Below, piece after piece: positions 1 through 64,000 of a stretch of DNA of 64,000 nt. The notes beneath the pieces are model-generated. The model searched no databases. It saw nothing but the letters and a program-made list of their open reading frames with translations, and was not told the DNA's origin. Every line of letters starts with the position of its first letter. Within the stretch, counting starts at the first letter, position 1. This DNA is from Turbatrix aceti (taxonomy: Eukaryota; Nematoda; Chromadorea; Rhabditida; Panagrolaimidae), in contig OZ017766.1 of NCBI GenBank assembly GCA_963969345.1, forward strand, positions 9,734,001 through 9,798,000, in the 5' to 3' direction. The position numbers and the translations under genes were made by a program.

Positions 1-418
1 TTCGCAACGTTTCGGAAACTCTTCAAGATATTTTGCCAAAAAGTTGTGTTTGCTATCAAAAGTTTGTACCGTAAAATTCACCTGCCTGTGACATCTACTG
101 ACGGTGTTACTTACGGTCGCCTGAAACCGCGTTTTTGCTAAATGTTTTTGACGATTTTTGGCATTTTGTAACAAAAAAAACTACGGCATTTCAAAAGCTG
201 AAATACATATTGAAGCCGTAGTTTTTTAGTTACAAAACGCCAAAAATCGTCAAAAACATTTAGAAAAAACGCGGTTTCAGGCGACCGTAACTCCGCTAGT
301 AAATGCATATATGCCTCAGGCAGGTAATTTTTACGGTACAAACTTTTCATAGTAAAAGCACCTTTTTGGAAAAATTTCTCTGAAGAATTTCCGAAAAAGT
401 TGAACAACAGATTCAGTG
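1..418. repeat. Fold-back inverted-repeat element, copy 1 (cut by window edge)
   Basis: The two halves are near reverse complements around about position 215. The left half carries CAAAAGTTTGTACCGTAAAA (51-76), ACGGTCGCCTGAAACCGCG and AAACTACGGCATTTCAAAAG; the right half carries the complements in reverse order. A second diverged copy lies at 8793-9403 inside an intron of the TTC39-like gene, so this is a dispersed non-autonomous element. No coding capacity is visible; the 89-residue open frame here only reflects the hairpin arms. The left terminus may lie outside the window. Confidence 0.8.
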
Positions 419-919
419 TAAGAGTATCTGTGAATGGTTGTTCACCGAAGGCTAATTGTCAGTTTTCCGGGCTTTCATTTATGTCAGTTTTTACGTCATC
501 GATATTGTAAATATGTGTACTTCGCTTTTCGAAAAACGTAAACAAGGCTAAAGGCGGACGATGTGTAACATGATTTCCACCGACAATGTCTATTGTCATG
601 CAAACCAGTGTTTTTTACCTAATCAAACGCATTTTATAGAAATCACACTTCGAAAAAGTTCCTTTTATCAAAAATTATAAAATAAATTAAATCCTATAAT
701 TTCGATCTAGCAGTGTATACAAAAATTACACGACTAAACCAGAAGACAGTGAACTCTTTCTTACATATACCATACAAAACAACAGTGAATTAAAAATCCT
801 TTCCTAAATATATTTGCATACCGACAAAAGATTAGTATTTAACCCAAATTCTCGCTCTTCATCGCCTAGCAATTGCTGTTGCTTCCAAACGCATTCCATG
901 CTCTCGACAACTGCATAAC
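419..919. other. Intergenic AT-rich stretch, no gene seen
   Basis: No coding frame with supporting splice signals was found. It holds two CAGTT motifs (about 455 and 484) and is presumably flank or promoter of the + strand gene starting at 920. Confidence 0.4.
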
Positions 920-2249
920 ATGCATCGACATCGCCCAAGAACAACCACGGTCCGTGTCTCGCAGTCGCGGCAGAAGACTGTTGAAACGTCCCAGACCTAC
1001 GCCGTACCCCAGCGCGAATCCTCGATTCGATCTCTCGCGTCTTCGGGATGCGAGATTGAAGCCGAGCGCGACCACACCCTCGTTGCCATCAGACGCTACC
1101 GAGCTCTCGTCAGCAAGATCCCCCGTCCGGAGCACCCGATTCTCCTCCGCGCGACGCCGTTGCTCAAAGCATCCCAGGCCGTGGCTCCGCCGAGAAAAGA
1201 CACGACGAGTTATGAAGCCAGAAAGTTGATCAGCCAGGCCCTGGAAATTGCCGTTGGCAGACTTCCTCCTGGACTCGAGACAGCCAAGGATCTCGCGGAA
1301 AAGACGTTCGCGTACCGAATGCATCGGGCTGTCCGGGTATCGGTTATCTCGTCTCCGATCTACGATGTGGTCTACGAGTACACCCCTCCTCCCGTCATTA
1401 TTGAGGTTGGTTTGCGAATATGAAACTCGAATAATATTGTACAGTTTTTTTGTTGTAATGGTTGTTTTTTCGTTGTTAATCAAAAATATTCTATGTGCAG
1501 TTTAATTAAGTAATTAAAATAATTTTATTGTAGTAAATTTTATAAATGTTAATAAATATTTTACGCTGATTTTTTTTCGCAACAAAAAAAGTGATTACAT
1601 GCCGGTGTATGAATCAAACCGGTATAACTCAGTCAGTTTTTTTTTGTTGTGAGAAAATAAAAGCCAAAAAATTTTTGAAACAAAAAGAAAATTGTTACAA
1701 AAATTTAATTTCTAATTTTTCCTTTTCGTTCCAAAAAACATATCAAAGAATTAGGCAGTTAAACAAAAATCCCAACCTCCTCCAAAAAAACCTCCATTTT
1801 AGGCCCTTGCCCTTCCTTCCAAGATCCAGGTAGCCCAACTCCTCATCCAACCCGTCGAGCCGAAGAAAGTCAGAATCTTTGACCAGATCTGGCAGCCGAC
1901 GCAGCACGCTGTATCCTACGGAAAGCACTGCGCCGTTCCCGTAATCGTCGGACGAGATCACAAATCCCGGGCCTTCCTTGTCTCCGCCCTCGTTCAGCGT
2001 GCCAGGCGGGTCAGCGTACAATCTCTCATGCCAAAGGCCCCCGTCCAGATCAAGACTCTCCATCGGGCGCCGGAAATTCGTCGAATTCAACTCGCGACCG
2101 TCGAAACAGCCGTTGATGCGCGGAGAATCACCGAATTGTACATTGATCCCGGTATCGATTACTACACTGTCCGGAGCAGCATGTCGTATACCGAAATCGA
2201 CAGTCTCAGTATCACAGAGTCTACTGCTTGTACCGATGTTTGTAGGTGA
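920..2249 (+). CDS. Two-exon hypothetical protein, about 310 aa
   Basis: Exon 1 is 920-1405 and exon 2 is 1803-2249, with a donor GTTGGT after a complete Glu codon and a TTTTAG acceptor that keeps phase. Both exons are far more GC-rich than their flanks, typical of coding sequence here. The protein begins MHRHRPRTTTVRVSQ, has a basic, Ser/Thr-rich N-terminus, then segments such as RAVRVSVISSPIYDVVYEY (end of exon 1) and VETAVDARRITELYIDPG, and ends with TACTDVCR. No signal peptide, membrane segment or recognised domain is visible. It lies in what appears to be a long intron of the PIG-K gene on the opposite strand. The minus strand is also open over parts of both exons (866-1483, 1743-2090), but only the + reading joins in phase. 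I do not recognise the family. Confidence 0.55.
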
Positions 2250-2483
2250 AATAAAAATGCTAATTGGTGGATAAAATTTAAAATTGTACAGTTAAAATTA
2301 GATTCACCAAAAAAAATACCAGGGTTTTCAAAAATTAAAAAAAATCAAAAACGGCTGTCCACAGTTAAAATTGGAATTCAAATGTGTAAAATAAGCCTAA
2401 ATAAAGTTGCAGAGTCCGTAAAACATTCAAACCAATTAGCTACAGTTTTTTTTATATTTTCTGTGTTCGAAAAAAATACTTAC

Positions 2484-4688
2484 CTGGATATGGGTTGCGA
2501 GCGTTGCACGGAATGTCATCAGCAAGCATGAGAATGATGTTGCTAAAAAAATGAACGGTATTGGAAAATCCAGTTTTCTTACAAAAAAAATTGTTGGGAA
2601 GCGCAAATAACAATATCGTGACTATCATGATTTTGTAAAAAAAATCACTCAAGAGTATTGAAACCTCAGTTATGCATTTTTCAAACAAAAAATTCGTAAA
2701 ACGATTTTGTTGTATTTTTTATGACGTCACAAATAAAAAAACAAGCAGTAACGTGCTGTGAAGTTTTTACAAATACACGAAATTTTTTTCACAATTGAGT
2801 TTGTCCGTAAATATTTTTTCTTTCCGAAGTTACCAAGTTCCATATTTTATCATAAAGTGTAAAAAACGCAAATATGAAATTTACAGTTTTTAGAATTTTT
2901 ATCCAAACTCCAGTACGTGCAGTGTTTTTTTAGTATTTGAGAAGGATTTAATCAAAAGGCGGAATTTTCGAAAGCCGTTAAAAAAAAAGTTTGCGTGAAG
3001 AAACTTATGTTTACTTCAATTACCTTCACAATTAAAAAAGCACAATACCGAACTGACAAAAAATGATAATTTTTGTCACATCATTTATAAAAATCAAAAA
3101 AAGGAAGACTTCGACAGTTTTAAAAAAAATACCGCATTAAAAAAATTGTTGCATACTAAATATTTATTTATCAATGTACGGAACAGTTATGTATAATATT
3201 TAGCAAAAAAAACCAAAATCAAATTGAAAGAAATACATAAGCGTTCATTTACCGGGAACAAATCACAAAATGTCACGTTTGTCTCATTTTTTTGAACTTG
3301 CGATATTTCTTTGTTCAGTTTAACCCCTTCGAACTCAAATGAACCAACCAACCAACCACCAACCAACCCAGTCAGTCAATTTATAATTCCTGTTCGCATC
3401 CATCCATTCTATATTGTTTGTGTTTTTTTTGTTGCATGTGAGTGAAGAAAACAAAGGAAAAGACATGTCATAAAAAATCAATCCACTCCAAACGAACGCA
3501 AGTGACTGACTGATCGACTGACTGGCTGGATTGGCCATGGCGGAAGAAAAGCGATGATAGATCAAAGAGCGCCGGCGCTAACCGCAAAAAATTGCTAGGC
3601 AACAAGAAAAAAAAATACTAAATACTTGGTTGGTTGTTTTTTTTGTGACTTTGCACTGCAGCCGCCACCAATATCCTGTGCGTGCCCGGGGGCGAAAAAG
3701 GTTGTTGTACGCCCAAAAATATTATGTAGACATAAAAAAAAGGTCCTTCAATGTCACGTACAGATAGATTTGTATGGGTTCTGCGACAAAAATGGAAAGA
3801 CCAAAAATCAACGTTGTTGTTGATTAAAAAATTTCACAAAAAAGACAACATGATAAATAGAAGTATCAGTGAAAAAATAGGACTGTAAAAAATTTTTTTT
3901 TTGGTACATTTTTTATGTTTATCACGTTTACCGCTCGCTCATCAGTGTAAAAAAAATTCAAAAAAAAATTTAATAAATGCCCGTCGGCCGACGGGCATTT
4001 ATTAACGTCGGCAAAAATTTTATTTTTGGCGTCGGCAAAACGCCAAAAATAAAATTTGATAAAAATTATCGTAGGAAAAGGAAACTCAAAACACAAAAAA
4101 AAGTAAAAAAAAAACTGTACAAAATTGACAAAATTTATTAATCAGTCAACAATGATACAAGAAAAATTACCAGTTTATAAAATTTTACTTTCATCCATAA
4201 AAGAACAACAGTTTTCAGAGCGCTGTACAATATAAAACATTTGTGTTGATTCAAAAAGACAGAACGAAATCAGTTAAAAAACCAAACGTATTATATTTTA
4301 AAATTTACGAAAAAAAATTAAAAAATGAAACTATAGTAATACACAGTTTTAACTAAACAATAGCGCCGTAATTATCAAAAAAAATTTTTTATATTAAATC
4401 AAAAAATGAATGAAAAACAAAAAAAAATATTCTTCGCACCAACCTGTCAGGAATGCCGAGACGCTTGATTGACTGGTAGAGGCTGAGCGTGTTTGCTACG
4501 TGACGATAGTTAAACCAGAATCTTGACGTACAAACGAGCACTGCCCAGTTGTTGGTATGGGTTGATGGCTCAAAGAATGTCTCCGCAAGTGCGGTTGAAG
4601 CATCTTCGGCGCCGTAAGCAAAAACAGAAACCGAAACCGCCCAGCAAAGGCAAGTCACAAGAAAAATTCCCAGCAAACTTTTAGCCAT
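2484..4688 (-). CDS. GPI-anchor transamidase catalytic subunit (PIG-K/GPI8), N-terminal exons
   Basis: Exon 1 is 4688-4444 and exon 2 is 2542-2484, joined in phase (AG+C) across a 1.9 kb intron. PIG-K is the caspase-like (C13) protease subunit of the ER-membrane complex that cleaves precursor proteins and attaches the GPI anchor. The start Met precedes a hydrophobic signal sequence (SLLGIFLVTCLCWAVSVSVF), then the family's near-invariant block WAVLVCTSRFWFNYRHVANT and RLGIPD, and exon 2 gives NIILMLADDIPCNARNP. The catalytic His and Cys are expected further downstream. Exon 2 ends at a good donor (GTAAGT) with one base of the next codon, and no further PIG-K exon is recognisable down to position 1. 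The rest is therefore either beyond the left edge, making the next intron over 2.4 kb, or lost. Confidence 0.88.
2543..4443. other. Long first intron of the PIG-K gene
   Basis: About 1.9 kb of AT-rich sequence with no convincing exon. It contains an AACC/AGTC simple-sequence patch (about 3339-3376), a short GC island around 3540-3600 and 3660-3700, two strong palindromes (3971-4057) and several CAGTT motifs, for example at about 2670, 2880, 3114, 3186 and 3317. Confidence 0.5.
3971..4057. repeat. Two adjacent perfect or near-perfect palindromes
   Basis: 3971-4004 is a perfect 34-nt palindrome with half-site TAATAAATGCCCGTCGG and no spacer. Immediately downstream, 4015-4057 is a second inverted repeat with arms built on TTTTATTTTTGGCG around a short spacer. 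Both lie in the PIG-K intron. A short hairpin element or a protein-binding site are both possible. Confidence 0.75.
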
Positions 4689-4984
4689 CGTTTTTGGATC
4701 GGCACCAATCAAAATCCAGTCTGAAGTGACAATGAAAACGAGTGAACAAACCCGAAGATGAGTAAGTGTGTCGTGAGGGAAGAACAATGCAAAAAAGTCA
4801 ATCAACTTCTCCACCAAGCATTCATGCAAGCTTACAAATTCGGGACACAATGCCAAGCTTAAAACTAATCATTTTTCTTGCACGTGTGTTGTAAAAAAAA
4901 TTGTTTCAACTGTTTCATTCCAAAGATTCGTCCATAACATTCCAATTATCGTAATGAATTTATTTTTACTATAATTTTGTATTC

Positions 4985-5873
4985 ATGGCTACAAATAAGT
5001 TTGAAAACAAGGGTGAGTTTGTCAGGAATTGGCTCCACGAACGTGGACGCGTCGGAATGGATCGTATACTGCCGGGACTCTACGTTGGTGGTCTGATTGA
5101 TGTCTTTGACGCAAAACAGATCTCTGCGCATTCTATTACGGCTATTGTATCGGTACTTGAGTCGGAAGTCGATGGCAATGAAGTTCGAAGTGCTTATCCG
5201 GGTTTGTTTTTCTTTCTCGAAGCAAAAAAAAAGTTTACAATGACAGTTTAAATAAAATAATTAAATGTTGTAAAATTTTTTATTTCTACAGCCATCAAGA
5301 AATACAGTTAAAAAAAATTTTACTCACAAAAAAAACGTTAGAAAAATTTGAATTCTATGAAACTCAGTTTATAAAAAAATTACTTGAACAGCAGTTTTAT
5401 ACATATTTATATGTATTTTTTCCAGACCACGATCATCTTTTCATACGCGCAGTCGACAGCTCAGACGAAAACATTGGCCACCACTTTGCCCAGTTTATAT
5501 CCTTTGTCCATAACGCTCGCCTCGCAGAAAGATCCGTGCTCGTGCACTGCTTCATGGGAGCGTCGAGATCCGTGGCCTTCGTTGCCGCCTACCTCATGAC
5601 GGCGACCAAACTAACGTACCCAGCTGCGATCAGTTATATCGAATCAAAGAGACCGATGGCACGACCAAATTTTGGATTTCGGATGCAGCTTTGCAAGTTT
5701 GGCAATAATGTGAGTGGAATAATGTTGTACTATGTAACGATTTACAAGATTCAGTTTTTTTTTAGAACGTGATCTCTGAACGAAAATCTCTGCAACAAAT
5801 TGTTGGAAATGAAAAATTTGATAATCAATTTACAAAAGATTGCGTGTCGACCTGCACTTTGTTTGTTGATTGA
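4985..5873 (+). CDS. Atypical dual-specificity protein phosphatase
   Basis: Three exons, 4985-5201, 5426-5709 and 5766-5873, join in phase to give 202 aa. The protein is a small DSP-type protein-tyrosine/serine phosphatase. RILPGLYVGG opens the fold, the general-acid loop is RAVDSSDENI, and the active site is VHCFMGASRS, matching HCx5R with Cys nucleophile and Arg. ESKRPMARPNFGF is the usual post-catalytic segment (compare RPxxxPNxGF of the DUSP14/18/21/22 group). The tail from exon 3 is short and hydrophilic. No targeting domain is visible. The last intron is 56 nt. The start at 4985 gives 24 residues before the DSP fold; an internal Met at 5059 is an alternative. It is divergent to PIG-K, with about 300 bp between the two starts. 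Confidence 0.9.
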
Positions 5874-6500
5874 CGAACTGGCTTTATTTGATTTCTAAAA
5901 AATTCTTTATCGCTGCTATTCGGTTTATTCAGTGATTTAATAGGAGTTTTCATCAAACTTAGGCATCAAAATTGGTTCTAGACTTTTCAAGGGTCTACTC
6001 AACGTACTCAGTTAATTTTCAAAAACTCCTTTTTTGAGCATTTACTGTTACAAAATTGTAAAAAATCTAGAATTCGTTTTTTTCTTCAACTATTTTTTTT
6101 CCTAAGCAAGTATTTAGCAGAATTCAGTTTTTTTCTAAACTCAACCCAAAATGTTTTTTAAAAACGTAAAAGTTGCATTTTTTGTGTATTTGTTGCGGAT
6201 TGAAAACTCCCAAAAAAAATTTTTTCAAATAACAAAACCTTTGACTATTTTAAACAGGATATTTATTTTGTTAACCAGAGCTTACTTTTTTCAGTAATTG
6301 TTTGGCTTGAAACTTTTACGATACGATATTTTGATTCCTAACAACGTTTTAGACAATTACATACTATAATATTTATTTAGTAGATCTCAAATAATCATTG
6401 CTTGAAATGCTTGTTACCTCAAATTGATTGTTACAACAAAAATTCTGAGTTGCTTTATTTTATCGCATTTATATACTGTGCCATGTATAACCTGAGCTTT
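5874..6500. other. Intergenic, no gene seen
   Basis: AT-rich sequence with CAGTT motifs on the + strand and no coding-like frame. The downstream neighbour is a decayed TTC39-like remnant. Confidence 0.4.
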
Positions 6501-6504
6501 AATT

Positions 6505-7078
6505 TTTGCCAATCCACGTGTTTTACCACATTGATGTCAATGCTTTTGAATCTTGCCATTTTTCGATAAACGCTTTTGAAATAAAGAGTATTGTTTACAT
6601 TGTTTATCGGGGACGTCGGATGCATGTTAACTCCAACGTTCTGAACAGTGAGGGATGAACACCAGGATCCAACTTTTAGGTATTTTTCACAATAATTTAT
6701 CGCTTCTGGATATTCAAATCTTTATTGCACTTCTGAAAAATTAGTTTTTTCTTGAAACTATAAATCGCTTATCAGAAGAAAAAATTTTTTTTAGCAGTTT
6801 TTGTACCCAACACAGCCGAATTTATGTATAACCATAAAAAATTTATTTCAATCCCAAACGTTGGCGTAAAGATTGTCAAAAACGACGATCATGTGTCAGT
6901 GTAGCAGCAACTGTAATGAAGTTTTTTTTTATTTAGAATAAAGTTCCGTTCGTACAGTTAAAAAATAAATAAACCAATATAACGTTTTTATTTATGAAAT
7001 TATTGATTCAATGAACAGTTAAAAAAACAATAAATAATAATAGAACGTGCTCGTTGGCATCGGCAAACGCTTTGTTCA
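6505..7078 (-). pseudogene. Remnant of a duplicated TTC39-like gene (first and last exon relics)
   Basis: Two patches match the intact gene at 7334-12757 in the same orientation. Positions about 6520-6660 resemble its last exon (shared stretches GATGTCAATGCTTT, TTGCCATT..TCGATAAA and CGTCGGATGCATG), and about 7041-7078 resemble its first exon (GAACGTG.TCG.TGGCATCGG followed by CAAA.GCTTTGT). The order matches the real gene (first exon at higher coordinates), and the middle exons are absent. Frames are destroyed by substitutions and gaps. Confidence 0.75.
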
Positions 7079-7333
7079 TAAAAATTTTTATACCGGAAAG
7101 TTTCAGTTATTTAAAACAATTTTTTTGTAAAGCCGATCGTTTGAGCCAATTTTAAATATCAAATTTTGGTCTGATATTTACCTGAAATCTAAAAAAAATA
7201 TTTTTTAATTTTGATTTCATCGCGACAATAAATTAATTAACTTATTCTGTTTTTAGTTTTATATTATACATGTACAGTTCTGTCTCCGATTACAGTTTTT
7301 TAAAACTAAAATTTCTGACAACAAAGTGCCTTG

Positions 7334-12757
<5,424 letters not shown>

Positions 12758-13929
12758 GTTAGAACTTGTAAAAAGAAAGCAGTTATTAAATATTTATTTA
12801 TTTAGATCAAAGCTGCGTTGGAAAAAATTACTGTAAAAGTTTTAAAACTACCAGACAGTTATTTCCCTAAAACCAAAAAAATAACCAAACTTTTAAGTAA
12901 GAAAAAAAAAGTTCTTTGTCGGTACCCAAGTAGCAGTCAATGTCGACTAATTGCCTGTGAGCACTCAACTCCGCGTATGTAAGAGTCCCATGCCACAGAT
13001 GAGACGGCAGCATTGGCATGAGTTCTCCTGCTGCCAGCCAGCGTGTTTTACGCTAACGCAATAATTTTACCGCACTCATGCTGACGTTGCTACTAACTGT
13101 CAGGTACGATGAATACCATTATTAGGCTGGTGAATAAAAAAAATAAATAGTGTCGCCGGACGTTACCATGGCAGTAAATGTTTTGAGTACAATTAAATAT
13201 TATGCAGGTGGTTGATAAAATGAATGTGTCAATATTTATTTATTCACGCTACTGTAGGGGGTTGTGATAACGTTTTTAATAGCAAAAAAATTCACAAAGA
13301 AAAAATAATTTTTTTTAAACGCAAAACAATTTTTTTCATTTTTTTGTTTTTTTTAATTTTTGGTAATCCGTTTCATTATCAGTTAAAATAAATAAGGTAA
13401 ACACAAAAGGAGATCAGTAATAATAAATATTTTTTTTAATATTAATTATGTAAACAAAAAATGGGTACGTTTCAGTTACACTTTTGATTTTTTTTTTAGA
13501 AATTAGGTAAAAAGTATTATCACAACAAATGCAGTCAGTTTACAACGTTGTTAAAGATCACAAATGAATAAAAAGTGCACTTGTCACGTACCGTCCACAG
13601 ACGCGTCTGGAAGATTATTTCGATCGTCAATGACAAGCAGTGATCTTTGGGTACTGATTGACTGACATAAGTTGTCGACCTGCTGAACAATTGGATAATA
13701 AATTTATTTCATTTACAGTTTTTGTTATGTTAAATAAAATTGTTATGTTGTGATCATTGATCGAAACTCAGTTATAATATTTTTGCATAGCTGACAAATC
13801 GATGTCTAAAATTAACAGTAATTTTTGTACACATTTTATTAATTTTATTAAATCTTAATAGCAAAAACATTTACCACTGTTTTTACATTGCAAACTTGTT
13901 TTATTTTTTAGAATTATTTTTAGACGCAG
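12758..13929. other. Intergenic, upstream of the TTC39-like gene
   Basis: AT-rich with a modestly GC-richer patch at about 12905-13110. No recognisable gene. CAGTT motifs recur on the + strand. Confidence 0.35.
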
Positions 13930-14073
13930 ATGCCCCCTTTCGAACCCAGCAGGAACGAAGATACTGAAACCATAACCGACATGACGAGAAAAACAAAACC
14001 AAACCGCGGTGTAAAAAAGTACACGTACGTCATCACGCGGCAACAGAATACACTGGATCATGCATTTTTTTGA
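13930..14073 (+). CDS. Possible short exon or micro-ORF, 47 aa
   Basis: An ATG-initiated frame preceded by a good acceptor (ATTTTTAG at about 13916-13923). It reads MPPFEPSRNEDTETITDMTR, is hydrophilic, and ends at TGA 14071. Codon composition looks coding-like against AT-rich flanks, so it could be the last exon of a gene with unseen upstream exons. The antisense frame 13855-14061 is less convincing. No family is recognised. Confidence 0.25.
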   Translation: MPPFEPSRNEDTETITDMTRKTKPNRGVKKYTYVITRQQNTLDHAFF

Positions 14074-14189
14074 TGACTACGCGTTTATATAAAACAAACA
14101 AGTTTTCATAAGACATCGCTATATTTTACTACTTGTGATTAACTAACGAATTGATAATAACATTCATTGCTCGTTTCATCATTATTGCT

Positions 14190-14588
14190 ATGAAATTGTT
14201 ATTTTTATTTGGTAAGGCCAAAATTTTTAACGCAGTTTTAAAAAAGTTATATACATATTTTATTTAAGGTCTATCATCGCTGATCGCGGTTTGCTACTCG
14301 GTGAGCCTGCGCGAAGCATTCAACGTCCATCAACAGGTGATCACGGATTTACGCCAACCCAGGATTTTGCCGTCCAAAGGCTCGTGGGAACCCGTTTTGG
14401 TCATTGAACCCGGTGGCAACGTTCGCGTGCTGAGACCCATTGACAAGTCGATCCTGCGTGGAGGAACGTCAACCCGACGGCCCATGACAACGACCAAGGA
14501 TCCTAATCTGGGATTTCTGTTTGTGACACCAAACAGCCGATTTTTGAATCATCGGAACCTGGAGGGACGGCACGTACGACATAAATAA
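14190..14588 (+). CDS. Small secreted protein, unknown function
   Basis: Exon 1 is 14190-14211 and exon 2 is 14269-14588, separated by a 57-nt intron in phase, giving 113 aa. The N-terminus MKLLFLFGLSSLIAVCYS is a clear signal peptide built across the junction. The mature part is basic and free of cysteine after the signal (SLREAFNVHQQV, EPVLVIEPGGNVRVLRP, RRPMTTTKDPNLGFLF, ending GRHVRHK). No domain is recognised; a secreted or peptide-precursor role is only a guess. A TATA-like TTTATATAAAAC lies at about 14084. Confidence 0.7.
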
Positions 14589-15483
14589 ATATGTAAAATG
14601 TACATAAATATTCATTTTACATACTTCGCCGTTTTGTGAAATCCAGTATGAGTACAAAATACAAATGTATATTTACTACATACTCGTAAGTGATATCCCC
14701 GTCATGCTAAAATTGTATGTACATTTATGAAACTTTTTTTAATAAAAAAAATCATTCTTTTCAAAGCAACAGTTATTTTTGAAGTTTTGGATTAATTTGG
14801 GCTTTTGTTGACAATATTAAACAAAATAATCGATTTTTGTATTGTTCATAACATAATATTTAGTTTAACGTCAAAAAATCGATCGCACGTGATCAACAGG
14901 GTTTCCGAACTTGAACTGTCAATTTATTATGATAAATAGTAAACATTTGCTGAAATAGTGGAACCGGATTTTTTTAGTGATTTAGTTACAAAAGAACATA
15001 AAAAAACAGCTTTAGAAGAAAGCATTTAGAAGATGGATATTTTTAGATACATACCTAGATACTTGCTTCTAATTGTGTAGTACATAAGTCGCAGTTTTTA
15101 AATTTCAATTTGTTATCCAATAAAATTTTTTCATAAAGTAAGAAATGTTTGCAATGCACAGTTTAAAAAAATCGGATTTTGTAATTTTTTGTTTCCAAAA
15201 AATGTACGGCACATTTGTTTATCAACGCAGAATTCGAAGTCCTACAAACGTCAGAGCACGCCAGTTTTTTTGCACGTTGCTTTTTCGTGAGCATGTCGAT
15301 CATCAGTTTTTCAAAAAACCCAAAAATTTCCATAAAAATGCAAATTTTCTTTTTTTTACGTGTCGTAACCGACGTAATGCTTCCATCGCCAGCTAACATT
15401 AGTCTGTCTACTCTGTGGCGCATTGTCATTACTCATCACGCGCCCCAGTCCTCCAAATTCTCATCTGTCAAACAATCGCATCG
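14589..15483. other. Intergenic between secreted protein and PI4K genes
   Basis: AT-rich. Overlapping frames at 15145-15487 on both strands have no splice support or recognisable sequence and may include the 5' leader of the PI4K gene. Confidence 0.35.
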
Positions 15484-16873
15484 ATGACAGATCAAGAAGT
15501 CGTTGTAGTAGATGACCACGACGGGGATACAACATGTGAAACATCCATCAATGGTCTTCCAACGACAAGTTTCGCGACGCGTGTTCCTCGTACAACTCGG
15601 CCAAAACAAGGATTACAGGACATGAATTCTGTCAAAGTAAGCCCCTTTTTAAAAATGCAGTTTTGTAACTTTTTTTTCTGGTTTCTAGGGCGTTCCCTCG
15701 TTTGACAGCGTGTCTGAATTCAACGAGATCACTCTCACTTCTACCGCGGATATCGGCAGCCTCGCAGGTTCGTCTCTATCCACAGAAGGTGAATCCGAGT
15801 TCGGAGTAATTTTTTCTCGGGCTCAGGAAGCCATCGAAGCGGGAATCTACCCACAACTTATCCCATCTGGAAGTTCGGGATCCTATTTTGTCTTTGATCG
15901 AGACCGAAAAATCATTGCTGTCTTCAAACCCTGCGATGAGGAACCCTTCGCTCCGCTCAACCCCAAATGGCCCAAATTTTTCCAAAGAATGCTCTGTTTT
16001 TGTTGTTTTGGAAGAGCTTGTCTGATTCCAAATCACGGATATCTTTCTGAAACCGCGGCGTCTTTGGTCGATGAAAGACTCGGTCTCAAAGTTGTTCCCA
16101 AGACGAGAGTTGTCAGACTCGCATCTCCGACTTTTAATTACGGGCATCGGAGGAAAAACACGTGTCTGACGTCTTCGAGATTCAAGAAAGGAAGTTTTCA
16201 ACTTTTTGTTGAAGGTTACCGAAGCGCAGCTGAGTTACTGGCTGAATGGGAAAATTCGTCTTCGGCGTTGACCCCGGCCGAAGAAAAAAAGTTTACGATA
16301 CTTTTCCAGAAATTGTGTGTTCTGGATTATGTAATTCGAAATACTGACCGACATACTGAGAATTGGCTTATTAGGTTTGTCTTCGGTATCGACTTTGTTG
16401 AGACCAGTTTTTTTTCCAGACACGTCCCCGAAAAGGAACTCGACATTGCAGTCATCGACAACGGCCTCGCCTTCCCCGTCAAACACCCTGAATGCGCATC
16501 CCGATTCCGGCAATTCCCATTCCACTGGGCAGATCTCAAGTATGCGTCGCTACCGCTGGATGAAGACCTTCGGTGTCGGTTACTCAGCTTACTGACTCCG
16601 GCTTTTGTCAGCGTACTCAGCGACGAATTGATGACTCTTTTTCGAAAAGACAAATCCCACAATCGGCTTCTTACCTTCAGTCAAATCCGCGTCTTTCGAG
16701 GTCAGCTTTGGAATCTTCGGGATGCCCTTGCTGCCGGTGAACCACCGGTTGAGTGGGTCAAACGGGATCCAATCTTGGTCAAGCGTCGAAAAAAAAACAT
16801 TCTTCCAGAGTGTTCTTTTGATGAATGCTTTCGGCGTCGTCGAAGTGATTGTGCTAACCGGGTATGTTGTTGA
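15484..16873 (+). CDS. Phosphatidylinositol 4-kinase type II
   Basis: Exons 15484-15636, 15689-16374 and 16420-16873 give 430 aa. The 45-nt second intron (16375-16419) is in frame without stops, so it can be misread as coding. The enzyme makes PI4P on Golgi and endosomal membranes. Visible motifs are the P-loop PSGSSGSYFVF, the ATP-binding lysine in IIAVFKPCDEEPFAPLNPKW, the Cys-rich membrane loop MLCFCCFGRAC (CCPCC-like palmitoylation site), the catalytic VIRNTDRHTENWLI, and the metal-binding AVIDNGLAFPVKHP. The PFHWADL and C-terminal helices follow. The length is near that of metazoan PI4K2 enzymes. The extreme C-terminus (RRRSDCANR) abuts a possible GTATGT donor, so a further small exon cannot be excluded. 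Confidence 0.95.
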
Positions 16874-17747
16874 GATGGATATATTACATGCATATGTAGA
16901 TTCTGGGCTGATAAAGTGTGATTTCGGGAGGCTATCCTAAATCGACGATAACCAGTGAGAAATAAGGAGTTTTATGTATCTACGTTTTGGCAAAATGCAT
17001 CCGTGTAAATGAGATGTTAGAAATAAGGATTTCGGTTGCTGCCGTTTTCTCAAACATGTTGAAAGCTAAAGCATACTAAATTGTTTTTGAAATTTGATGA
17101 TAACAAATTACAAGAAATTGCGCCGGTTAATGACTCAAAAGGAAACTTCCATACAAAAAAAAGTAGCAAATTCCTGTTTGTGGCGGCAGTTTTTTTTAAC
17201 AACAAGTTTTTGTGCCAACCGTACAAAAAACGTCTGTAGGTTTTAACAGCATGTTTTTGTTCCAGTTATAATATGTATGTATAAGCATGTTTTTTTATTT
17301 CTGACTTTGCATTAAATTGACCTGGGTTATCAATAAACAATATGATTTTCCTCATCAAAAAACATTTTTTGTGTTAATTCCACTGCAATTCACGTATAAA
17401 TAAATCCAGTTAAAAGATAACTCAATCTGGAATACAGTCCCCGATGCTTGGAATACAGAATCAAAAATTGTGGATTCCAGATATAGTACCTTCTTAGTAG
17501 TATGTGAATTGTCGCCAAAAACACTCACTATTCGCTGATGTATCTTTTCAATGGTTGGTGCGGTAGCATTATTTAATAATGAATGTATAATATACATGGA
17601 ATCACAGTTTACATAAAATAATTATAATAATCTGCAAGAAAAAATTCTTTAAATACACTTGTTTGACCCGATATCAGTTCATAGACAGTTAGCAAAATCG
17701 ATTACCGTCGTAATGCAATGCAGTTACTAACTATGTTTTTTATGACG
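16874..17747. other. Intergenic, no gene seen
   Basis: Presumed 3' flank of the PI4K gene. A minus-strand frame at 17355-17597 contains APTIEKIHQRIVSVFG, a coding-like patch I could not place, with no convincing exon partners. Confidence 0.3.
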
Positions 17748-18155
17748 TTGCAACCAGTGTAACGCAAACCAAAATTATTGCCTTCGCCTTCGCCTTCGCC
17801 TCCGGAGGCGAAGGCGAAGGCGATGAAGGCGCCTCCAGAGACGGAGGCGATCAGAGGCGCCTTTGGTGTCAATTCTCAAATTTTCTATTACAAAACCATA
17901 GCAAATTATGATAATAGAAAGCTTTTAATTCTATTAAATAAAGTGGTAAGCTGTTTTTTGACTATTTGTGGTTAGAATTTAAAGCCATTCAAATTTTTTG
18001 TTCAAAATTGTAAAGGTCTGAAGGCGATGGAGGCGAAGGCAATTGGAGGCGATCAATTTTTTGCCTTCGCCTTCGCCTTCGCCTCCGGAGGCGAAGGCGA
18101 TCTGAAGGCGCCTCCGGGGGCGATGAAGGCGAAGGCGATGTTACACTGGTTGCAA
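17748..18155. mobile_element. Small TIR element with GGCGAA minisatellite arms
   Basis: Bounded by a perfect 16-bp terminal inverted repeat, TTGCAACCAGTGTAAC at 17748-17763 and its complement at 18140-18155. Inside each end lies a block of tandem GGCGAA / TTCGCC hexamers (about 17780-17865 and 18015-18140) with CCTCCGGAGG palindromes. The centre is AT-rich. Length 408 bp, no coding capacity; MITE-like. Confidence 0.85.
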
Positions 18156-18479
18156 CAAATGTGCAAGCGCCGTTTTTTTCCGAAAAGTTCTCGAAAAAAT
18201 TTCGACGTCGTCAGATCTTCTAAGTTTCAATTTTCAAGTTAGTAGGCACCCCTGAAGTGCATCTCGGTTTCATCAATCTTTTGATGTGAGTAGTTTTGCC
18301 GCGAATTTTCGATGCAGTTACGAGTCTAGTATTGCATTTAAATTTTTTTTATATGTATCTAAAAAAAAAATTCAATACATAAATTTAAAGTTTGAATTTG
18401 AAATTTTTAAATTGAAATTGATTTAAAAATTACGAGTACAGTTTTATAACAACTCTGTTGTTATTCACGCAAAAAAAAA

Positions 18480-18640
18480 TCGTCAAGAAAACTGACGATT
18501 TTTTGTCAGTTTTCTTGATTTCTTCATTAGTTAGAAAATAACTGACGATTGCAAACGTCAGTTTTGCATTCGTTAGAAAAACTGACGATTGCAGACATCG
18601 ACTTTTTAATTGTTAGAAAAACTGACGAATTGAAAAAGTA
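18480..18640. repeat. Short tandem units with TTAGAAAAACTGACGATT
   Basis: Three to four degenerate units of roughly 50 nt, each reading GTTAGAAAAACTGACGATT followed by a GTCAGTTTT complement, so every unit can form a hairpin. The same unit recurs in the TIR element at 20343-20725. Confidence 0.65.
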
Positions 18641-19057
18641 GGAAAAAACACTTTTCCCAAACCGCTTGGCGAATCGTCCCCGATATTCGTTCATTATTCT
18701 CCTGTTCATTTCTGGCCTATTAGTTTTGCATAGTCGATGCGATCGTCGTCTTTGAAACCCTTTTTGTCATCTTTATACACGCACGTATACACATTTACAA
18801 TACAAATAACAAATTAAATATACCCAAATTATAAAAAAACAGTCATTGATGTGGTTGTCGATTCGAATTTACTTGGAGTTTTCTTCAAAAGTTGCTCCTT
18901 GTAGTTGTAGAATTGCAACAATATGGTTTCATTTTTTATTTTTCTGAAAACAGTACAACTTTAGTCATTGTTTATGTGCTGTTAAAAAAAACGTACTTTA
19001 GAAACGAGAATATTCCATTTTTTTTATTTTTCTGTCTTGTCAAAACCGCAGTTACAG

Positions 19058-19420
19058 GATGGCATAACGTCCGGCCTGCTGCGGGCCGGCTTTTCGATTC
19101 AAGGCCGGCCGAAAAAGCCGGGAAAAGCTGGAAAAAATTCGAAAGTTGATTTTTTTCGAAAAAAGTATGATTTTCTGACGTTCTTCATTCGTCTTCTTTT
19201 TACTTTTTACCACAGGGGAATTTATTATTATGCATTTTTCCATAATATTAGATTGTTTCCAAAAAATTTTTTTTCCAAATTTGTCAAATTTTGCGAAAAT
19301 AACCCTAAAATAAAGCACGAAATTAAAAAAAAAAATAGGCCGCGGCCGGCCCGGCTTCGGCCTGAAAATTTAGGCCGGCCACAAGCCGGCCGGCGGCCTG
19401 ATTTTTAGGCCGGTTTTATG
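19058..19420. mobile_element. GC-ended (GGCCGGC-rich) inverted-repeat element
   Basis: About 360 bp. Both ends are packed with GGCCGGC motifs in inverted orientation (19074-19110 and 19338-19415) around an AT-rich core. Outer ends are imperfect inverted repeats (GGCATAACGTCCGGCC on the left versus GCATAAAACCGGCC read from the right). No coding capacity; MITE-like. Confidence 0.65.
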
Positions 19421-19527
19421 CATTGGTTACAAGTACGGTTAAAAAAACAAAAAAAACGGAAAAACATTTATAAAAATATGTATAAATAAGTATCTTTTCT
19501 TTCACATATGTACCAAAATAAAAACTT

Positions 19528-19739
19528 ACTGTTGACGTCAACTGTAGTTTCGAAGTTTTACGGATTGCTTTGCCGTTCTTCAGAAAATCATTGCCGGAAA
19601 AAGTTAGAAGTGTGATAGACGGACGGACTGATTGATAATCGACTTCACTGCGACAGCGAGAAAATAAGAAAATAAGATAGAAAACAAAAATTGGCTTCAC
19701 GGCGTTTTTTTGAACATGACACCTTTTATGCGCGCGCAC
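19528..19739 (-). CDS. Possible first exon, unknown protein
   Basis: ATG at 19739 opens a frame with a hydrophobic stretch (FVFYLIFLFSRCRSE) and coding-like sequence up to a donor CAACA|GTAAGT at about 19528. No downstream exon was identified between here and 19420, so it may be a fragment. Confidence 0.25.
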
Positions 19740-19979
19740 GCTCTTTTTTTGTCACTTGAAGCGAAATTGTGCGCGTTTTTTCGAGTGCGCATCATAAATG
19801 CCAATGGATGACCTCATTGCGGTCACTCCTTTGTTTCATGCATTACCCCATTCGACGCGTCAAAACACGGGGAAAAAGATAGGCTATGCCAGTGTTGGCA
19901 CCTCTGAAAACCCAATCTGTGGTGGCCAAGAAACCATCAATTTTAGCCCAAATGTGGCACTTACCGTAACGATAAAAAA

Positions 19980-20255
19980 AATTTGATTAAGTCATCGTGT
20001 TCCGCGTCTATGAAAACCCCCCTAATAAAATTTTCAGCCTTTTTCTCCATGAACAGAGCACGTGCCATCAATTTTTATCAAGAAGCTTTCAGAATCCAGA
20101 ATTACAGAATCCGATTTTTTTTAAAATCTGTGTTTGGCGGGAATAGAGGTTTTTAGGGGTGGGGAACAATTCTGGCTCAAAATATTTGAAAGTGTAAAAA
20201 AGTCTTGTCCTCGTCTCCCCCTTGTTCCTAAATCCTGTCGCAGACTGCCTCTTAA
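19980..20255. repeat. Solo diverged arm of the 27-28 kb palindromic element
   Basis: Matches the right arm of the palindrome (about 27728-28003) in the same orientation. Shared stretches include TCCAGAAT..CCGATTTTT, GGCTCAAAA.ATTTGAAAGT and CGCAGACT.C.TCTTAA, in the same order. It is diverged and carries no ORF. Confidence 0.65.
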
Positions 20256-20342
20256 AAACTTATATATTTATAACTATAAATATTTATTAGGAAATTAGAA
20301 ATGATTAAATATTAATTTATTGTAGCAGCAAAAGAACAGTTA

Positions 20343-20725
20343 CACTGAAAAAAAAACCATTTTTCGTTAGTTTTACTGACGTCCCCATTCGTGAGAAAAA
20401 AACTGACGATTACAAAAGTCAGTTTTGCAATCGTTAGAAAATCTGACGATTAAAGAAATCAGTTTTGCATTTGTTAGAAAAACTGACGATTAAAGAAATT
20501 AGAAAAAAACTGACGTTTTACTTTGCAAAAAAATGAAGTTTTGTGAATGCGTACTCTTGTCTCAAAACGTCAGAAAAAAACTAACGATTTCCCTTTTAAA
20601 AAAATCATCAGTTATTTCCTGACGTCCCTGATCGTCAGTTTTTCTAACGATTTTGTGCAAATCGTCAGTTTTTCTAACATTTTCACTGATTCTGACGTTT
20701 TCATTCGTCAGTTTTTTGTTCAGTG
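20343..20725. mobile_element. CACTGAAAAA-ended TIR element (MITE-like)
   Basis: Starts CACTGAAAAAAAAAC after TTA and ends GTTTTTTGTTCAGTG. Internally it has repeated GTTAGAAAAACTGACGATT / AATCGTCAGTTTTTCTAAC hairpin units. The terminal CACTGAAAAAA resembles the ends of the 3.36 kb element at 36387-39749, suggesting one transposon superfamily (TA target). Confidence 0.7.
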
Positions 20726-20814
20726 ATATTGAACAAAATATTTTATTGTACATTTATTATCATATTTATTAATAAGCAAACATTTTGATAAAAATAGCAT
20801 TTATATACTATGTT

Positions 20815-20975
20815 TCTGCCAAGCATCGATTGTGCCAATGTTTGAGGCTTCTGTCGGAGAAAAAATCCTGCTTCATAAGCATATTTTGTTTGAGCCTGAA
20901 ATATTTAGAATATCAAAGCTATACATCCAACACAGTTTAAAACTTGACTTACATACAACAACCGCAGTTTGTGAT
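20815..20975 (-). pseudogene. Decayed second exon and intron of the first Gly-rich peptide gene
   Basis: Compared with the paralogue at 22832-23260, 20819-20850 matches its exon 2 3' part (CTGCCAAGCATC.. then TTG.GCCAAT), and 20896-20956 matches its intron (GCCTGAAATATTT, then CAGTTTAAAACTTGACTTAC). Coding is lost through substitutions and deletions. Confidence 0.7.
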
Positions 20976-20992
20976 TTTTTGGTAAATCTGGA

Positions 20993-21337
20993 TCAAAAAC
21001 CTCCGTATCCTCTACCGTATCCACCATTATATCCGCCACGATTGAAGCCGTATCCGTTTACGTATCCTCCATTAAATCCCGGATTATATCCTCCACCGTA
21101 TCCACGGTTGTATCCAAGAACGTATGTACCTTGATTGTAGCCGTATTTGCCACCGTATCCAGGGTTATAACGACCTCCAAGGTATCCGCCAGTGTTGTAG
21201 CCAATTCCATTACCGTATCCGTTGTTGTATCCGCCACCGTAACCTTGGTTCCATCCATTGCCGCTCCATTGAGGTGCAGCTTCAAGAAATACGACAAACG
21301 TCAAAACAATCAAGACAGTTTTGGCGGTAAAAATCAT
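20993..21337 (-). CDS. Secreted Gly/Tyr/Asn-rich peptide, paralogue 1 (lacks AIEGAE exon)
   Basis: A 114-aa single-exon form. Start at 21337 gives signal peptide MIFTAKTVLIVLTFVVFLEA, cleavage probably before APQW, then a long GGY/GYN repeat region (WNQGYGGGYNNGYGNG through GRGYGGF). Tandem CCGTATCCTCC-type DNA repeats encode it. It is the left-most of four paralogues on the minus strand. Unlike the others it stops right after the repeat region, and its former second exon is visible but decayed at 20815-20975. Gly/Tyr-rich secreted peptides of nematodes (NLP/CNC-type) are often antimicrobial or cuticle-associated; for this gene that is inference. Confidence 0.8.
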   Translation of the reverse strand: MIFTAKTVLIVLTFVVFLEAAPQWSGNGWNQGYGGGYNNGYGNGIGYNTGGYLGGRYNPGYGGKYGYNQGTYVLGYNRGYGGGYNPGFNGGYVNGYGFNRGGYNGGYGRGYGGF

Positions 21338-22831
21338 TTTTAGAAGCAAACAAACTTTACTGAAGTGATAACAACTGACATGAGAAAATTTCCTTTTATA
21401 CAATATTCTTGGTTACAGTTCAATAAGCACAAGACAGGTTGAATGCGGGTTTTATGATTGGGAAATGGAAAAGTTTTGTAGCTTGTTTGACTCAAAGTTA
21501 TCGTTAATTGAAAAAAAAGCCGGAAATGTTCCTCGCAATAACGTTATTATGAATAAATCATTTTTTGGCAATTGTTGCAACTTTGTATTATACAAGTAAA
21601 CCAGACTTTTAATCGTTTTTGTTAATCGAAAGTTATGTATGTACGCATATACATTATTGCTTTCTTGGGTAAAACAAAAAGCGGGTTCTTGTGTTTGCTA
21701 TTGACGTCGGTGTCGACAGACGCACGTGAATATACATTTATGTAAATACATGTATAATATGATATTTATTGCTATTTATAATAAATTTGACAACCACGAA
21801 CTGGCAGTTAAAATTGTCAAAGATTTTGTTTTCTATTTAATTTTGTCAAATGTTTGAAAAATGATTTGTAAACTGTGTTTTAGAAATTAAATACATTGCA
21901 TGTATTACATTCTTTCCATATTACTGCAGTTTTTATATGTATTTTGGTAGTCTGTCGAGTTCTACTGACATCAGGTTTGCCCATTGACTTTTTAGCAGGG
22001 ACTTTTGGCACTGAATTTTGTATCAAACTGACTGATGATCATCTTTCCCATAATCGATATTTTCAGGTGAACGGATTAAACGGGATTTGATCTTAGTCTA
22101 GTGCAGAATTAAACACATTCCGCTGATATGTCAATCTTAATTTTTGATAAATTTAAATTTAAATTTGGTAATCACGCACTCGAAACAATCAGTGACTACA
22201 AAATATGTATTTTTTGGAAAAAATTGTTACCGCAGTATTTTATTTAGTATTTCATTTTTACCGAATACCAAATACAATCAGTTTTGAACACCATGACAAT
22301 TTCGGGACTTGAGCTCACTCAATTTTTAAACTTGCAATCTTGGGATTTGGAAAATACTTTATTACTAGATTGAAAAGTTTTCAATATTGACTACTTCACA
22401 TAATATAAAAACATACTGTATTTTTCTTTATTTTTGCAATTTTGACAATAGCGTGGACGGGTGTGGTTTTATCGACAATTTTTTCGCATTTTTACTCACT
22501 AAAAAGTTCCAGAAATTTCAGTTTTATCATTTTCTATTTTTTTATAAGAAAAACATTCTAATACAATTCGTATTGGCGCAATCAGTAATACAAACTTTAT
22601 TTTATTTACTTTTTTTTACGAATATTTACTTTTTTTCAATAAAAAAAAAAACAACTATGTAAATATGAGCAAAAATGAATTGTCGTAATTAACTAAATAA
22701 CAACGCAACAATTTGCTTATTCATCACATTTGTATTTATACATTCATATTTGCAGTTAAACATGCATACTATTTACAAATTAGTATCTGTAACAATATTT
22801 TTCAAAAAAAATTGTGATAGAGATCCAGCAA

Positions 22832-23260
22832 TTACTTCTTTCTGCCAAGCATCTGGGCTTCAATTGCGCCAATTTCTGCTCCCTCAATCGCACCGAGAAT
22901 GGGATTTCCAAATCTCGCTCCTTCTATTGCACCTGAAATATTTTCCAACAAAAAGTATCTAGACACCAGTTTAAAACTTGACTTACCTATAGCAGCGCCA
23001 ATTTCGGCTCCTTCGATGGCTCTGGCTGCTCCGTAGTTACCGTATCCTCTACCGTATCCTCCTCGATTGTATCCATATCCGCCACCGTATCCACCACGGT
23101 TATAACCATAACCTCCACGACCGTAACCACCACGGTATCCTCCGCCGTAGCCGCCACCGTATCCTTGGTTCCATCCACCACCACCCCATTGAGGCGCGGC
23201 TTCAAGAATCACGATAATGAGAAAAAACAGAATTAAAACTGTTTTCATAGAAAAAGTCAT
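22832..23260 (-). CDS. Secreted Gly-rich peptide with AIEGAE module, paralogue 2
   Basis: Exon 1 is 23260-22987 and exon 2 is 22932-22832 (54-nt in-frame intron). A second Met at 23248 (MKTVLILFFLIIVILEA) better fits a signal peptide. The mature protein starts APQWGGGGWNQGYGGG, runs through GGY/GYNRG repeats to GNYGAAR, then the conserved module AIEGAEIGAAIG across the splice, AIEGARFGNPILG, AIEGAEIG and a basic tail MLGRKK. The module is Ala/Glu/Gly-rich and repeated three times with about 12-residue spacing. Family unknown to me beyond the Gly-rich part. Confidence 0.85.
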   Translation of the reverse strand: MTFSMKTVLILFFLIIVILEAAPQWGGGGWNQGYGGGYGGGYRGGYGRGGYGYNRGGYGGGYGYNRGGYGRGYGNYGAARAIEGAEIGAAIGKSSFKLVSRYFLLENISGAIEGARFGNPILGAIEGAEIGAIEAQMLGRKK

Positions 23261-23922
23261 TGTTGAAACAAAGGAGAAAATCTTTATGACCGTAGAGTGG
23301 TAAGGTTTGTAGCATGGTATGTAGGTTGACGCACGTATGTGAGCGCAAACGGATCATTAATTAACAATTGATTACATACAACGTTGTGATCATCGTTGGG
23401 AGCAAAAAATGCATACGTTTACCAATATCAGTTTTTGTCAACCGAAACCTACGTAAGTTGGCTTCATTTGGTGATATGAAATCAGGTCTTGGGGTTTGCG
23501 ATTGACGTCAGTAGCCGATGTCAGTTACATACATATGTATTAGACCATTGACACGGAGCACAGTCAAACAATATACTACAGTTTATTTTTAAACACAATT
23601 GTTTTTTTGGCGAATTGGGTTTCAAACTTATTACTGATGAGATATTTAGATATACAATGAGTTATGGATGTTTAACATTTGATCATCGGTTACTATCAAA
23701 TGATGGTATAATTGTCGTTAAAGTACATATAGATTTTTACAGTGACTTCATGACATCTATGTCAGTTTTTTTTCTTTTGCATGTTGATTTTTTTGTGATC
23801 CGCACGATTAACAAGTATACTTGCATGTATATTAGACAGTTTGTTTTCTTCAACTTCAAAAGCGTGAAAATGCAGTTATTTATTTACAAAACAACATTTG
23901 AACAAAAAAAGTACAGTATCAT

Positions 23923-24297
23923 TTATCCAAGAAAAGCACCTTCTGCCGCGCCAATCTCCGCTCCTTCGATTGCTCCCAGAATAGGATTGCCGAACTGAGC
24001 TCCTTCGATGGCACCTAAAAAATAAAAATATTAGCTGTAGAATGACATATTACAGTTAATGACAGTTTCAAAATTCTTACCCACTGCAGCGCCAAGTTCG
24101 GCGCCTTCGATCGCTCCACCGGGACCACCGAATCCACCACCGTAGTAGCCGGGGCCTCCGAAACCACCTGGACCACCGAAGCCGCCGCCTGGACCACCGA
24201 AGCCGCGACCTCCGAATCCCCGGTTGTAGCCCCACTGGGGTCGGGCTTCAGATAGAAAAACAACTGCAAGGGCGAATAAAAGAGCGAAAAAATTCAT
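23923..24297 (-). CDS. Secreted Gly/Pro-rich peptide with AIEGAE module, paralogue 3
   Basis: Exon 1 is 24297-24081 and exon 2 is 24014-23923, giving 102 aa. Signal peptide MNFFALLFALAVVFLSEA, then RPQWGYNRGFGGRGFGG with GGFGGPGG repeats (proline-containing, unlike its neighbours). The module follows: AIEGAELGAAVG to the splice site, AIEGAQFGNPILG, AIEGAEIGAAEGAFLG. The intron position and phase are identical to paralogues 2 and 4, supporting tandem duplication. Confidence 0.87.
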
Positions 24298-24609
24298 TTT
24301 GAGATAAAATGAGATAAAATGAACGGATTAGTATTACATTTATATACTCTGACATCATTGCCAACAATAAATTTTACGAGGCTGGTGATGTGAAGTGTGA
24401 CGAAAGTGATAAATATGATACGTAGTAGATATATCGCGACGTCTTTAGTTTACTAAACAGACATGTAGTTTGGGGCTGATTTGATCTTTTTTCTCTCCCC
24501 TTGTAGGGCTTTGTCATCATAAAATGAACGGGAATATCCTGTTTGCACAAATGCGAATAATATTCGTTTAGTTTAAAAAAAACTTCCTGTCGCATTAGAC
24601 TTAACATTA

Positions 24610-25513
24610 CAGGGTGCGCCAAATGTTCTTGAACAAACGTTTTTAACTTTAATTTTTAAACCACTAGGAATTTTACAAAACGGGCAATGAGGAACAATTG
24701 TATATACATTAGGGAACCTTGGATTTACGGGGTTTCCACGTTGCGTCTCTTGCCTGCTAATCACAAGCTCAAACGCACGCTCAATTTTTTTGAAAATGGC
24801 CGCAGGTCAACGCGCAGCCATTTTTCTAGTGATTGCGCACCCGGAAGCTAACATGAAATTCTACCTGCGACTTTATTTGTTCGAGGAACATGTCTTCTTG
24901 TTAAAAAAAATTGAACCCCCCAGTTAGCCATGAATAATTATGGATTTTTTTTTATTAGCAAAATATACCTCATTTTTGTGCATTTTGTAATTAGAATCAA
25001 CCAGGATCTATCCTGCATGAGCTTTTTGTTGCCAAAATACTTCATTGGGTTTAGCAGTACACCGGCAATACAAAATGGGATTTTTATCAAAGCTCGCCGT
25101 AGTGCACGAGACTAAAAATTAAAAAAAGGTAAAAAAAATTTTGTTTTTTGACTTTGGAGTGCTTTCAAACGAGCGGCTCTATTTTCCGAATCACAATTTT
25201 GTGGAATGTGGCTTATGGCAAATTTTTATTGTTAGAATATGTGCTTAACGATACCGGAGTAGAAAACATACAGCCCAACTACAACGCGGATAACAAAATC
25301 AAATGTCCCAATAACCCTGCGGCCATTTCGGCTCTAAATTTTTTAGACGTTTGGACATAGGATTCGCCATTTAGGGGAGTTGATCAACAACCCAATTAAT
25401 ACAATGTGTCTTAGTGTCCGTGCTATTATTACAGGTAATCCGTTTTGTCCAATTCCATGTTGTTGAAAAATAAAAATTAAAAACGTTTGTTCAAGAACAT
25501 TTGGCGCACCCTG
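24610..25513. mobile_element. Mariner-like element with 42-bp TIRs, decayed
   Basis: Flanked by TA on both sides. Ends are near-perfect inverted repeats starting CAGGGTGCGCCAAATGTTCT and continuing TGAACAAACGTTTTTAA. Length 904 bp. The interior has coding-like fragments (for example HPEANMKFYLRLYLFEEHVF near 24838-24897, and a frame at 25148-25360), probably relics of a transposase, but no intact gene. Confidence 0.88.
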
Positions 25514-25973
25514 TAAATACTTAGATTGTGCGACAGGTTATACATAAACAATTAATCAATTTTTTTATATTTAAAAAGATTACAAACTGATGCAGTAAAT
25601 AAACAGTGCTTATTATTTAGTTAATTTTGGAAAATGTTATGTTTACAGACGAAGAGAAGAATTGCGTCAATGATTTATGATTTGTTTTGTCACGCGTGTA
25701 TGTACTTGTAGTCAAAACATGCATACATAACATTCGTCGCGGTTGAGTACGCACTCTTGGGAACTTGATTATTTGCATCAAAGCCACGTTCAGTTATTTT
25801 TAAAAACAGCGATGTAAATAGTAGCCTAAATTAAAAAATAAATCAGAAATTCAGTTAATTGAGTAAATTTTTTGTTGTATCTTGATAAAATCATGTATGC
25901 ATGTAAATATACATATAAAGTATAATATTTATTTACAAATGAAAAAAGATCGAATAAAATGACACAGTTTTAT

Positions 25974-26375
25974 TCATCCAAACATCTGTCCTTCCATGGC
26001 ACCAATTTCAGCGCCTTCGATGGCTCCAAGAACAGGGTTACCAAATTGTGCTCCTTCCACGGCGTCTGGAAAAAAACCAATATAGTATAATAAAATCAAA
26101 CATCAGTTATCAGAATTCTTACCAACTGCAGCGCCAATTTCGGCACCCTGAATGGCTCCGCCACCTCGGTTGTATCCATATCCGCCACCATTGTATCCGC
26201 CGCCGTATCCGCCGCCATTGTATCCTCCACCGTATCCGCCTCGACCACCGTATCCTCCACCGTAGCCTCCACCGTAGCCGCCACCATAACCTCCCCGGTT
26301 ATAACCGTTATAACCGTACTGGGCTGTAGCCAAAGCGATGAGCGCAAAAATAAGTATCACAAACTTTGACAGCAT
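25974..26375 (-). CDS. Secreted Gly/Tyr-rich peptide with AIEGAE module, paralogue 4
   Basis: Exon 1 is 26375-26123 and exon 2 is 26065-25974, giving 114 aa. Signal peptide MLSKFVILIFALIALATA, mature QYGYNGYNRGGYGGGYGG with pure GGY and GGGYNG repeats. The module reads AIQGAEIGAAVG to the splice, DAVEGAQFGNPVLG, AIEGAEIGAMEGQMFG. The cluster's outermost member at its 5' side. Upstream of the ATG, 26400-26530 shows a TATA-like TTTTATACTC on the minus strand's promoter side. Confidence 0.87.
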
Positions 26376-26927
26376 TTTTGACAAAAAAAATATGAACGAC
26401 GATTGACGATTGTAAGTGAAAAACATGAAAAGATTGAGAGTTTTATACTCTTTTTTTACCGGGAACCATCAACGGGGTTAACGTAAACTTCCCCTTTGTG
26501 ACACATTAGTTTGGCGATCAAGGCTGACGATTGACGGTTGACAGTTGACGGTAAAAGGGTTTGTAACGAGGCGACGTTGTCGCCCTACAAAGTTTGTCTT
26601 CGTGCATTGATGAACAATATTGTGTTGCTTTTTTTATCGCAAGCAACTGAGCCAGTTACCCTTTCTTCTTCAAAGAGACCTGTTATGTATGTATTTGGCA
26701 AACAAGAGAACAGTAGCGTGATTCATGGATTGACTAGAAACTCATTGTCCGTTAATGAACTGGGTGATCACTTCCGATGATTGTTTGTACTATTTATACA
26801 TATTTATAAGTTTTCAAAATGCATTGTTCATTTTATGCAGTCTGAAAACCAAAAACTACGTTTCTTGCCATTCCAGTTTCTGTTGTTAAAAAATGGTTTT
26901 TTTAAAAGTTACAATGTAAAACTAAAA

Positions 26928-28345
26928 ACCTTTTATTTTGAAAACGGGATGAGGGCAATTATTTCCAAACTAAGTTTTTTTTCCAAGTTTTTTTTTCTTA
27001 AGACGGAGTCTGCGAGACTTTTTACAACCGACGACCAGACGTTTTTTACACTTTCAAATGTTTTGAGCCAAAGTTGTAGAGGAACCTAAGGGCAGTCTAT
27101 ATCCGCGATATTAGATTTTTGAAAAATCGTATTCTGGAGATTTGGCTTCAGATGTGTTTTTCATAAAATCCGATGAAGCGCTTGTCGTTTTAGTCGAAAC
27201 TGTCTAAAAATTTGTTCTGGGGTGTTTCAGAGGACAGGGAATACGATGGCTTACTCAGATTTTTCAAAAAACACCTGCAAGTATTTTTTATTGAATTTTG
27301 CCGTCATAAAATCGGCTGTACCGCGCCTTAAAAAAATAATCAGACCCTGACACCTATCCTATCTGAAAGAGCAATTTTTTCTGGTCAGAATCCAATTTCT
27401 TTTGAAAAAACGTAGTTTCCGCTTGGCCTTCTGGGTCTCGATTTGTAGTCAAAACAGCCAAAAACCCCCTCAAAAAACATGGCGGGATGTGCGCACGCGC
27501 GCGCGCACGCGCAAAAAAGGGAGTTTTTTGGTCATTTTGACGACAAATCGAGACCCAGAAGGCCAGGCGGAAACTACGTTTTTTTAAAAGAAACTGGATT
27601 CTGACCAGAAAAAATTGCTCTTTCAGATAGGATAGGTGTCAGGGTCTGATTATTTTTTTAAGGCGCGGTACAGCCAATTTTATGACGGCGAAATTCAATA
27701 AAAAATACTTGCAAGTGTTTTTTGAAAAATCTGAGTAAGCCATCGTATTCCCTGTCCTCTGAAACCCCTGTATGCAAATTTTTAGACAGTTTCGACAAAG
27801 TCGATTTGCGGGCCATCGGATTTTATGAAAAACACATCTGAAGCCAAATCTCCAGAATCCGATTTTTCAAAAATCTAATATCGCGGATATAGACTGCCCT
27901 TAGGGTCCTCTACAACTTTGGCTCAAAACATTTGAAAGTGTAAAAAACGTCTGGTCGGGCTTTTCTCCTTATAGGAAAATCGGCTCGCAGACTCCGTCTT
28001 AACTTTTTCGAAGTCCAAGTTTTATTATTACGTTGTTGCATAAATCGGGTCCCAGCTGTGACCGATTTAAAAAATAATTTGTTAATTTTTTTAAATCATT
28101 CATTGTTAAACATTATAATTGTCATTGTTATCTACAACAGTTATTCATCTATCAGGTAAAACCTGCAACTTACCTAACCTATTCCCAATTTTTCCTGAAA
28201 CAAGAACAAATTATCGAAAAGCCCAAAAGTGGGACACGTTTTATGCAACAACCTAATAATAAAACTTGGACTTCGAAAAAGTTAAGAAAAAAAACATGGT
28301 TTAAAAATAATTGCCTTCATCCAGTTTTCAAAATAAAAGGTTTTG
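26928..28345. repeat. Large palindromic fold-back element, arms about 550 bp
   Basis: The left arm (from TTTTATTTTGAAAACGGGAT at 26932) is matched in reverse complement by the right arm ending near 28345. Matching landmarks include TAAGGGCAGTCTATATCCGC (27087) versus its complement at about 27880-27903, and AGACGGAGTCTGCGAG versus CTCGCAGACTCCGTCT. The centre is near 27500 at a GCGCACGCGCGCGCGCACGC patch. The right arm is split by the insertion at 28003-28281. A solo arm copy is at 19980-20255. No ORF is conserved. Confidence 0.88.
28003..28281. mobile_element. TTAA-flanked MITE nested in the palindrome
   Basis: 279 bp with TTAA on both sides (27999-28002 and 28282-28285). Terminal inverted repeats of about 44 bp begin CTTTTTCGAAGTCCAAGTTT and include TGTTGCATAAA. 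The TTAA target is typical of piggyBac-type transposases. No coding capacity. Confidence 0.88.
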
Positions 28346-28950
28346 TGTCAAATTAATTAATGAAACTACGGTCTTTTTAGTCAAACAGTTTTATAATTTC
28401 ATAATTGTATTTTTATTTAAAAAAATATAAAGTGCAATTTGTTAAAAAATGTTCTTGCTTTTATTTTAAAATCAAACGTTGTTGCAACGCTCGGCGTATC
28501 AATGAGATCACAAAAAAGTTGTTTTCCGAAATGTCTGAATCAAGAGATCAAGCAAACCACTTTATAACAAAAAAATGGGCATTTTATAGCCAATAACGCA
28601 CCATTTTGCGGTAATATTAAGAGAATGCAGTTTACTATGTATGTACTATGTAGCGACAGTTAACCGTGTTTTTTTTTAAATGTTATACTTTGTATTGTTA
28701 ACATTATGCCACCAAAACTTAAAAGCAAAAATTCGTTAGTGAGTTAAATGCAATAGCACAGTGGAAGAACGACTCACAGTTTTTTGTTGCATATTGATTA
28801 ACAAAATGGGTTACTGTCTTTCCCCGTCGTTCCTGGCAGAGGTCGAATGGCATGTTTGCGCATCCGGTGAGGTCTTTTCTCCTTTTCCCGTTCTTTCCTC
28901 TTCTATTTCAGTGACAGACGATATTCAGTTTATTTTTCGAAAAAAGTAAA
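28346..28950. other. Intergenic, no gene seen
   Basis: Between the palindrome and the 3' end of the BTB gene. Short frames (28405-28596, 28761-28949) lack splice or family support. Confidence 0.35.
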
Positions 28951-30971
28951 TTAAACAATAGGTCGAAGAGTAAGCTGAAGGTAGAGATTACCATTTACCA
29001 GAAGTTGCGCATCGTTGTTGTACAGATCACCGACTTCGACTACTGATTGCAAGTCCAAGTCTGTGTGATACCGAGTTTTTGTAAAATACTTTTTACCGGA
29101 CACGTGTCGTAGAATTTTTTTGTCACTCACAACGGCAACTAGAAATTCAACGGAGCGGTGTTGGTCCATGTTGTCGCAGGCCAAGTTGAAGAGGAGTTCG
29201 TTGTCGGCATTTGGAAAAGTTGATGCAACCGTGAATTTGAGGGCCCAATTCCATGTTTGTACCGGGACTGTTGATGAGCGAGTGCTAATCTGAATAGGAA
29301 AGCGGTCAGTTAAAATATTTTTATATTTTTGAAATTGTTTAAAAAAATTGGGTTAAAAAAATGAAAAAAAAATGAAAAAAATTTAAAAAAAAATTAAAAA
29401 AAATTTAAAAAAAATGAAAAAAAATTAACAAAAAACGAGAAACTTCAAATTTTCCATTAACCGGCAGTTAAAAAAAAGTAACCTACCTTAAACATGTGAT
29501 CAATTCCACGGTCATAAAGCTGCTGATTCGTCAAAACAATTCGCTTATCCCATCTTGTGTCCGTGTACGAGCGAAGCAGGAATTGGCATGAGTTGAACTC
29601 GCTGAAAAAAAATCAAGCGTTGTCACTAAACCTTATAGATATTTACGACGAGCCCAGTTAAAAAAACCGTAGCCAAAACATTTGACCGTAGAAAAACAAA
29701 ACCCACTCCAGTGACCTAAAATTAAGCGGCAAAGCCAAATATTTGTAAGCCACGTGGATGCAGGGTTGAAAGATTTTGGCATGTTCAGCGTAGAGAGGAC
29801 TGGTTTCGATTTCATGGAGTTCTTCCGCAGTCATAAACGGAAACCTGAAATTCGACTTCTTTCATAACAGTTTATCTTTTTGGATCTTGATTAAAAAAAA
29901 CAGAGAGATATTTATTTACAAACCTGATCCAGGGCAAGATCTGCATGAGGGAAGGATCAGCAGTGACCCCGCGGCGCTCCGGACTTTTTGGAGCATTCTG
30001 CCATCGAATAAAAGCTTGATATAGAAAATGTTCATCTAAAAACCATAAATATATTTTTTCTACGTATATGAAAAATTCTGAACAGTTTCAAAAAAATTAG
30101 CCTATACATACTTGGAATGACCAGATCGTTGGATTTGAAAACCTCGATCAGCTGATCCCGGTCTAAAGCCATCCAGTCGGTTTCCCAATCCTCTGCTGAC
30201 ATGATTTCTTTTGCATTTAAGGCTATGATTTTGACGCATTCAGTCGTCAGCGTCGGATGACAGGCTTTGCTGGCGTAGTTGAACCAGACGTTTACGACCT
30301 CTTTTAGACAGACCTCGCTGAGGATGTAGTTGATGGCGTACTCGATACAGACGTTCTGGAGCCCGGTAAAGTTGTACTTGTCTGCAAGTACGAGCAAGGG
30401 AAGTGTATTGTCGTGCTGGAGAACTGCGTGATTTGAGTAGAAAAAACGGAGGAAGGTCGAGAAGAACGGAATGCATTGGTCTTCTTCTTTCAACTCTATT
30501 TCCTGAAATATTTTGTTCAAAGTTGAAAGATAGTATATTCCTACGAACAGTTATTAAAATAAAAATATTTATATTTATTGTTAAAAATCACAAAAATTTT
30601 ATTCGTTTTTATTTTTTTTACTTTTTAATTTTATTTTTAATTTTTTGTGTTTAAAAACACCTGATAGTTCTGATTTTTGTTTTTTTAAAGTTTAAAATTT
30701 TATTTTATTTTAATTGAATAAAAACTTTTTTGTAGGCGATTTAAAAAAATGGTTGTCCTAATAAACGGCAGTTTAAAACACCCACCTTTTTGTTGTTATG
30801 CCATTTCTGACTGAGCATACGATCAAAAACCTCGCTTCCCCGAGCAAGAACAATTCGATGAGCCGGAAATTTATTTTCCCCAACGATCAGCGTGACGTCA
30901 GAAAGGTGTTCACTGTTGAAGAATTTTTCAAACTCTCGAAACGCCTCTTTCGGATCCGCCGACGATGTCAT
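28951..30971 (-). CDS. BTB-BACK domain protein (BTBD17-like)
   Basis: Six exons: 30971-30786, 30502-30112, 30035-29924, 29844-29716, 29601-29487 and 29289-28951, all in phase, 423 aa. The BTB domain (residues about 10-110) shows LSDVTLIVGENKFPAHRIVL and FDRMLSQKWHNN, followed by LPLLVLADKYNFTGLQNVC. A BACK-like helical region follows (VWFNYASKACHP, WMALDRDQLIEVFKS, FLYQAFIRWQ, LPWIRFPFMTAEEL). The C-terminal half (FLLRSYTDTRWDKR onward) resembles the all-beta C-terminal region of BTBD17-type proteins. Such proteins may act as Cullin-3 adaptors or be secreted; no signal peptide or Kelch repeats are seen here. CAGTTA-rich tracts sit in several introns on the antisense strand. Confidence 0.85.
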
Positions 30972-33114
30972 ATAAAAACGAGTAGCTTGATGAACGTAGT
31001 CGACAGTTTTTTTTTAACTTAAAAAATGGCTGACCTGCCAAATCATTTTTATGGGGACAATAAAATTTATTTAAAAAAAAACAAGTGGATGGCAGTTATT
31101 TAAAATTAGTCAATTAAAGAAATCAAAAATCATCACGAGGGAAAAAGACAAAAGAAAAAAATGGGAGGAGGCGCGCGTGCCCCGTCGGAAGCGATCAAGT
31201 CAAGCGGCTTTGATGCGCGCGCGCGGCGCCCTTTTCCAAAAACAAAGACACTACCCCGAAAAAAAAAATATCAGATTCCAGTGTAAAGAACTTCAAATCA
31301 CGCTGCGCAAACCAGATCATGTTTTTTTTTTCCTTGAACTTGTATGTATGGGGTGGCAGATGATGAGATGAACCAAAAACGATGAGAAAGAACAGTGATA
31401 CGCAACGACGCAACCAACAGCTGGCTTCGCGCAGACAGCACAACGCGCGATGCATGGTGACTAAAAAAAATGTAGGAGACAGCTGTATTTAGTTGCAAGC
31501 GAGCCTTAGGCCATCAATTGCGTCGGTCGATAAACCATCCATCGTCTGACCGCCGTCCGCCGTCCGCTGCGGGAAACAACGAGGAAATAGGATTCTTTGT
31601 TCTTCAACAAAAAAAGTTTTTTGTGTTCGCGCAATTTTAGCGCCTTTTTACATACCAAAAAATTATGCATCATAAATCAGTTTTTATTCGTTCTTAAAAT
31701 TTACAAAAGCATTTTTTTACAACAACTAAGAATTTAATATTCGACAGTGAAAAAAATGACGTAAAAACAAAACTCAAATTTTAACTTTCTACCCCAAAAA
31801 AAATCAATTGAATCAAGCAACAGAAACAAAAAAGGGCGCGGTCCCCATCTGCAGTCCTCATCAGACGTTAGTGACTGCCTTGAGCACTCGTAGTTTAAAT
31901 TGTACAAACGTGTAGAATATGTATTGGAAGAAACAAGTAGGGTAAAAAAAAAGTTGTACAGAAAACAAAACAAGTTTGTCGTCGTTTGTTGCGGTTTCAC
32001 GGCAAGTTCAGGCGATTTATCGGAGACAAGGACCCCAAGGAGGTTCACACAAACACTACTTTTTACGTACCCCAGAAAGAAGAAGAAAGAGGCAATAAAT
32101 AAAATGTTATGGTTGTTTAGGGGTCTGGATCAAGTTTGAGGGTGAACTTTTTTGAAACTGGCTACTGTTATTTGGTTATGTGGGGTTAAAAAATACTATA
32201 ATGTATAAAAAAAAATTAATGTTTATAAAAAACTAACTAAATAACAACAATTTTTTTTTACGAAACACGCAATATTTATAAAAAAACTAACTAAATAACA
32301 ACAATTTTTTTTTTTTAATTTTACGAAACACCGTCCAATTTTTAATAAAAAAGAATTCTGTCCAGCAAAATCAAAAAAAAAATGTTTTGTTGTCATGTGA
32401 AGGTTAGATTTAAAAATAAATCTAAAAAACCATACAAGATTTTTTTGTTTTGAAAATAATAGGACTTTTATTTGATATTTTTATTTTTAGGTTTCACATC
32501 AGACGAATTTTTATCAAAATGTACAACGCATTTTTAGATAACGTAGTATCGGCTTGAAACGAAAAAAACATGAATATTGAATAAGTATATACGAAAAAAA
32601 ATTTGACATTTTTATTTTTATCTTTGAAATTTTTTTTAGAATTCGTAAATACAACAATTTTTTACATGATGTACAAATTGCATGCTCCCTAAAAAAATAT
32701 CACTCACAGTGTTTTATGATACATTTTGAATGGTAATCAGAAAAACAAAAGGCGCAGTGTGTTTGAAAAAATGTGCAAAATTTTAGCACCTATCAAAACA
32801 CGAATTTGGAAACGCAATTATTCAGTTTTTTAGTTCGCAAATTTTCCAAAATGAAATTTCAGCGCCGTTTTAAAAATAAAAAAAAACAATTCGAAACATT
32901 ACAGTTAAAACAAATCCGCTACGAAGCCAAGCTCTTGCCAACTTCTACCCCTTCGCGTCGTCATGCGCGGTTGCTATAGTAAAAAAAAAAGAAGAAAGAT
33001 ACAAGCTAATATACTACAATCTATTAAAGCTGGTCAGTGTGTTAGCGTCGAAGCATCATGTCGCAAAAATAAGAAAAAAAAGAGTGCACATGAACACCAC
33101 TTGGTAAGTGTGGC
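30972..33114. other. Intergenic, no confident gene
   Basis: Holds a GC-rich patch (31160-31240 and 31440-31570) upstream of the BTB gene, two direct copies of AAAAAACTAACTAAATAACA (about 32225 and 32279) and low-confidence frames. A Lys/Arg-rich frame at 32773-32979 has no support. Confidence 0.35.
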
Positions 33115-33375
33115 ATGGCACCACGACAACCAACAACAACAGCAGCAGCCCCGGCAACGATGAAGGAAGGCGGCGACGCCGGCGACGAAGCCGGCGACGA
33201 CGACGAAAACCACGAATATTACACCGCAATTTGCCTTCTCGGTTCTCTATTTTTTTCTCCTATTTTTTTTCTCGCGTTGCTGATTTATGCTGTGGGCCTG
33301 GGCCGGAGACACGAGTTTTCCAAAGCATGCGTGGCCGGCATCCAAGCATCCATGATTGCCCCGCCACAGGAATGA
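33115..33375 (+). CDS. Small acidic single-pass membrane protein, 86 aa
   Basis: ATG at 33115, stop at 33375. The N-terminus is Ala/Thr/Pro-rich, then acidic (GGDAGDEAGDDDENHEYY), followed by a hydrophobic membrane helix (TAICLLGSLFFSPIFFLALL) and a short basic-to-neutral tail (GLGRRHEFSKACVAG). It is much more GC-rich than its flanks. A competing frame (33108-33422) is Arg-rich and interrupted in character, so I prefer this one. No family recognised. Confidence 0.5.
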   Translation: MAPRQPTTTAAAPATMKEGGDAGDEAGDDDENHEYYTAICLLGSLFFSPIFFLALLIYAVGLGRRHEFSKACVAGIQASMIAPPQE

Positions 33376-33716
33376 GACAGACCTTTGCCACACACGAGCT
33401 TTGCACTTTGTGTTCCTTTTGAGTGCGTTCTTCCGCTGTTTTCAATTTTTTTTTCATTTTGGTGTTGAGTACTTTTTTTTGCAGGCGGGCTGGGCTGACT
33501 TCAAAATTGAAAAACAAGCGCAGTGTAAAAAATTTTTGTGTTCAAAATTTTATCAGGAACAAACATGGCAAATCAGTTATTATGTATGTATAATATTTAT
33601 TTGAAAAAGTGATGCAAATAACGACTGTAAATCATAATTTATTACCCGAGATTGAAAACAGTTATCGCATTTCAATTACAATTATCATACACCGTGATTC
33701 AACTCTAAACTACAAA

Positions 33717-34350
33717 TTAAATATTAGAAGGAATGGGCTGAGAGAATTCACGCTGGTGGATAAAGTTGTAGATGAACTGCAGAGCTTCAAGGGGCCTGTC
33801 ATGGGGCACAAAATGTCCAAAGCCACGAACGGTCAGGAAGTCAAGGTTACCGGTATACGGAGTGTAGAAGCCAGCAACGTTGGGTGTTTCTTGGTGGTAC
33901 TTCCATTCAACGCTGCTCGTCCGGTGATCTCTCAGCGTCAGGTTCAATGACGCGACGAATTGCTTGTAGAAGTCGTTGAGACTCCGGAAAGATTGACAAG
34001 GGCAGGTGGAGCAGCGGGCATGGCAGGCTGTCTGACTGGCGCCGTGTGCTTCACCTCGCCAAGATACTGGACATCGCCCGCGAGATGAGAGAGGCGTGAG
34101 TCGAACTCAGCGGCCGCGTGTGTCTTGAAACCGCCATATGAGCGAGAAGCCACCTTGATCTTGGAGCGCAAAGCATGGAGGAATTCGTCGATACTCATGG
34201 CGACAAAGCCCTGGCCAACCGAGCAAAAGATAGGCAAACGCTTATCAAAGATGATGGTTGTGCCAGGAGCAAAGCCCTTGAAATCGGGATTGGGCAAGGC
34301 AAAATCCGACAGGCGGACATAGTTGGGGAACCGCAAGTTGGAAGGTGGAT
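33717..34350 (-). pseudogene. Serine carboxypeptidase-like (S10) 3' part, frame broken
   Basis: The downstream part (33947-33717) reads NLTLRDHRTSSVEWKYHQE and then VRGFGHFVPHDRPLEALQF, the conserved C-terminal catalytic His region of S10 carboxypeptidases (GHxVPxxRPxxA). It extends upstream in frame (SLNDFYKQFVAS). The upstream part (34350-33944, after acceptor TTTAGCAG) is open in another frame: DPPSNLRFPNYVRLSDFALP through DFKGFAPGTTIIFDKR. The two open frames overlap near 33950-33990 without a usable intron, so a frameshift or decay is likely. The catalytic Ser and Asp regions are not in view. Possibly a gene fragment. Confidence 0.55.
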
Positions 34351-35919
34351 CCTGCTAAATAGGGAACTCGCGATAAGACGAGACAACAGGAAAGCCAATC
34401 GCTTACCTCGGACGGTTGTTAGATGAATAGGTAGAATAAGGCAGATGCCAAGGGAGTGAGACTAGTGAAGTACTGGTAGAGGTACAAGCTGGTTCCACTA
34501 AAAATAAAAGTCAATCAGAAGAAATAACAATGAAATCACTCATAAAAACGCGAAAAATCATTATAAAAACGCGAAAACATCGTAAAAACGATAAAAAGCG
34601 CGATTGGGGAATATCAGTCCTCTGCAAACGACTAAAGTGGTACTGTAGCGCGCAAATTCAAAAATTGTGAATAAATAAGACGCGAAAAGTGCACAAATAG
34701 GATTAGGAATATCCCAGGAAGGTATAAAAAGAGTGTGGTGTCAAAGAATGGACACCCAAAAGGCCGATACAGCAAGGAGGAGGCATATCGACCCCCAGGT
34801 CAACCGGACAGGTAAAAATGGAGGAAATTGTACAAAAAATTATATAAAAACGCTCCCCGTAAGAAGGGGACCTATAGGCCCGCGTATAATTCGGAACTTA
34901 GAAAAATAGTTGTAAAATCTATAAATCCGAAAAATTGTATATTAAATTGAATATGCAAAAAAAATTACAATACAAAATTAAAAACAATGAGTTCAAAATC
35001 TAAAACTTTATTGAAAATATTAACATTAAATTGAAGAACTTTGCCATAAGATGAAATATGTATGAAATGTCATATACAACTCATGTGTACGTCATTTAGT
35101 ATCTGTATTACAAGATGACAGTGTATAATTAATTTTTTAAATGTTTGTTTACATAGTAACCAAAACTTATAAATTTTGTTATAAAAAACTTTTTGCAATG
35201 CGATGGTCAAATAAAAAATTTAAATAATATTTGAAAAACTGTTGTGATTATTTTTTAAAGTTTTGTTGAACTGAATAACGTTTTTTATGCTTATAAAAAA
35301 TTTGTTTGATAATTTTTAACCATCGCGTGATTCAGTTTTTTTGTAAGAAAAAGTGAATATGCTTATGATAATTTTTTTTAACCATCGCGTGATTTGTAAG
35401 AAAAAGTGATTTTTATTGTGTTGTTATGTTTGTAACACAATAAAAATCATGTTTTTCTAAATTTTTGAATTGAAAAAGTTTTAATTTTGATTTCTACATA
35501 ACTAAAGATCATTTGATCAGTGTTTCAAATGCAACGAGAACAATAAATCACCGTTTTCAGTTATTCATATTTGCTATGTACATAAATATTTACATTTGTC
35601 CACATTTTTTTAAGTAAAATGCATGACATCCTTGAGGGCAGTTATTTGTTACATGTAATAGAAAAAATATAATTTAAAATTTTTTTTTGATGAGTTTTAT
35701 TCGACTTCCGAAATCCGTATTTCAATTATGAAAGAGTTGCGGCAGTTACGAAAAAATTGTAAAAATTAAAAACAAACATTACAAAGTAGTGCAGTTATTT
35801 ACATTTAAAAAAAATTTGTATGTAAAAAAATTGAGATCTTTATTGATTGTTTTTTTGTATCAGCTAAGCTCATTAATACACACATAAATATTGTTCTGTG
35901 CAACATGCACAACATTCAT
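34351..35919. other. Intergenic, AT-rich with hairpin repeats
   Basis: No gene. It contains a run of ATAAAAACG-type repeats (34530-34600), a TATA-like GGTATAAAAAGAG (34720), a direct duplication of AACCATCGCGTGATT (about 35318 and 35381), and a hairpin with arms GATTTTTATTGTGTT (35410-35452). One long CAGTT-family motif lies at 35620-35646. Confidence 0.45.
35620..35646 (+). repeat. Long CAGTT-family motif, copy 1
   Basis: AATGCATGACATCCTTGAGG directly followed by GCAGTTA. Shares its layout with copies at 59095, 60886 and 63410. Confidence 0.6.
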
Positions 35920-38900
35920 TCAAATCATCCTTCTGAATTGTTCAAAATGGTAGTTTTGTTCTTCTTCCCGTGTAAATACCATCCTTTTGCCAAGGGAATT
36001 TTTGAGTGTGACGTTCAGTTGGTCACGGGCACTTGCGTTTGATCCGTGAGACGTTATTCTCATCGCTGTGAGGTACCTGAAAGTTTTAAATTGGCCAAAA
36101 ATTAATCTTTTTCATTTATTCATTCAAACTCACTCTTTTTTAATATCCGGTGACCCAAAAATAATTATACAGGTTACAATATCAATGTACAGTACAAAAG
36201 ACATACTGTATATTGACTTGACGTATGGCAGAATGTAATAATCAGTGCCCCGGCGGTATGCTACGAAATGGACGCTCTGAAATGTCAAACCGCTAGACTA
36301 GTTTAAAAAAAACTTTGAACTGATATCAAAAAAAGTATATTTTATTTATTTATGTATGTAAAATTTCAAAAATAAATATGTACATACACTGAAAAAAATC
36401 ATGTCAGGAAAAACAGCCAAATTTGGCTGTTTTTGTGCTATTTCCAAAAACGACAGTTTTCTCTGACACATTTCTGGCTGTTAAAACTGACACATTTGGC
36501 CACAAAAACTGACAAATGGGTTTTTCCCGCGCTTTTTCGTCGCCCTGCTTTTTGCCATTGATTTCCCCCATTTGTGCCATTGCAACCGTAGTTTACATCA
36601 TAATTTATCATTATCAAACAAATAATCAACAAAAAAGCATACACAAAAAATCAGCGGAATTTGTCGTTCTTGTGGAGCTGTTTGCTCGTCTGTTTCTGTT
36701 CTGGAGTGTCACCGTGTAAGTAGGCCAGAGCTTGCAGTAGCCGTTGTCGAGTTCATCATGTCGTCGCCGTCAACGTCGATTTCACCGCTGCCCCTTGACC
36801 GTTGATGAAGCCGATTGGGCCTAAAAATCAAGAAAATTAGCTCGGTTTTCAATTTTTTTCCAAAAACTTACATTTTGCATGCAGGCAAGAGTGTATGAAG
36901 GCTATGTGAAGTAATCTGAAAGCTTGGAAGAATTACTGAATACAAAATAAAACCCTAGGTATTTTTTATCAAAAAATTTGATGCCAACTGCCTTTCAATC
37001 ATTTTTCACCTTTTTTTGCAATTGTGAAGCCAAATCTTGGCACCCCAGCTGTCGCAGCGCAATCCTACCTAACAAATCACAGAACTCTCATGGCACAATC
37101 GCATAAAAGGGAAAAAAATGATTGAAACTTGGTTGGTATACAAAAAATAGTAAAACCGCCCCAAAACTTGGAAAAATTCAAAAACCTACGTCGGTGGAGG
37201 AAATTTTGCTCGGATAAGGGTGCCTGTAGGTTGTACATGCCTGGAGGGTGTCGCCAGACGAGTCTGAAACAAAACCAAAACAATTCACGCTAAAAAACAA
37301 CAATTACAACACGAACGAGAAAAAAATAACATAACAAAAAAAGAACAAAGTTGGGCTGATCAAGCCGAGCGCTGCGACGCAATATTCGTGTTGAGACTCC
37401 TCAACAACGGAAAAGTCGCAGAACGCGCTATTTGTAAAATTAATTGGACGAAATTTATTTCTAAATTCGAAAACTTAAGTTTTTGAATAGATATTTGTAC
37501 GTTTTTTGTTTTGATAAAATAGAATCGAGTATTGTCATTCGAACTGGGCTATTGGCATTTTTCAAAATTTTCATCTTTGCCAAAATTGAAGGAGGTGTAT
37601 TAGAAAACTCATTACTTGGTAAAAAATAAAGTTACACGCAAAATTACAAATGATTTCGAAGCACAACAAAATTCTCTATCTATTAAAAATATAAACATGC
37701 TTTGAAATAATTTTCAAATGCCTGAAAAACTCAAACTTCAAAAACTTTTTCCTGAAAAATGAATTTTCGAAACTTTATCGAAGTGTAATCCAAAAACTAA
37801 AATCAGAATCGGATTCTACAGTATCTTTTACATCTGTAGTGATTGTGTCAGAATTTTACATTTATTCCGCGCGCCAGTGCAAATTTTCTTCTGAACCTCC
37901 TTTTTTTTGTTGAGCAAACACCAAAATTTTTCAAAGTAGGGTTCGGTAAAAAAATCGGCATGGATCGCGTTCGAAATGCATTTACGCGACAAGGTAGGGT
38001 CCGGGGCAGAAATGAACGCTGAAGCGAATGGCGTACTCAGTTTTTTAAATTGAGTTCTAAAAAGTTCCGAAAACCTAATTTTTCTCAGAAATTTAATTTT
38101 TTTCGAAACTTCTAAAGTGATAAGGTATAGTTTTTTATTCAAAATCAGTTAGAGAATTTTGTTTCGCTTCAGAATTGCTTTTGTTTGCCTTCCTAGCTCA
38201 TTTTGTTTATGCGCCGCGATTTTTCTACCATACCTTCTTCGATTTTGTCAATTTTGAACGAATTAAAAAAAAGAATTATGTCAGCATAAAGAACACCCCT
38301 GAAACTGTCCGTAAACAAAATTTCATAAAGAAAACTGAATTTTGGGCTGAGTTACATTTTTTTGTAATTTGGTGCGAAATCCAAATCCTCAAAATGCATT
38401 GACTTGCGCGCGCAACATGCGAAAGCCTCGGCAGTCGGGTGCGCTTTGGAGCTCTGGACAAAAGTCGGTTGAATTAAATTTATTTAAAAAATTCAAAACA
38501 ATGAGCGTTTATTGTCTATTGTCTTCATTTTTTTAGTACAAATAGAATCAAACATCGTCTTTCAAATGAGGCGATTCCTGTTTTGCAAAGTTGGCATTTG
38601 TGACATATTTGAGTAGGGTGTACTAGAAAAATCATATTTATGTACGTAATAAAGATCGAAACCCAATCCAAAATGCATTCGACGCGCAACAAAATTTTCT
38701 TTTTAACGATTATATTTAGTCTTACCCTAATGATTAGGCAAGTGCAAGAAAAAATTAAATTTTTGAAACAAAAATTTTGTTTCGAAAATTTCGAAACATT
38801 TTCGAAACCGGATCAAAAAACGAATATCAAAATTAGATTCCGCAGCATCTTTTACGTCTAAGAGCGGTGTTTCAGAATTTTTTCTCTTTCCGACGCGCCG

Positions 38901-40887
38901 GTGTATAATTTCTCCTGAACCCTACTTTTTTTGAGTTCCAGGCAACAAAAATTTTCAAAGTAGGGTTCGGCAAAAAAATCAACAAACGGCGCGTTTGTTA
39001 TGCATTTTTTTGAAAATTTAGGCTCAGGGGTAAAAATGAACGCAGAATACAATGGTGCTATCAGTTTTGTGACTCGGGTTCTAAAAATTTTCGAAAACCT
39101 AATTTTTTTCGGAAATTTCAATTTTTTCGAAACTTTCAAAGTGACAAGGGGTATATTTTTTTTCAAAATTAGTTAGAGAATTTTATTGCGCTTCAGAATT
39201 GCTGTCCCACGCATTTTTAGCTCTTCTGGTTCATTCACAGCGATTTATTTACCATACCTCTCTCAAATTCGACAATTTTGGCCGATTTCGGCAGTCAAAA
39301 TTGTTCGAACATTTGTATTTTTGCTTGGCAAAAAACTAGAAATGCCGAATACAATAGAAAAACACCATAAAAACATTTTTTGTATTGCGGGATTCGAACC
39401 GCACACCCTCAGCTTCGCAGTCCAACCCCCTACCAGCATCGCTATTTTGGAAAAAGCTGGGTTTTTTTTCATTTTCGCCGCGGCTGAAACCAGATGACTT
39501 ATCTCCTATCATTTTCACCCAAAGATGATAATTCCCCTTTTAAAACGATGCTGGGAACACAAGAAAACATTTACATATGCAGAATGCCACAAAAAACCCT
39601 CAACAACCCAGTTTGAAAAACTGAGCTTTTGAAATATGTCAGTTTTTCCTGACAAGAAAATGGCTGTTTTGAAAACAGCCAAAATTTGGCTGTTTTTTTG
39701 TACAAAAAGTGTCAGTTTTGAAAACTGACATAAAAATTTTTTCTCAGTGTACCGCTAAAAAAAGGAGGTTCCCAATGAAAGTGGGAATACACGTCCGGGT
39801 AACCAGTTTGAGCGTTCTTAGGTTTTCCGAAAGTTGATACCTTCCACTCAGTGCCATCGATTGACGATTGCCTATGCCGTTGTATCGCTTTATGTTGATG
39901 TAAAAAGACAGGGCTATTATCTAAAAAAAATATTGTTGAAAAAATAATATTTTTGAGTTTTACTGTCCAATGCCTAAAAAATGTTCATTTGTCAAATTGT
40001 AGTAATAAAAATTGTCGAAACGAATTATATGGAAATTTGAATGTTACAAAAATGTACCCCAAGACAGTTTCAACTTTTTTTTTTTAAATTCGCGATTTAC
40101 AGTTTTTTTAAATCAAATATTAATGTTAAAATGTTAAATTTGAAGCTTTTTGTGATCCCTTTTCTCAATAAATAGTCATCAAAAAAAAATTTCGCAAAAC
40201 AATTTCGCTCGATAGTCATCAAAAAAAATTTAAAAAAAAAACGTCAAAAAAAAATTCAAAGAAATGGAATAAAAAATTCATCTTATCTTGATTTGCCCGG
40301 ATAAAAAAACTCACCCCGATACAAACAACGTACTGTACGCTGAGCGATATAATAACATGCAAATACGGAATCTTATCTTCCAACCAAAAATAGGCAACGC
40401 TGCCCCCAACGATCCACTCACAGGCCAAGACTCCTAACACGTAGCGATAACTTGTGCAGTTTTCGTACGTCTTGATAAACAGGGTGGCAAAGAATCTCTC
40501 TATCACCAGTGCCGTCCAGGTGGACATGGCTGCAACGGCGGATCCTAGGCGGACGTACATGAGAATCGGTAGCCTGTCGGATGAGTACAGTGCTCCGATG
40601 AGTGTCGAAGAATACGATACGTGATTTGAATCCGATGCAACTATTTCAGTGATAAGGTAGTACATCCTGGTAGCCAGCATGACGGAGCACGCAATGAAAA
40701 TGTTGGTAATCATGAGCGTGTAATGGCGATGGACAATGTGTGACTTCCAACTGACCACAAAGAATGAAACGACAAAGGGCATTGTGAAGGCTGTCAGGAT
40801 GAATTCGGGGATTACAAGCCAGATGTTGGAGAAGGATTGAAGGGAAGGTGCGGGAGTTGGGATGGCAGGTGGATATGGAGATGACAT
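35920..40887 (-). CDS. Sre-family seven-transmembrane chemoreceptor
   Basis: Exons 40887-40315, 39920-39753, 36276-36134 and 36076-35920 join in phase: 346 aa. The exon 1 part spans TM1-TM5 (WLVIPEFILTAFTMPFVVSF, ALVIERFFATLFIKTYE, the Sre-like ERxFAT..YE signature after TM3). Exon 2 gives FYINIKRYNG and YQLSENLRTLKLVTR then TM6. Exon 3 is TM7 (CIIIFGSPDIKK), and exon 4 the tail ending EEEQNYHFEQFRRMI, very like Sre tails. Sre proteins are nematode chemosensory GPCRs. Intron 2 carries a 3.36 kb transposon beginning three bases after exon 2; the donor GTA is preserved. Otherwise the gene looks intact. Confidence 0.9.
36387..39749. mobile_element. 3.36 kb TA-flanked TIR transposon, no intact transposase
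   Basis: Left end CACTGAAAAAAATCATGTCA after TA (36385-36386), right end AATTTTTTCTCAGTG before TA (39750-39751). Sub-terminal regions hold inverted copies of GGCTGTTTT, AAACTGACA and GTCAGTTTT. The interior contains a diverged tandem duplication of roughly 1 kb (37560-38260 versus 38610-39290, encoding similar frames such as FFTEPYFEKF and FFAEPYFENF) and a tRNA-like patch. No transposase was recognised. Confidence 0.82.
39381..39442 (-). other. tRNA-like relic with canonical B box
   Basis: On the minus strand the sequence has CGGTTCGAATCC (39389-39400), matching the RNA polymerase III B box and tRNA T-loop, preceded by a D-arm/anticodon-like region (GGTTGGACTGCGAAGC). Acceptor arms do not pair, so it is a tRNA pseudogene or a SINE head, not a working tRNA. 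Confidence 0.5.
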
Positions 40888-41894
40888 GGCTGAAAATGTG
40901 ATATATCTATCAAAAGTTTGAGTGCAGTTTATTCATTGCTTTGAACGCGATTTGTTATCTATCAAACTTGATGCTATTCATCAAAATGTACCAGTTTCGC
41001 AATTTTTATCTTCACCTATTTTTTCTAAACACTCCCCGTTGTTTGTGGGCACAAAAAGCTTATGTTAGTATCAATTTTTTTTAGTATTTTTTGTTTGCCA
41101 ATTCATTCTTGTTGCCAGTTTTCCATGACTTTTTGAATTCCAAGACAAAACAAATTATCATGTTTCCAAAAACAAAAATATAATTAAAAATATTGACAAA
41201 ATTATTTACATATTTATTTGCATTTAATAACGTTTCAATTTTTTTCACATTTTGCCGCAGTTTTCATACAAAAATTATTAATTCCTTGAACTGGAAACGA
41301 AACAACAATGGCATTTGAGGAATGACGAAAAACTCGAATAAATTTTTGCAACATAAACAGTTTTACAGTGACCGGGATAATAAATGGATGTCTCTAACAT
41401 TGTCATCTAATTTTGTCGACAGTTATTGTGCACGAGTAAGAGTAATAAAGTAATGTAACGTAAAGTAAAGTTGTAAATACAAAAAAAATGGTAAAAAATG
41501 ATCATGTACCGTTATCTGAAAAAAAACCAGTCACGCAGTTTTAATCCATTCCATATTTTTCTAAACATCTTTGGTTGCTTGCGTGCACAAAAACACAGTA
41601 ATTATTTTCCGAGAATTTTTGTGAGCAGCGAAACTTATCATATTTATTGGACAGTTTTTTCTCAGTTTTATTTAATGAAATAAATGTGCTTGAAAGTGAT
41701 GTTTTTTTAGAACAAAGCCTTGTTTTTCGAAACAAAATGGATGTCCGAAACAAAAATTTAAAAACGTCAATTCGCAGTTTTTTTGTTAAGTTTTTACCCC
41801 CTATATGGGAAACACTACCTTGGCCTTCGGTAATGCTCCCAGTGACCTTGTACCCCGTGAGTCTCCGAGAGATAAGAGAGTGTTTATTCGAAGC
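40888..41894. other. Intergenic upstream of the Sre receptor
   Basis: No gene. Dense + strand CAGTT motifs (about 41116, 41261, 41358, 41420, 41537, 41653, 41665, 41775) with a single AACTG (41289). Confidence 0.45.
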
Positions 41895-41916
41895 CTCAAA
41901 CTTGGGTAATTAAACC
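41895..41916 (-). other. Exact SL1 spliced-leader sequence, no GT donor
   Basis: The minus strand matches all 22 positions of the canonical nematode SL1 leader (begins GGTTTAATTACCC, ends AAGTTTGAG). The next bases are GCTTCG, not the GTAAAC-like donor of SL1 RNA genes, and no Sm site plus 3' hairpin is apparent. Twelve bases further on is AATAAACACTC. It lies just 3' of the BEL element on its coding strand, so it may be part of the element's terminal region or a retrocopied trans-spliced end. Confidence 0.85.
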
Positions 41917-44900
41917 TATTGGTAAACCAATAGCGCGTTACGCGACAAATAAATAATCAACAAATAAATAAAGAATCATGGGAGCAAAATGGGAGACAAA
42001 TATGAGGACACAACCAAAAAGTAGGACGACCAAGAGGCAAGCAGCGAAGTTTCCTAGACTTTCGCTCCGAGAGTCGAAAGCGTGCGCACAGCCGTAACCG
42101 ATCTTTCGCGGCTGGAGAAACAGAACGCGCGCGTTCTCGCAACTTTTGCGACACTCGGCGCCGCGGCCACCGAGCGCCCGAGGGAAACCAAAAAGACGAA
42201 TGTTGGCCCGAAGGCCCAAAAATCCCCAAATTCGCAAATAAAAACCGAAAGAAGCGCGGACCGGGTGAGTGAGGGACTTGGGTCTGGTACGGGTTTTGCC
42301 AGTTGAGACTTACCGTGCAAGCCAGGCGGGAACATTGGACCTAGGTGGGGCCTCAACCTTCAAGCCCTGATTCGACCTTCGTCCGGCCTCGCCGTGAAAC
42401 ACAAACCAAAAAAACCAAAGGGGAGGAGATTTTGAATAAACCCGATATCCCAAATCCAAAAAAAACGCGTGCCTACTCGCCGTACTTGGTCTGAAGGGGA
42501 AGGGAAGGGGGGACAAAAGGGGAAGAATCATAGACCCACTTACACCTGCTGCCTGCTCTCAAGGGCATAGAGGTGGTTGAGTGGTCGCGTAAGCTGTCCC
42601 GTCGACGTCTTGACAACTGCAGCTCGGTTGACGCCGTCCTGGGATGCGATCAGCTGCTGGATGAGGCCGAGCCTCCAGAGGTGACGAGGACCGTCGTCGC
42701 GGATGACTACCGTCTCGCCGACAAGTGGTTCGTACTTATTGCGGATTCGGCCGGAGCGGTGGATCCACTGGGTGCGTTCCCGGAGATGATTCAGGTATGC
42801 CGTCATGAAGAGCTCGGCTGCCTGCGAGGAGTCTTCCTGCTGCTTTCTCCACAGCTGGGACAGCACTTCGGGGCCCGGCGCCGCGACGGGAGGTTGAGAG
42901 GCCTGCATGCCCGGCAGAATGCGGTCCGTCGCAGGAAAGAAATCACAAGGTCTCAGCGTGACCGTTGTGTCGTCGTCGAGAGGTACGAGTGGTCGGCAAT
43001 TGACAGCTGCTTCGATCGTGCCCAGATGATGGTCGATCTCACTCAGATATGGGAGCTTTCTGCCAAAAGTCCGATGCATGCAATTCTTGACGATTCCGAT
43101 GAGCCGTTCGTAGACTGCGCCTTGCCACGGAGCTCGCTCAATGGTGTGGCTCCACCTGACGCCGTGGAAGGCCGGATCCTGGGTGACGAATTTGGCGACC
43201 TTGCGGAAAGACAGTGCGTTGTCGCTGAGGACCGTCGATGGGAATCCGAATCTGGTTGAGTGACGGTAGAGAGTCTCGAGTACGTCGGGAGCACTCATCG
43301 TCGGCGTTCTCTGCAGTTGGATCGCCCGGGTGGTCAAACAGGTGATGATGAGAACAACCGTCGACGTCTTGAGGCCGTCCTTGTCAATGACGCGAAGTGG
43401 ACCGAAGAAGTCGACGCCGATGTGCGCGTACGGCCTGGTCAGTTCGGTGCGCTTGGACGGTAGTGGCGGAAACAGCGGCATCTCGTACGGCCCGGCATGC
43501 TGCTGGCGGCACCTGGTGCAGGTTTTCAAGATGCTGCGTACCGTGGCCCTGCCTCGTAGAATCCAGAAGTGCTCTCGGATGGCTGTGAGCGTCGTAGCCG
43601 TTCCGCAGTGGGCTAGCTGCTCGTGCACTTGACGTACGTAGAGGGTCGTCAGATGCGAGTGACGCGGGAGAACAGGGAGTCTTGGACCGTGCCGGATGCG
43701 GTCGTTGAAGTGGACGACACCGTCTGGTCCTTTGATGAGGGCATTGTCGCTGGTCGGGATGACGTCGTAGCGCTGTTGCTCCTGCCGAATGAGGAAGCGC
43801 TCTGCCTCGTGCCAAGCCTCGCCGTCCCCCAACACTGGGAATTTTAATTGGATTGTCCCCATTCTCGTGACCCATCGGCGACTGTTTTGGATTACCATTC
43901 TTGTAACCCGAATCAGCCGGCGATAATTACTAAAATTTTCGACCGAAATAAAGGGCTGCGCCTGATTTTGCTGCTGCGCGATTGTACAAGCCAGCGTCAT
44001 TGCGTGCACGATTTTGGGCGGCGCGACGTTGGAAAAAATTTTGGGACACTCGCCCGAACGCAACCATGGGGGTCCGTGCCACCACAGTTCGAGCTTACCC
44101 AAACTACGCATGCTGGTACCACGTGTCGGAAGATCCGCCGGATTGTCTTCCGAAGCAACGTGACCGAACGAAAACGCGATCGGCATCGCCAGCAACTTTT
44201 TGACACGGTTTAGAACAAAAAGATCGTGCGATGGTTTCTTAACCCAATCCAGTGCGATGGTGCTATCAGACCACAGACAGATTTCGCGAAATTTGGGCCC
44301 AGTTTGCTCAATCTCAAGAGCCAACTCCGCCGCCATAACAAGCGCCTGCAGCTCCGCTTTTGGAATGGTCGTAGACCGCGCTTTGAATACGCTTTTGGAC
44401 ATGATAAGAGCCGGCGGCTCACCGGTGTCAGGTTTGAAGTACGCGGCCGCGGCAACAAATTCACCAGACGCGTCCGCAAAAACGTGTAACTCGCCGCCCC
44501 CCTTAGAAATAGCGTAACGTGGAACCGTGACTTCGCCATTGACCAGTTGCACGACGTCTTCCCACGCCTTTGCCAACTCACTACCGAGCGGCACGCTACG
44601 CTCGTGACTGAAGATGCCATGCTGGCGCGCAAAACTTTTGAGCAACGCCGTGACTGGAGTAACGAAACCGATAGGATCAAAAACCGATAAAATTGCGCTG
44701 TGCACCTCCTTGGTGTTTTTGCACCGCTTAGCGTCGATAGCGATGTTTGTGCGAAAAACATCCGTCTTCGCGTCGTAACCTATGCCGAGAATCTTCAAAC
44801 GCGCTTCGTCAGCCGTTTCCTTGATTCCTTCGAGCAAACTACCTTTGTTGCTAAAGAATTCACGAAGATGGAACTTGCCGTCCTCGAAATGCAATTGCAC

Positions 44901-45286
44901 TCTACGCCGCCTTTGGTCGAGTAACTCAGGGTCATCGTCCAGAATGAACACGTTGTCTACGTACGTGGTGACCATGACGATCTCGTCCGGATGGCCTCTC
45001 ATATGGACGTGCAGCGTGATTCCTAGGAGCGCCGGACTACAATTCATGCCAAAAATGAGTTGTTTGAAACGATAAGCCTGAATATTCCGCCGGGTTGGTG
45101 GAAGATTTGGATCGCGCACCCACAAAAACCGTAAAGCGTCCCTGTCTTTTGGACTCACCGAGATCTGGTGAAACGCTTTTTCAATATCGCATGCCACGAA
45201 AAATTTGGCTCCCCGAATTTTGAGCAAAATACTGCGCAGCTTTGGCAATAAGTCCGGCCCTTGGTGAATCATGTCGTTGAGACAGT
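41917..45286 (-). mobile_element. 5'-truncated BEL/Pao LTR retrotransposon
   Basis: The open pol frame runs 45286-42540 on the minus strand (910 aa from the first Met). Domains in order: the C-terminal part of reverse transcriptase (YVDN in place of the usual YVDD), RNase H (HVFADASGEF, AELQALVMAAELALE), an integrase zinc finger (H..H..CTRCRQQ), an integrase core with D, D and E (GVDFFGPL, VLSDNALSF, GAVYERLIGIVK), and a C-terminal DUF5641-like segment (GETVVIRDDGPRHLW). Gag, protease and the first RT motifs are missing. 42539-41917 is the GC-richer 3' non-coding part. No stop codons break the remaining frame, so truncation may be recent. Confidence 0.9.
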
Positions 45287-45335
45287 TCCCTAATGGTCTA
45301 GTGGCTAGGATTTACGGCTCTCACCCGTAAGGCCA
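45287..45335 (+). other. 5' part of a tRNA-Glu joined to CCA at an LTR boundary
   Basis: TCCCTAATGGTCTAGTGG, then CTAGGATTTACGGCTCTCAC with the CTC anticodon in its loop and a paired anticodon stem (TTACGG/CCGTAA). The T arm and 3' acceptor strand are absent: after GTAAGG comes CCA and then the LTR-like repeat. The tRNA 5' end abuts the truncated pol exactly. Not a functional tRNA gene. Confidence 0.8.
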
Positions 45336-45582
45336 TGTATCGGAGTTCTGTCCTTCCAATTCCACAACGGAGTTGGACCACGCGAGAACAGAACACGATA
45401 TTGTTGTTAGGAAGACTCACAAGATGGATAGTAGCGTTTATTGAGAACTCCGGAGAAAACAACCGCACGCTACATCTTGGGAAAACAACAATGAATAGGG
45501 AAAAACGTAGGTACGACGATGAAAGGAGAGAACGCGTTCGGGACGTAACGCCAAGTGTTCCCAAACTCGGGAAGAATTCCCG
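45336..45582 (-). repeat. LTR-like repeat, copy A
   Basis: 247 bp, about 99% identical to 46221-46467 (at least two substitutions seen). On the minus strand it contains AATAAACGCTACTATCC and ends CTCCGATACA, typical of an LTR 3' end. It is followed by the tRNA-Glu-like segment and the BEL pol fragment. Confidence 0.8.
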
Positions 45583-46202
45583 ACACTGCGCGCCATCGAG
45601 CCGCCACCGGCAACTGGCACAGCCAATCTTGGGGCCGCGGGAGGTCACAATGAAAGGAAGGGGTGGAAAGAGATCAGTCAATCAAGGGGTTACCGTCTTC
45701 TGTAGACCAAGTCGCTGTCTTCTGTAGGAATGGTCGCTGGTTTCTGTAGGCCATTGTCCGCGCGCCGACTACAGTTTGCCTTCTGTGCTCCGCAGGTGTC
45801 CGCCCTTTGTGCTCCGCAGGTGTCTGCAACCGCGTCCTGCTTACTGTAGTCGCTGCCTTCTCGTATGACGACTTCTTGCTTCGTCGAGTCCTCAGGTTGC
45901 CTCCCTTCACACTCCACCGAGATGTGGACGTGTTTCCGGCTCCGGACTTACTACCCTGAGTAGGCTCCCCCCTGTCGCGCCAGTGTGACCTTATCGTTAA
46001 TCACTGGGAGCAGAATGACGCATCACTCGCTGCCTTTTCTCCACGACCACCGATTTGGTTCAGCCATTGACTCACGAGCCTTGAAAATACCACTGATGCC
46101 TCGAAATACCATGTTGATTGACCGAAATACCCTGCGTCCATGCGTCCAGTAGAGAAGAGGCCGGGTTCGTAGAACAGCAGATGCACCCGAAAGTACACCC
46201 GC
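45583..46202. other. Sequence between the two LTR-like copies
   Basis: GC-rich, with short tandem units such as TGTGCTCCGCAGGTGTC (twice) and GTCTTCTGTAG (several). Probably a deleted internal or LTR portion of the same element; no pol or gag motifs recognised. Confidence 0.5.
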
Positions 46203-46220
46203 TTCCCGGCCGATGCACCA
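46203..46220 (-). promoter_or_regulatory. Primer-binding site complementary to tRNA-Gly 3' end
   Basis: On the minus strand, TGGTGCATCGGCCGGGAA directly follows the CCGATACA end of LTR copy B. It is the 18-nt complement of the 3' end of a nematode-type tRNA-Gly(GCC), including CCA. This marks copy B as a 5' LTR in the minus orientation. Confidence 0.85.
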
Positions 46221-46467
46221 TGTATCGGAGTTCTGTCCTTCCAATTCCACAACGGAGTTGGACCACGCGAGAACAGAACACGATATTGTTGTTAGGAAGA
46301 CTCACAAGATGGATAGTAGCGTTTATTGAGAACTCCGGAGAAAACAACCGCACGCTACATCTTGGGAAAACAACAATGAATAGGGAAAAACGTAGGTACG
46401 ACGATGAAAAGAGAGAACGCGTTCGGGACGTAACGCCAAGCGTTCCCAAACTCGGGAAGAATTCCCG
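46221..46467 (-). repeat. LTR-like repeat, copy B
   Basis: 247 bp matching copy A. Beyond 46467 the similarity ends in AT-rich sequence. Because the minus-strand start lacks a TG terminus, the copy is probably truncated at that side. Confidence 0.8.
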
Positions 46468-48400
46468 CGAAAAAAACAGTATTCAGTTATAAAAAATTGT
46501 TCGATTGATTTTTGGACTTGCGACAAAAAACGATGTCAATGAGGCGCTATTTTTTAGATAAATAACTCGAAAAAATGTAACAAACTAAAGCATAAAAAAA
46601 TTGTTTTCCCCCGATGTTCAGAATAACATTGCATCCCTGTGTAGTACACGGCATACGCATTACTATGAACATACAACATGTAGTATACAATTTGTCCCGG
46701 GGGATCAATTAACCGAATGCTAGAAAAGGCAACAACATGGTTAAAATTTTATGTTTCTGTTTACAATTTACGATTTAATTTTATAAATTTACGGAACTTT
46801 TTCGACAAAAACGAGCTGTCAGTGATAAATAATTTTTACATGACTAAATCAAAGTTAGGATTGGCATTATTTGTTTTTAAAGAACTGAATTCAAACAAGT
46901 GGACAAATTCAATTTTGTAAAAAGATGAAGAAATATAAAATTCAGTTTTTTAGGTTATTTGTTACAAACAATGCGTATATGCTAAAACAGTGTCACAATC
47001 CTCGAGAATCTGACTACTTCTTACATTTTTGTTGAAAACGCAAAATTGTTTATTTCAAACATAAAAATAGTTTTTTTTGGTAACCGAGCGATATCAGTGA
47101 TGCAAAATATTTTTAAAATTGAAAACCAAAAAAGGAACGAAAATTGTTCAGAAGTTCATGTTAGCATTTCTGTGTGTACAAAATTAAAAAAATAATTACA
47201 TAATTATTTAAATATTTACTAGTCATTATAATAATGTTTAACCAGTCTAATGATAACTAACCACTGAGTAATGGTGAAATAAAATAAATAAAATAATCAT
47301 AAATAAGACAACTTTATTAAAGAAGTATACAATGTAATGATAACATTTGTCCAGTTACATAAAGTAAAAAATAAAAAATATAATAGAATATTTTTTTATT
47401 TTTTCTGCAAACTTTTGAAAAAAATCTAACAAAAGCTCAGTTCAATATTTTTTAATGACCTAGTTCAAATTTTGTTTTGAAAATTCCAAAAAATAATATC
47501 AAGAAATTGTGGTTGGCATTTAATTTCGTTTTATTTAGTTTTTTTTCTAGTTTTGAAATTTTATAAAACAAAGGGTAGGTCAAAATTTTTGTTTTATAAA
47601 ATTCCAAAAAACCTGAAAAACAGTATAAAAAGGCTGAAGCACAGCAGCGCCGAGCGCCATTTTAATATCAAAAAAATAGAATACTCAAAACCTTTTGTGG
47701 TTTGCATTCTAAATAGATATACGTTTAAGAGCGGTAGTCGAACAAAAAGATGCCACAACTATATATTTGTATATGTCAAAAACGTATAAATATTATATTT
47801 TGTGAAGGTCACACAGGACACCATCACGAGGCTAATAATTCATGAGCTTTAGCTTCTGCCCCAGTGGACGTGAACTTTAGATTGTATTGGTATACACATT
47901 TTGTAAAATGTCAAAGAACTCGTTTTTGAAGCGCTTTTTTTGACGACATCAGTGTAGTGTGTATGGTGATAACGATTGTTTTTACAAAAAAAAATTTGAA
48001 AACTATGTAAACGATGTCAAATTAATGATACACAGTTTTTCGTGTTGAGACCGGCAATACAAGTATTTATGCTGCGTGTATAAACAAAATACCAGTTAAA
48101 AAATCCCCTTGCAAAAGGTTACTTTAAACCGGTCAACGCAGGTTAATCCTCGTATAAACACTCTTCCGGTTACGAAATCAGGACACCTCAGTTTTGACGT
48201 AGTGCAAAACACTGCGTAACCAGAATCCCGTGTGTTGCAGCGTAAAAATTATCCATCGCACAAACATTTGAGGGTTCACGCAGAAAGAAGGGTCGGGGGG
48301 TTATAAAAGAGTGAAGATGCTCCAAAGAATTCCCGTAGTATCAGTGTTTTTTTCTTCTTTCCCGCGTTGTTAGACAAACAAGACTCCTCCACGCAACAAC
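46468..48400. other. Intergenic, no confident gene
   Basis: AT-rich. A TAACCACTGAGTAATGGTG block (about 47259-47277) is the inverse of a segment unique to the first unit of the 51-58 kb tandem repeat (about 51685-51704). A TATA-like GGTTATAAAAGAG (48299) lies about 100 bp before the secreted peptide. Confidence 0.4.
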
Positions 48401-48568
48401 ATGACCACACAAGTCATAGCCCACTGCGTCCTCCTCGCAGCCCTACTTTTCGCTTATTTTGTGGCTACGACAACTGCGTGCAACAGAGATGGTTGGTACG
48501 ATGATTATGGCTACTACCGTAACCGAAATTGGTACAAGCGTGAAGGCATGGATGCTCCAGAGTCGTAG
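48401..48568 (+). CDS. 55-aa secreted peptide, unknown
   Basis: ATG at 48401, stop at 48566-48568, single exon. The N-terminal half is a strong signal peptide (CVLLAALLFAYFVATTTA). The mature part is Tyr/Asn/Asp-rich: CNRDGWYDDYGYYRNRNW then YKREGMDAPES, with one Cys and a KR dibasic site. Upstream has a TATA-like box and downstream an AATAAA at about 48625. It resembles small secreted, aromatic-rich peptide precursors of nematodes, but no family can be assigned. The GC-richer ORF against AT-rich flanks supports coding. Confidence 0.65.
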   Translation: MTTQVIAHCVLLAALLFAYFVATTTACNRDGWYDDYGYYRNRNWYKREGMDAPES

Positions 48569-50096
48569 ATAACGACGATCATTCGATTTGATGAAATATT
48601 TGTTCCCAGTTTTTTTTGGAATTTTGAATAAAGTAAATAAAATAAGGCATAAATATGTCACTTAAATCAGTTTCTCTAATACATACAATATATCTAAATG
48701 ATTATTTTAATGTTATGAAGTCATGCGTACTTTGCCAGTTACCAAATTTTTACTTATATACGTGGTCGATGTCAGTTATAATAGATTTACAGTAACATCT
48801 CGCTTTATAATGAAGTTTCTATGAATCCAAAAAAGTGAATCAAAAAATGTTTTTCACTCAAAAAATGTTTTCACTCTTCCTTAAACAACCAAAATTCTAT
48901 GTTTATAACTCAGTTTATAATGAAGTTTCTATGAATCCAAAAAAGGTGATGAATCAAAAAATGTTTTTCACTCTTCCTTAAACAACCAAAATTCTAATGG
49001 TAGATTTTTCTGATTCTAATGTGAGCAGATGTTAAAAAAAAGACACAGTTTAAATTAAAATCAAAATCATTTTCGAGTCATTTAAATCAAAAGTGTGTCA
49101 CACTGCAATAAAAATGAAAAAACAAACAAACAGACTCCAAACATTTTTCAAAAACGGCACAAATTGTACAGTTTTTTTAGTTTTTGTTGGCAACAAAACA
49201 AAATTAAATTGTTTTTAAAATGACAAAGCGATATTACTGGCACAGTTTGTTTATTTCTTAACGACGCAAAAAACGTATGTAAATGAGGAAAAACACAGTT
49301 TTGTTTTTAGCACGCCGATTGTAAACATAAATCAGTCGAGCATGACATTTTAGAAATTTAAGGGTATTATTTTTGTTAATCAATGATTAAGCGACAGTTT
49401 TTTAGGCACATTCATACTACAGATGCGCAAAAGCAAAGTTTTTACGGTCATTTTATGGTTCTCAACAAATGAGGTATACTGTAACCAAAAAAAATTGTAT
49501 TTGTTTTGATTGAGATAATTAACTTTTTATAAAAGTCGTTCAAGTATATTAAAAAATTTCTTCCGCAGAACAGTTTTAATTAGGTGACAAAAAAAACTAC
49601 ATTCATGTCAAAGCCGGAACCAGAAAACTCGTTATTATTAACATTAAAAAAAATTCTATAATGCATTTTTTGCAATGTCAGTTATAAAAATAATACTTAC
49701 CAGGTTTGTTTTTAAATATCCCTAATTCATAATTAAAAACAAATGATGGCGTCAAATGGAGAAAAACAACCTACAAAATGGCTACAAATAATTTCATGGG
49801 TTGGTAAAGTGCGTGATATGGCACACGCGTGATGGGTGGGGAGACAAAAAAGTGCATTGTACAGTCGAGTGTTAAAATATAAGGACGCTTTTCTGCAAGT
49901 TACAAAAAATGCTTAAAATAATTAATACGGCCAAAAAAAGAGTTTTATAAAGGCAGTTTTAATTTTAAAAAATACATACATAATAACACGTATTTTTCAA
50001 ATGCAAATTTTTTGCATACAGGAAAAAAATTTACATACATACATCAAGCCTTTACATACATTCAGTGTAAAATTCCATGTGTCTACAACGCAAAAC
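48569..50096. other. Intergenic with a two-copy tandem repeat
   Basis: 48810-48905 and 48913-48995 are diverged copies of a unit with ATGAAGTTTCTATGAATCCA and CTTCCTTAAACAACCAAAAT. The remainder is AT-rich with frequent + strand CAGTT motifs (about 49047, 49167, 49241, 49294, 49394, 49569, 49677). Confidence 0.5.
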
Positions 50097-53000
50097 ATGT
50101 CTAGCGAAACGCACTCTCTCGCATCTCTGATACCCCTTTCCCCCGTCGTACAGGGTAATCGGCAACAAGGACGCCGCATTTACCTTGTCCGAAACGGTGA
50201 ATCATGTGATCGTATATCGGCAACGTGGCGTATAAGATCTTTTCACGATCACGGGGTTTACCGGATCGTGGATCTCAACCAGCCAACCAAAATCATTCCT
50301 CGACAACCGGATCACTTCGCCAGTGATCCACCGCTGACGCAGATTGGAGGATTTGCAGCCCAGCTCATCGGACGTGGAATGAGCTTTCGCAGATGCAATA
50401 TCCAGACCGTCATTTCTTGTACTACGCTCAGGTGCCTTCAGACGGCGAGGTACATTACACAAACGCTCACCGATGAAAAAATGGATATCAGCGTTGAGCC
50501 GGGGCTTTTTGATCCGCTTCTTTTTTATTGGAAGGTAGGAAAATTATTTTTTAGTTTTTATTAACATTGTGTACAAATATGTACAGTTTTTTTTAATCTA
50601 CAAAATTAGAAAAAAAATTAAAAACATGAAATGTTTGAAATTTCAGTTTTGCATCGAATAAATTGTTTTACTTATTTTTTCTCTGAAATCTGAGGAAGAC
50701 TAGTACTACAAAGTACAAAAAAACGACTTCCAGGAAATTTTACAAATTATTATCCGTTTCAAAAAGCGTCTAACGAACTGTCGTCGATAACACTATCTGT
50801 CAGTTAATTAGTAGTACACACATTTTTATTAATTGCACGTAAAATTTACACCCTACATATCAGTTAAAAAAATAATACGTACTACATAAAAGTTTTCAAA
50901 GCCCGAGTCCTTAAAATTCTTTGTATGTCAAAACAACACAATTTTTTTTTAAATCCTATCAAACTTTTCAGTTTTTGTAAAAAATCCATTCCAGGAGCAC
51001 TTTCCCACCTTTGCAACCCCAGAAGAACTCGAAAAAGCCAAAATTTATTTGTCCAAGTCCTACAAGCCAGCCATGTCTCTACCGGAACTGAGCGAAACTC
51101 TGTCAAAAGAGAAAACAGTCTACGACTTTTACTCTCGTCTCGGCAAAGTGGCCACCGCCCTCCAGGCAGCGCCCGGACTATCTTCCGGAGACTTGCTCAT
51201 CGTTACGCACGCTCCCGTCATCGACGGACTTTTACGGATACTCACAAGTTTGTTCATTGCTCATTTAAAAATAGAACAAGGCTAAAGGGGGGGCCCCCTA
51301 CGGGGGCCCCAGGAAGGGAAAAGGAAGGAAGGGGAAGGCAAGGCAAGGCAAGGTAAAGGCATCAAGGAAGGATCAGAAGGATCGTAAAATCGAAAAGGAT
51401 CGTCTATCGTTTTGTTGTTTATTTTCTTTTTGCCCGTTTTACGTTTATCTTTTGCCGATAATAATTTTACCGATAGAAAATAATTATTTTTTGTTATTAT
51501 CTTTTAGAATAACCGATAATTTGCATATTATCAAAATCAAATCAAATACATATAATCGTTTTTTGACCCGCTTTCAAATTTAAAAATATTGGAATACATA
51601 AATATAATGGGGGCCCCTACGGGGCCCCATGTAATTTGTTTACCGCTTTTATAAAATATAAGTAATAATTTATTTATTTATTTATTTCACCATTACTCAG
51701 TGGTTATGGTGCTTTTCAATATCGCGCATCTTTCGTCACCGCCTAATAAATCCTCGCCCGCTGCAATCGCTTATTGACCCGTTTCAATGCATAAAACTAA
51801 ACACAAAAAAATATTCAAAGAATAGGTACAAACACTAATACTGGGGCCCAGGAAAAATAGCAATTTAACAAAAATCATAAAATTATGATACATGAATCAA
51901 AATTAATAACAACAATCACTTGTTTTGCCATCTTTCGCCATCACCCAATCGCCCACTGTCACCGCCGTTGCGGTTCTCTCGACTGATGGCATGTGCGCCG
52001 TCCGCCTCTGCACCCGCTGTCTGGTCCGCCCACTCACCATGGATTTCATTTTCTGAGAGATCAAAAAATTGAATTGTTCAAATTAATTTTTAAAATGTTG
52101 AAAAAATGTTTTTCATACTCAGCAAAAAATGGCAATGCTATTGATATCACATTTGCCCCTACCCCAGTTACTGGCACAAATTATTTTTTTGTAAACCAAA
52201 AATTCAAATTTGTTCATTTTTGATTTTTGACCGTCAAATGACCCATCATTATGATTGCCTATTTCCGAGGAATTGAAAAATATTTTTTTCAACATTTTTA
52301 AAATTAATTTAACAGAATCATTTTTTTGTCTTACGCAATCGTCCTTGCGCTATCGCTCGCTCGCTCACACTCACCCACTTGACCTTGCGCGCCGCCTCCT
52401 CCCTCTATCGCGCTTTCGCCATTGACAATTTTGACAATTATGATAAAGCGTGCATTATCTTTTTCAAATCAATGGCTCCGGACCTAATGGCCCGCCAAAC
52501 CGTTATCAGCGTAAAATTTGGATTTTATCGAATATACATACCGTAAAATTAAAATTGTGTCTTTGCACAAACATCCTACTATAAGAAAGAAGACAAGGCT
52601 AAAGGGGGGGCCCCCTACGGGGGCCCCAGGAAGGAAAAGGGAAGGAAGGGGAAGGCAAGGCAAGGCAAGGTAAAGGCATCAAGGAAGGATCAGAAGGATC
52701 GTAAAATCGAAAAGGATCGTCTATCGTTTTGTTGTTTATTTTCTTTTTGCCCGTTTTACGTTTATCTTTTGCCGATCATAACTTTACCGATAAGAATTAT
52801 TTTTTGTTATTATCTTTTAGAATAACCGACGATTTGCATATTATCGAAATCAAATCAAATACATATAATCGTTTTTTGACCCGCTTTCAAATATCGAATA
52901 CATAAATATAATGGGGGCCCCTTTGGGGCCCCATGTAATTTGTTTTACGCTTTTGTAAAATATAAGTAATAATGTTGCTTTTCAATATCGCGCATCTTTC

Positions 53001-56000
53001 GTCACCGCCTAATAAATCCTCGCCCGCTGCAATCGCTTATTGACCCGTTTCAATGCATAAAACCAAACACAAAAAAATATTCAAAGAATATGTACTAACA
53101 CTAACACTGGGGGCCAGGAAAAATAGCAATTTAACAAAAATCATAAAATTATGATTACATGAATCAAAATTAATAACAACAATCACTTGTTTTGCCATCT
53201 TTCGCCATCACCCAATCGCCCACTGTCACCGCCGTTGCGGTTCTCTCGACTGATGGCATGTGCGGCGCCGTCCGTCTCTGCACCCGCTGTCTGGTCCGCC
53301 CCCACACCATGGATTTCATTTTCTGAGAGATCAAAAAATTGAATTATTCAAATTAATTTTTAAAATGTTGAAAAAATGTTTTTCATACTTCAGCAAAAAA
53401 TGGCAATGCTATTGATATCACATTTGCCCCTACCCCAGTTACTGGCACAAATTATTTTTTTGTAAACCAAAAATTCAAATTTGTTCATTTTTGATTTTTG
53501 ATCGTCAAATGACCCATCATTATGATTGCCTATTTCCGAGGAATTCAAAAATATTTTTTTCAACATTTTTAAAATTAATTTAACAGAATCATTTTTTTGT
53601 CTTACGCAATCGTCCGCGCGCTATCGCTCGCTCGCTCACACTCACCCACTTGACCCTGCGCGCCGCCTCCTCCCTCTATCGCGCTTTCGCCATTGACAAT
53701 TTTGACAATTATGATAAAGCGTGCATTATCTTTTTCAAATCAATGGCTCCGGACCTAATGGCCCGCCAAACCGTTATCAGCGTAAAATTTGGATTTTATC
53801 GAATATACATACCGTAAAATTAAAATTGTGTCTTTGTAAAAACATCCTTACTATTATAGAGAGGTAACAAGGCTAAAGGGGGGGCCCCCTACGGGGGCCC
53901 CAGGAAGGGAAAAGGAAGGAAGGGGAAGGCAAGGCAAGGCAAGGTAAAGGCATCAAGGAAGGATCAGAAGGATCGTAAAATCGAAAAGGATCGTCTATCG
54001 TTTTGTTGTTTATTTTCTTTTTGCCCGTTTTACGTTTATCTTTTGCCGATCATAATTTTACCGATAGAAAATAATTATTTTTTGTTATTATCTTTTAGAA
54101 TAACCGACGATTTGCATATTATCGAAATCAAATCAAATACATATAATCGTTTTTTGACCCGCTTTAAAAATATTGGAATACATAAATATAATGGGGGCCC
54201 CTTTGGGGCCCCATGTAATTTGTTTTACGCTTTTGTAAAACATAAGTAATAATGTTGCTTTTCAATATCGCGCATCTTTCGCCATCGCCTAATAAATCCT
54301 CGCCCGCTGCAATCGCTTATTGACCCGTTTCAATGCATAAAACCAAACACAAAAAAATATTCAAAGAATATGTACTAACACTAACACTGGGGGCCAGGAA
54401 AAATAGCAATTTAACAAAAATCATAAAATTATGATACATGAATCAAAATTAATAACAACAATCACTTGTTTTGCCATCTTTCGCCATCACCCAATCGCCC
54501 ACTGTCACCGCCGTTGCGGTTCTCTCGACTGATGGCATGTGCGGCGCCGTCCGTCTCTGCACCCGCTGTCTGGTCCGCCCACTCACCATGGATTTCATTT
54601 TCTGAGAGATCAAAAAATTGAATTATTCAAATTAATTTTTAAAATGTTGAAAAAATGTTTTTCATACTCAGCAAAAAATGGCAATGCTATTGATATCACA
54701 TTTGCCCCTACCCCAGTATCTAGCACAAATTATTTTTTTTAAAACCAAAAATTCAAATTTGTTCATTTTTGATTTTTGATCGTCAAATGACCCATCATTA
54801 TGATTGCCTATTTCCGAGGAATTCAAAAATATTTTTTTCAACATTTTTAAAATTAATTTAACAGAATCATTTTTTTGTCTTACGCAATCGTCCTTGCGCT
54901 ATCGCTCGCTCGCTCACACTCACCCACTTGACCCTGCGCGCCGCCTCCTCCCTCTATCGCGCTTTCGCCATTGACTATTTTGACAATTATGATAAAGCGT
55001 GCATTATCTTTTTCAAATCAATGGCTCCGGACCTAATGGCCCGCCAAACCGTTATCAGCGTAAAATTTGGATTTTATCGAATATACATACCGTAAAATTA
55101 AAATTGTGTCTTTGTAAAAACACCTTACTATATAGAGAGGTAACAAGGCTAAAGGGGGGGCCCCCTACGGGGGCCCCAGGAAGGGAAAAGGAAGGAAGGG
55201 GAAGGCAAGGCAAGGCAAGGTAAAGGCATCAAGGAAGGATCAGAAGGATCGTAAAATCGAAAAGGATCGTCTATCGTTTTGTTGTTTATTTTCTTTTTGC
55301 CCGTTTTACGTTTATCTTTTGCCGATCATAATTTTACCGATAGAAAATAATTATTTTTTGTTATTATCTTTTAGAATAACCGACGATTTGCATATTATCG
55401 AAATCAAATCAAATACATATAATCGTTTTTTGACCCGCTTTAAAAATATTGGAATACATAAATATAATGGGGGCCCCTTCGGGGCCCCATGTAATTTGTT
55501 TTACGCTTTTGTAAAATATAAGTAATAATGTTGCTTTTCAATATCGCGCATCTTTCGTCACCGCCTAATAAATCCTCGCCCGCTGCAATCGCTTATTGAC
55601 CCGTTTCAATGCATAAAACCAAACACAAAAAAATATTCAAAGAATAGGTACAAACACTAATACTGGGGCCCAGGAAAAATAGCAATTTAACAAAAATCAT
55701 AAAATTATGATACATGAATCAAAATTAATAACAACAATCACTTGTTTTGCCATCTTTCGCCATCACCCAATCGCCCACTGTCACCGCCGTTGCGGTTCTC
55801 TCGACTGATGGCATGTGCGCCGTCCGTCTCTGCACCCGCTGTCTGGTCCGCCCACTCACCATGGATTTCATTTTCTGAGAGATCAAAAAATTGAATTATT
55901 CAAATTAATTTTTAAAATGTTGAAAAAATGTTTTTCATACTCAGCAAAAAATGGCAATGCTATTGATATCACATTTGCCCCTACCCCAGTTACTGGCACA

Positions 56001-57973
56001 AATTATTTTTTTGTAAACCAAAAATTCAAATTTGTTCATTTTTGATTTTTGATCGTCAAATGACCCATCATTATGATTGCCTATTTCCGAGGAATTCAAA
56101 AATATTTTTTTCAACATTTTTAAAATTAATTTAACAGAATCATTTTTTTGTCTTACGCAATCGTCCTTGCGCTATCGCTCGCTCGCTCACACTCACCCAC
56201 TTGACCCTGCGCGCCGCCTCCTCCCTCTATCGCGCTTTCGCCATTGACAATTTTGACAATTATGATAAAGCGTGCATTATCTTTTTCAAATCAATGGCTC
56301 CGGACCTAATGGCCCGCCAAACCGTTATCAGCGTAAAATTTGGATTTTATCGAATATACATACCGTAAAATTAAAATTGTGTCTTTGCACAAACATCCTA
56401 CTATATAGAGAGATAGACAAGGCTAAAGGGGGGGCCCCCTACGGGGGCCCCAGGAAGGAAAAGGGAAGGAAGGGGAAGGCAAGGCAAGGCAAGGTAAAGG
56501 CATCAAGGAAGGATCAGAAGGATCGTAAAATCGAAAAGGATCGTCTATCGTTTTGTTGTTTATTTTCTTTTTGCCCGTTTTTCGTTTATCTTTTGCCGAT
56601 CATAACTTTACCGATAAGAATTATTTTTTGTTATTATCTTTTAGAATAACCGACGATTTGCATATTATCGAAATCAAATCAAATACATATAATCGTTTTT
56701 TGACCCGCTTTCAAATATCGAATACATAAATATAATGGGGGCCCCTTTGGGGCCCCATGTAATTTGTTTTACGCTTTTGTAAAATATAAGTAATAATGTT
56801 GCTTTTCAATATCGCGCATCTTTCGCCATCGCCTAATAAATCCTCGCCCGCTGCAATCGCTTATTGACCCGTTTCAATGCATAAAACCAAACACAAAAAA
56901 ATATTCAAAGAATATGTACTAACACTAACACTGGGGCCCAGGAAAAATAGCAATTTAACAAAAATCATAAAATTATGATTACATGAATCAAAATTAATAA
57001 CAACAATCACTTGTTTTGCCATCTTTCGCCATCACCCAATCGCCCACTGTCACCGCCGTTGCGGTTCTCTCGACTGATGGCATGTGCGGCGCCGTCCGTC
57101 TCTGCACCCGCTGTCTGGTCCGCCCCCACACCATGGATTTCATTTTCTGAGAGATCAAAAAATTGAATTATTCAAATTAATTTTTAAAATGTTGAAAAAA
57201 TGTTTTTCATACTTCAGCAAAAAATGGCAATGCTATTGATATCACATTTGCCCCTACCCCAGTTACTGGCACAAATTATTTTTTTGTAAACCAAAAATTC
57301 AAATTTGTTCATTTTTGATTTTTGATCGTCAAATGACCCATCATTATGATTGCCTATTTCCGAGGAATTCAAAAATATTTTTTTCAACATTTTTAAAATT
57401 AATTTAACAGAATCATTTTTTTGTCTTACGCAATCGTCCGCGCGCTATCGCTCGCTCGCTCACACTCACCCACTTGACCCTGCGCGCCGCCTCCTCCCTC
57501 TATCGCGCTTTCGCCATTGACAATTTTGACAATTATGATAAAGCGTGCATTATCTTTTTCAAATCAATGGCTCCGGACCTAATGGCCCGCCAAACCGTTA
57601 TCAGCGTAAAATTTGGATTTTATCGAATATACATAACGTAAAATTAAAATTGTGTCCTTGCAGAAACACCTTACTATATAAAGAGGTAATCCTACTATTA
57701 TAAGAGTTAAAAAAGGGGGAGGGGACTGGAAAAAGGCAACAAAAACAAGTTTAATTGGATGTAAATAATTTGTAGTTTGTTGCAGAGAGAGCGGACTTTC
57801 CAAACTCCGTGGAAGACTTGCACCGACTCGGCCTGGACTATCCTTTTGCAAGCGTGGTTGTACTCGAGCGTTGCAATGAAACTGGGACGTGGTCTTTGCT
57901 TCCGGATGTTTTTCCGCCGCTCAGTCTCTGTCACATGTCGACCCGAGTGCAGGTACCTGATTTTGAAGAGTGA
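50097..57973 (+). CDS. Histidine-phosphatase superfamily protein (TULA-like), catalytic His missing
   Basis: Exons 50097-50534, 50995-51247 and 57786-57973 join in phase: 292 aa. The layout follows the PGAM domain of UBASH3/TULA proteins: RRIYLVRNGES (expected RHGE), DPPLTQIGGFAAQLIGRG, a CTTLRCLQTARYI segment, PTFATPEELEKAK, then DLLIVTHAPVIDGL with the second catalytic His retained. The RHG motif is RNG, so the residue that forms the phospho-histidine intermediate is Asn and a non-catalytic protein is predicted. No UBA or SH3 domain. Exon 3 (DFPNSVEDLHRLGLDYPFAS) lies beyond a 6.5 kb intron filled with tandem repeats. An alternative is that exon 2 reads on to a stop at 51283 in the intron. 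Confidence 0.83.
51277..57690. repeat. Five tandem copies of a ~1.28 kb repeat inside an intron
   Basis: Units start at ACAAGGCTAAAGGGGGGGCC near 51277, 52592, 53868, 55142 and 56417; spacing is about 1315, 1276, 1274 and 1275. The first unit is longer because it has an extra TTTATTTATTTATTTC segment around 51670-51705. Each unit holds two GC hairpins (GGGGGCCCC-CTAC-GGGGGCCCC type and GGGGCCCC-TTTG-GGGGCCCC type), a purine-rich GGAAGG/GGCAAGGCAA block, and a pyrimidine-rich CGCTCGCTCGCTCACACTCA block. Short conserved ORFs exist only because the DNA is repeated. The repeat lies in intron 2 of the phosphatase-like gene. Confidence 0.95.
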
Positions 57974-59435
57974 AGTTGAAAGGATTTTGACTTCGTTGGA
58001 TAGTATGTAGTATATGTAAACGATGGATGGATTTCTTTTTTTTCTGGAAAAACAAATAATAAATGCAGTCGTTGGAACGTAAAACTTAAAGAAATAAAAA
58101 AATCTGTTGCGCGACAGTTTCTATGATAAATAACAAAAAAATTTTTAGAAAATTTTTGTATCGATTGCCCCAAATCTCAAACGTAACCTTTTGAACAGTT
58201 TTTACTAAAAAAAATTGTTTTTGGAAAAATAATTTTATGTAAGTTCAAGATTAGAGGTAATACAGTTTTTCAAAAAACAAAGCCAATTTATCATGGAATT
58301 TTCAAAAAATCAATTTTATCATGCAAGAAGCAGATTGTTACCAAAATTTTTGAAAACATTTCTGTTACAGTTTTTATATTAGCATCCGCGCAAAAACTGC
58401 AAAACACGTTGAATTGTCTAATTATTGTTACTATAAATCAAGAATTCCCAAAATCTTGACAGTAATTGAATTTCGGACAATGTTCATAAAAATGAGTTTG
58501 TTAGGTCAGTGCATTACTATCACGAAATTTGAAGCCGCCAAGGGTGTCGGCAGGCCGAGTTTTTGTTGGCGCGACCGGCCCTACTCGACTGACACTGTTG
58601 AAACACAGTTAATAAACGATTTGCTTGAAAAGTAAGTAAGGTACAGTGAGAAAAAATAAATTTACCAGAAAAGTTCCATTAAAAACTTCGAAGCAAGTAT
58701 ATATTTTGCATAAATACCATTGCGCAGTTATACATAAATAAATACATATTACGACAAAACAAAACCAAAAATGAAATTTTGTATGTTAACCAATGCTTGC
58801 ATGCACCGAGTATATGCAACAGTGATTGCCAAACATTTATATTTTTAAACAATGTCCGCTTTTTTTAAAGACAATAGTAGCTGTTCGACGTGCAGTTTAG
58901 TTTTTTATAATTTCAGCCACATGCCGAAAGTTGAAGTCTTTGGCCAAGTTTCAAACCGGATAAATATCAAAAAACCCGGCACTGCTTGATAGGAATATTA
59001 TTTTCTTCATAATAAGTTAGCTAATCTTCACATGCTTCCCAGTTTATTTTGTTATCCCAAATGTCATAAACGTATACTTTTTAACCGTTACAAGACAATG
59101 CATGATGTGCTTGAAGGCAGTTAATAAAATATATACAGGTATACTACATAGTAAACGCAGTGCACAACATTTTTTTCACGCATAAATAAAAACTAAAATT
59201 CACCTGCCAAGGCTAAATTTAAACACAACACCGATATAGACAGTCAAAAAGCTTATATTGCTTGTACACAACCGTCGATAACCTTTTTAGGAAAAGCCGT
59301 CTCTAATATGTAGGTAAAACACGTCACAGTTGTTATCATTCTAATCATTGTTAAAACTTTTGTAATTTTGTGTTAGTTATTTCATTTTATTTATTCGACG
59401 TATCCGACGTTGTATGTTAGTTATTGATAAACATA
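57974..59435. other. Intergenic, no gene seen
   Basis: AT-rich, with ten or so + strand CAGTT motifs. It holds a long CAGTT-family motif at 59095-59120 and a small GC-richer patch (58530-58580) of unknown nature. Confidence 0.4.
59095..59120 (+). repeat. Long CAGTT-family motif, copy 2
   Basis: ACAATGCATGATGTGC followed by TTGAAGGCAGTTAAT. Confidence 0.6.
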
Positions 59436-60500
59436 ATGATGGAGTATGACGACGAATACAACGACGATGATTATTACGACGACTATTTGAACGAGTTCAT
59501 TGACTCTTTTGGCTACGATGAAGAAACTAGCATTTGTCCAATAGAGGAAGAAACTCTCGATCTTTATGACAACATGTTTTTTTATAAAAACATTGTAGAA
59601 GTGATGCAGTATGCATTAATCACCGTATTTTCTGTACTTGTTTTGATAGCTACTATAATGGTAAGTTGCAAAACGGTTATGTATTTTTGAGCTTAATTGC
59701 AATTTTTTAAAAGGCACACAAATCATATCCCAGTAAAACATTCTACGTGTTATTGATTCAATTATCGATAGCAAATTCATGCAGTGCAATTTGGCACAGC
59801 GCTTATCAACTTGCCATTCAGATTTTTGGTTTCGAAGGATTAAACATTCTTCGTGTCGCCGAAATAAATCAATTTTTTGACAATCTCACCTTTGTTTACC
59901 TGTTAATTATAAACCTTGGACGATTACTCATGTTTTCGTTGCGGCCATCAACGTTTCAAAAATATTTTTCTTTACGTTTATTGATTATTTTTAATTTATT
60001 ATTTGTGCCTGTACATACTTATTATACATTTGAACTTGTTTTTTTTAAAGTTTTTGATATAGAACATCCGACAATTTTTTTACAGGGTGTATGTTTGGTT
60101 TTACAGGTATCGATTGCAGTTTTTTTAATGCACATATTTTTAGGCAATACGCCATCTGTTTGTACATTATTTACCGGATTTTTCTGTACACACGTACTGC
60201 ATAGCATTGTATGCTTTGATGTTTCTCAACGTGCAGTTTGACATTACGTACCGTATCCGTCGGTATATAAATTATAGAACTTTTAAACTGGAGGAAAGCT
60301 ATTCAAAGCCTTCCATGTGGCGTTATTATTTACTATTTTTTGGTCAATGCGTATTTCACGCTGCTTTTGCTGCTATTATGTATCAAGATCTACAGCTCAG
60401 CTATGAAGATTTTTCATGGATTTTTGTAGGAAGTGCCAACTGCTTTGTCGAATACTATGCAATACGTAGAAGATGGATTTTGTCTTGTGAAAAAATGTGA
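59436..60500 (+). CDS. Seven-transmembrane receptor-like protein with acidic N-terminus
   Basis: Exons 59436-59660, 59714-60106 and 60144-60500 (introns of 53 and 37 nt) give 324 aa. The N-terminal about 50 residues are extremely acidic and Tyr-rich (MMEYDDEYNDDDYYDDYLNE), followed by TM1 (YALITVFSVLVLIATIM), TM2-TM5 in exon 2 (FYVLLIQLSIANS, NLTFVYLLIINLGRLLMFSL, LLIIFNLLFVPVHTYY, IFLQGVCLVLQ) and TM6-TM7 in exon 3 (YCIALYALMFLNV, YYLLFFGQCVFHAAFAAIMY). It ends with a basic tail (RRRWILSCEKM). Layout and topology fit a nematode serpentine chemoreceptor, but I cannot assign the family. Without the 37-nt intron the gene looks frameshifted. Confidence 0.75.
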
Positions 60501-60959
60501 TTTTTTGTTTTTTTTACAAACAGTAGTTTTTTAAATGTAAGTACTAAATATTTACCGTATTTCAGAATCAATAAAATTATGTTCTACGCTTACATTCCTA
60601 TAAATATGTTGGTTTTTAACAAAGCAGTACGGCTTCAGTTTTTCAACATCATTCATGTTTCACGGCGAGCAGGAGATTAATATTGGTTTCAAGTAGAATG
60701 AATCACATGAAGATCTAAATACAAAGTCTATTTCGTTTTACTCCACGTGTATGTCAGTTGTTTTACGCCACAACGTTGATCCAGGATGCTTTCAATGAAA
60801 TCGATTCATTGCGTACGCGATCGTCCAAATTTGTTATGTACTTTTAAGTAAATTTTTACTTTTCAACATTGCTGTTACGTGACATCGCAATGCACGAAAT
60901 CCTTGAAGGCAGTTAAATAATTAAAAATACATACATACTTACTCGTACTAAAAAATTAA
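60501..60959. other. Intergenic
   Basis: No gene seen. One long CAGTT-family motif at about 60886-60916. Confidence 0.35.
60886..60916 (+). repeat. Long CAGTT-family motif, copy 3
   Basis: CAATGCACGAAATCC followed by TTGAAGGCAGTTAAA. Confidence 0.6.
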
Positions 60960-62779
60960 ATGGAATCGTTTGTGACATTGCCTGACACTGCAGCGCATCG
61001 AGGCGAAAATCCTTGGCAAAGTGTAACGAACCCTTTCCCGTTGCTGCTTTTTTATGTCCAATCCACCCCATTCGACACGATTTTAGGTACGATGATTGTG
61101 AGTTTCATCAATTTGCGATCATTTTATCAAATATTATTTTTTTAGGATGAATGCCATGTTAGCTCATCGGGCATTCAGCTGATTTTGGAAAGAATCCGGA
61201 CTCTCGGACACATAAAATCAGTTTTCACAACCGCGACGGTCACCTATAAGTTCTGTAAACAGCTGGAAAAGTATTTTTGCTCTAAACCGGCACTTATAAA
61301 AAACGTGAGTTTTTGATCTTACGCATTAATGTTTAAAATGTTTCTTTTATTGCAGTTCATCACGATTCGGTGTACACAACAACAGCGCTTCACCCCGAAC
61401 ATCTTATCTCAACAGGCATTTACAAAGAGATTAAAGAATCTGATGAATGGCATGCTTATGATGTAGTTAATGCCGTTCTTGCTCTCTGTGAGCTAAACTG
61501 CAAGTCACCTGATAAAAGGAACATTATCGTCTTTGTGCCCGGTATCAACAAGATCCGACGCGCATTGCTCGAACTGTTGAACAGGGACAAGTACGGCAGC
61601 ATCGGCGTCTTCCGCTTCCACTCAAATTTGCCCCTTGAACCAGGATACGACAGGCCAGGTTGTAAGTAAAAATTGTTTCGCCTTCCGTGTTGTAAGCAAA
61701 AATTTTTATTGACTCGTTTTATGATCATTTCATTTGTTCAATTTTTTTAGTTCATCGGAATTGATTACATCAAAAATGGTATAACACTGCCCAATGTGAA
61801 GTACATACGTTATTGACACGTGTTCCCACAAACGACCTGATGGACACGATGTTAACGGTATTGTTCGTCTCACCGAGTCGTCAACCTCGTGGTTCACGAT
61901 TAAACAGCGACGTGGAAGAAATGGCAGAACTTGTAAAGGATTTTACATCCCCATCTGCATCTACGAAATATATTTTGGTCTTCTCGAGACGGAACCGAAA
62001 GCTACGATAACGCAGGAATGCTTTTACCATGTAAGTACTTTTTTTTACATGGTAAACTCCACTCCACTCGGAGCTGCCACGGACATTATCCAGTGCCTGG
62101 AACCAGAGTTGGCAACTCTTGTTCTTCTTGGTTTGATGGTCGGAAACCTTGACAACATGGTCTACACTGCCGCGGCAAACTTCACTTTTGTTTGTCGTAC
62201 GTTTAATCTGGACTCTCTCATTGTTATTGTCAACTTTTTTAGTTCTGAAAAACAAACAAAGTGTCCCAGTCAACTTCGAGGAATTTCATCTCCCGACAAC
62301 TTCGGTTGGATATTGAAAGTTCATTTCAAAGAACGGCATAGAAATGTACGACGAGCATAACTATGGCCTGACTGGGAACTGGATTGGTTGCTACTATTGG
62401 GTGCGATCGTTTTCCAACAGCCATCCGGTAAGTAAAAAACAAGTATTTTCAAGAAAATACGTATGATTTATTTTTTTAGGCAGGCCCGATGACAATCGTG
62501 TTACCAGGTTTTTTCTCTCATTTTTGAAATCTATTGGGCGAAAAAGGAAAGGATGGAAATTTCCGGAACACCGATGGAAATGTCGTCATGAGATGCCAGC
62601 ATCCAGATGTTCTGCGCTTCAGAGCTGAAACACGGAAAAGTCTTCTGAATGGAATTCAACAACTCGAAAAATCGGAAGCGCGTGGAAATCAATCTGTTGA
62701 GCGACTTCATGAGCAAACTGTACTGGGAACGTGGATCATCTTATCAGTATCCCATATTGTTTTTTTCTTTTATGTGTAG
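60960..62779 (+). pseudogene. DExH-box (DEAH-type) RNA helicase, decayed
   Basis: Fragments follow the order of a DEAH helicase. TILGTMI at a GTGAGT donor (61098) joins to DECHVSSSGIQLILERIR (motif II DECH), then VFTTATVTYKF (motif III TAT-type), RNIIVFVPGINKIRRALLEL (motif IV region), FRFHSNLPLE, GIDYIKNGITLPNVKYI (motif V region), SWFTIKQRRGRNGR (motif VI, QRxGRxGR) and DIIQCLEPELATLVLLGLMV (HA2/winged-helix region). The frame is broken between exons 2 and 3 (about 61360), by a CGTT insertion at about 61810, by a TGA at about 62311, and near 62527. Motif I (GKT) is not found upstream. Hence a 5'-truncated pseudogene, or a gene with assembly errors. Confidence 0.75.
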
Positions 62780-63675
62780 TTCTTGTGATAAATAAAACAC
62801 GTTACAAAAATAATGCGGAATCTTTTATTTTTAATTTATTTTACAATCTACACTCATTGTACACACTGAACAAAATAAAAATTTTTGGCACTTCAGTTTC
62901 TACATTCTCAAAAATAAAAAGAAATCGATTGCGTAAAAATACCTAACACACTGTTAAAAAAACACGTTTTGTTGAATTCAGAAAGTTGTACAACATCAAA
63001 ACAATATCTGCTCTTGAAAGTTTTTGACGATTTTCGCAATTTGGTTACTCCCACAGCGAATTTTATCCGTGGCAACATTTTTTTCAATTGCACCACAACG
63101 TAAAGCAGATTAAATTTAAAACAGAAAAAAATGTTTTACCCCCATCCGACAGTCTTTGCCTCTACGCCTCGCGCACTAGATCACAAAAAATAATCTAGCG
63201 CGATTCGTGATTTTCGCCAAGGCAATATATTGCCTCAGTAAAGGCATTGTATTCCCAGAAATCCTGAGCAATATATTGCCCTTTCAAATTTTTCTGTGAG
63301 TAACTGTCTATTTAAATTTAAAATTAATGTGCTGTAAAATTCTGGTGCCGTTTTTAAACGAAATAGTAAATAGAAGAAAAAAAATATGCAACAAATATTT
63401 TTTTAACTTAATACATGACATATTGGAAGGCAGTTAAGTAGTAATTTAAAAAGAAGTTGAAGCAACATTTCTGATACTGTATTTATTTATTTATTTTTGT
63501 TACATGTTTACGCAACAAACATAAATACAGTGTTTAAATACAGTGCAGCGCGGAAAGGTTAAAAATGATAATCGATGGCACAACACGGATTAAGCCTTCC
63601 ATTTAGATAAATTTTTAGGCAATTTATTTATAATATTTGTCTAACACAAAAACCGCAGTTTCCATGCATACTCTT
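62780..63675. other. Intergenic
   Basis: No gene seen. It contains a patch with repeated CAATATATTGCC (63222-63282) and one long CAGTT-family motif at 63410-63437. Confidence 0.4.
63410..63437 (+). repeat. Long CAGTT-family motif, copy 4
   Basis: TAATACATGACATAT followed by TGGAAGGCAGTTAAG. Confidence 0.6.
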
Positions 63676-63963
63676 CTACCAGTGATGAAGCCAAAGGTAA
63701 AAAACGAGCAGCAAGATGCCAAGAATGAGACAGGGAGAAGGCATGCGAGATTCGCCGCGTGGATTCATGCGTTGGCGAGACGTCGAGATGGCGGCAGCGG
63801 CATCCGGCCACGCGTGTTCGCCTTCAAGGCGGTAATGGTACGGTAGGGCGGGGCCAAAGACGTACTGCAGTGCCAGACGGGGATTTTGGCGGAGAAGAGT
63901 GATAATCGAGGGAAGAGCTCCGATTTGACCGGCAAGGTCGTCGGTGTAGGTTGTGTAGTCTTC
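63676..63963 (-). CDS. Flavin-containing monooxygenase, last exon
   Basis: The exon runs from a TTTTTCCAG acceptor (first base 63963) to TAG at 63678-63676. It encodes the FMO C-terminus: LAGQIGALPSIITLLRQNPR, LALQYVFGPALPYHYRLEG, EHAWPDAAAAISTSRQRM, and a hydrophobic tail anchor (CLILGILLLVFYLWLHHW). FMOs oxidise soft nucleophiles on the ER membrane with FAD and NADPH. The FAD and NADPH Rossmann motifs lie in exons beyond the right edge. The + strand frame over this exon is a shadow. Confidence 0.9.
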   Translation of the reverse strand, partial: EDYTTYTDDLAGQIGALPSIITLLRQNPRLALQYVFGPALPYHYRLEGEHAWPDAAAAISTSRQRMNPRGESRMPSPCLILGILLLVFYLWLHHW

Positions 63964-64000
63964 CTGGAAAAATAGGATCAGTTATGACAAAAAAAATTAT

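Follow-up and report, generated by a model that had tools for sequence, protein, structure and literature searches.

In Turbatrix aceti, a Clade IV panagrolaimid nematode, co-oriented arrays of the short motif CAGTTW occupy AT-rich domains of four or more chromosomes. The arrays were characterized in a window, by which we mean the whole 64-kb stretch of DNA analysed (64,000 nucleotides of contig OZ017766.1), and followed along the chromosomes by pattern matching. We tentatively propose that CAGTTW followed by A or T forms the core of a cis-element that is short and directional, and that the arrays may be rows of tiny directional non-coding transcription units, comparable to 21U-RNA clusters without belonging to the PIWI/Ruby system.

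Strand bias and enrichment of the motif

As determined by exact counting, CAGTT is found 231 times in the window vs. 65 for AACTG, a bias stronger than that claimed in the preliminary description of this DNA. It is the top 5-mer of the window by strand asymmetry (z 9.6), and the 6-mers with the greatest asymmetry are CAGTTA (80 vs. 3) and CAGTTT (132 vs. 28). The CAGTT described earlier is the right core, yet it requires A or T at position six; CAGTTG and CAGTTC do not belong to the motif, and CAGTGW is a weaker form of it. Over the whole 64-kb window, CAGTTW was counted 212 times on the forward vs. 31 times on the reverse strand, and in a background sample of 20 10-kb stretches, confined to chromosomes C1 and C2, the counts were 112 vs. 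120. Exact recounts of CAGTT vs. AACTG reproduced the earlier hand counts at 57974–59435 (10 vs. 1) and 41100–41800 (8 vs. 1). At 5874–7330 the 8 copies of CAGTT were recovered, with 2 of AACTG rather than 1, and the balance reported for the transposon at 36387–39749 holds, at 7 vs. 8 instead of 7 vs. 7.

Dinucleotide shuffles of the window contained 83.8 ± 9.7 CAGTTW sites on both strands vs. the 243 observed, a number that 0 of 100 shuffles reached. With the motif masked, GC skew was −0.005 and −0.014 and AT skew +0.034 and −0.021 in two data sets, and no other k-mer was strongly oriented in both; counts of the best masked 6-mer, GTATCC, were 27 vs. 3 for the window set and 5 vs. 3 for the other. 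Together, the 5- and 6-mer asymmetry, the masked skews and the shuffles rule out chance or base composition as the source of the excess, as had been argued before. The near-zero masked skews and the lack of a second k-mer strongly oriented in both sets give no support to the replication-type feature suggested at the same time, nor to replication or transcription strand asymmetry, which should produce base skew or many oriented k-mers that flip with the blocks described below. For an 80.8-kb set of ‘cluster DNA’ the strand ratio is a biased estimate, because its stretches were picked, partly post hoc, for their location in polarity blocks. The surroundings of the sites are AT-rich, and the flanks have nothing in common beyond this and weak single-letter preferences. 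An apparent depletion of one-mismatch neighbours of CAGTTW in unmasked sequence was gone with the inserts masked (790 vs. 808).

Distribution within the window

CAGTTW sites cluster in introns and intergenic DNA whatever the strand of the gene (Table 1). The minus-strand TTC39-like ORFs, crossed by the plus-strand motif, bear out the earlier claim that motif polarity is independent of host gene direction. The inserts counted in the window were without strand bias. A few sites, e.g., those at 20609, 20636, and 20666, sit in a dispersed repeat family. No known RNA families or tRNAs were detected in the window. Insert and repeat-stretch boundaries were taken from the preliminary description and extended by eye, and gene names come from Pfam matches to single ORFs (30 of the 140 ORFs of at least 85 aa were scanned).

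Table 1. Features of the window and their CAGTTW counts (forward vs. reverse)
Feature	Positions	Strand	CAGTTW and remarks
CAGTTW array, resident DNA	1..36386	+	143 vs. 19 (3.93 vs. 0.52 per kb)
Two ORFs matching Iml2/TTC39	7998..11623	-	14 vs. 1; plus-strand motif crosses span
PI4-kinase type 2 ORF	15689..16870	+	1 vs. 0
40-bp tandem repeat	18525..18636	-	reverse-strand motif matches
40-bp tandem repeat	20398..20499		motif matches on both strands
Insert, termed transposon earlier	36387..39749		7 vs. 6; unbiased
CAGTTW array, resident DNA	39750..42000	+	14 vs. 0 (6.22 per kb)
910-aa ORF, presumably resembling a retroelement polyprotein	42540..45272	-	1 vs. 0; motif-poor
CAGTTW array, resident DNA	46501..51500	+	23 vs. 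0 (4.60 per kb)
Repeat-unit stretch of the preliminary description	51500..57900		4 vs. 1; motif-poor
CAGTTW array, resident DNA	57901..64000	+	18 vs. 5 (2.95 vs. 0.82 per kb); fading toward right end

Polarity blocks along the chromosomes

The single polarity noted previously is true of the whole window but false for the chromosome. To the left lies a block of opposite polarity (CAGTTW 3 vs. 55), and the search for domain boundaries that had been advised located a sharp flip near C1:9.675 Mb, accomplished within about 0.5 kb. A second flip occurs on C1 to the right of the window. Blocks of alternating polarity range in length between a few kb and some hundreds of kb, and more co-oriented blocks were found on C2, C4, and C5; significant co-oriented runs of motif matches were looked for on C6 and none was found. 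C3 comprises 17,293 bases and does not count as a motif-free chromosome.

Outside the window the blocks were mapped by pattern matches, using the first 100 of 293 for one pattern and the complete sets of 73, 85, and 74 for the others; direct reading of the assembly, by position or as sequence flanking the window, covered 263 kb. Among the matches listed for C2, C4, and C5, neighbours within 30 kb shared a strand in 78 of 97 pairs, and 0 of 5000 shuffles gave a value as high; this test left out C1, which carries the window’s own cluster, and C6, and used positions rounded to 1 kb. The match list for the neighbour tests was copied by hand from the pattern-match outputs, and one pattern set was dropped because of repeat families among its matches. 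Matches to a CTGTTA control pair pattern (40) were scattered.

The whole-genome strand totals for GCAGTTAAAA are nearly equal (152 vs. 141). Strand equality, which had been put forward as evidence against the bias, is thus nearly reached at the chromosome level, but this does not undo the polarity blocks, which are real locally. The block flips and the near-equal totals rule out a single chromosome-wide polarity, and the single chromosome-orientation signal proposed earlier finds no support in a polarity that alternates in blocks. Compared with the same patterns written backwards, three motif patterns were less frequent genome-wide (293 vs. 528, 73 vs. 98, and 85 vs. 117) and one alone was more frequent (74 vs. 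64). As the totals are mostly no higher than those of the backward patterns, the case for the motif lies in its clustering and polarity. We infer that CAGTTW sites number some thousands genome-wide.

Spacing and flanking signals

CAGTTW sites exclude each other at short range, with 11 pairs at 6–29 nt vs. about 35 expected, and prefer distances of 60–74 bp (40 vs. 22 expected) and 120–149 bp (64 vs. 44 expected). This spacing rule was absent from eight control words. No helical phasing of the sites was observed at 10–11 bp. Site periods of 9.5 and 30 exceeded expectation (0.090 vs. 0.042). Around 319 sites there was no YRNT peak at a fixed distance; C reached 24% at +40 (z 3.9, out of several hundred tests), and CA was weakly in excess at +40 (z 2.6) and +42 (z 2.4). 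Hairpins downstream of the sites were not detected, the mean energy being −7.45 downstream vs. −7.77 upstream.

Relation to known sequence elements

The Myb-type recognition element has the consensus C[AC]GTTR. Such a site was ruled out, as CAGTTG (16 vs. 16) is strand-balanced and unenriched, and so is CCGTTW with the inserts masked (27 vs. 25; 44 vs. 28 unmasked). In the metazoan initiator, which is TCAKTY in arthropods, T precedes and Y follows CA[GT]T, and transcription starts at the A. CAGTT fits the centre of this element, so that a start site would fall at the A. Yet T precedes CAGTTW at only 0.33, CATTTW shows no orientation (145 vs. 164), and A or T is obligatory after CAGTT. The proximal element of snRNA genes (the SNAPc site) is likewise a short directional Pol II element and the supposed origin of the Ruby motif, as stated in excerpts of PMC6436959. 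In the eight U2 genes of the host that were read (of 13 U2 matches), however, this element approximates TTTCTCTGGTTTCTCTGC, and CAGTT is absent from the 100 bp upstream of each; units driven by SNAPc thus find no support.

PIWI-clade proteins were searched for exon by exon in the genome with two PIWI queries, and none was found. The best match was an AGO2-like locus at C5:6.171 Mb; of the 39 matches to the Piwi domain, 2 were assigned a type by comparison with solved structures. The core of the Ruby motif is not enriched in the window (CTGTTTC 2 vs. 3, GTTTC 79 vs. 89).

Interpretation of the arrays

Small units best fit the clustering of the sites, their location in introns and spacers, the AT-rich sequence around them, their indifference to gene direction and their mutual exclusion below 30 bp. 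Each copy of CAGTTW would be the promoter core or initiator of a tiny non-coding unit; C-A-G-T has the YRNT shape, which makes an initiator role conceivable. Units would be at most about 60–75 bp long, a size that would bar neighbours within 30 bp and often place them one or two units apart, and by lying on the same strand neighbouring units would avoid transcribing into each other. We infer from the DNA that such units may be transcribed, yield an RNA product and act as a non-PIWI counterpart of 21U-RNA clusters. Small non-coding units, 21U-like with another motif, had been among the earlier suggestions, and by layout they remain the best fit; the missing YRNT peak at the 319 sites, the lack of a downstream hairpin and the failure to find a PIWI-clade protein count against them.

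It is possible, though we lean against it, that the sites form an oriented array bound by a DNA-binding protein that depends on their polarity and acts on chromosomes or chromatin (in pairing, loop barriers, heterochromatin or germline licensing), with no transcript per site. Such an array accounts for the motif, the polarity blocks and the short-range exclusion without RNA and fits the absence of a fixed-distance initiator and of hairpins, but no such protein is known, the Myb-type candidate failed, helical phasing is lacking and the 60–74 bp preference is long for a single footprint.

We consider it unlikely that the motif is a processing, export or cleavage signal in long one-strand nuclear transcripts spanning a whole block, as in the one-strand piRNA clusters of fly and mouse. 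Block-wide polarity and sharp flips agree with such transcripts, for which divergent flips would be two-way promoters, and AATAAA occurs a little less often on the strand of the motif (173 vs. 213, z −2.0). This effect is weak, however; ATTAAA, splice-like words and T-runs are strand-balanced, and coding genes on both strands sit inside the block.

Improbable, too, is a functionless by-product, whether left by dispersed repeats, by biased mutation or by insertions, in which case inversions would have made the flips. Some sites do lie in dispersed or tandem repeats, and the sharp flip resembles an inversion end, but the flanks share so little, the motif has no companion word with strong orientation in both sets, the control words lack the spacing rule and the inserts counted lack strand bias. 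Ordinary PIWI/21U-RNA clusters whose Ruby motif has diverged would share the clustering, the introns and spacers and the AT-rich flanks, but are very improbable given the exon-by-exon PIWI search, the missing YRNT peak near +42, the Ruby counts and the description of Clade IV, in excerpts of PMC4323106, as being without PRG-1/PIWI.

Comparison with small-RNA loci of other animals

The systems below are compared as described in excerpts of the cited papers. The small units proposed here would be most similar to the type I 21U-RNA clusters of C. elegans, with their Ruby motif CTGTTTCA: both have a short motif, clustering in introns and spacers in both gene directions, AT-rich surroundings and a compact unit that measures about 70 bp (PMC3597512, PMC6436959). 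The C. elegans unit is autonomous and consists of an 8-nt core, a ~40-nt spacer and a 21-nt RNA (PMC3597512). The RNA of each Ruby-motif locus begins with a 5′ U. The CAGTTW arrays differ in their motif, in the absence of a YRNT peak at 42 nt, in that no PIWI-clade protein was found, and in their long co-oriented blocks, which are unlike the C. elegans model because the loci there have no prominent strand bias (PMC3597512); PMC2718520 states the opposite, with data not shown. In Strongyloides ratti, also of Clade IV and PIWI-less, 21–22U RNA loci are clustered and overlapping on one strand and AT-rich upstream, but they are X-centred and partly transposon-derived and no upstream motif was found (PMC9203780). 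Their RNAs are 21–22 nt long with a 5′-U monophosphate, and the arrays described here do have a motif. Small RNAs with a 5′ U bias were not found outside Clade V (PMC4323106). One-strand piRNA clusters of fly and mouse likewise keep a single polarity over a long block; they are cut from long transcripts and, unlike the arrays, have no repeated motif (PMC3597512), and they differ from the present case in their PIWI pathway, for which no PIWI-clade protein was found here.

Implications

If the array only binds protein, it would constitute a polarity code that operates in an animal at genome scale, of which our literature searches turned up no report. Alternatively, and this we put forward with considerable doubt, a PIWI-less lineage may possess a genome-scale system of its own, with thousands of autonomous motif-coded small-RNA genes arranged in co-directional blocks on four or more chromosomes, which would be a second independent invention, or a replacement, of the 21U-RNA cluster. 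To our knowledge, piRNAs are reported to be missing from nematodes other than those of Clade V (and Plectus). The directional, block-structured motif offers a list of candidate loci that bears on what replaces piRNAs in such nematodes.

Sequence and enrichment of the motif

An exact count of the 64-kb window gave 231 CAGTT vs. 65 AACTG, and CAGTT ranks first in strand asymmetry when 5-mers are compared with their own reverse complements. The 6-mers with the greatest asymmetry were CAGTTA (80 vs. 3; forward vs. reverse strand) and CAGTTT (132 vs. 28), i.e., CAGTTW (W = A/T; 212 vs. 31). On both strands together, CAGTTW was observed 243 times vs. 83.8 ± 9.7 in dinucleotide shuffles, none of 100 reaching 243, which upholds the excess over base composition claimed in the preliminary description; its hand counts of CAGTT were also nearly exact, the sole mismatch named being 8 vs. 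2, instead of 8 vs. 1, at 5874–7330. A general strand skew is not supported as the cause: once CAGTKW was masked, neither GC nor AT skew departed much from zero and no k-mer was strongly oriented in both data sets.

Twenty sampled 10-kb stretches of contigs C1 and C2 gave a pooled CAGTTW count of 112 vs. 120, with a background of 0.54 per kb per strand in 19 of them. In 80.8 kb of resident (insert-free) DNA, made up of four pieces of the window and five stretches from other places, picked for their position inside polarity blocks (runs of copies on one strand), we counted 342 vs. 40, or 4.23 vs. 0.50 per kb; the opposite strand of the blocks is thus at background density. Neither CAGTTG (16 vs. 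16) nor CAGTTC (16 vs. 22) was enriched, and CAGTGW showed a weak enrichment (76 vs. 35, or 77 vs. 30 with inserts masked). CAGTTW sites have AT-rich flanks within ~30 bp, and positions +5 to +8 were all A/T in 54% of the 342 forward sites, as against 23% of the 40 reverse sites and, among 7327 control words, 37%. The flanks showed no second strong element, the weak preferences being at −2 for G (z 4.8) and at +40 for C (z 3.9).

Polarity blocks across the genome

The assembly comprises 59.9 Mb in 28 contigs, five of ~11–13 Mb; C3 (17,293 bases) is perhaps the mitochondrial genome. The strand bias does not extend to genome-wide totals, GCAGTTAAAA being balanced (152 vs. 141), but same-strand blocks are present locally: motif polarity is local and block-like. 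Among the 20 sampled stretches, one showed a strong CAGTTW skew (C2:8.000–8.010 Mb, 6 vs. 21) and two a milder one (C1:12.00 Mb, 14 vs. 6; C2:2.00 Mb, 7 vs. 3, CAGTT 14 vs. 4), the remainder having strand differences of chance-like size. The window itself corresponds to C1:9.734–9.798 Mb. CAGTTW counts were 3 vs. 55 left of it (C1:9.658–9.668 Mb) and 9 vs. 22 right of it (C1:9.806–9.816 Mb); C2:7.412–7.4135 Mb gave 12 vs. 0. Boundaries where polarity flips, envisaged in the preliminary description, do exist: left of the window the flip spans a mixed zone of ~0.5 kb (C1:9.67488–9.67536 Mb), and within the sampled stretch at C2:8.0 Mb plus gives way sharply to minus at position 5478 (5 plus and 0 minus copies before, 21 minus and 1 plus after).

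Runs were mapped with one 10-mer (first 100 of 293 matches) and three CAGTTA pairs of fixed spacing (all matches), and counted by eye from a collapsed list. Among the matches listed, 116 of the 143 neighbor pairs ≤30 kb apart lay on the same strand, the maximum over 2000 shuffles being 99. With C1 (the discovery contig) and C6 excluded, this held for 78 of 97 neighbors within 30 kb (0 of 5000 shuffles as high), and for 17/17 on C4 and C5 alone. The large contig C6 alone (7/9, not significant) had no significant same-strand runs. A CTGTTA control pair gave 40 matches and one neighbor pair within 30 kb. Since most genome-wide pattern totals do not exceed those of the same patterns read backwards (293 vs. 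528, 73 vs. 98, 85 vs. 117, 74 vs. 64), the case rests on clustering and polarity.

Same-strand motif runs (among matches listed; Mb) and Pfam-matched genes of the window
Feature	Location	Strand	Copies or basis
Run	C1:9.603-9.671	minus	11/12
Run	C1:9.685-9.798	plus	16/16
Run	C2:2.265-2.370	minus	9/9
Run	C2:2.397-2.548	plus	16/17
Run	C2:2.577-2.579	minus	3
Run	C2:2.594-2.609	plus	3
Run	C2:7.398-7.434	plus	10/10
Run	C4:10.826-10.866	minus	4
Run	C5:9.473-9.869	minus	10/10
Run	C5:9.961-9.966, after C5 minus run	plus	3
TTC39-like	window	minus	Pfam match
Dual-specificity phosphatase	window	plus	Pfam match
PI4-kinase type 2	window	plus	Pfam match
BTB/BACK	window	minus	Pfam match
Serine carboxypeptidase	window	minus	Pfam match
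Sre-type receptor	window	minus	Pfam match

Spacing of motif copies

Same-strand CAGTTW pairs 6–29 nt apart were scarce (11 vs. ~35 expected from jittered positions), and those 60–74 nt (40 vs. 22, z +4.0) and 120–149 nt apart (64 vs. 44, z +3.0) were in excess. Eight control words showed no depletion below 30 nt and never exceeded z 1.9 at 60–74 nt, other single bins reaching z 3.7. Either a tiny transcription unit or a protein with a large footprint would fit a unit of ~60–75 bp. We tentatively favor the former, in which the arrays would be putative tiny directional non-coding transcription units; an oriented protein-binding array, which accounts for the same sequence facts without RNA, is a candidate we consider doubtful.

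AAAA autocorrelation was strong at ~10–11 and 20 bp in the sampled stretch C1:9000001–9010000 (0.113 at 11, 0.127 at 20) and weaker in the window (~0.04); the periodicity is reminiscent of C. elegans periodic A/T clusters.

Relation to genes, inserts and repeats

Motif polarity is independent of gene direction, as previously proposed: the minus-strand TTC39-like span carries the plus-strand motif 14 vs. 1. Long one-strand transcripts, which would account for the polarity blocks, are unlikely, clashing with protein genes on both strands. Pfam-matched coding stretches (2,765 bp) hold 5 vs. 0 copies and the rest of resident DNA (47 kb) 193 vs. 24, so the motif is thinned by about half in coding DNA and still present. 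Its density is absent from what the preliminary description calls a transposon (7 vs. 6), from the 910-aa ORF (1 vs. 0) and from the 51.5–57.9-kb stretch (4 vs. 1), in line with a bias that belongs to resident sequence.

Part of the reverse-strand sites sit in 40-bp tandem repeats. Those at 18525–18636 and 20398–20499 share AAAAACTGACGATT and hold several reverse-strand matches; a related dispersed repeat (~20609–20671) holds at least three sites (20609, 20636, 20666) and recurs elsewhere on C1 and C2, in either orientation.

Argonautes and comparison with known systems

The nearest matches to the PI4-kinase ORF, each at 60% identity, come from Panagrolaimus sp. JU765 and Panagrellus redivivus, which points to a panagrolaimid-like host of Clade IV. 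Of 39 Piwi-domain matches in the genome, two were typed against solved structures; several similar ones within ~36 kb (C1:6734291–6770580) form a local Argonaute family expansion. An exon-by-exon genome search with two PIWI-clade queries revealed no PIWI-clade protein. The best match, at C5:6.171 Mb (54.8 and 70.2 bits), is AGO2-like (198 bits vs. 78 bits for Piwi-like protein 1), in agreement with the lack of PRG-1/PIWI in Clade IV stated in PMC4323106, which also describes Panagrellus as lacking piRNAs.

Like 21U-RNA loci, CAGTTW arrays are clustered, lie in introns and spacers irrespective of gene strand, and have AT-rich flanks and a short unit. They lack the Ruby core and a YRNT start at a set distance (42 nt in 21U-RNA loci, according to PMC6436959), and no PIWI-clade protein was found. 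C. elegans 21U-RNA loci are stated to lack prominent strand bias (PMC3597512), C. briggsae clusters occupy both strands (PMC9683057), a one-strand appearance of cluster members is reported with data not shown (PMC2718520), and C. elegans piRNA transcription involves two factors with Myb-like SANT domains (PMC6317315). A classical Myb site does not match the motif, CAGTTG being equal on both strands. U2 snRNA gave 13 genomic matches (12 above the family cut-off); in the eight read, the proximal element is close to TTTCTCTGGTTTCTCTGC and CAGTT is absent within 100 bp upstream. Searches of open-licence PMC papers, by title and abstract start, turned up no such arrays, which does not prove their absence from print. 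The nearest PIWI-less case, the S. ratti 21–22Us, has no motif (PMC9203780), whereas T. aceti arrays have CAGTTW.

If the arrays are indeed transcribed, each CAGTTW copy would belong to one tiny directional non-coding transcription unit. Because CAGT itself has the YRNT shape, the motif may act as start site, not upstream element, which would account for the lack of a prominent second element. From sampled-block density and run extent, we infer a system of some thousands of sites in roughly 1–2 Mb.
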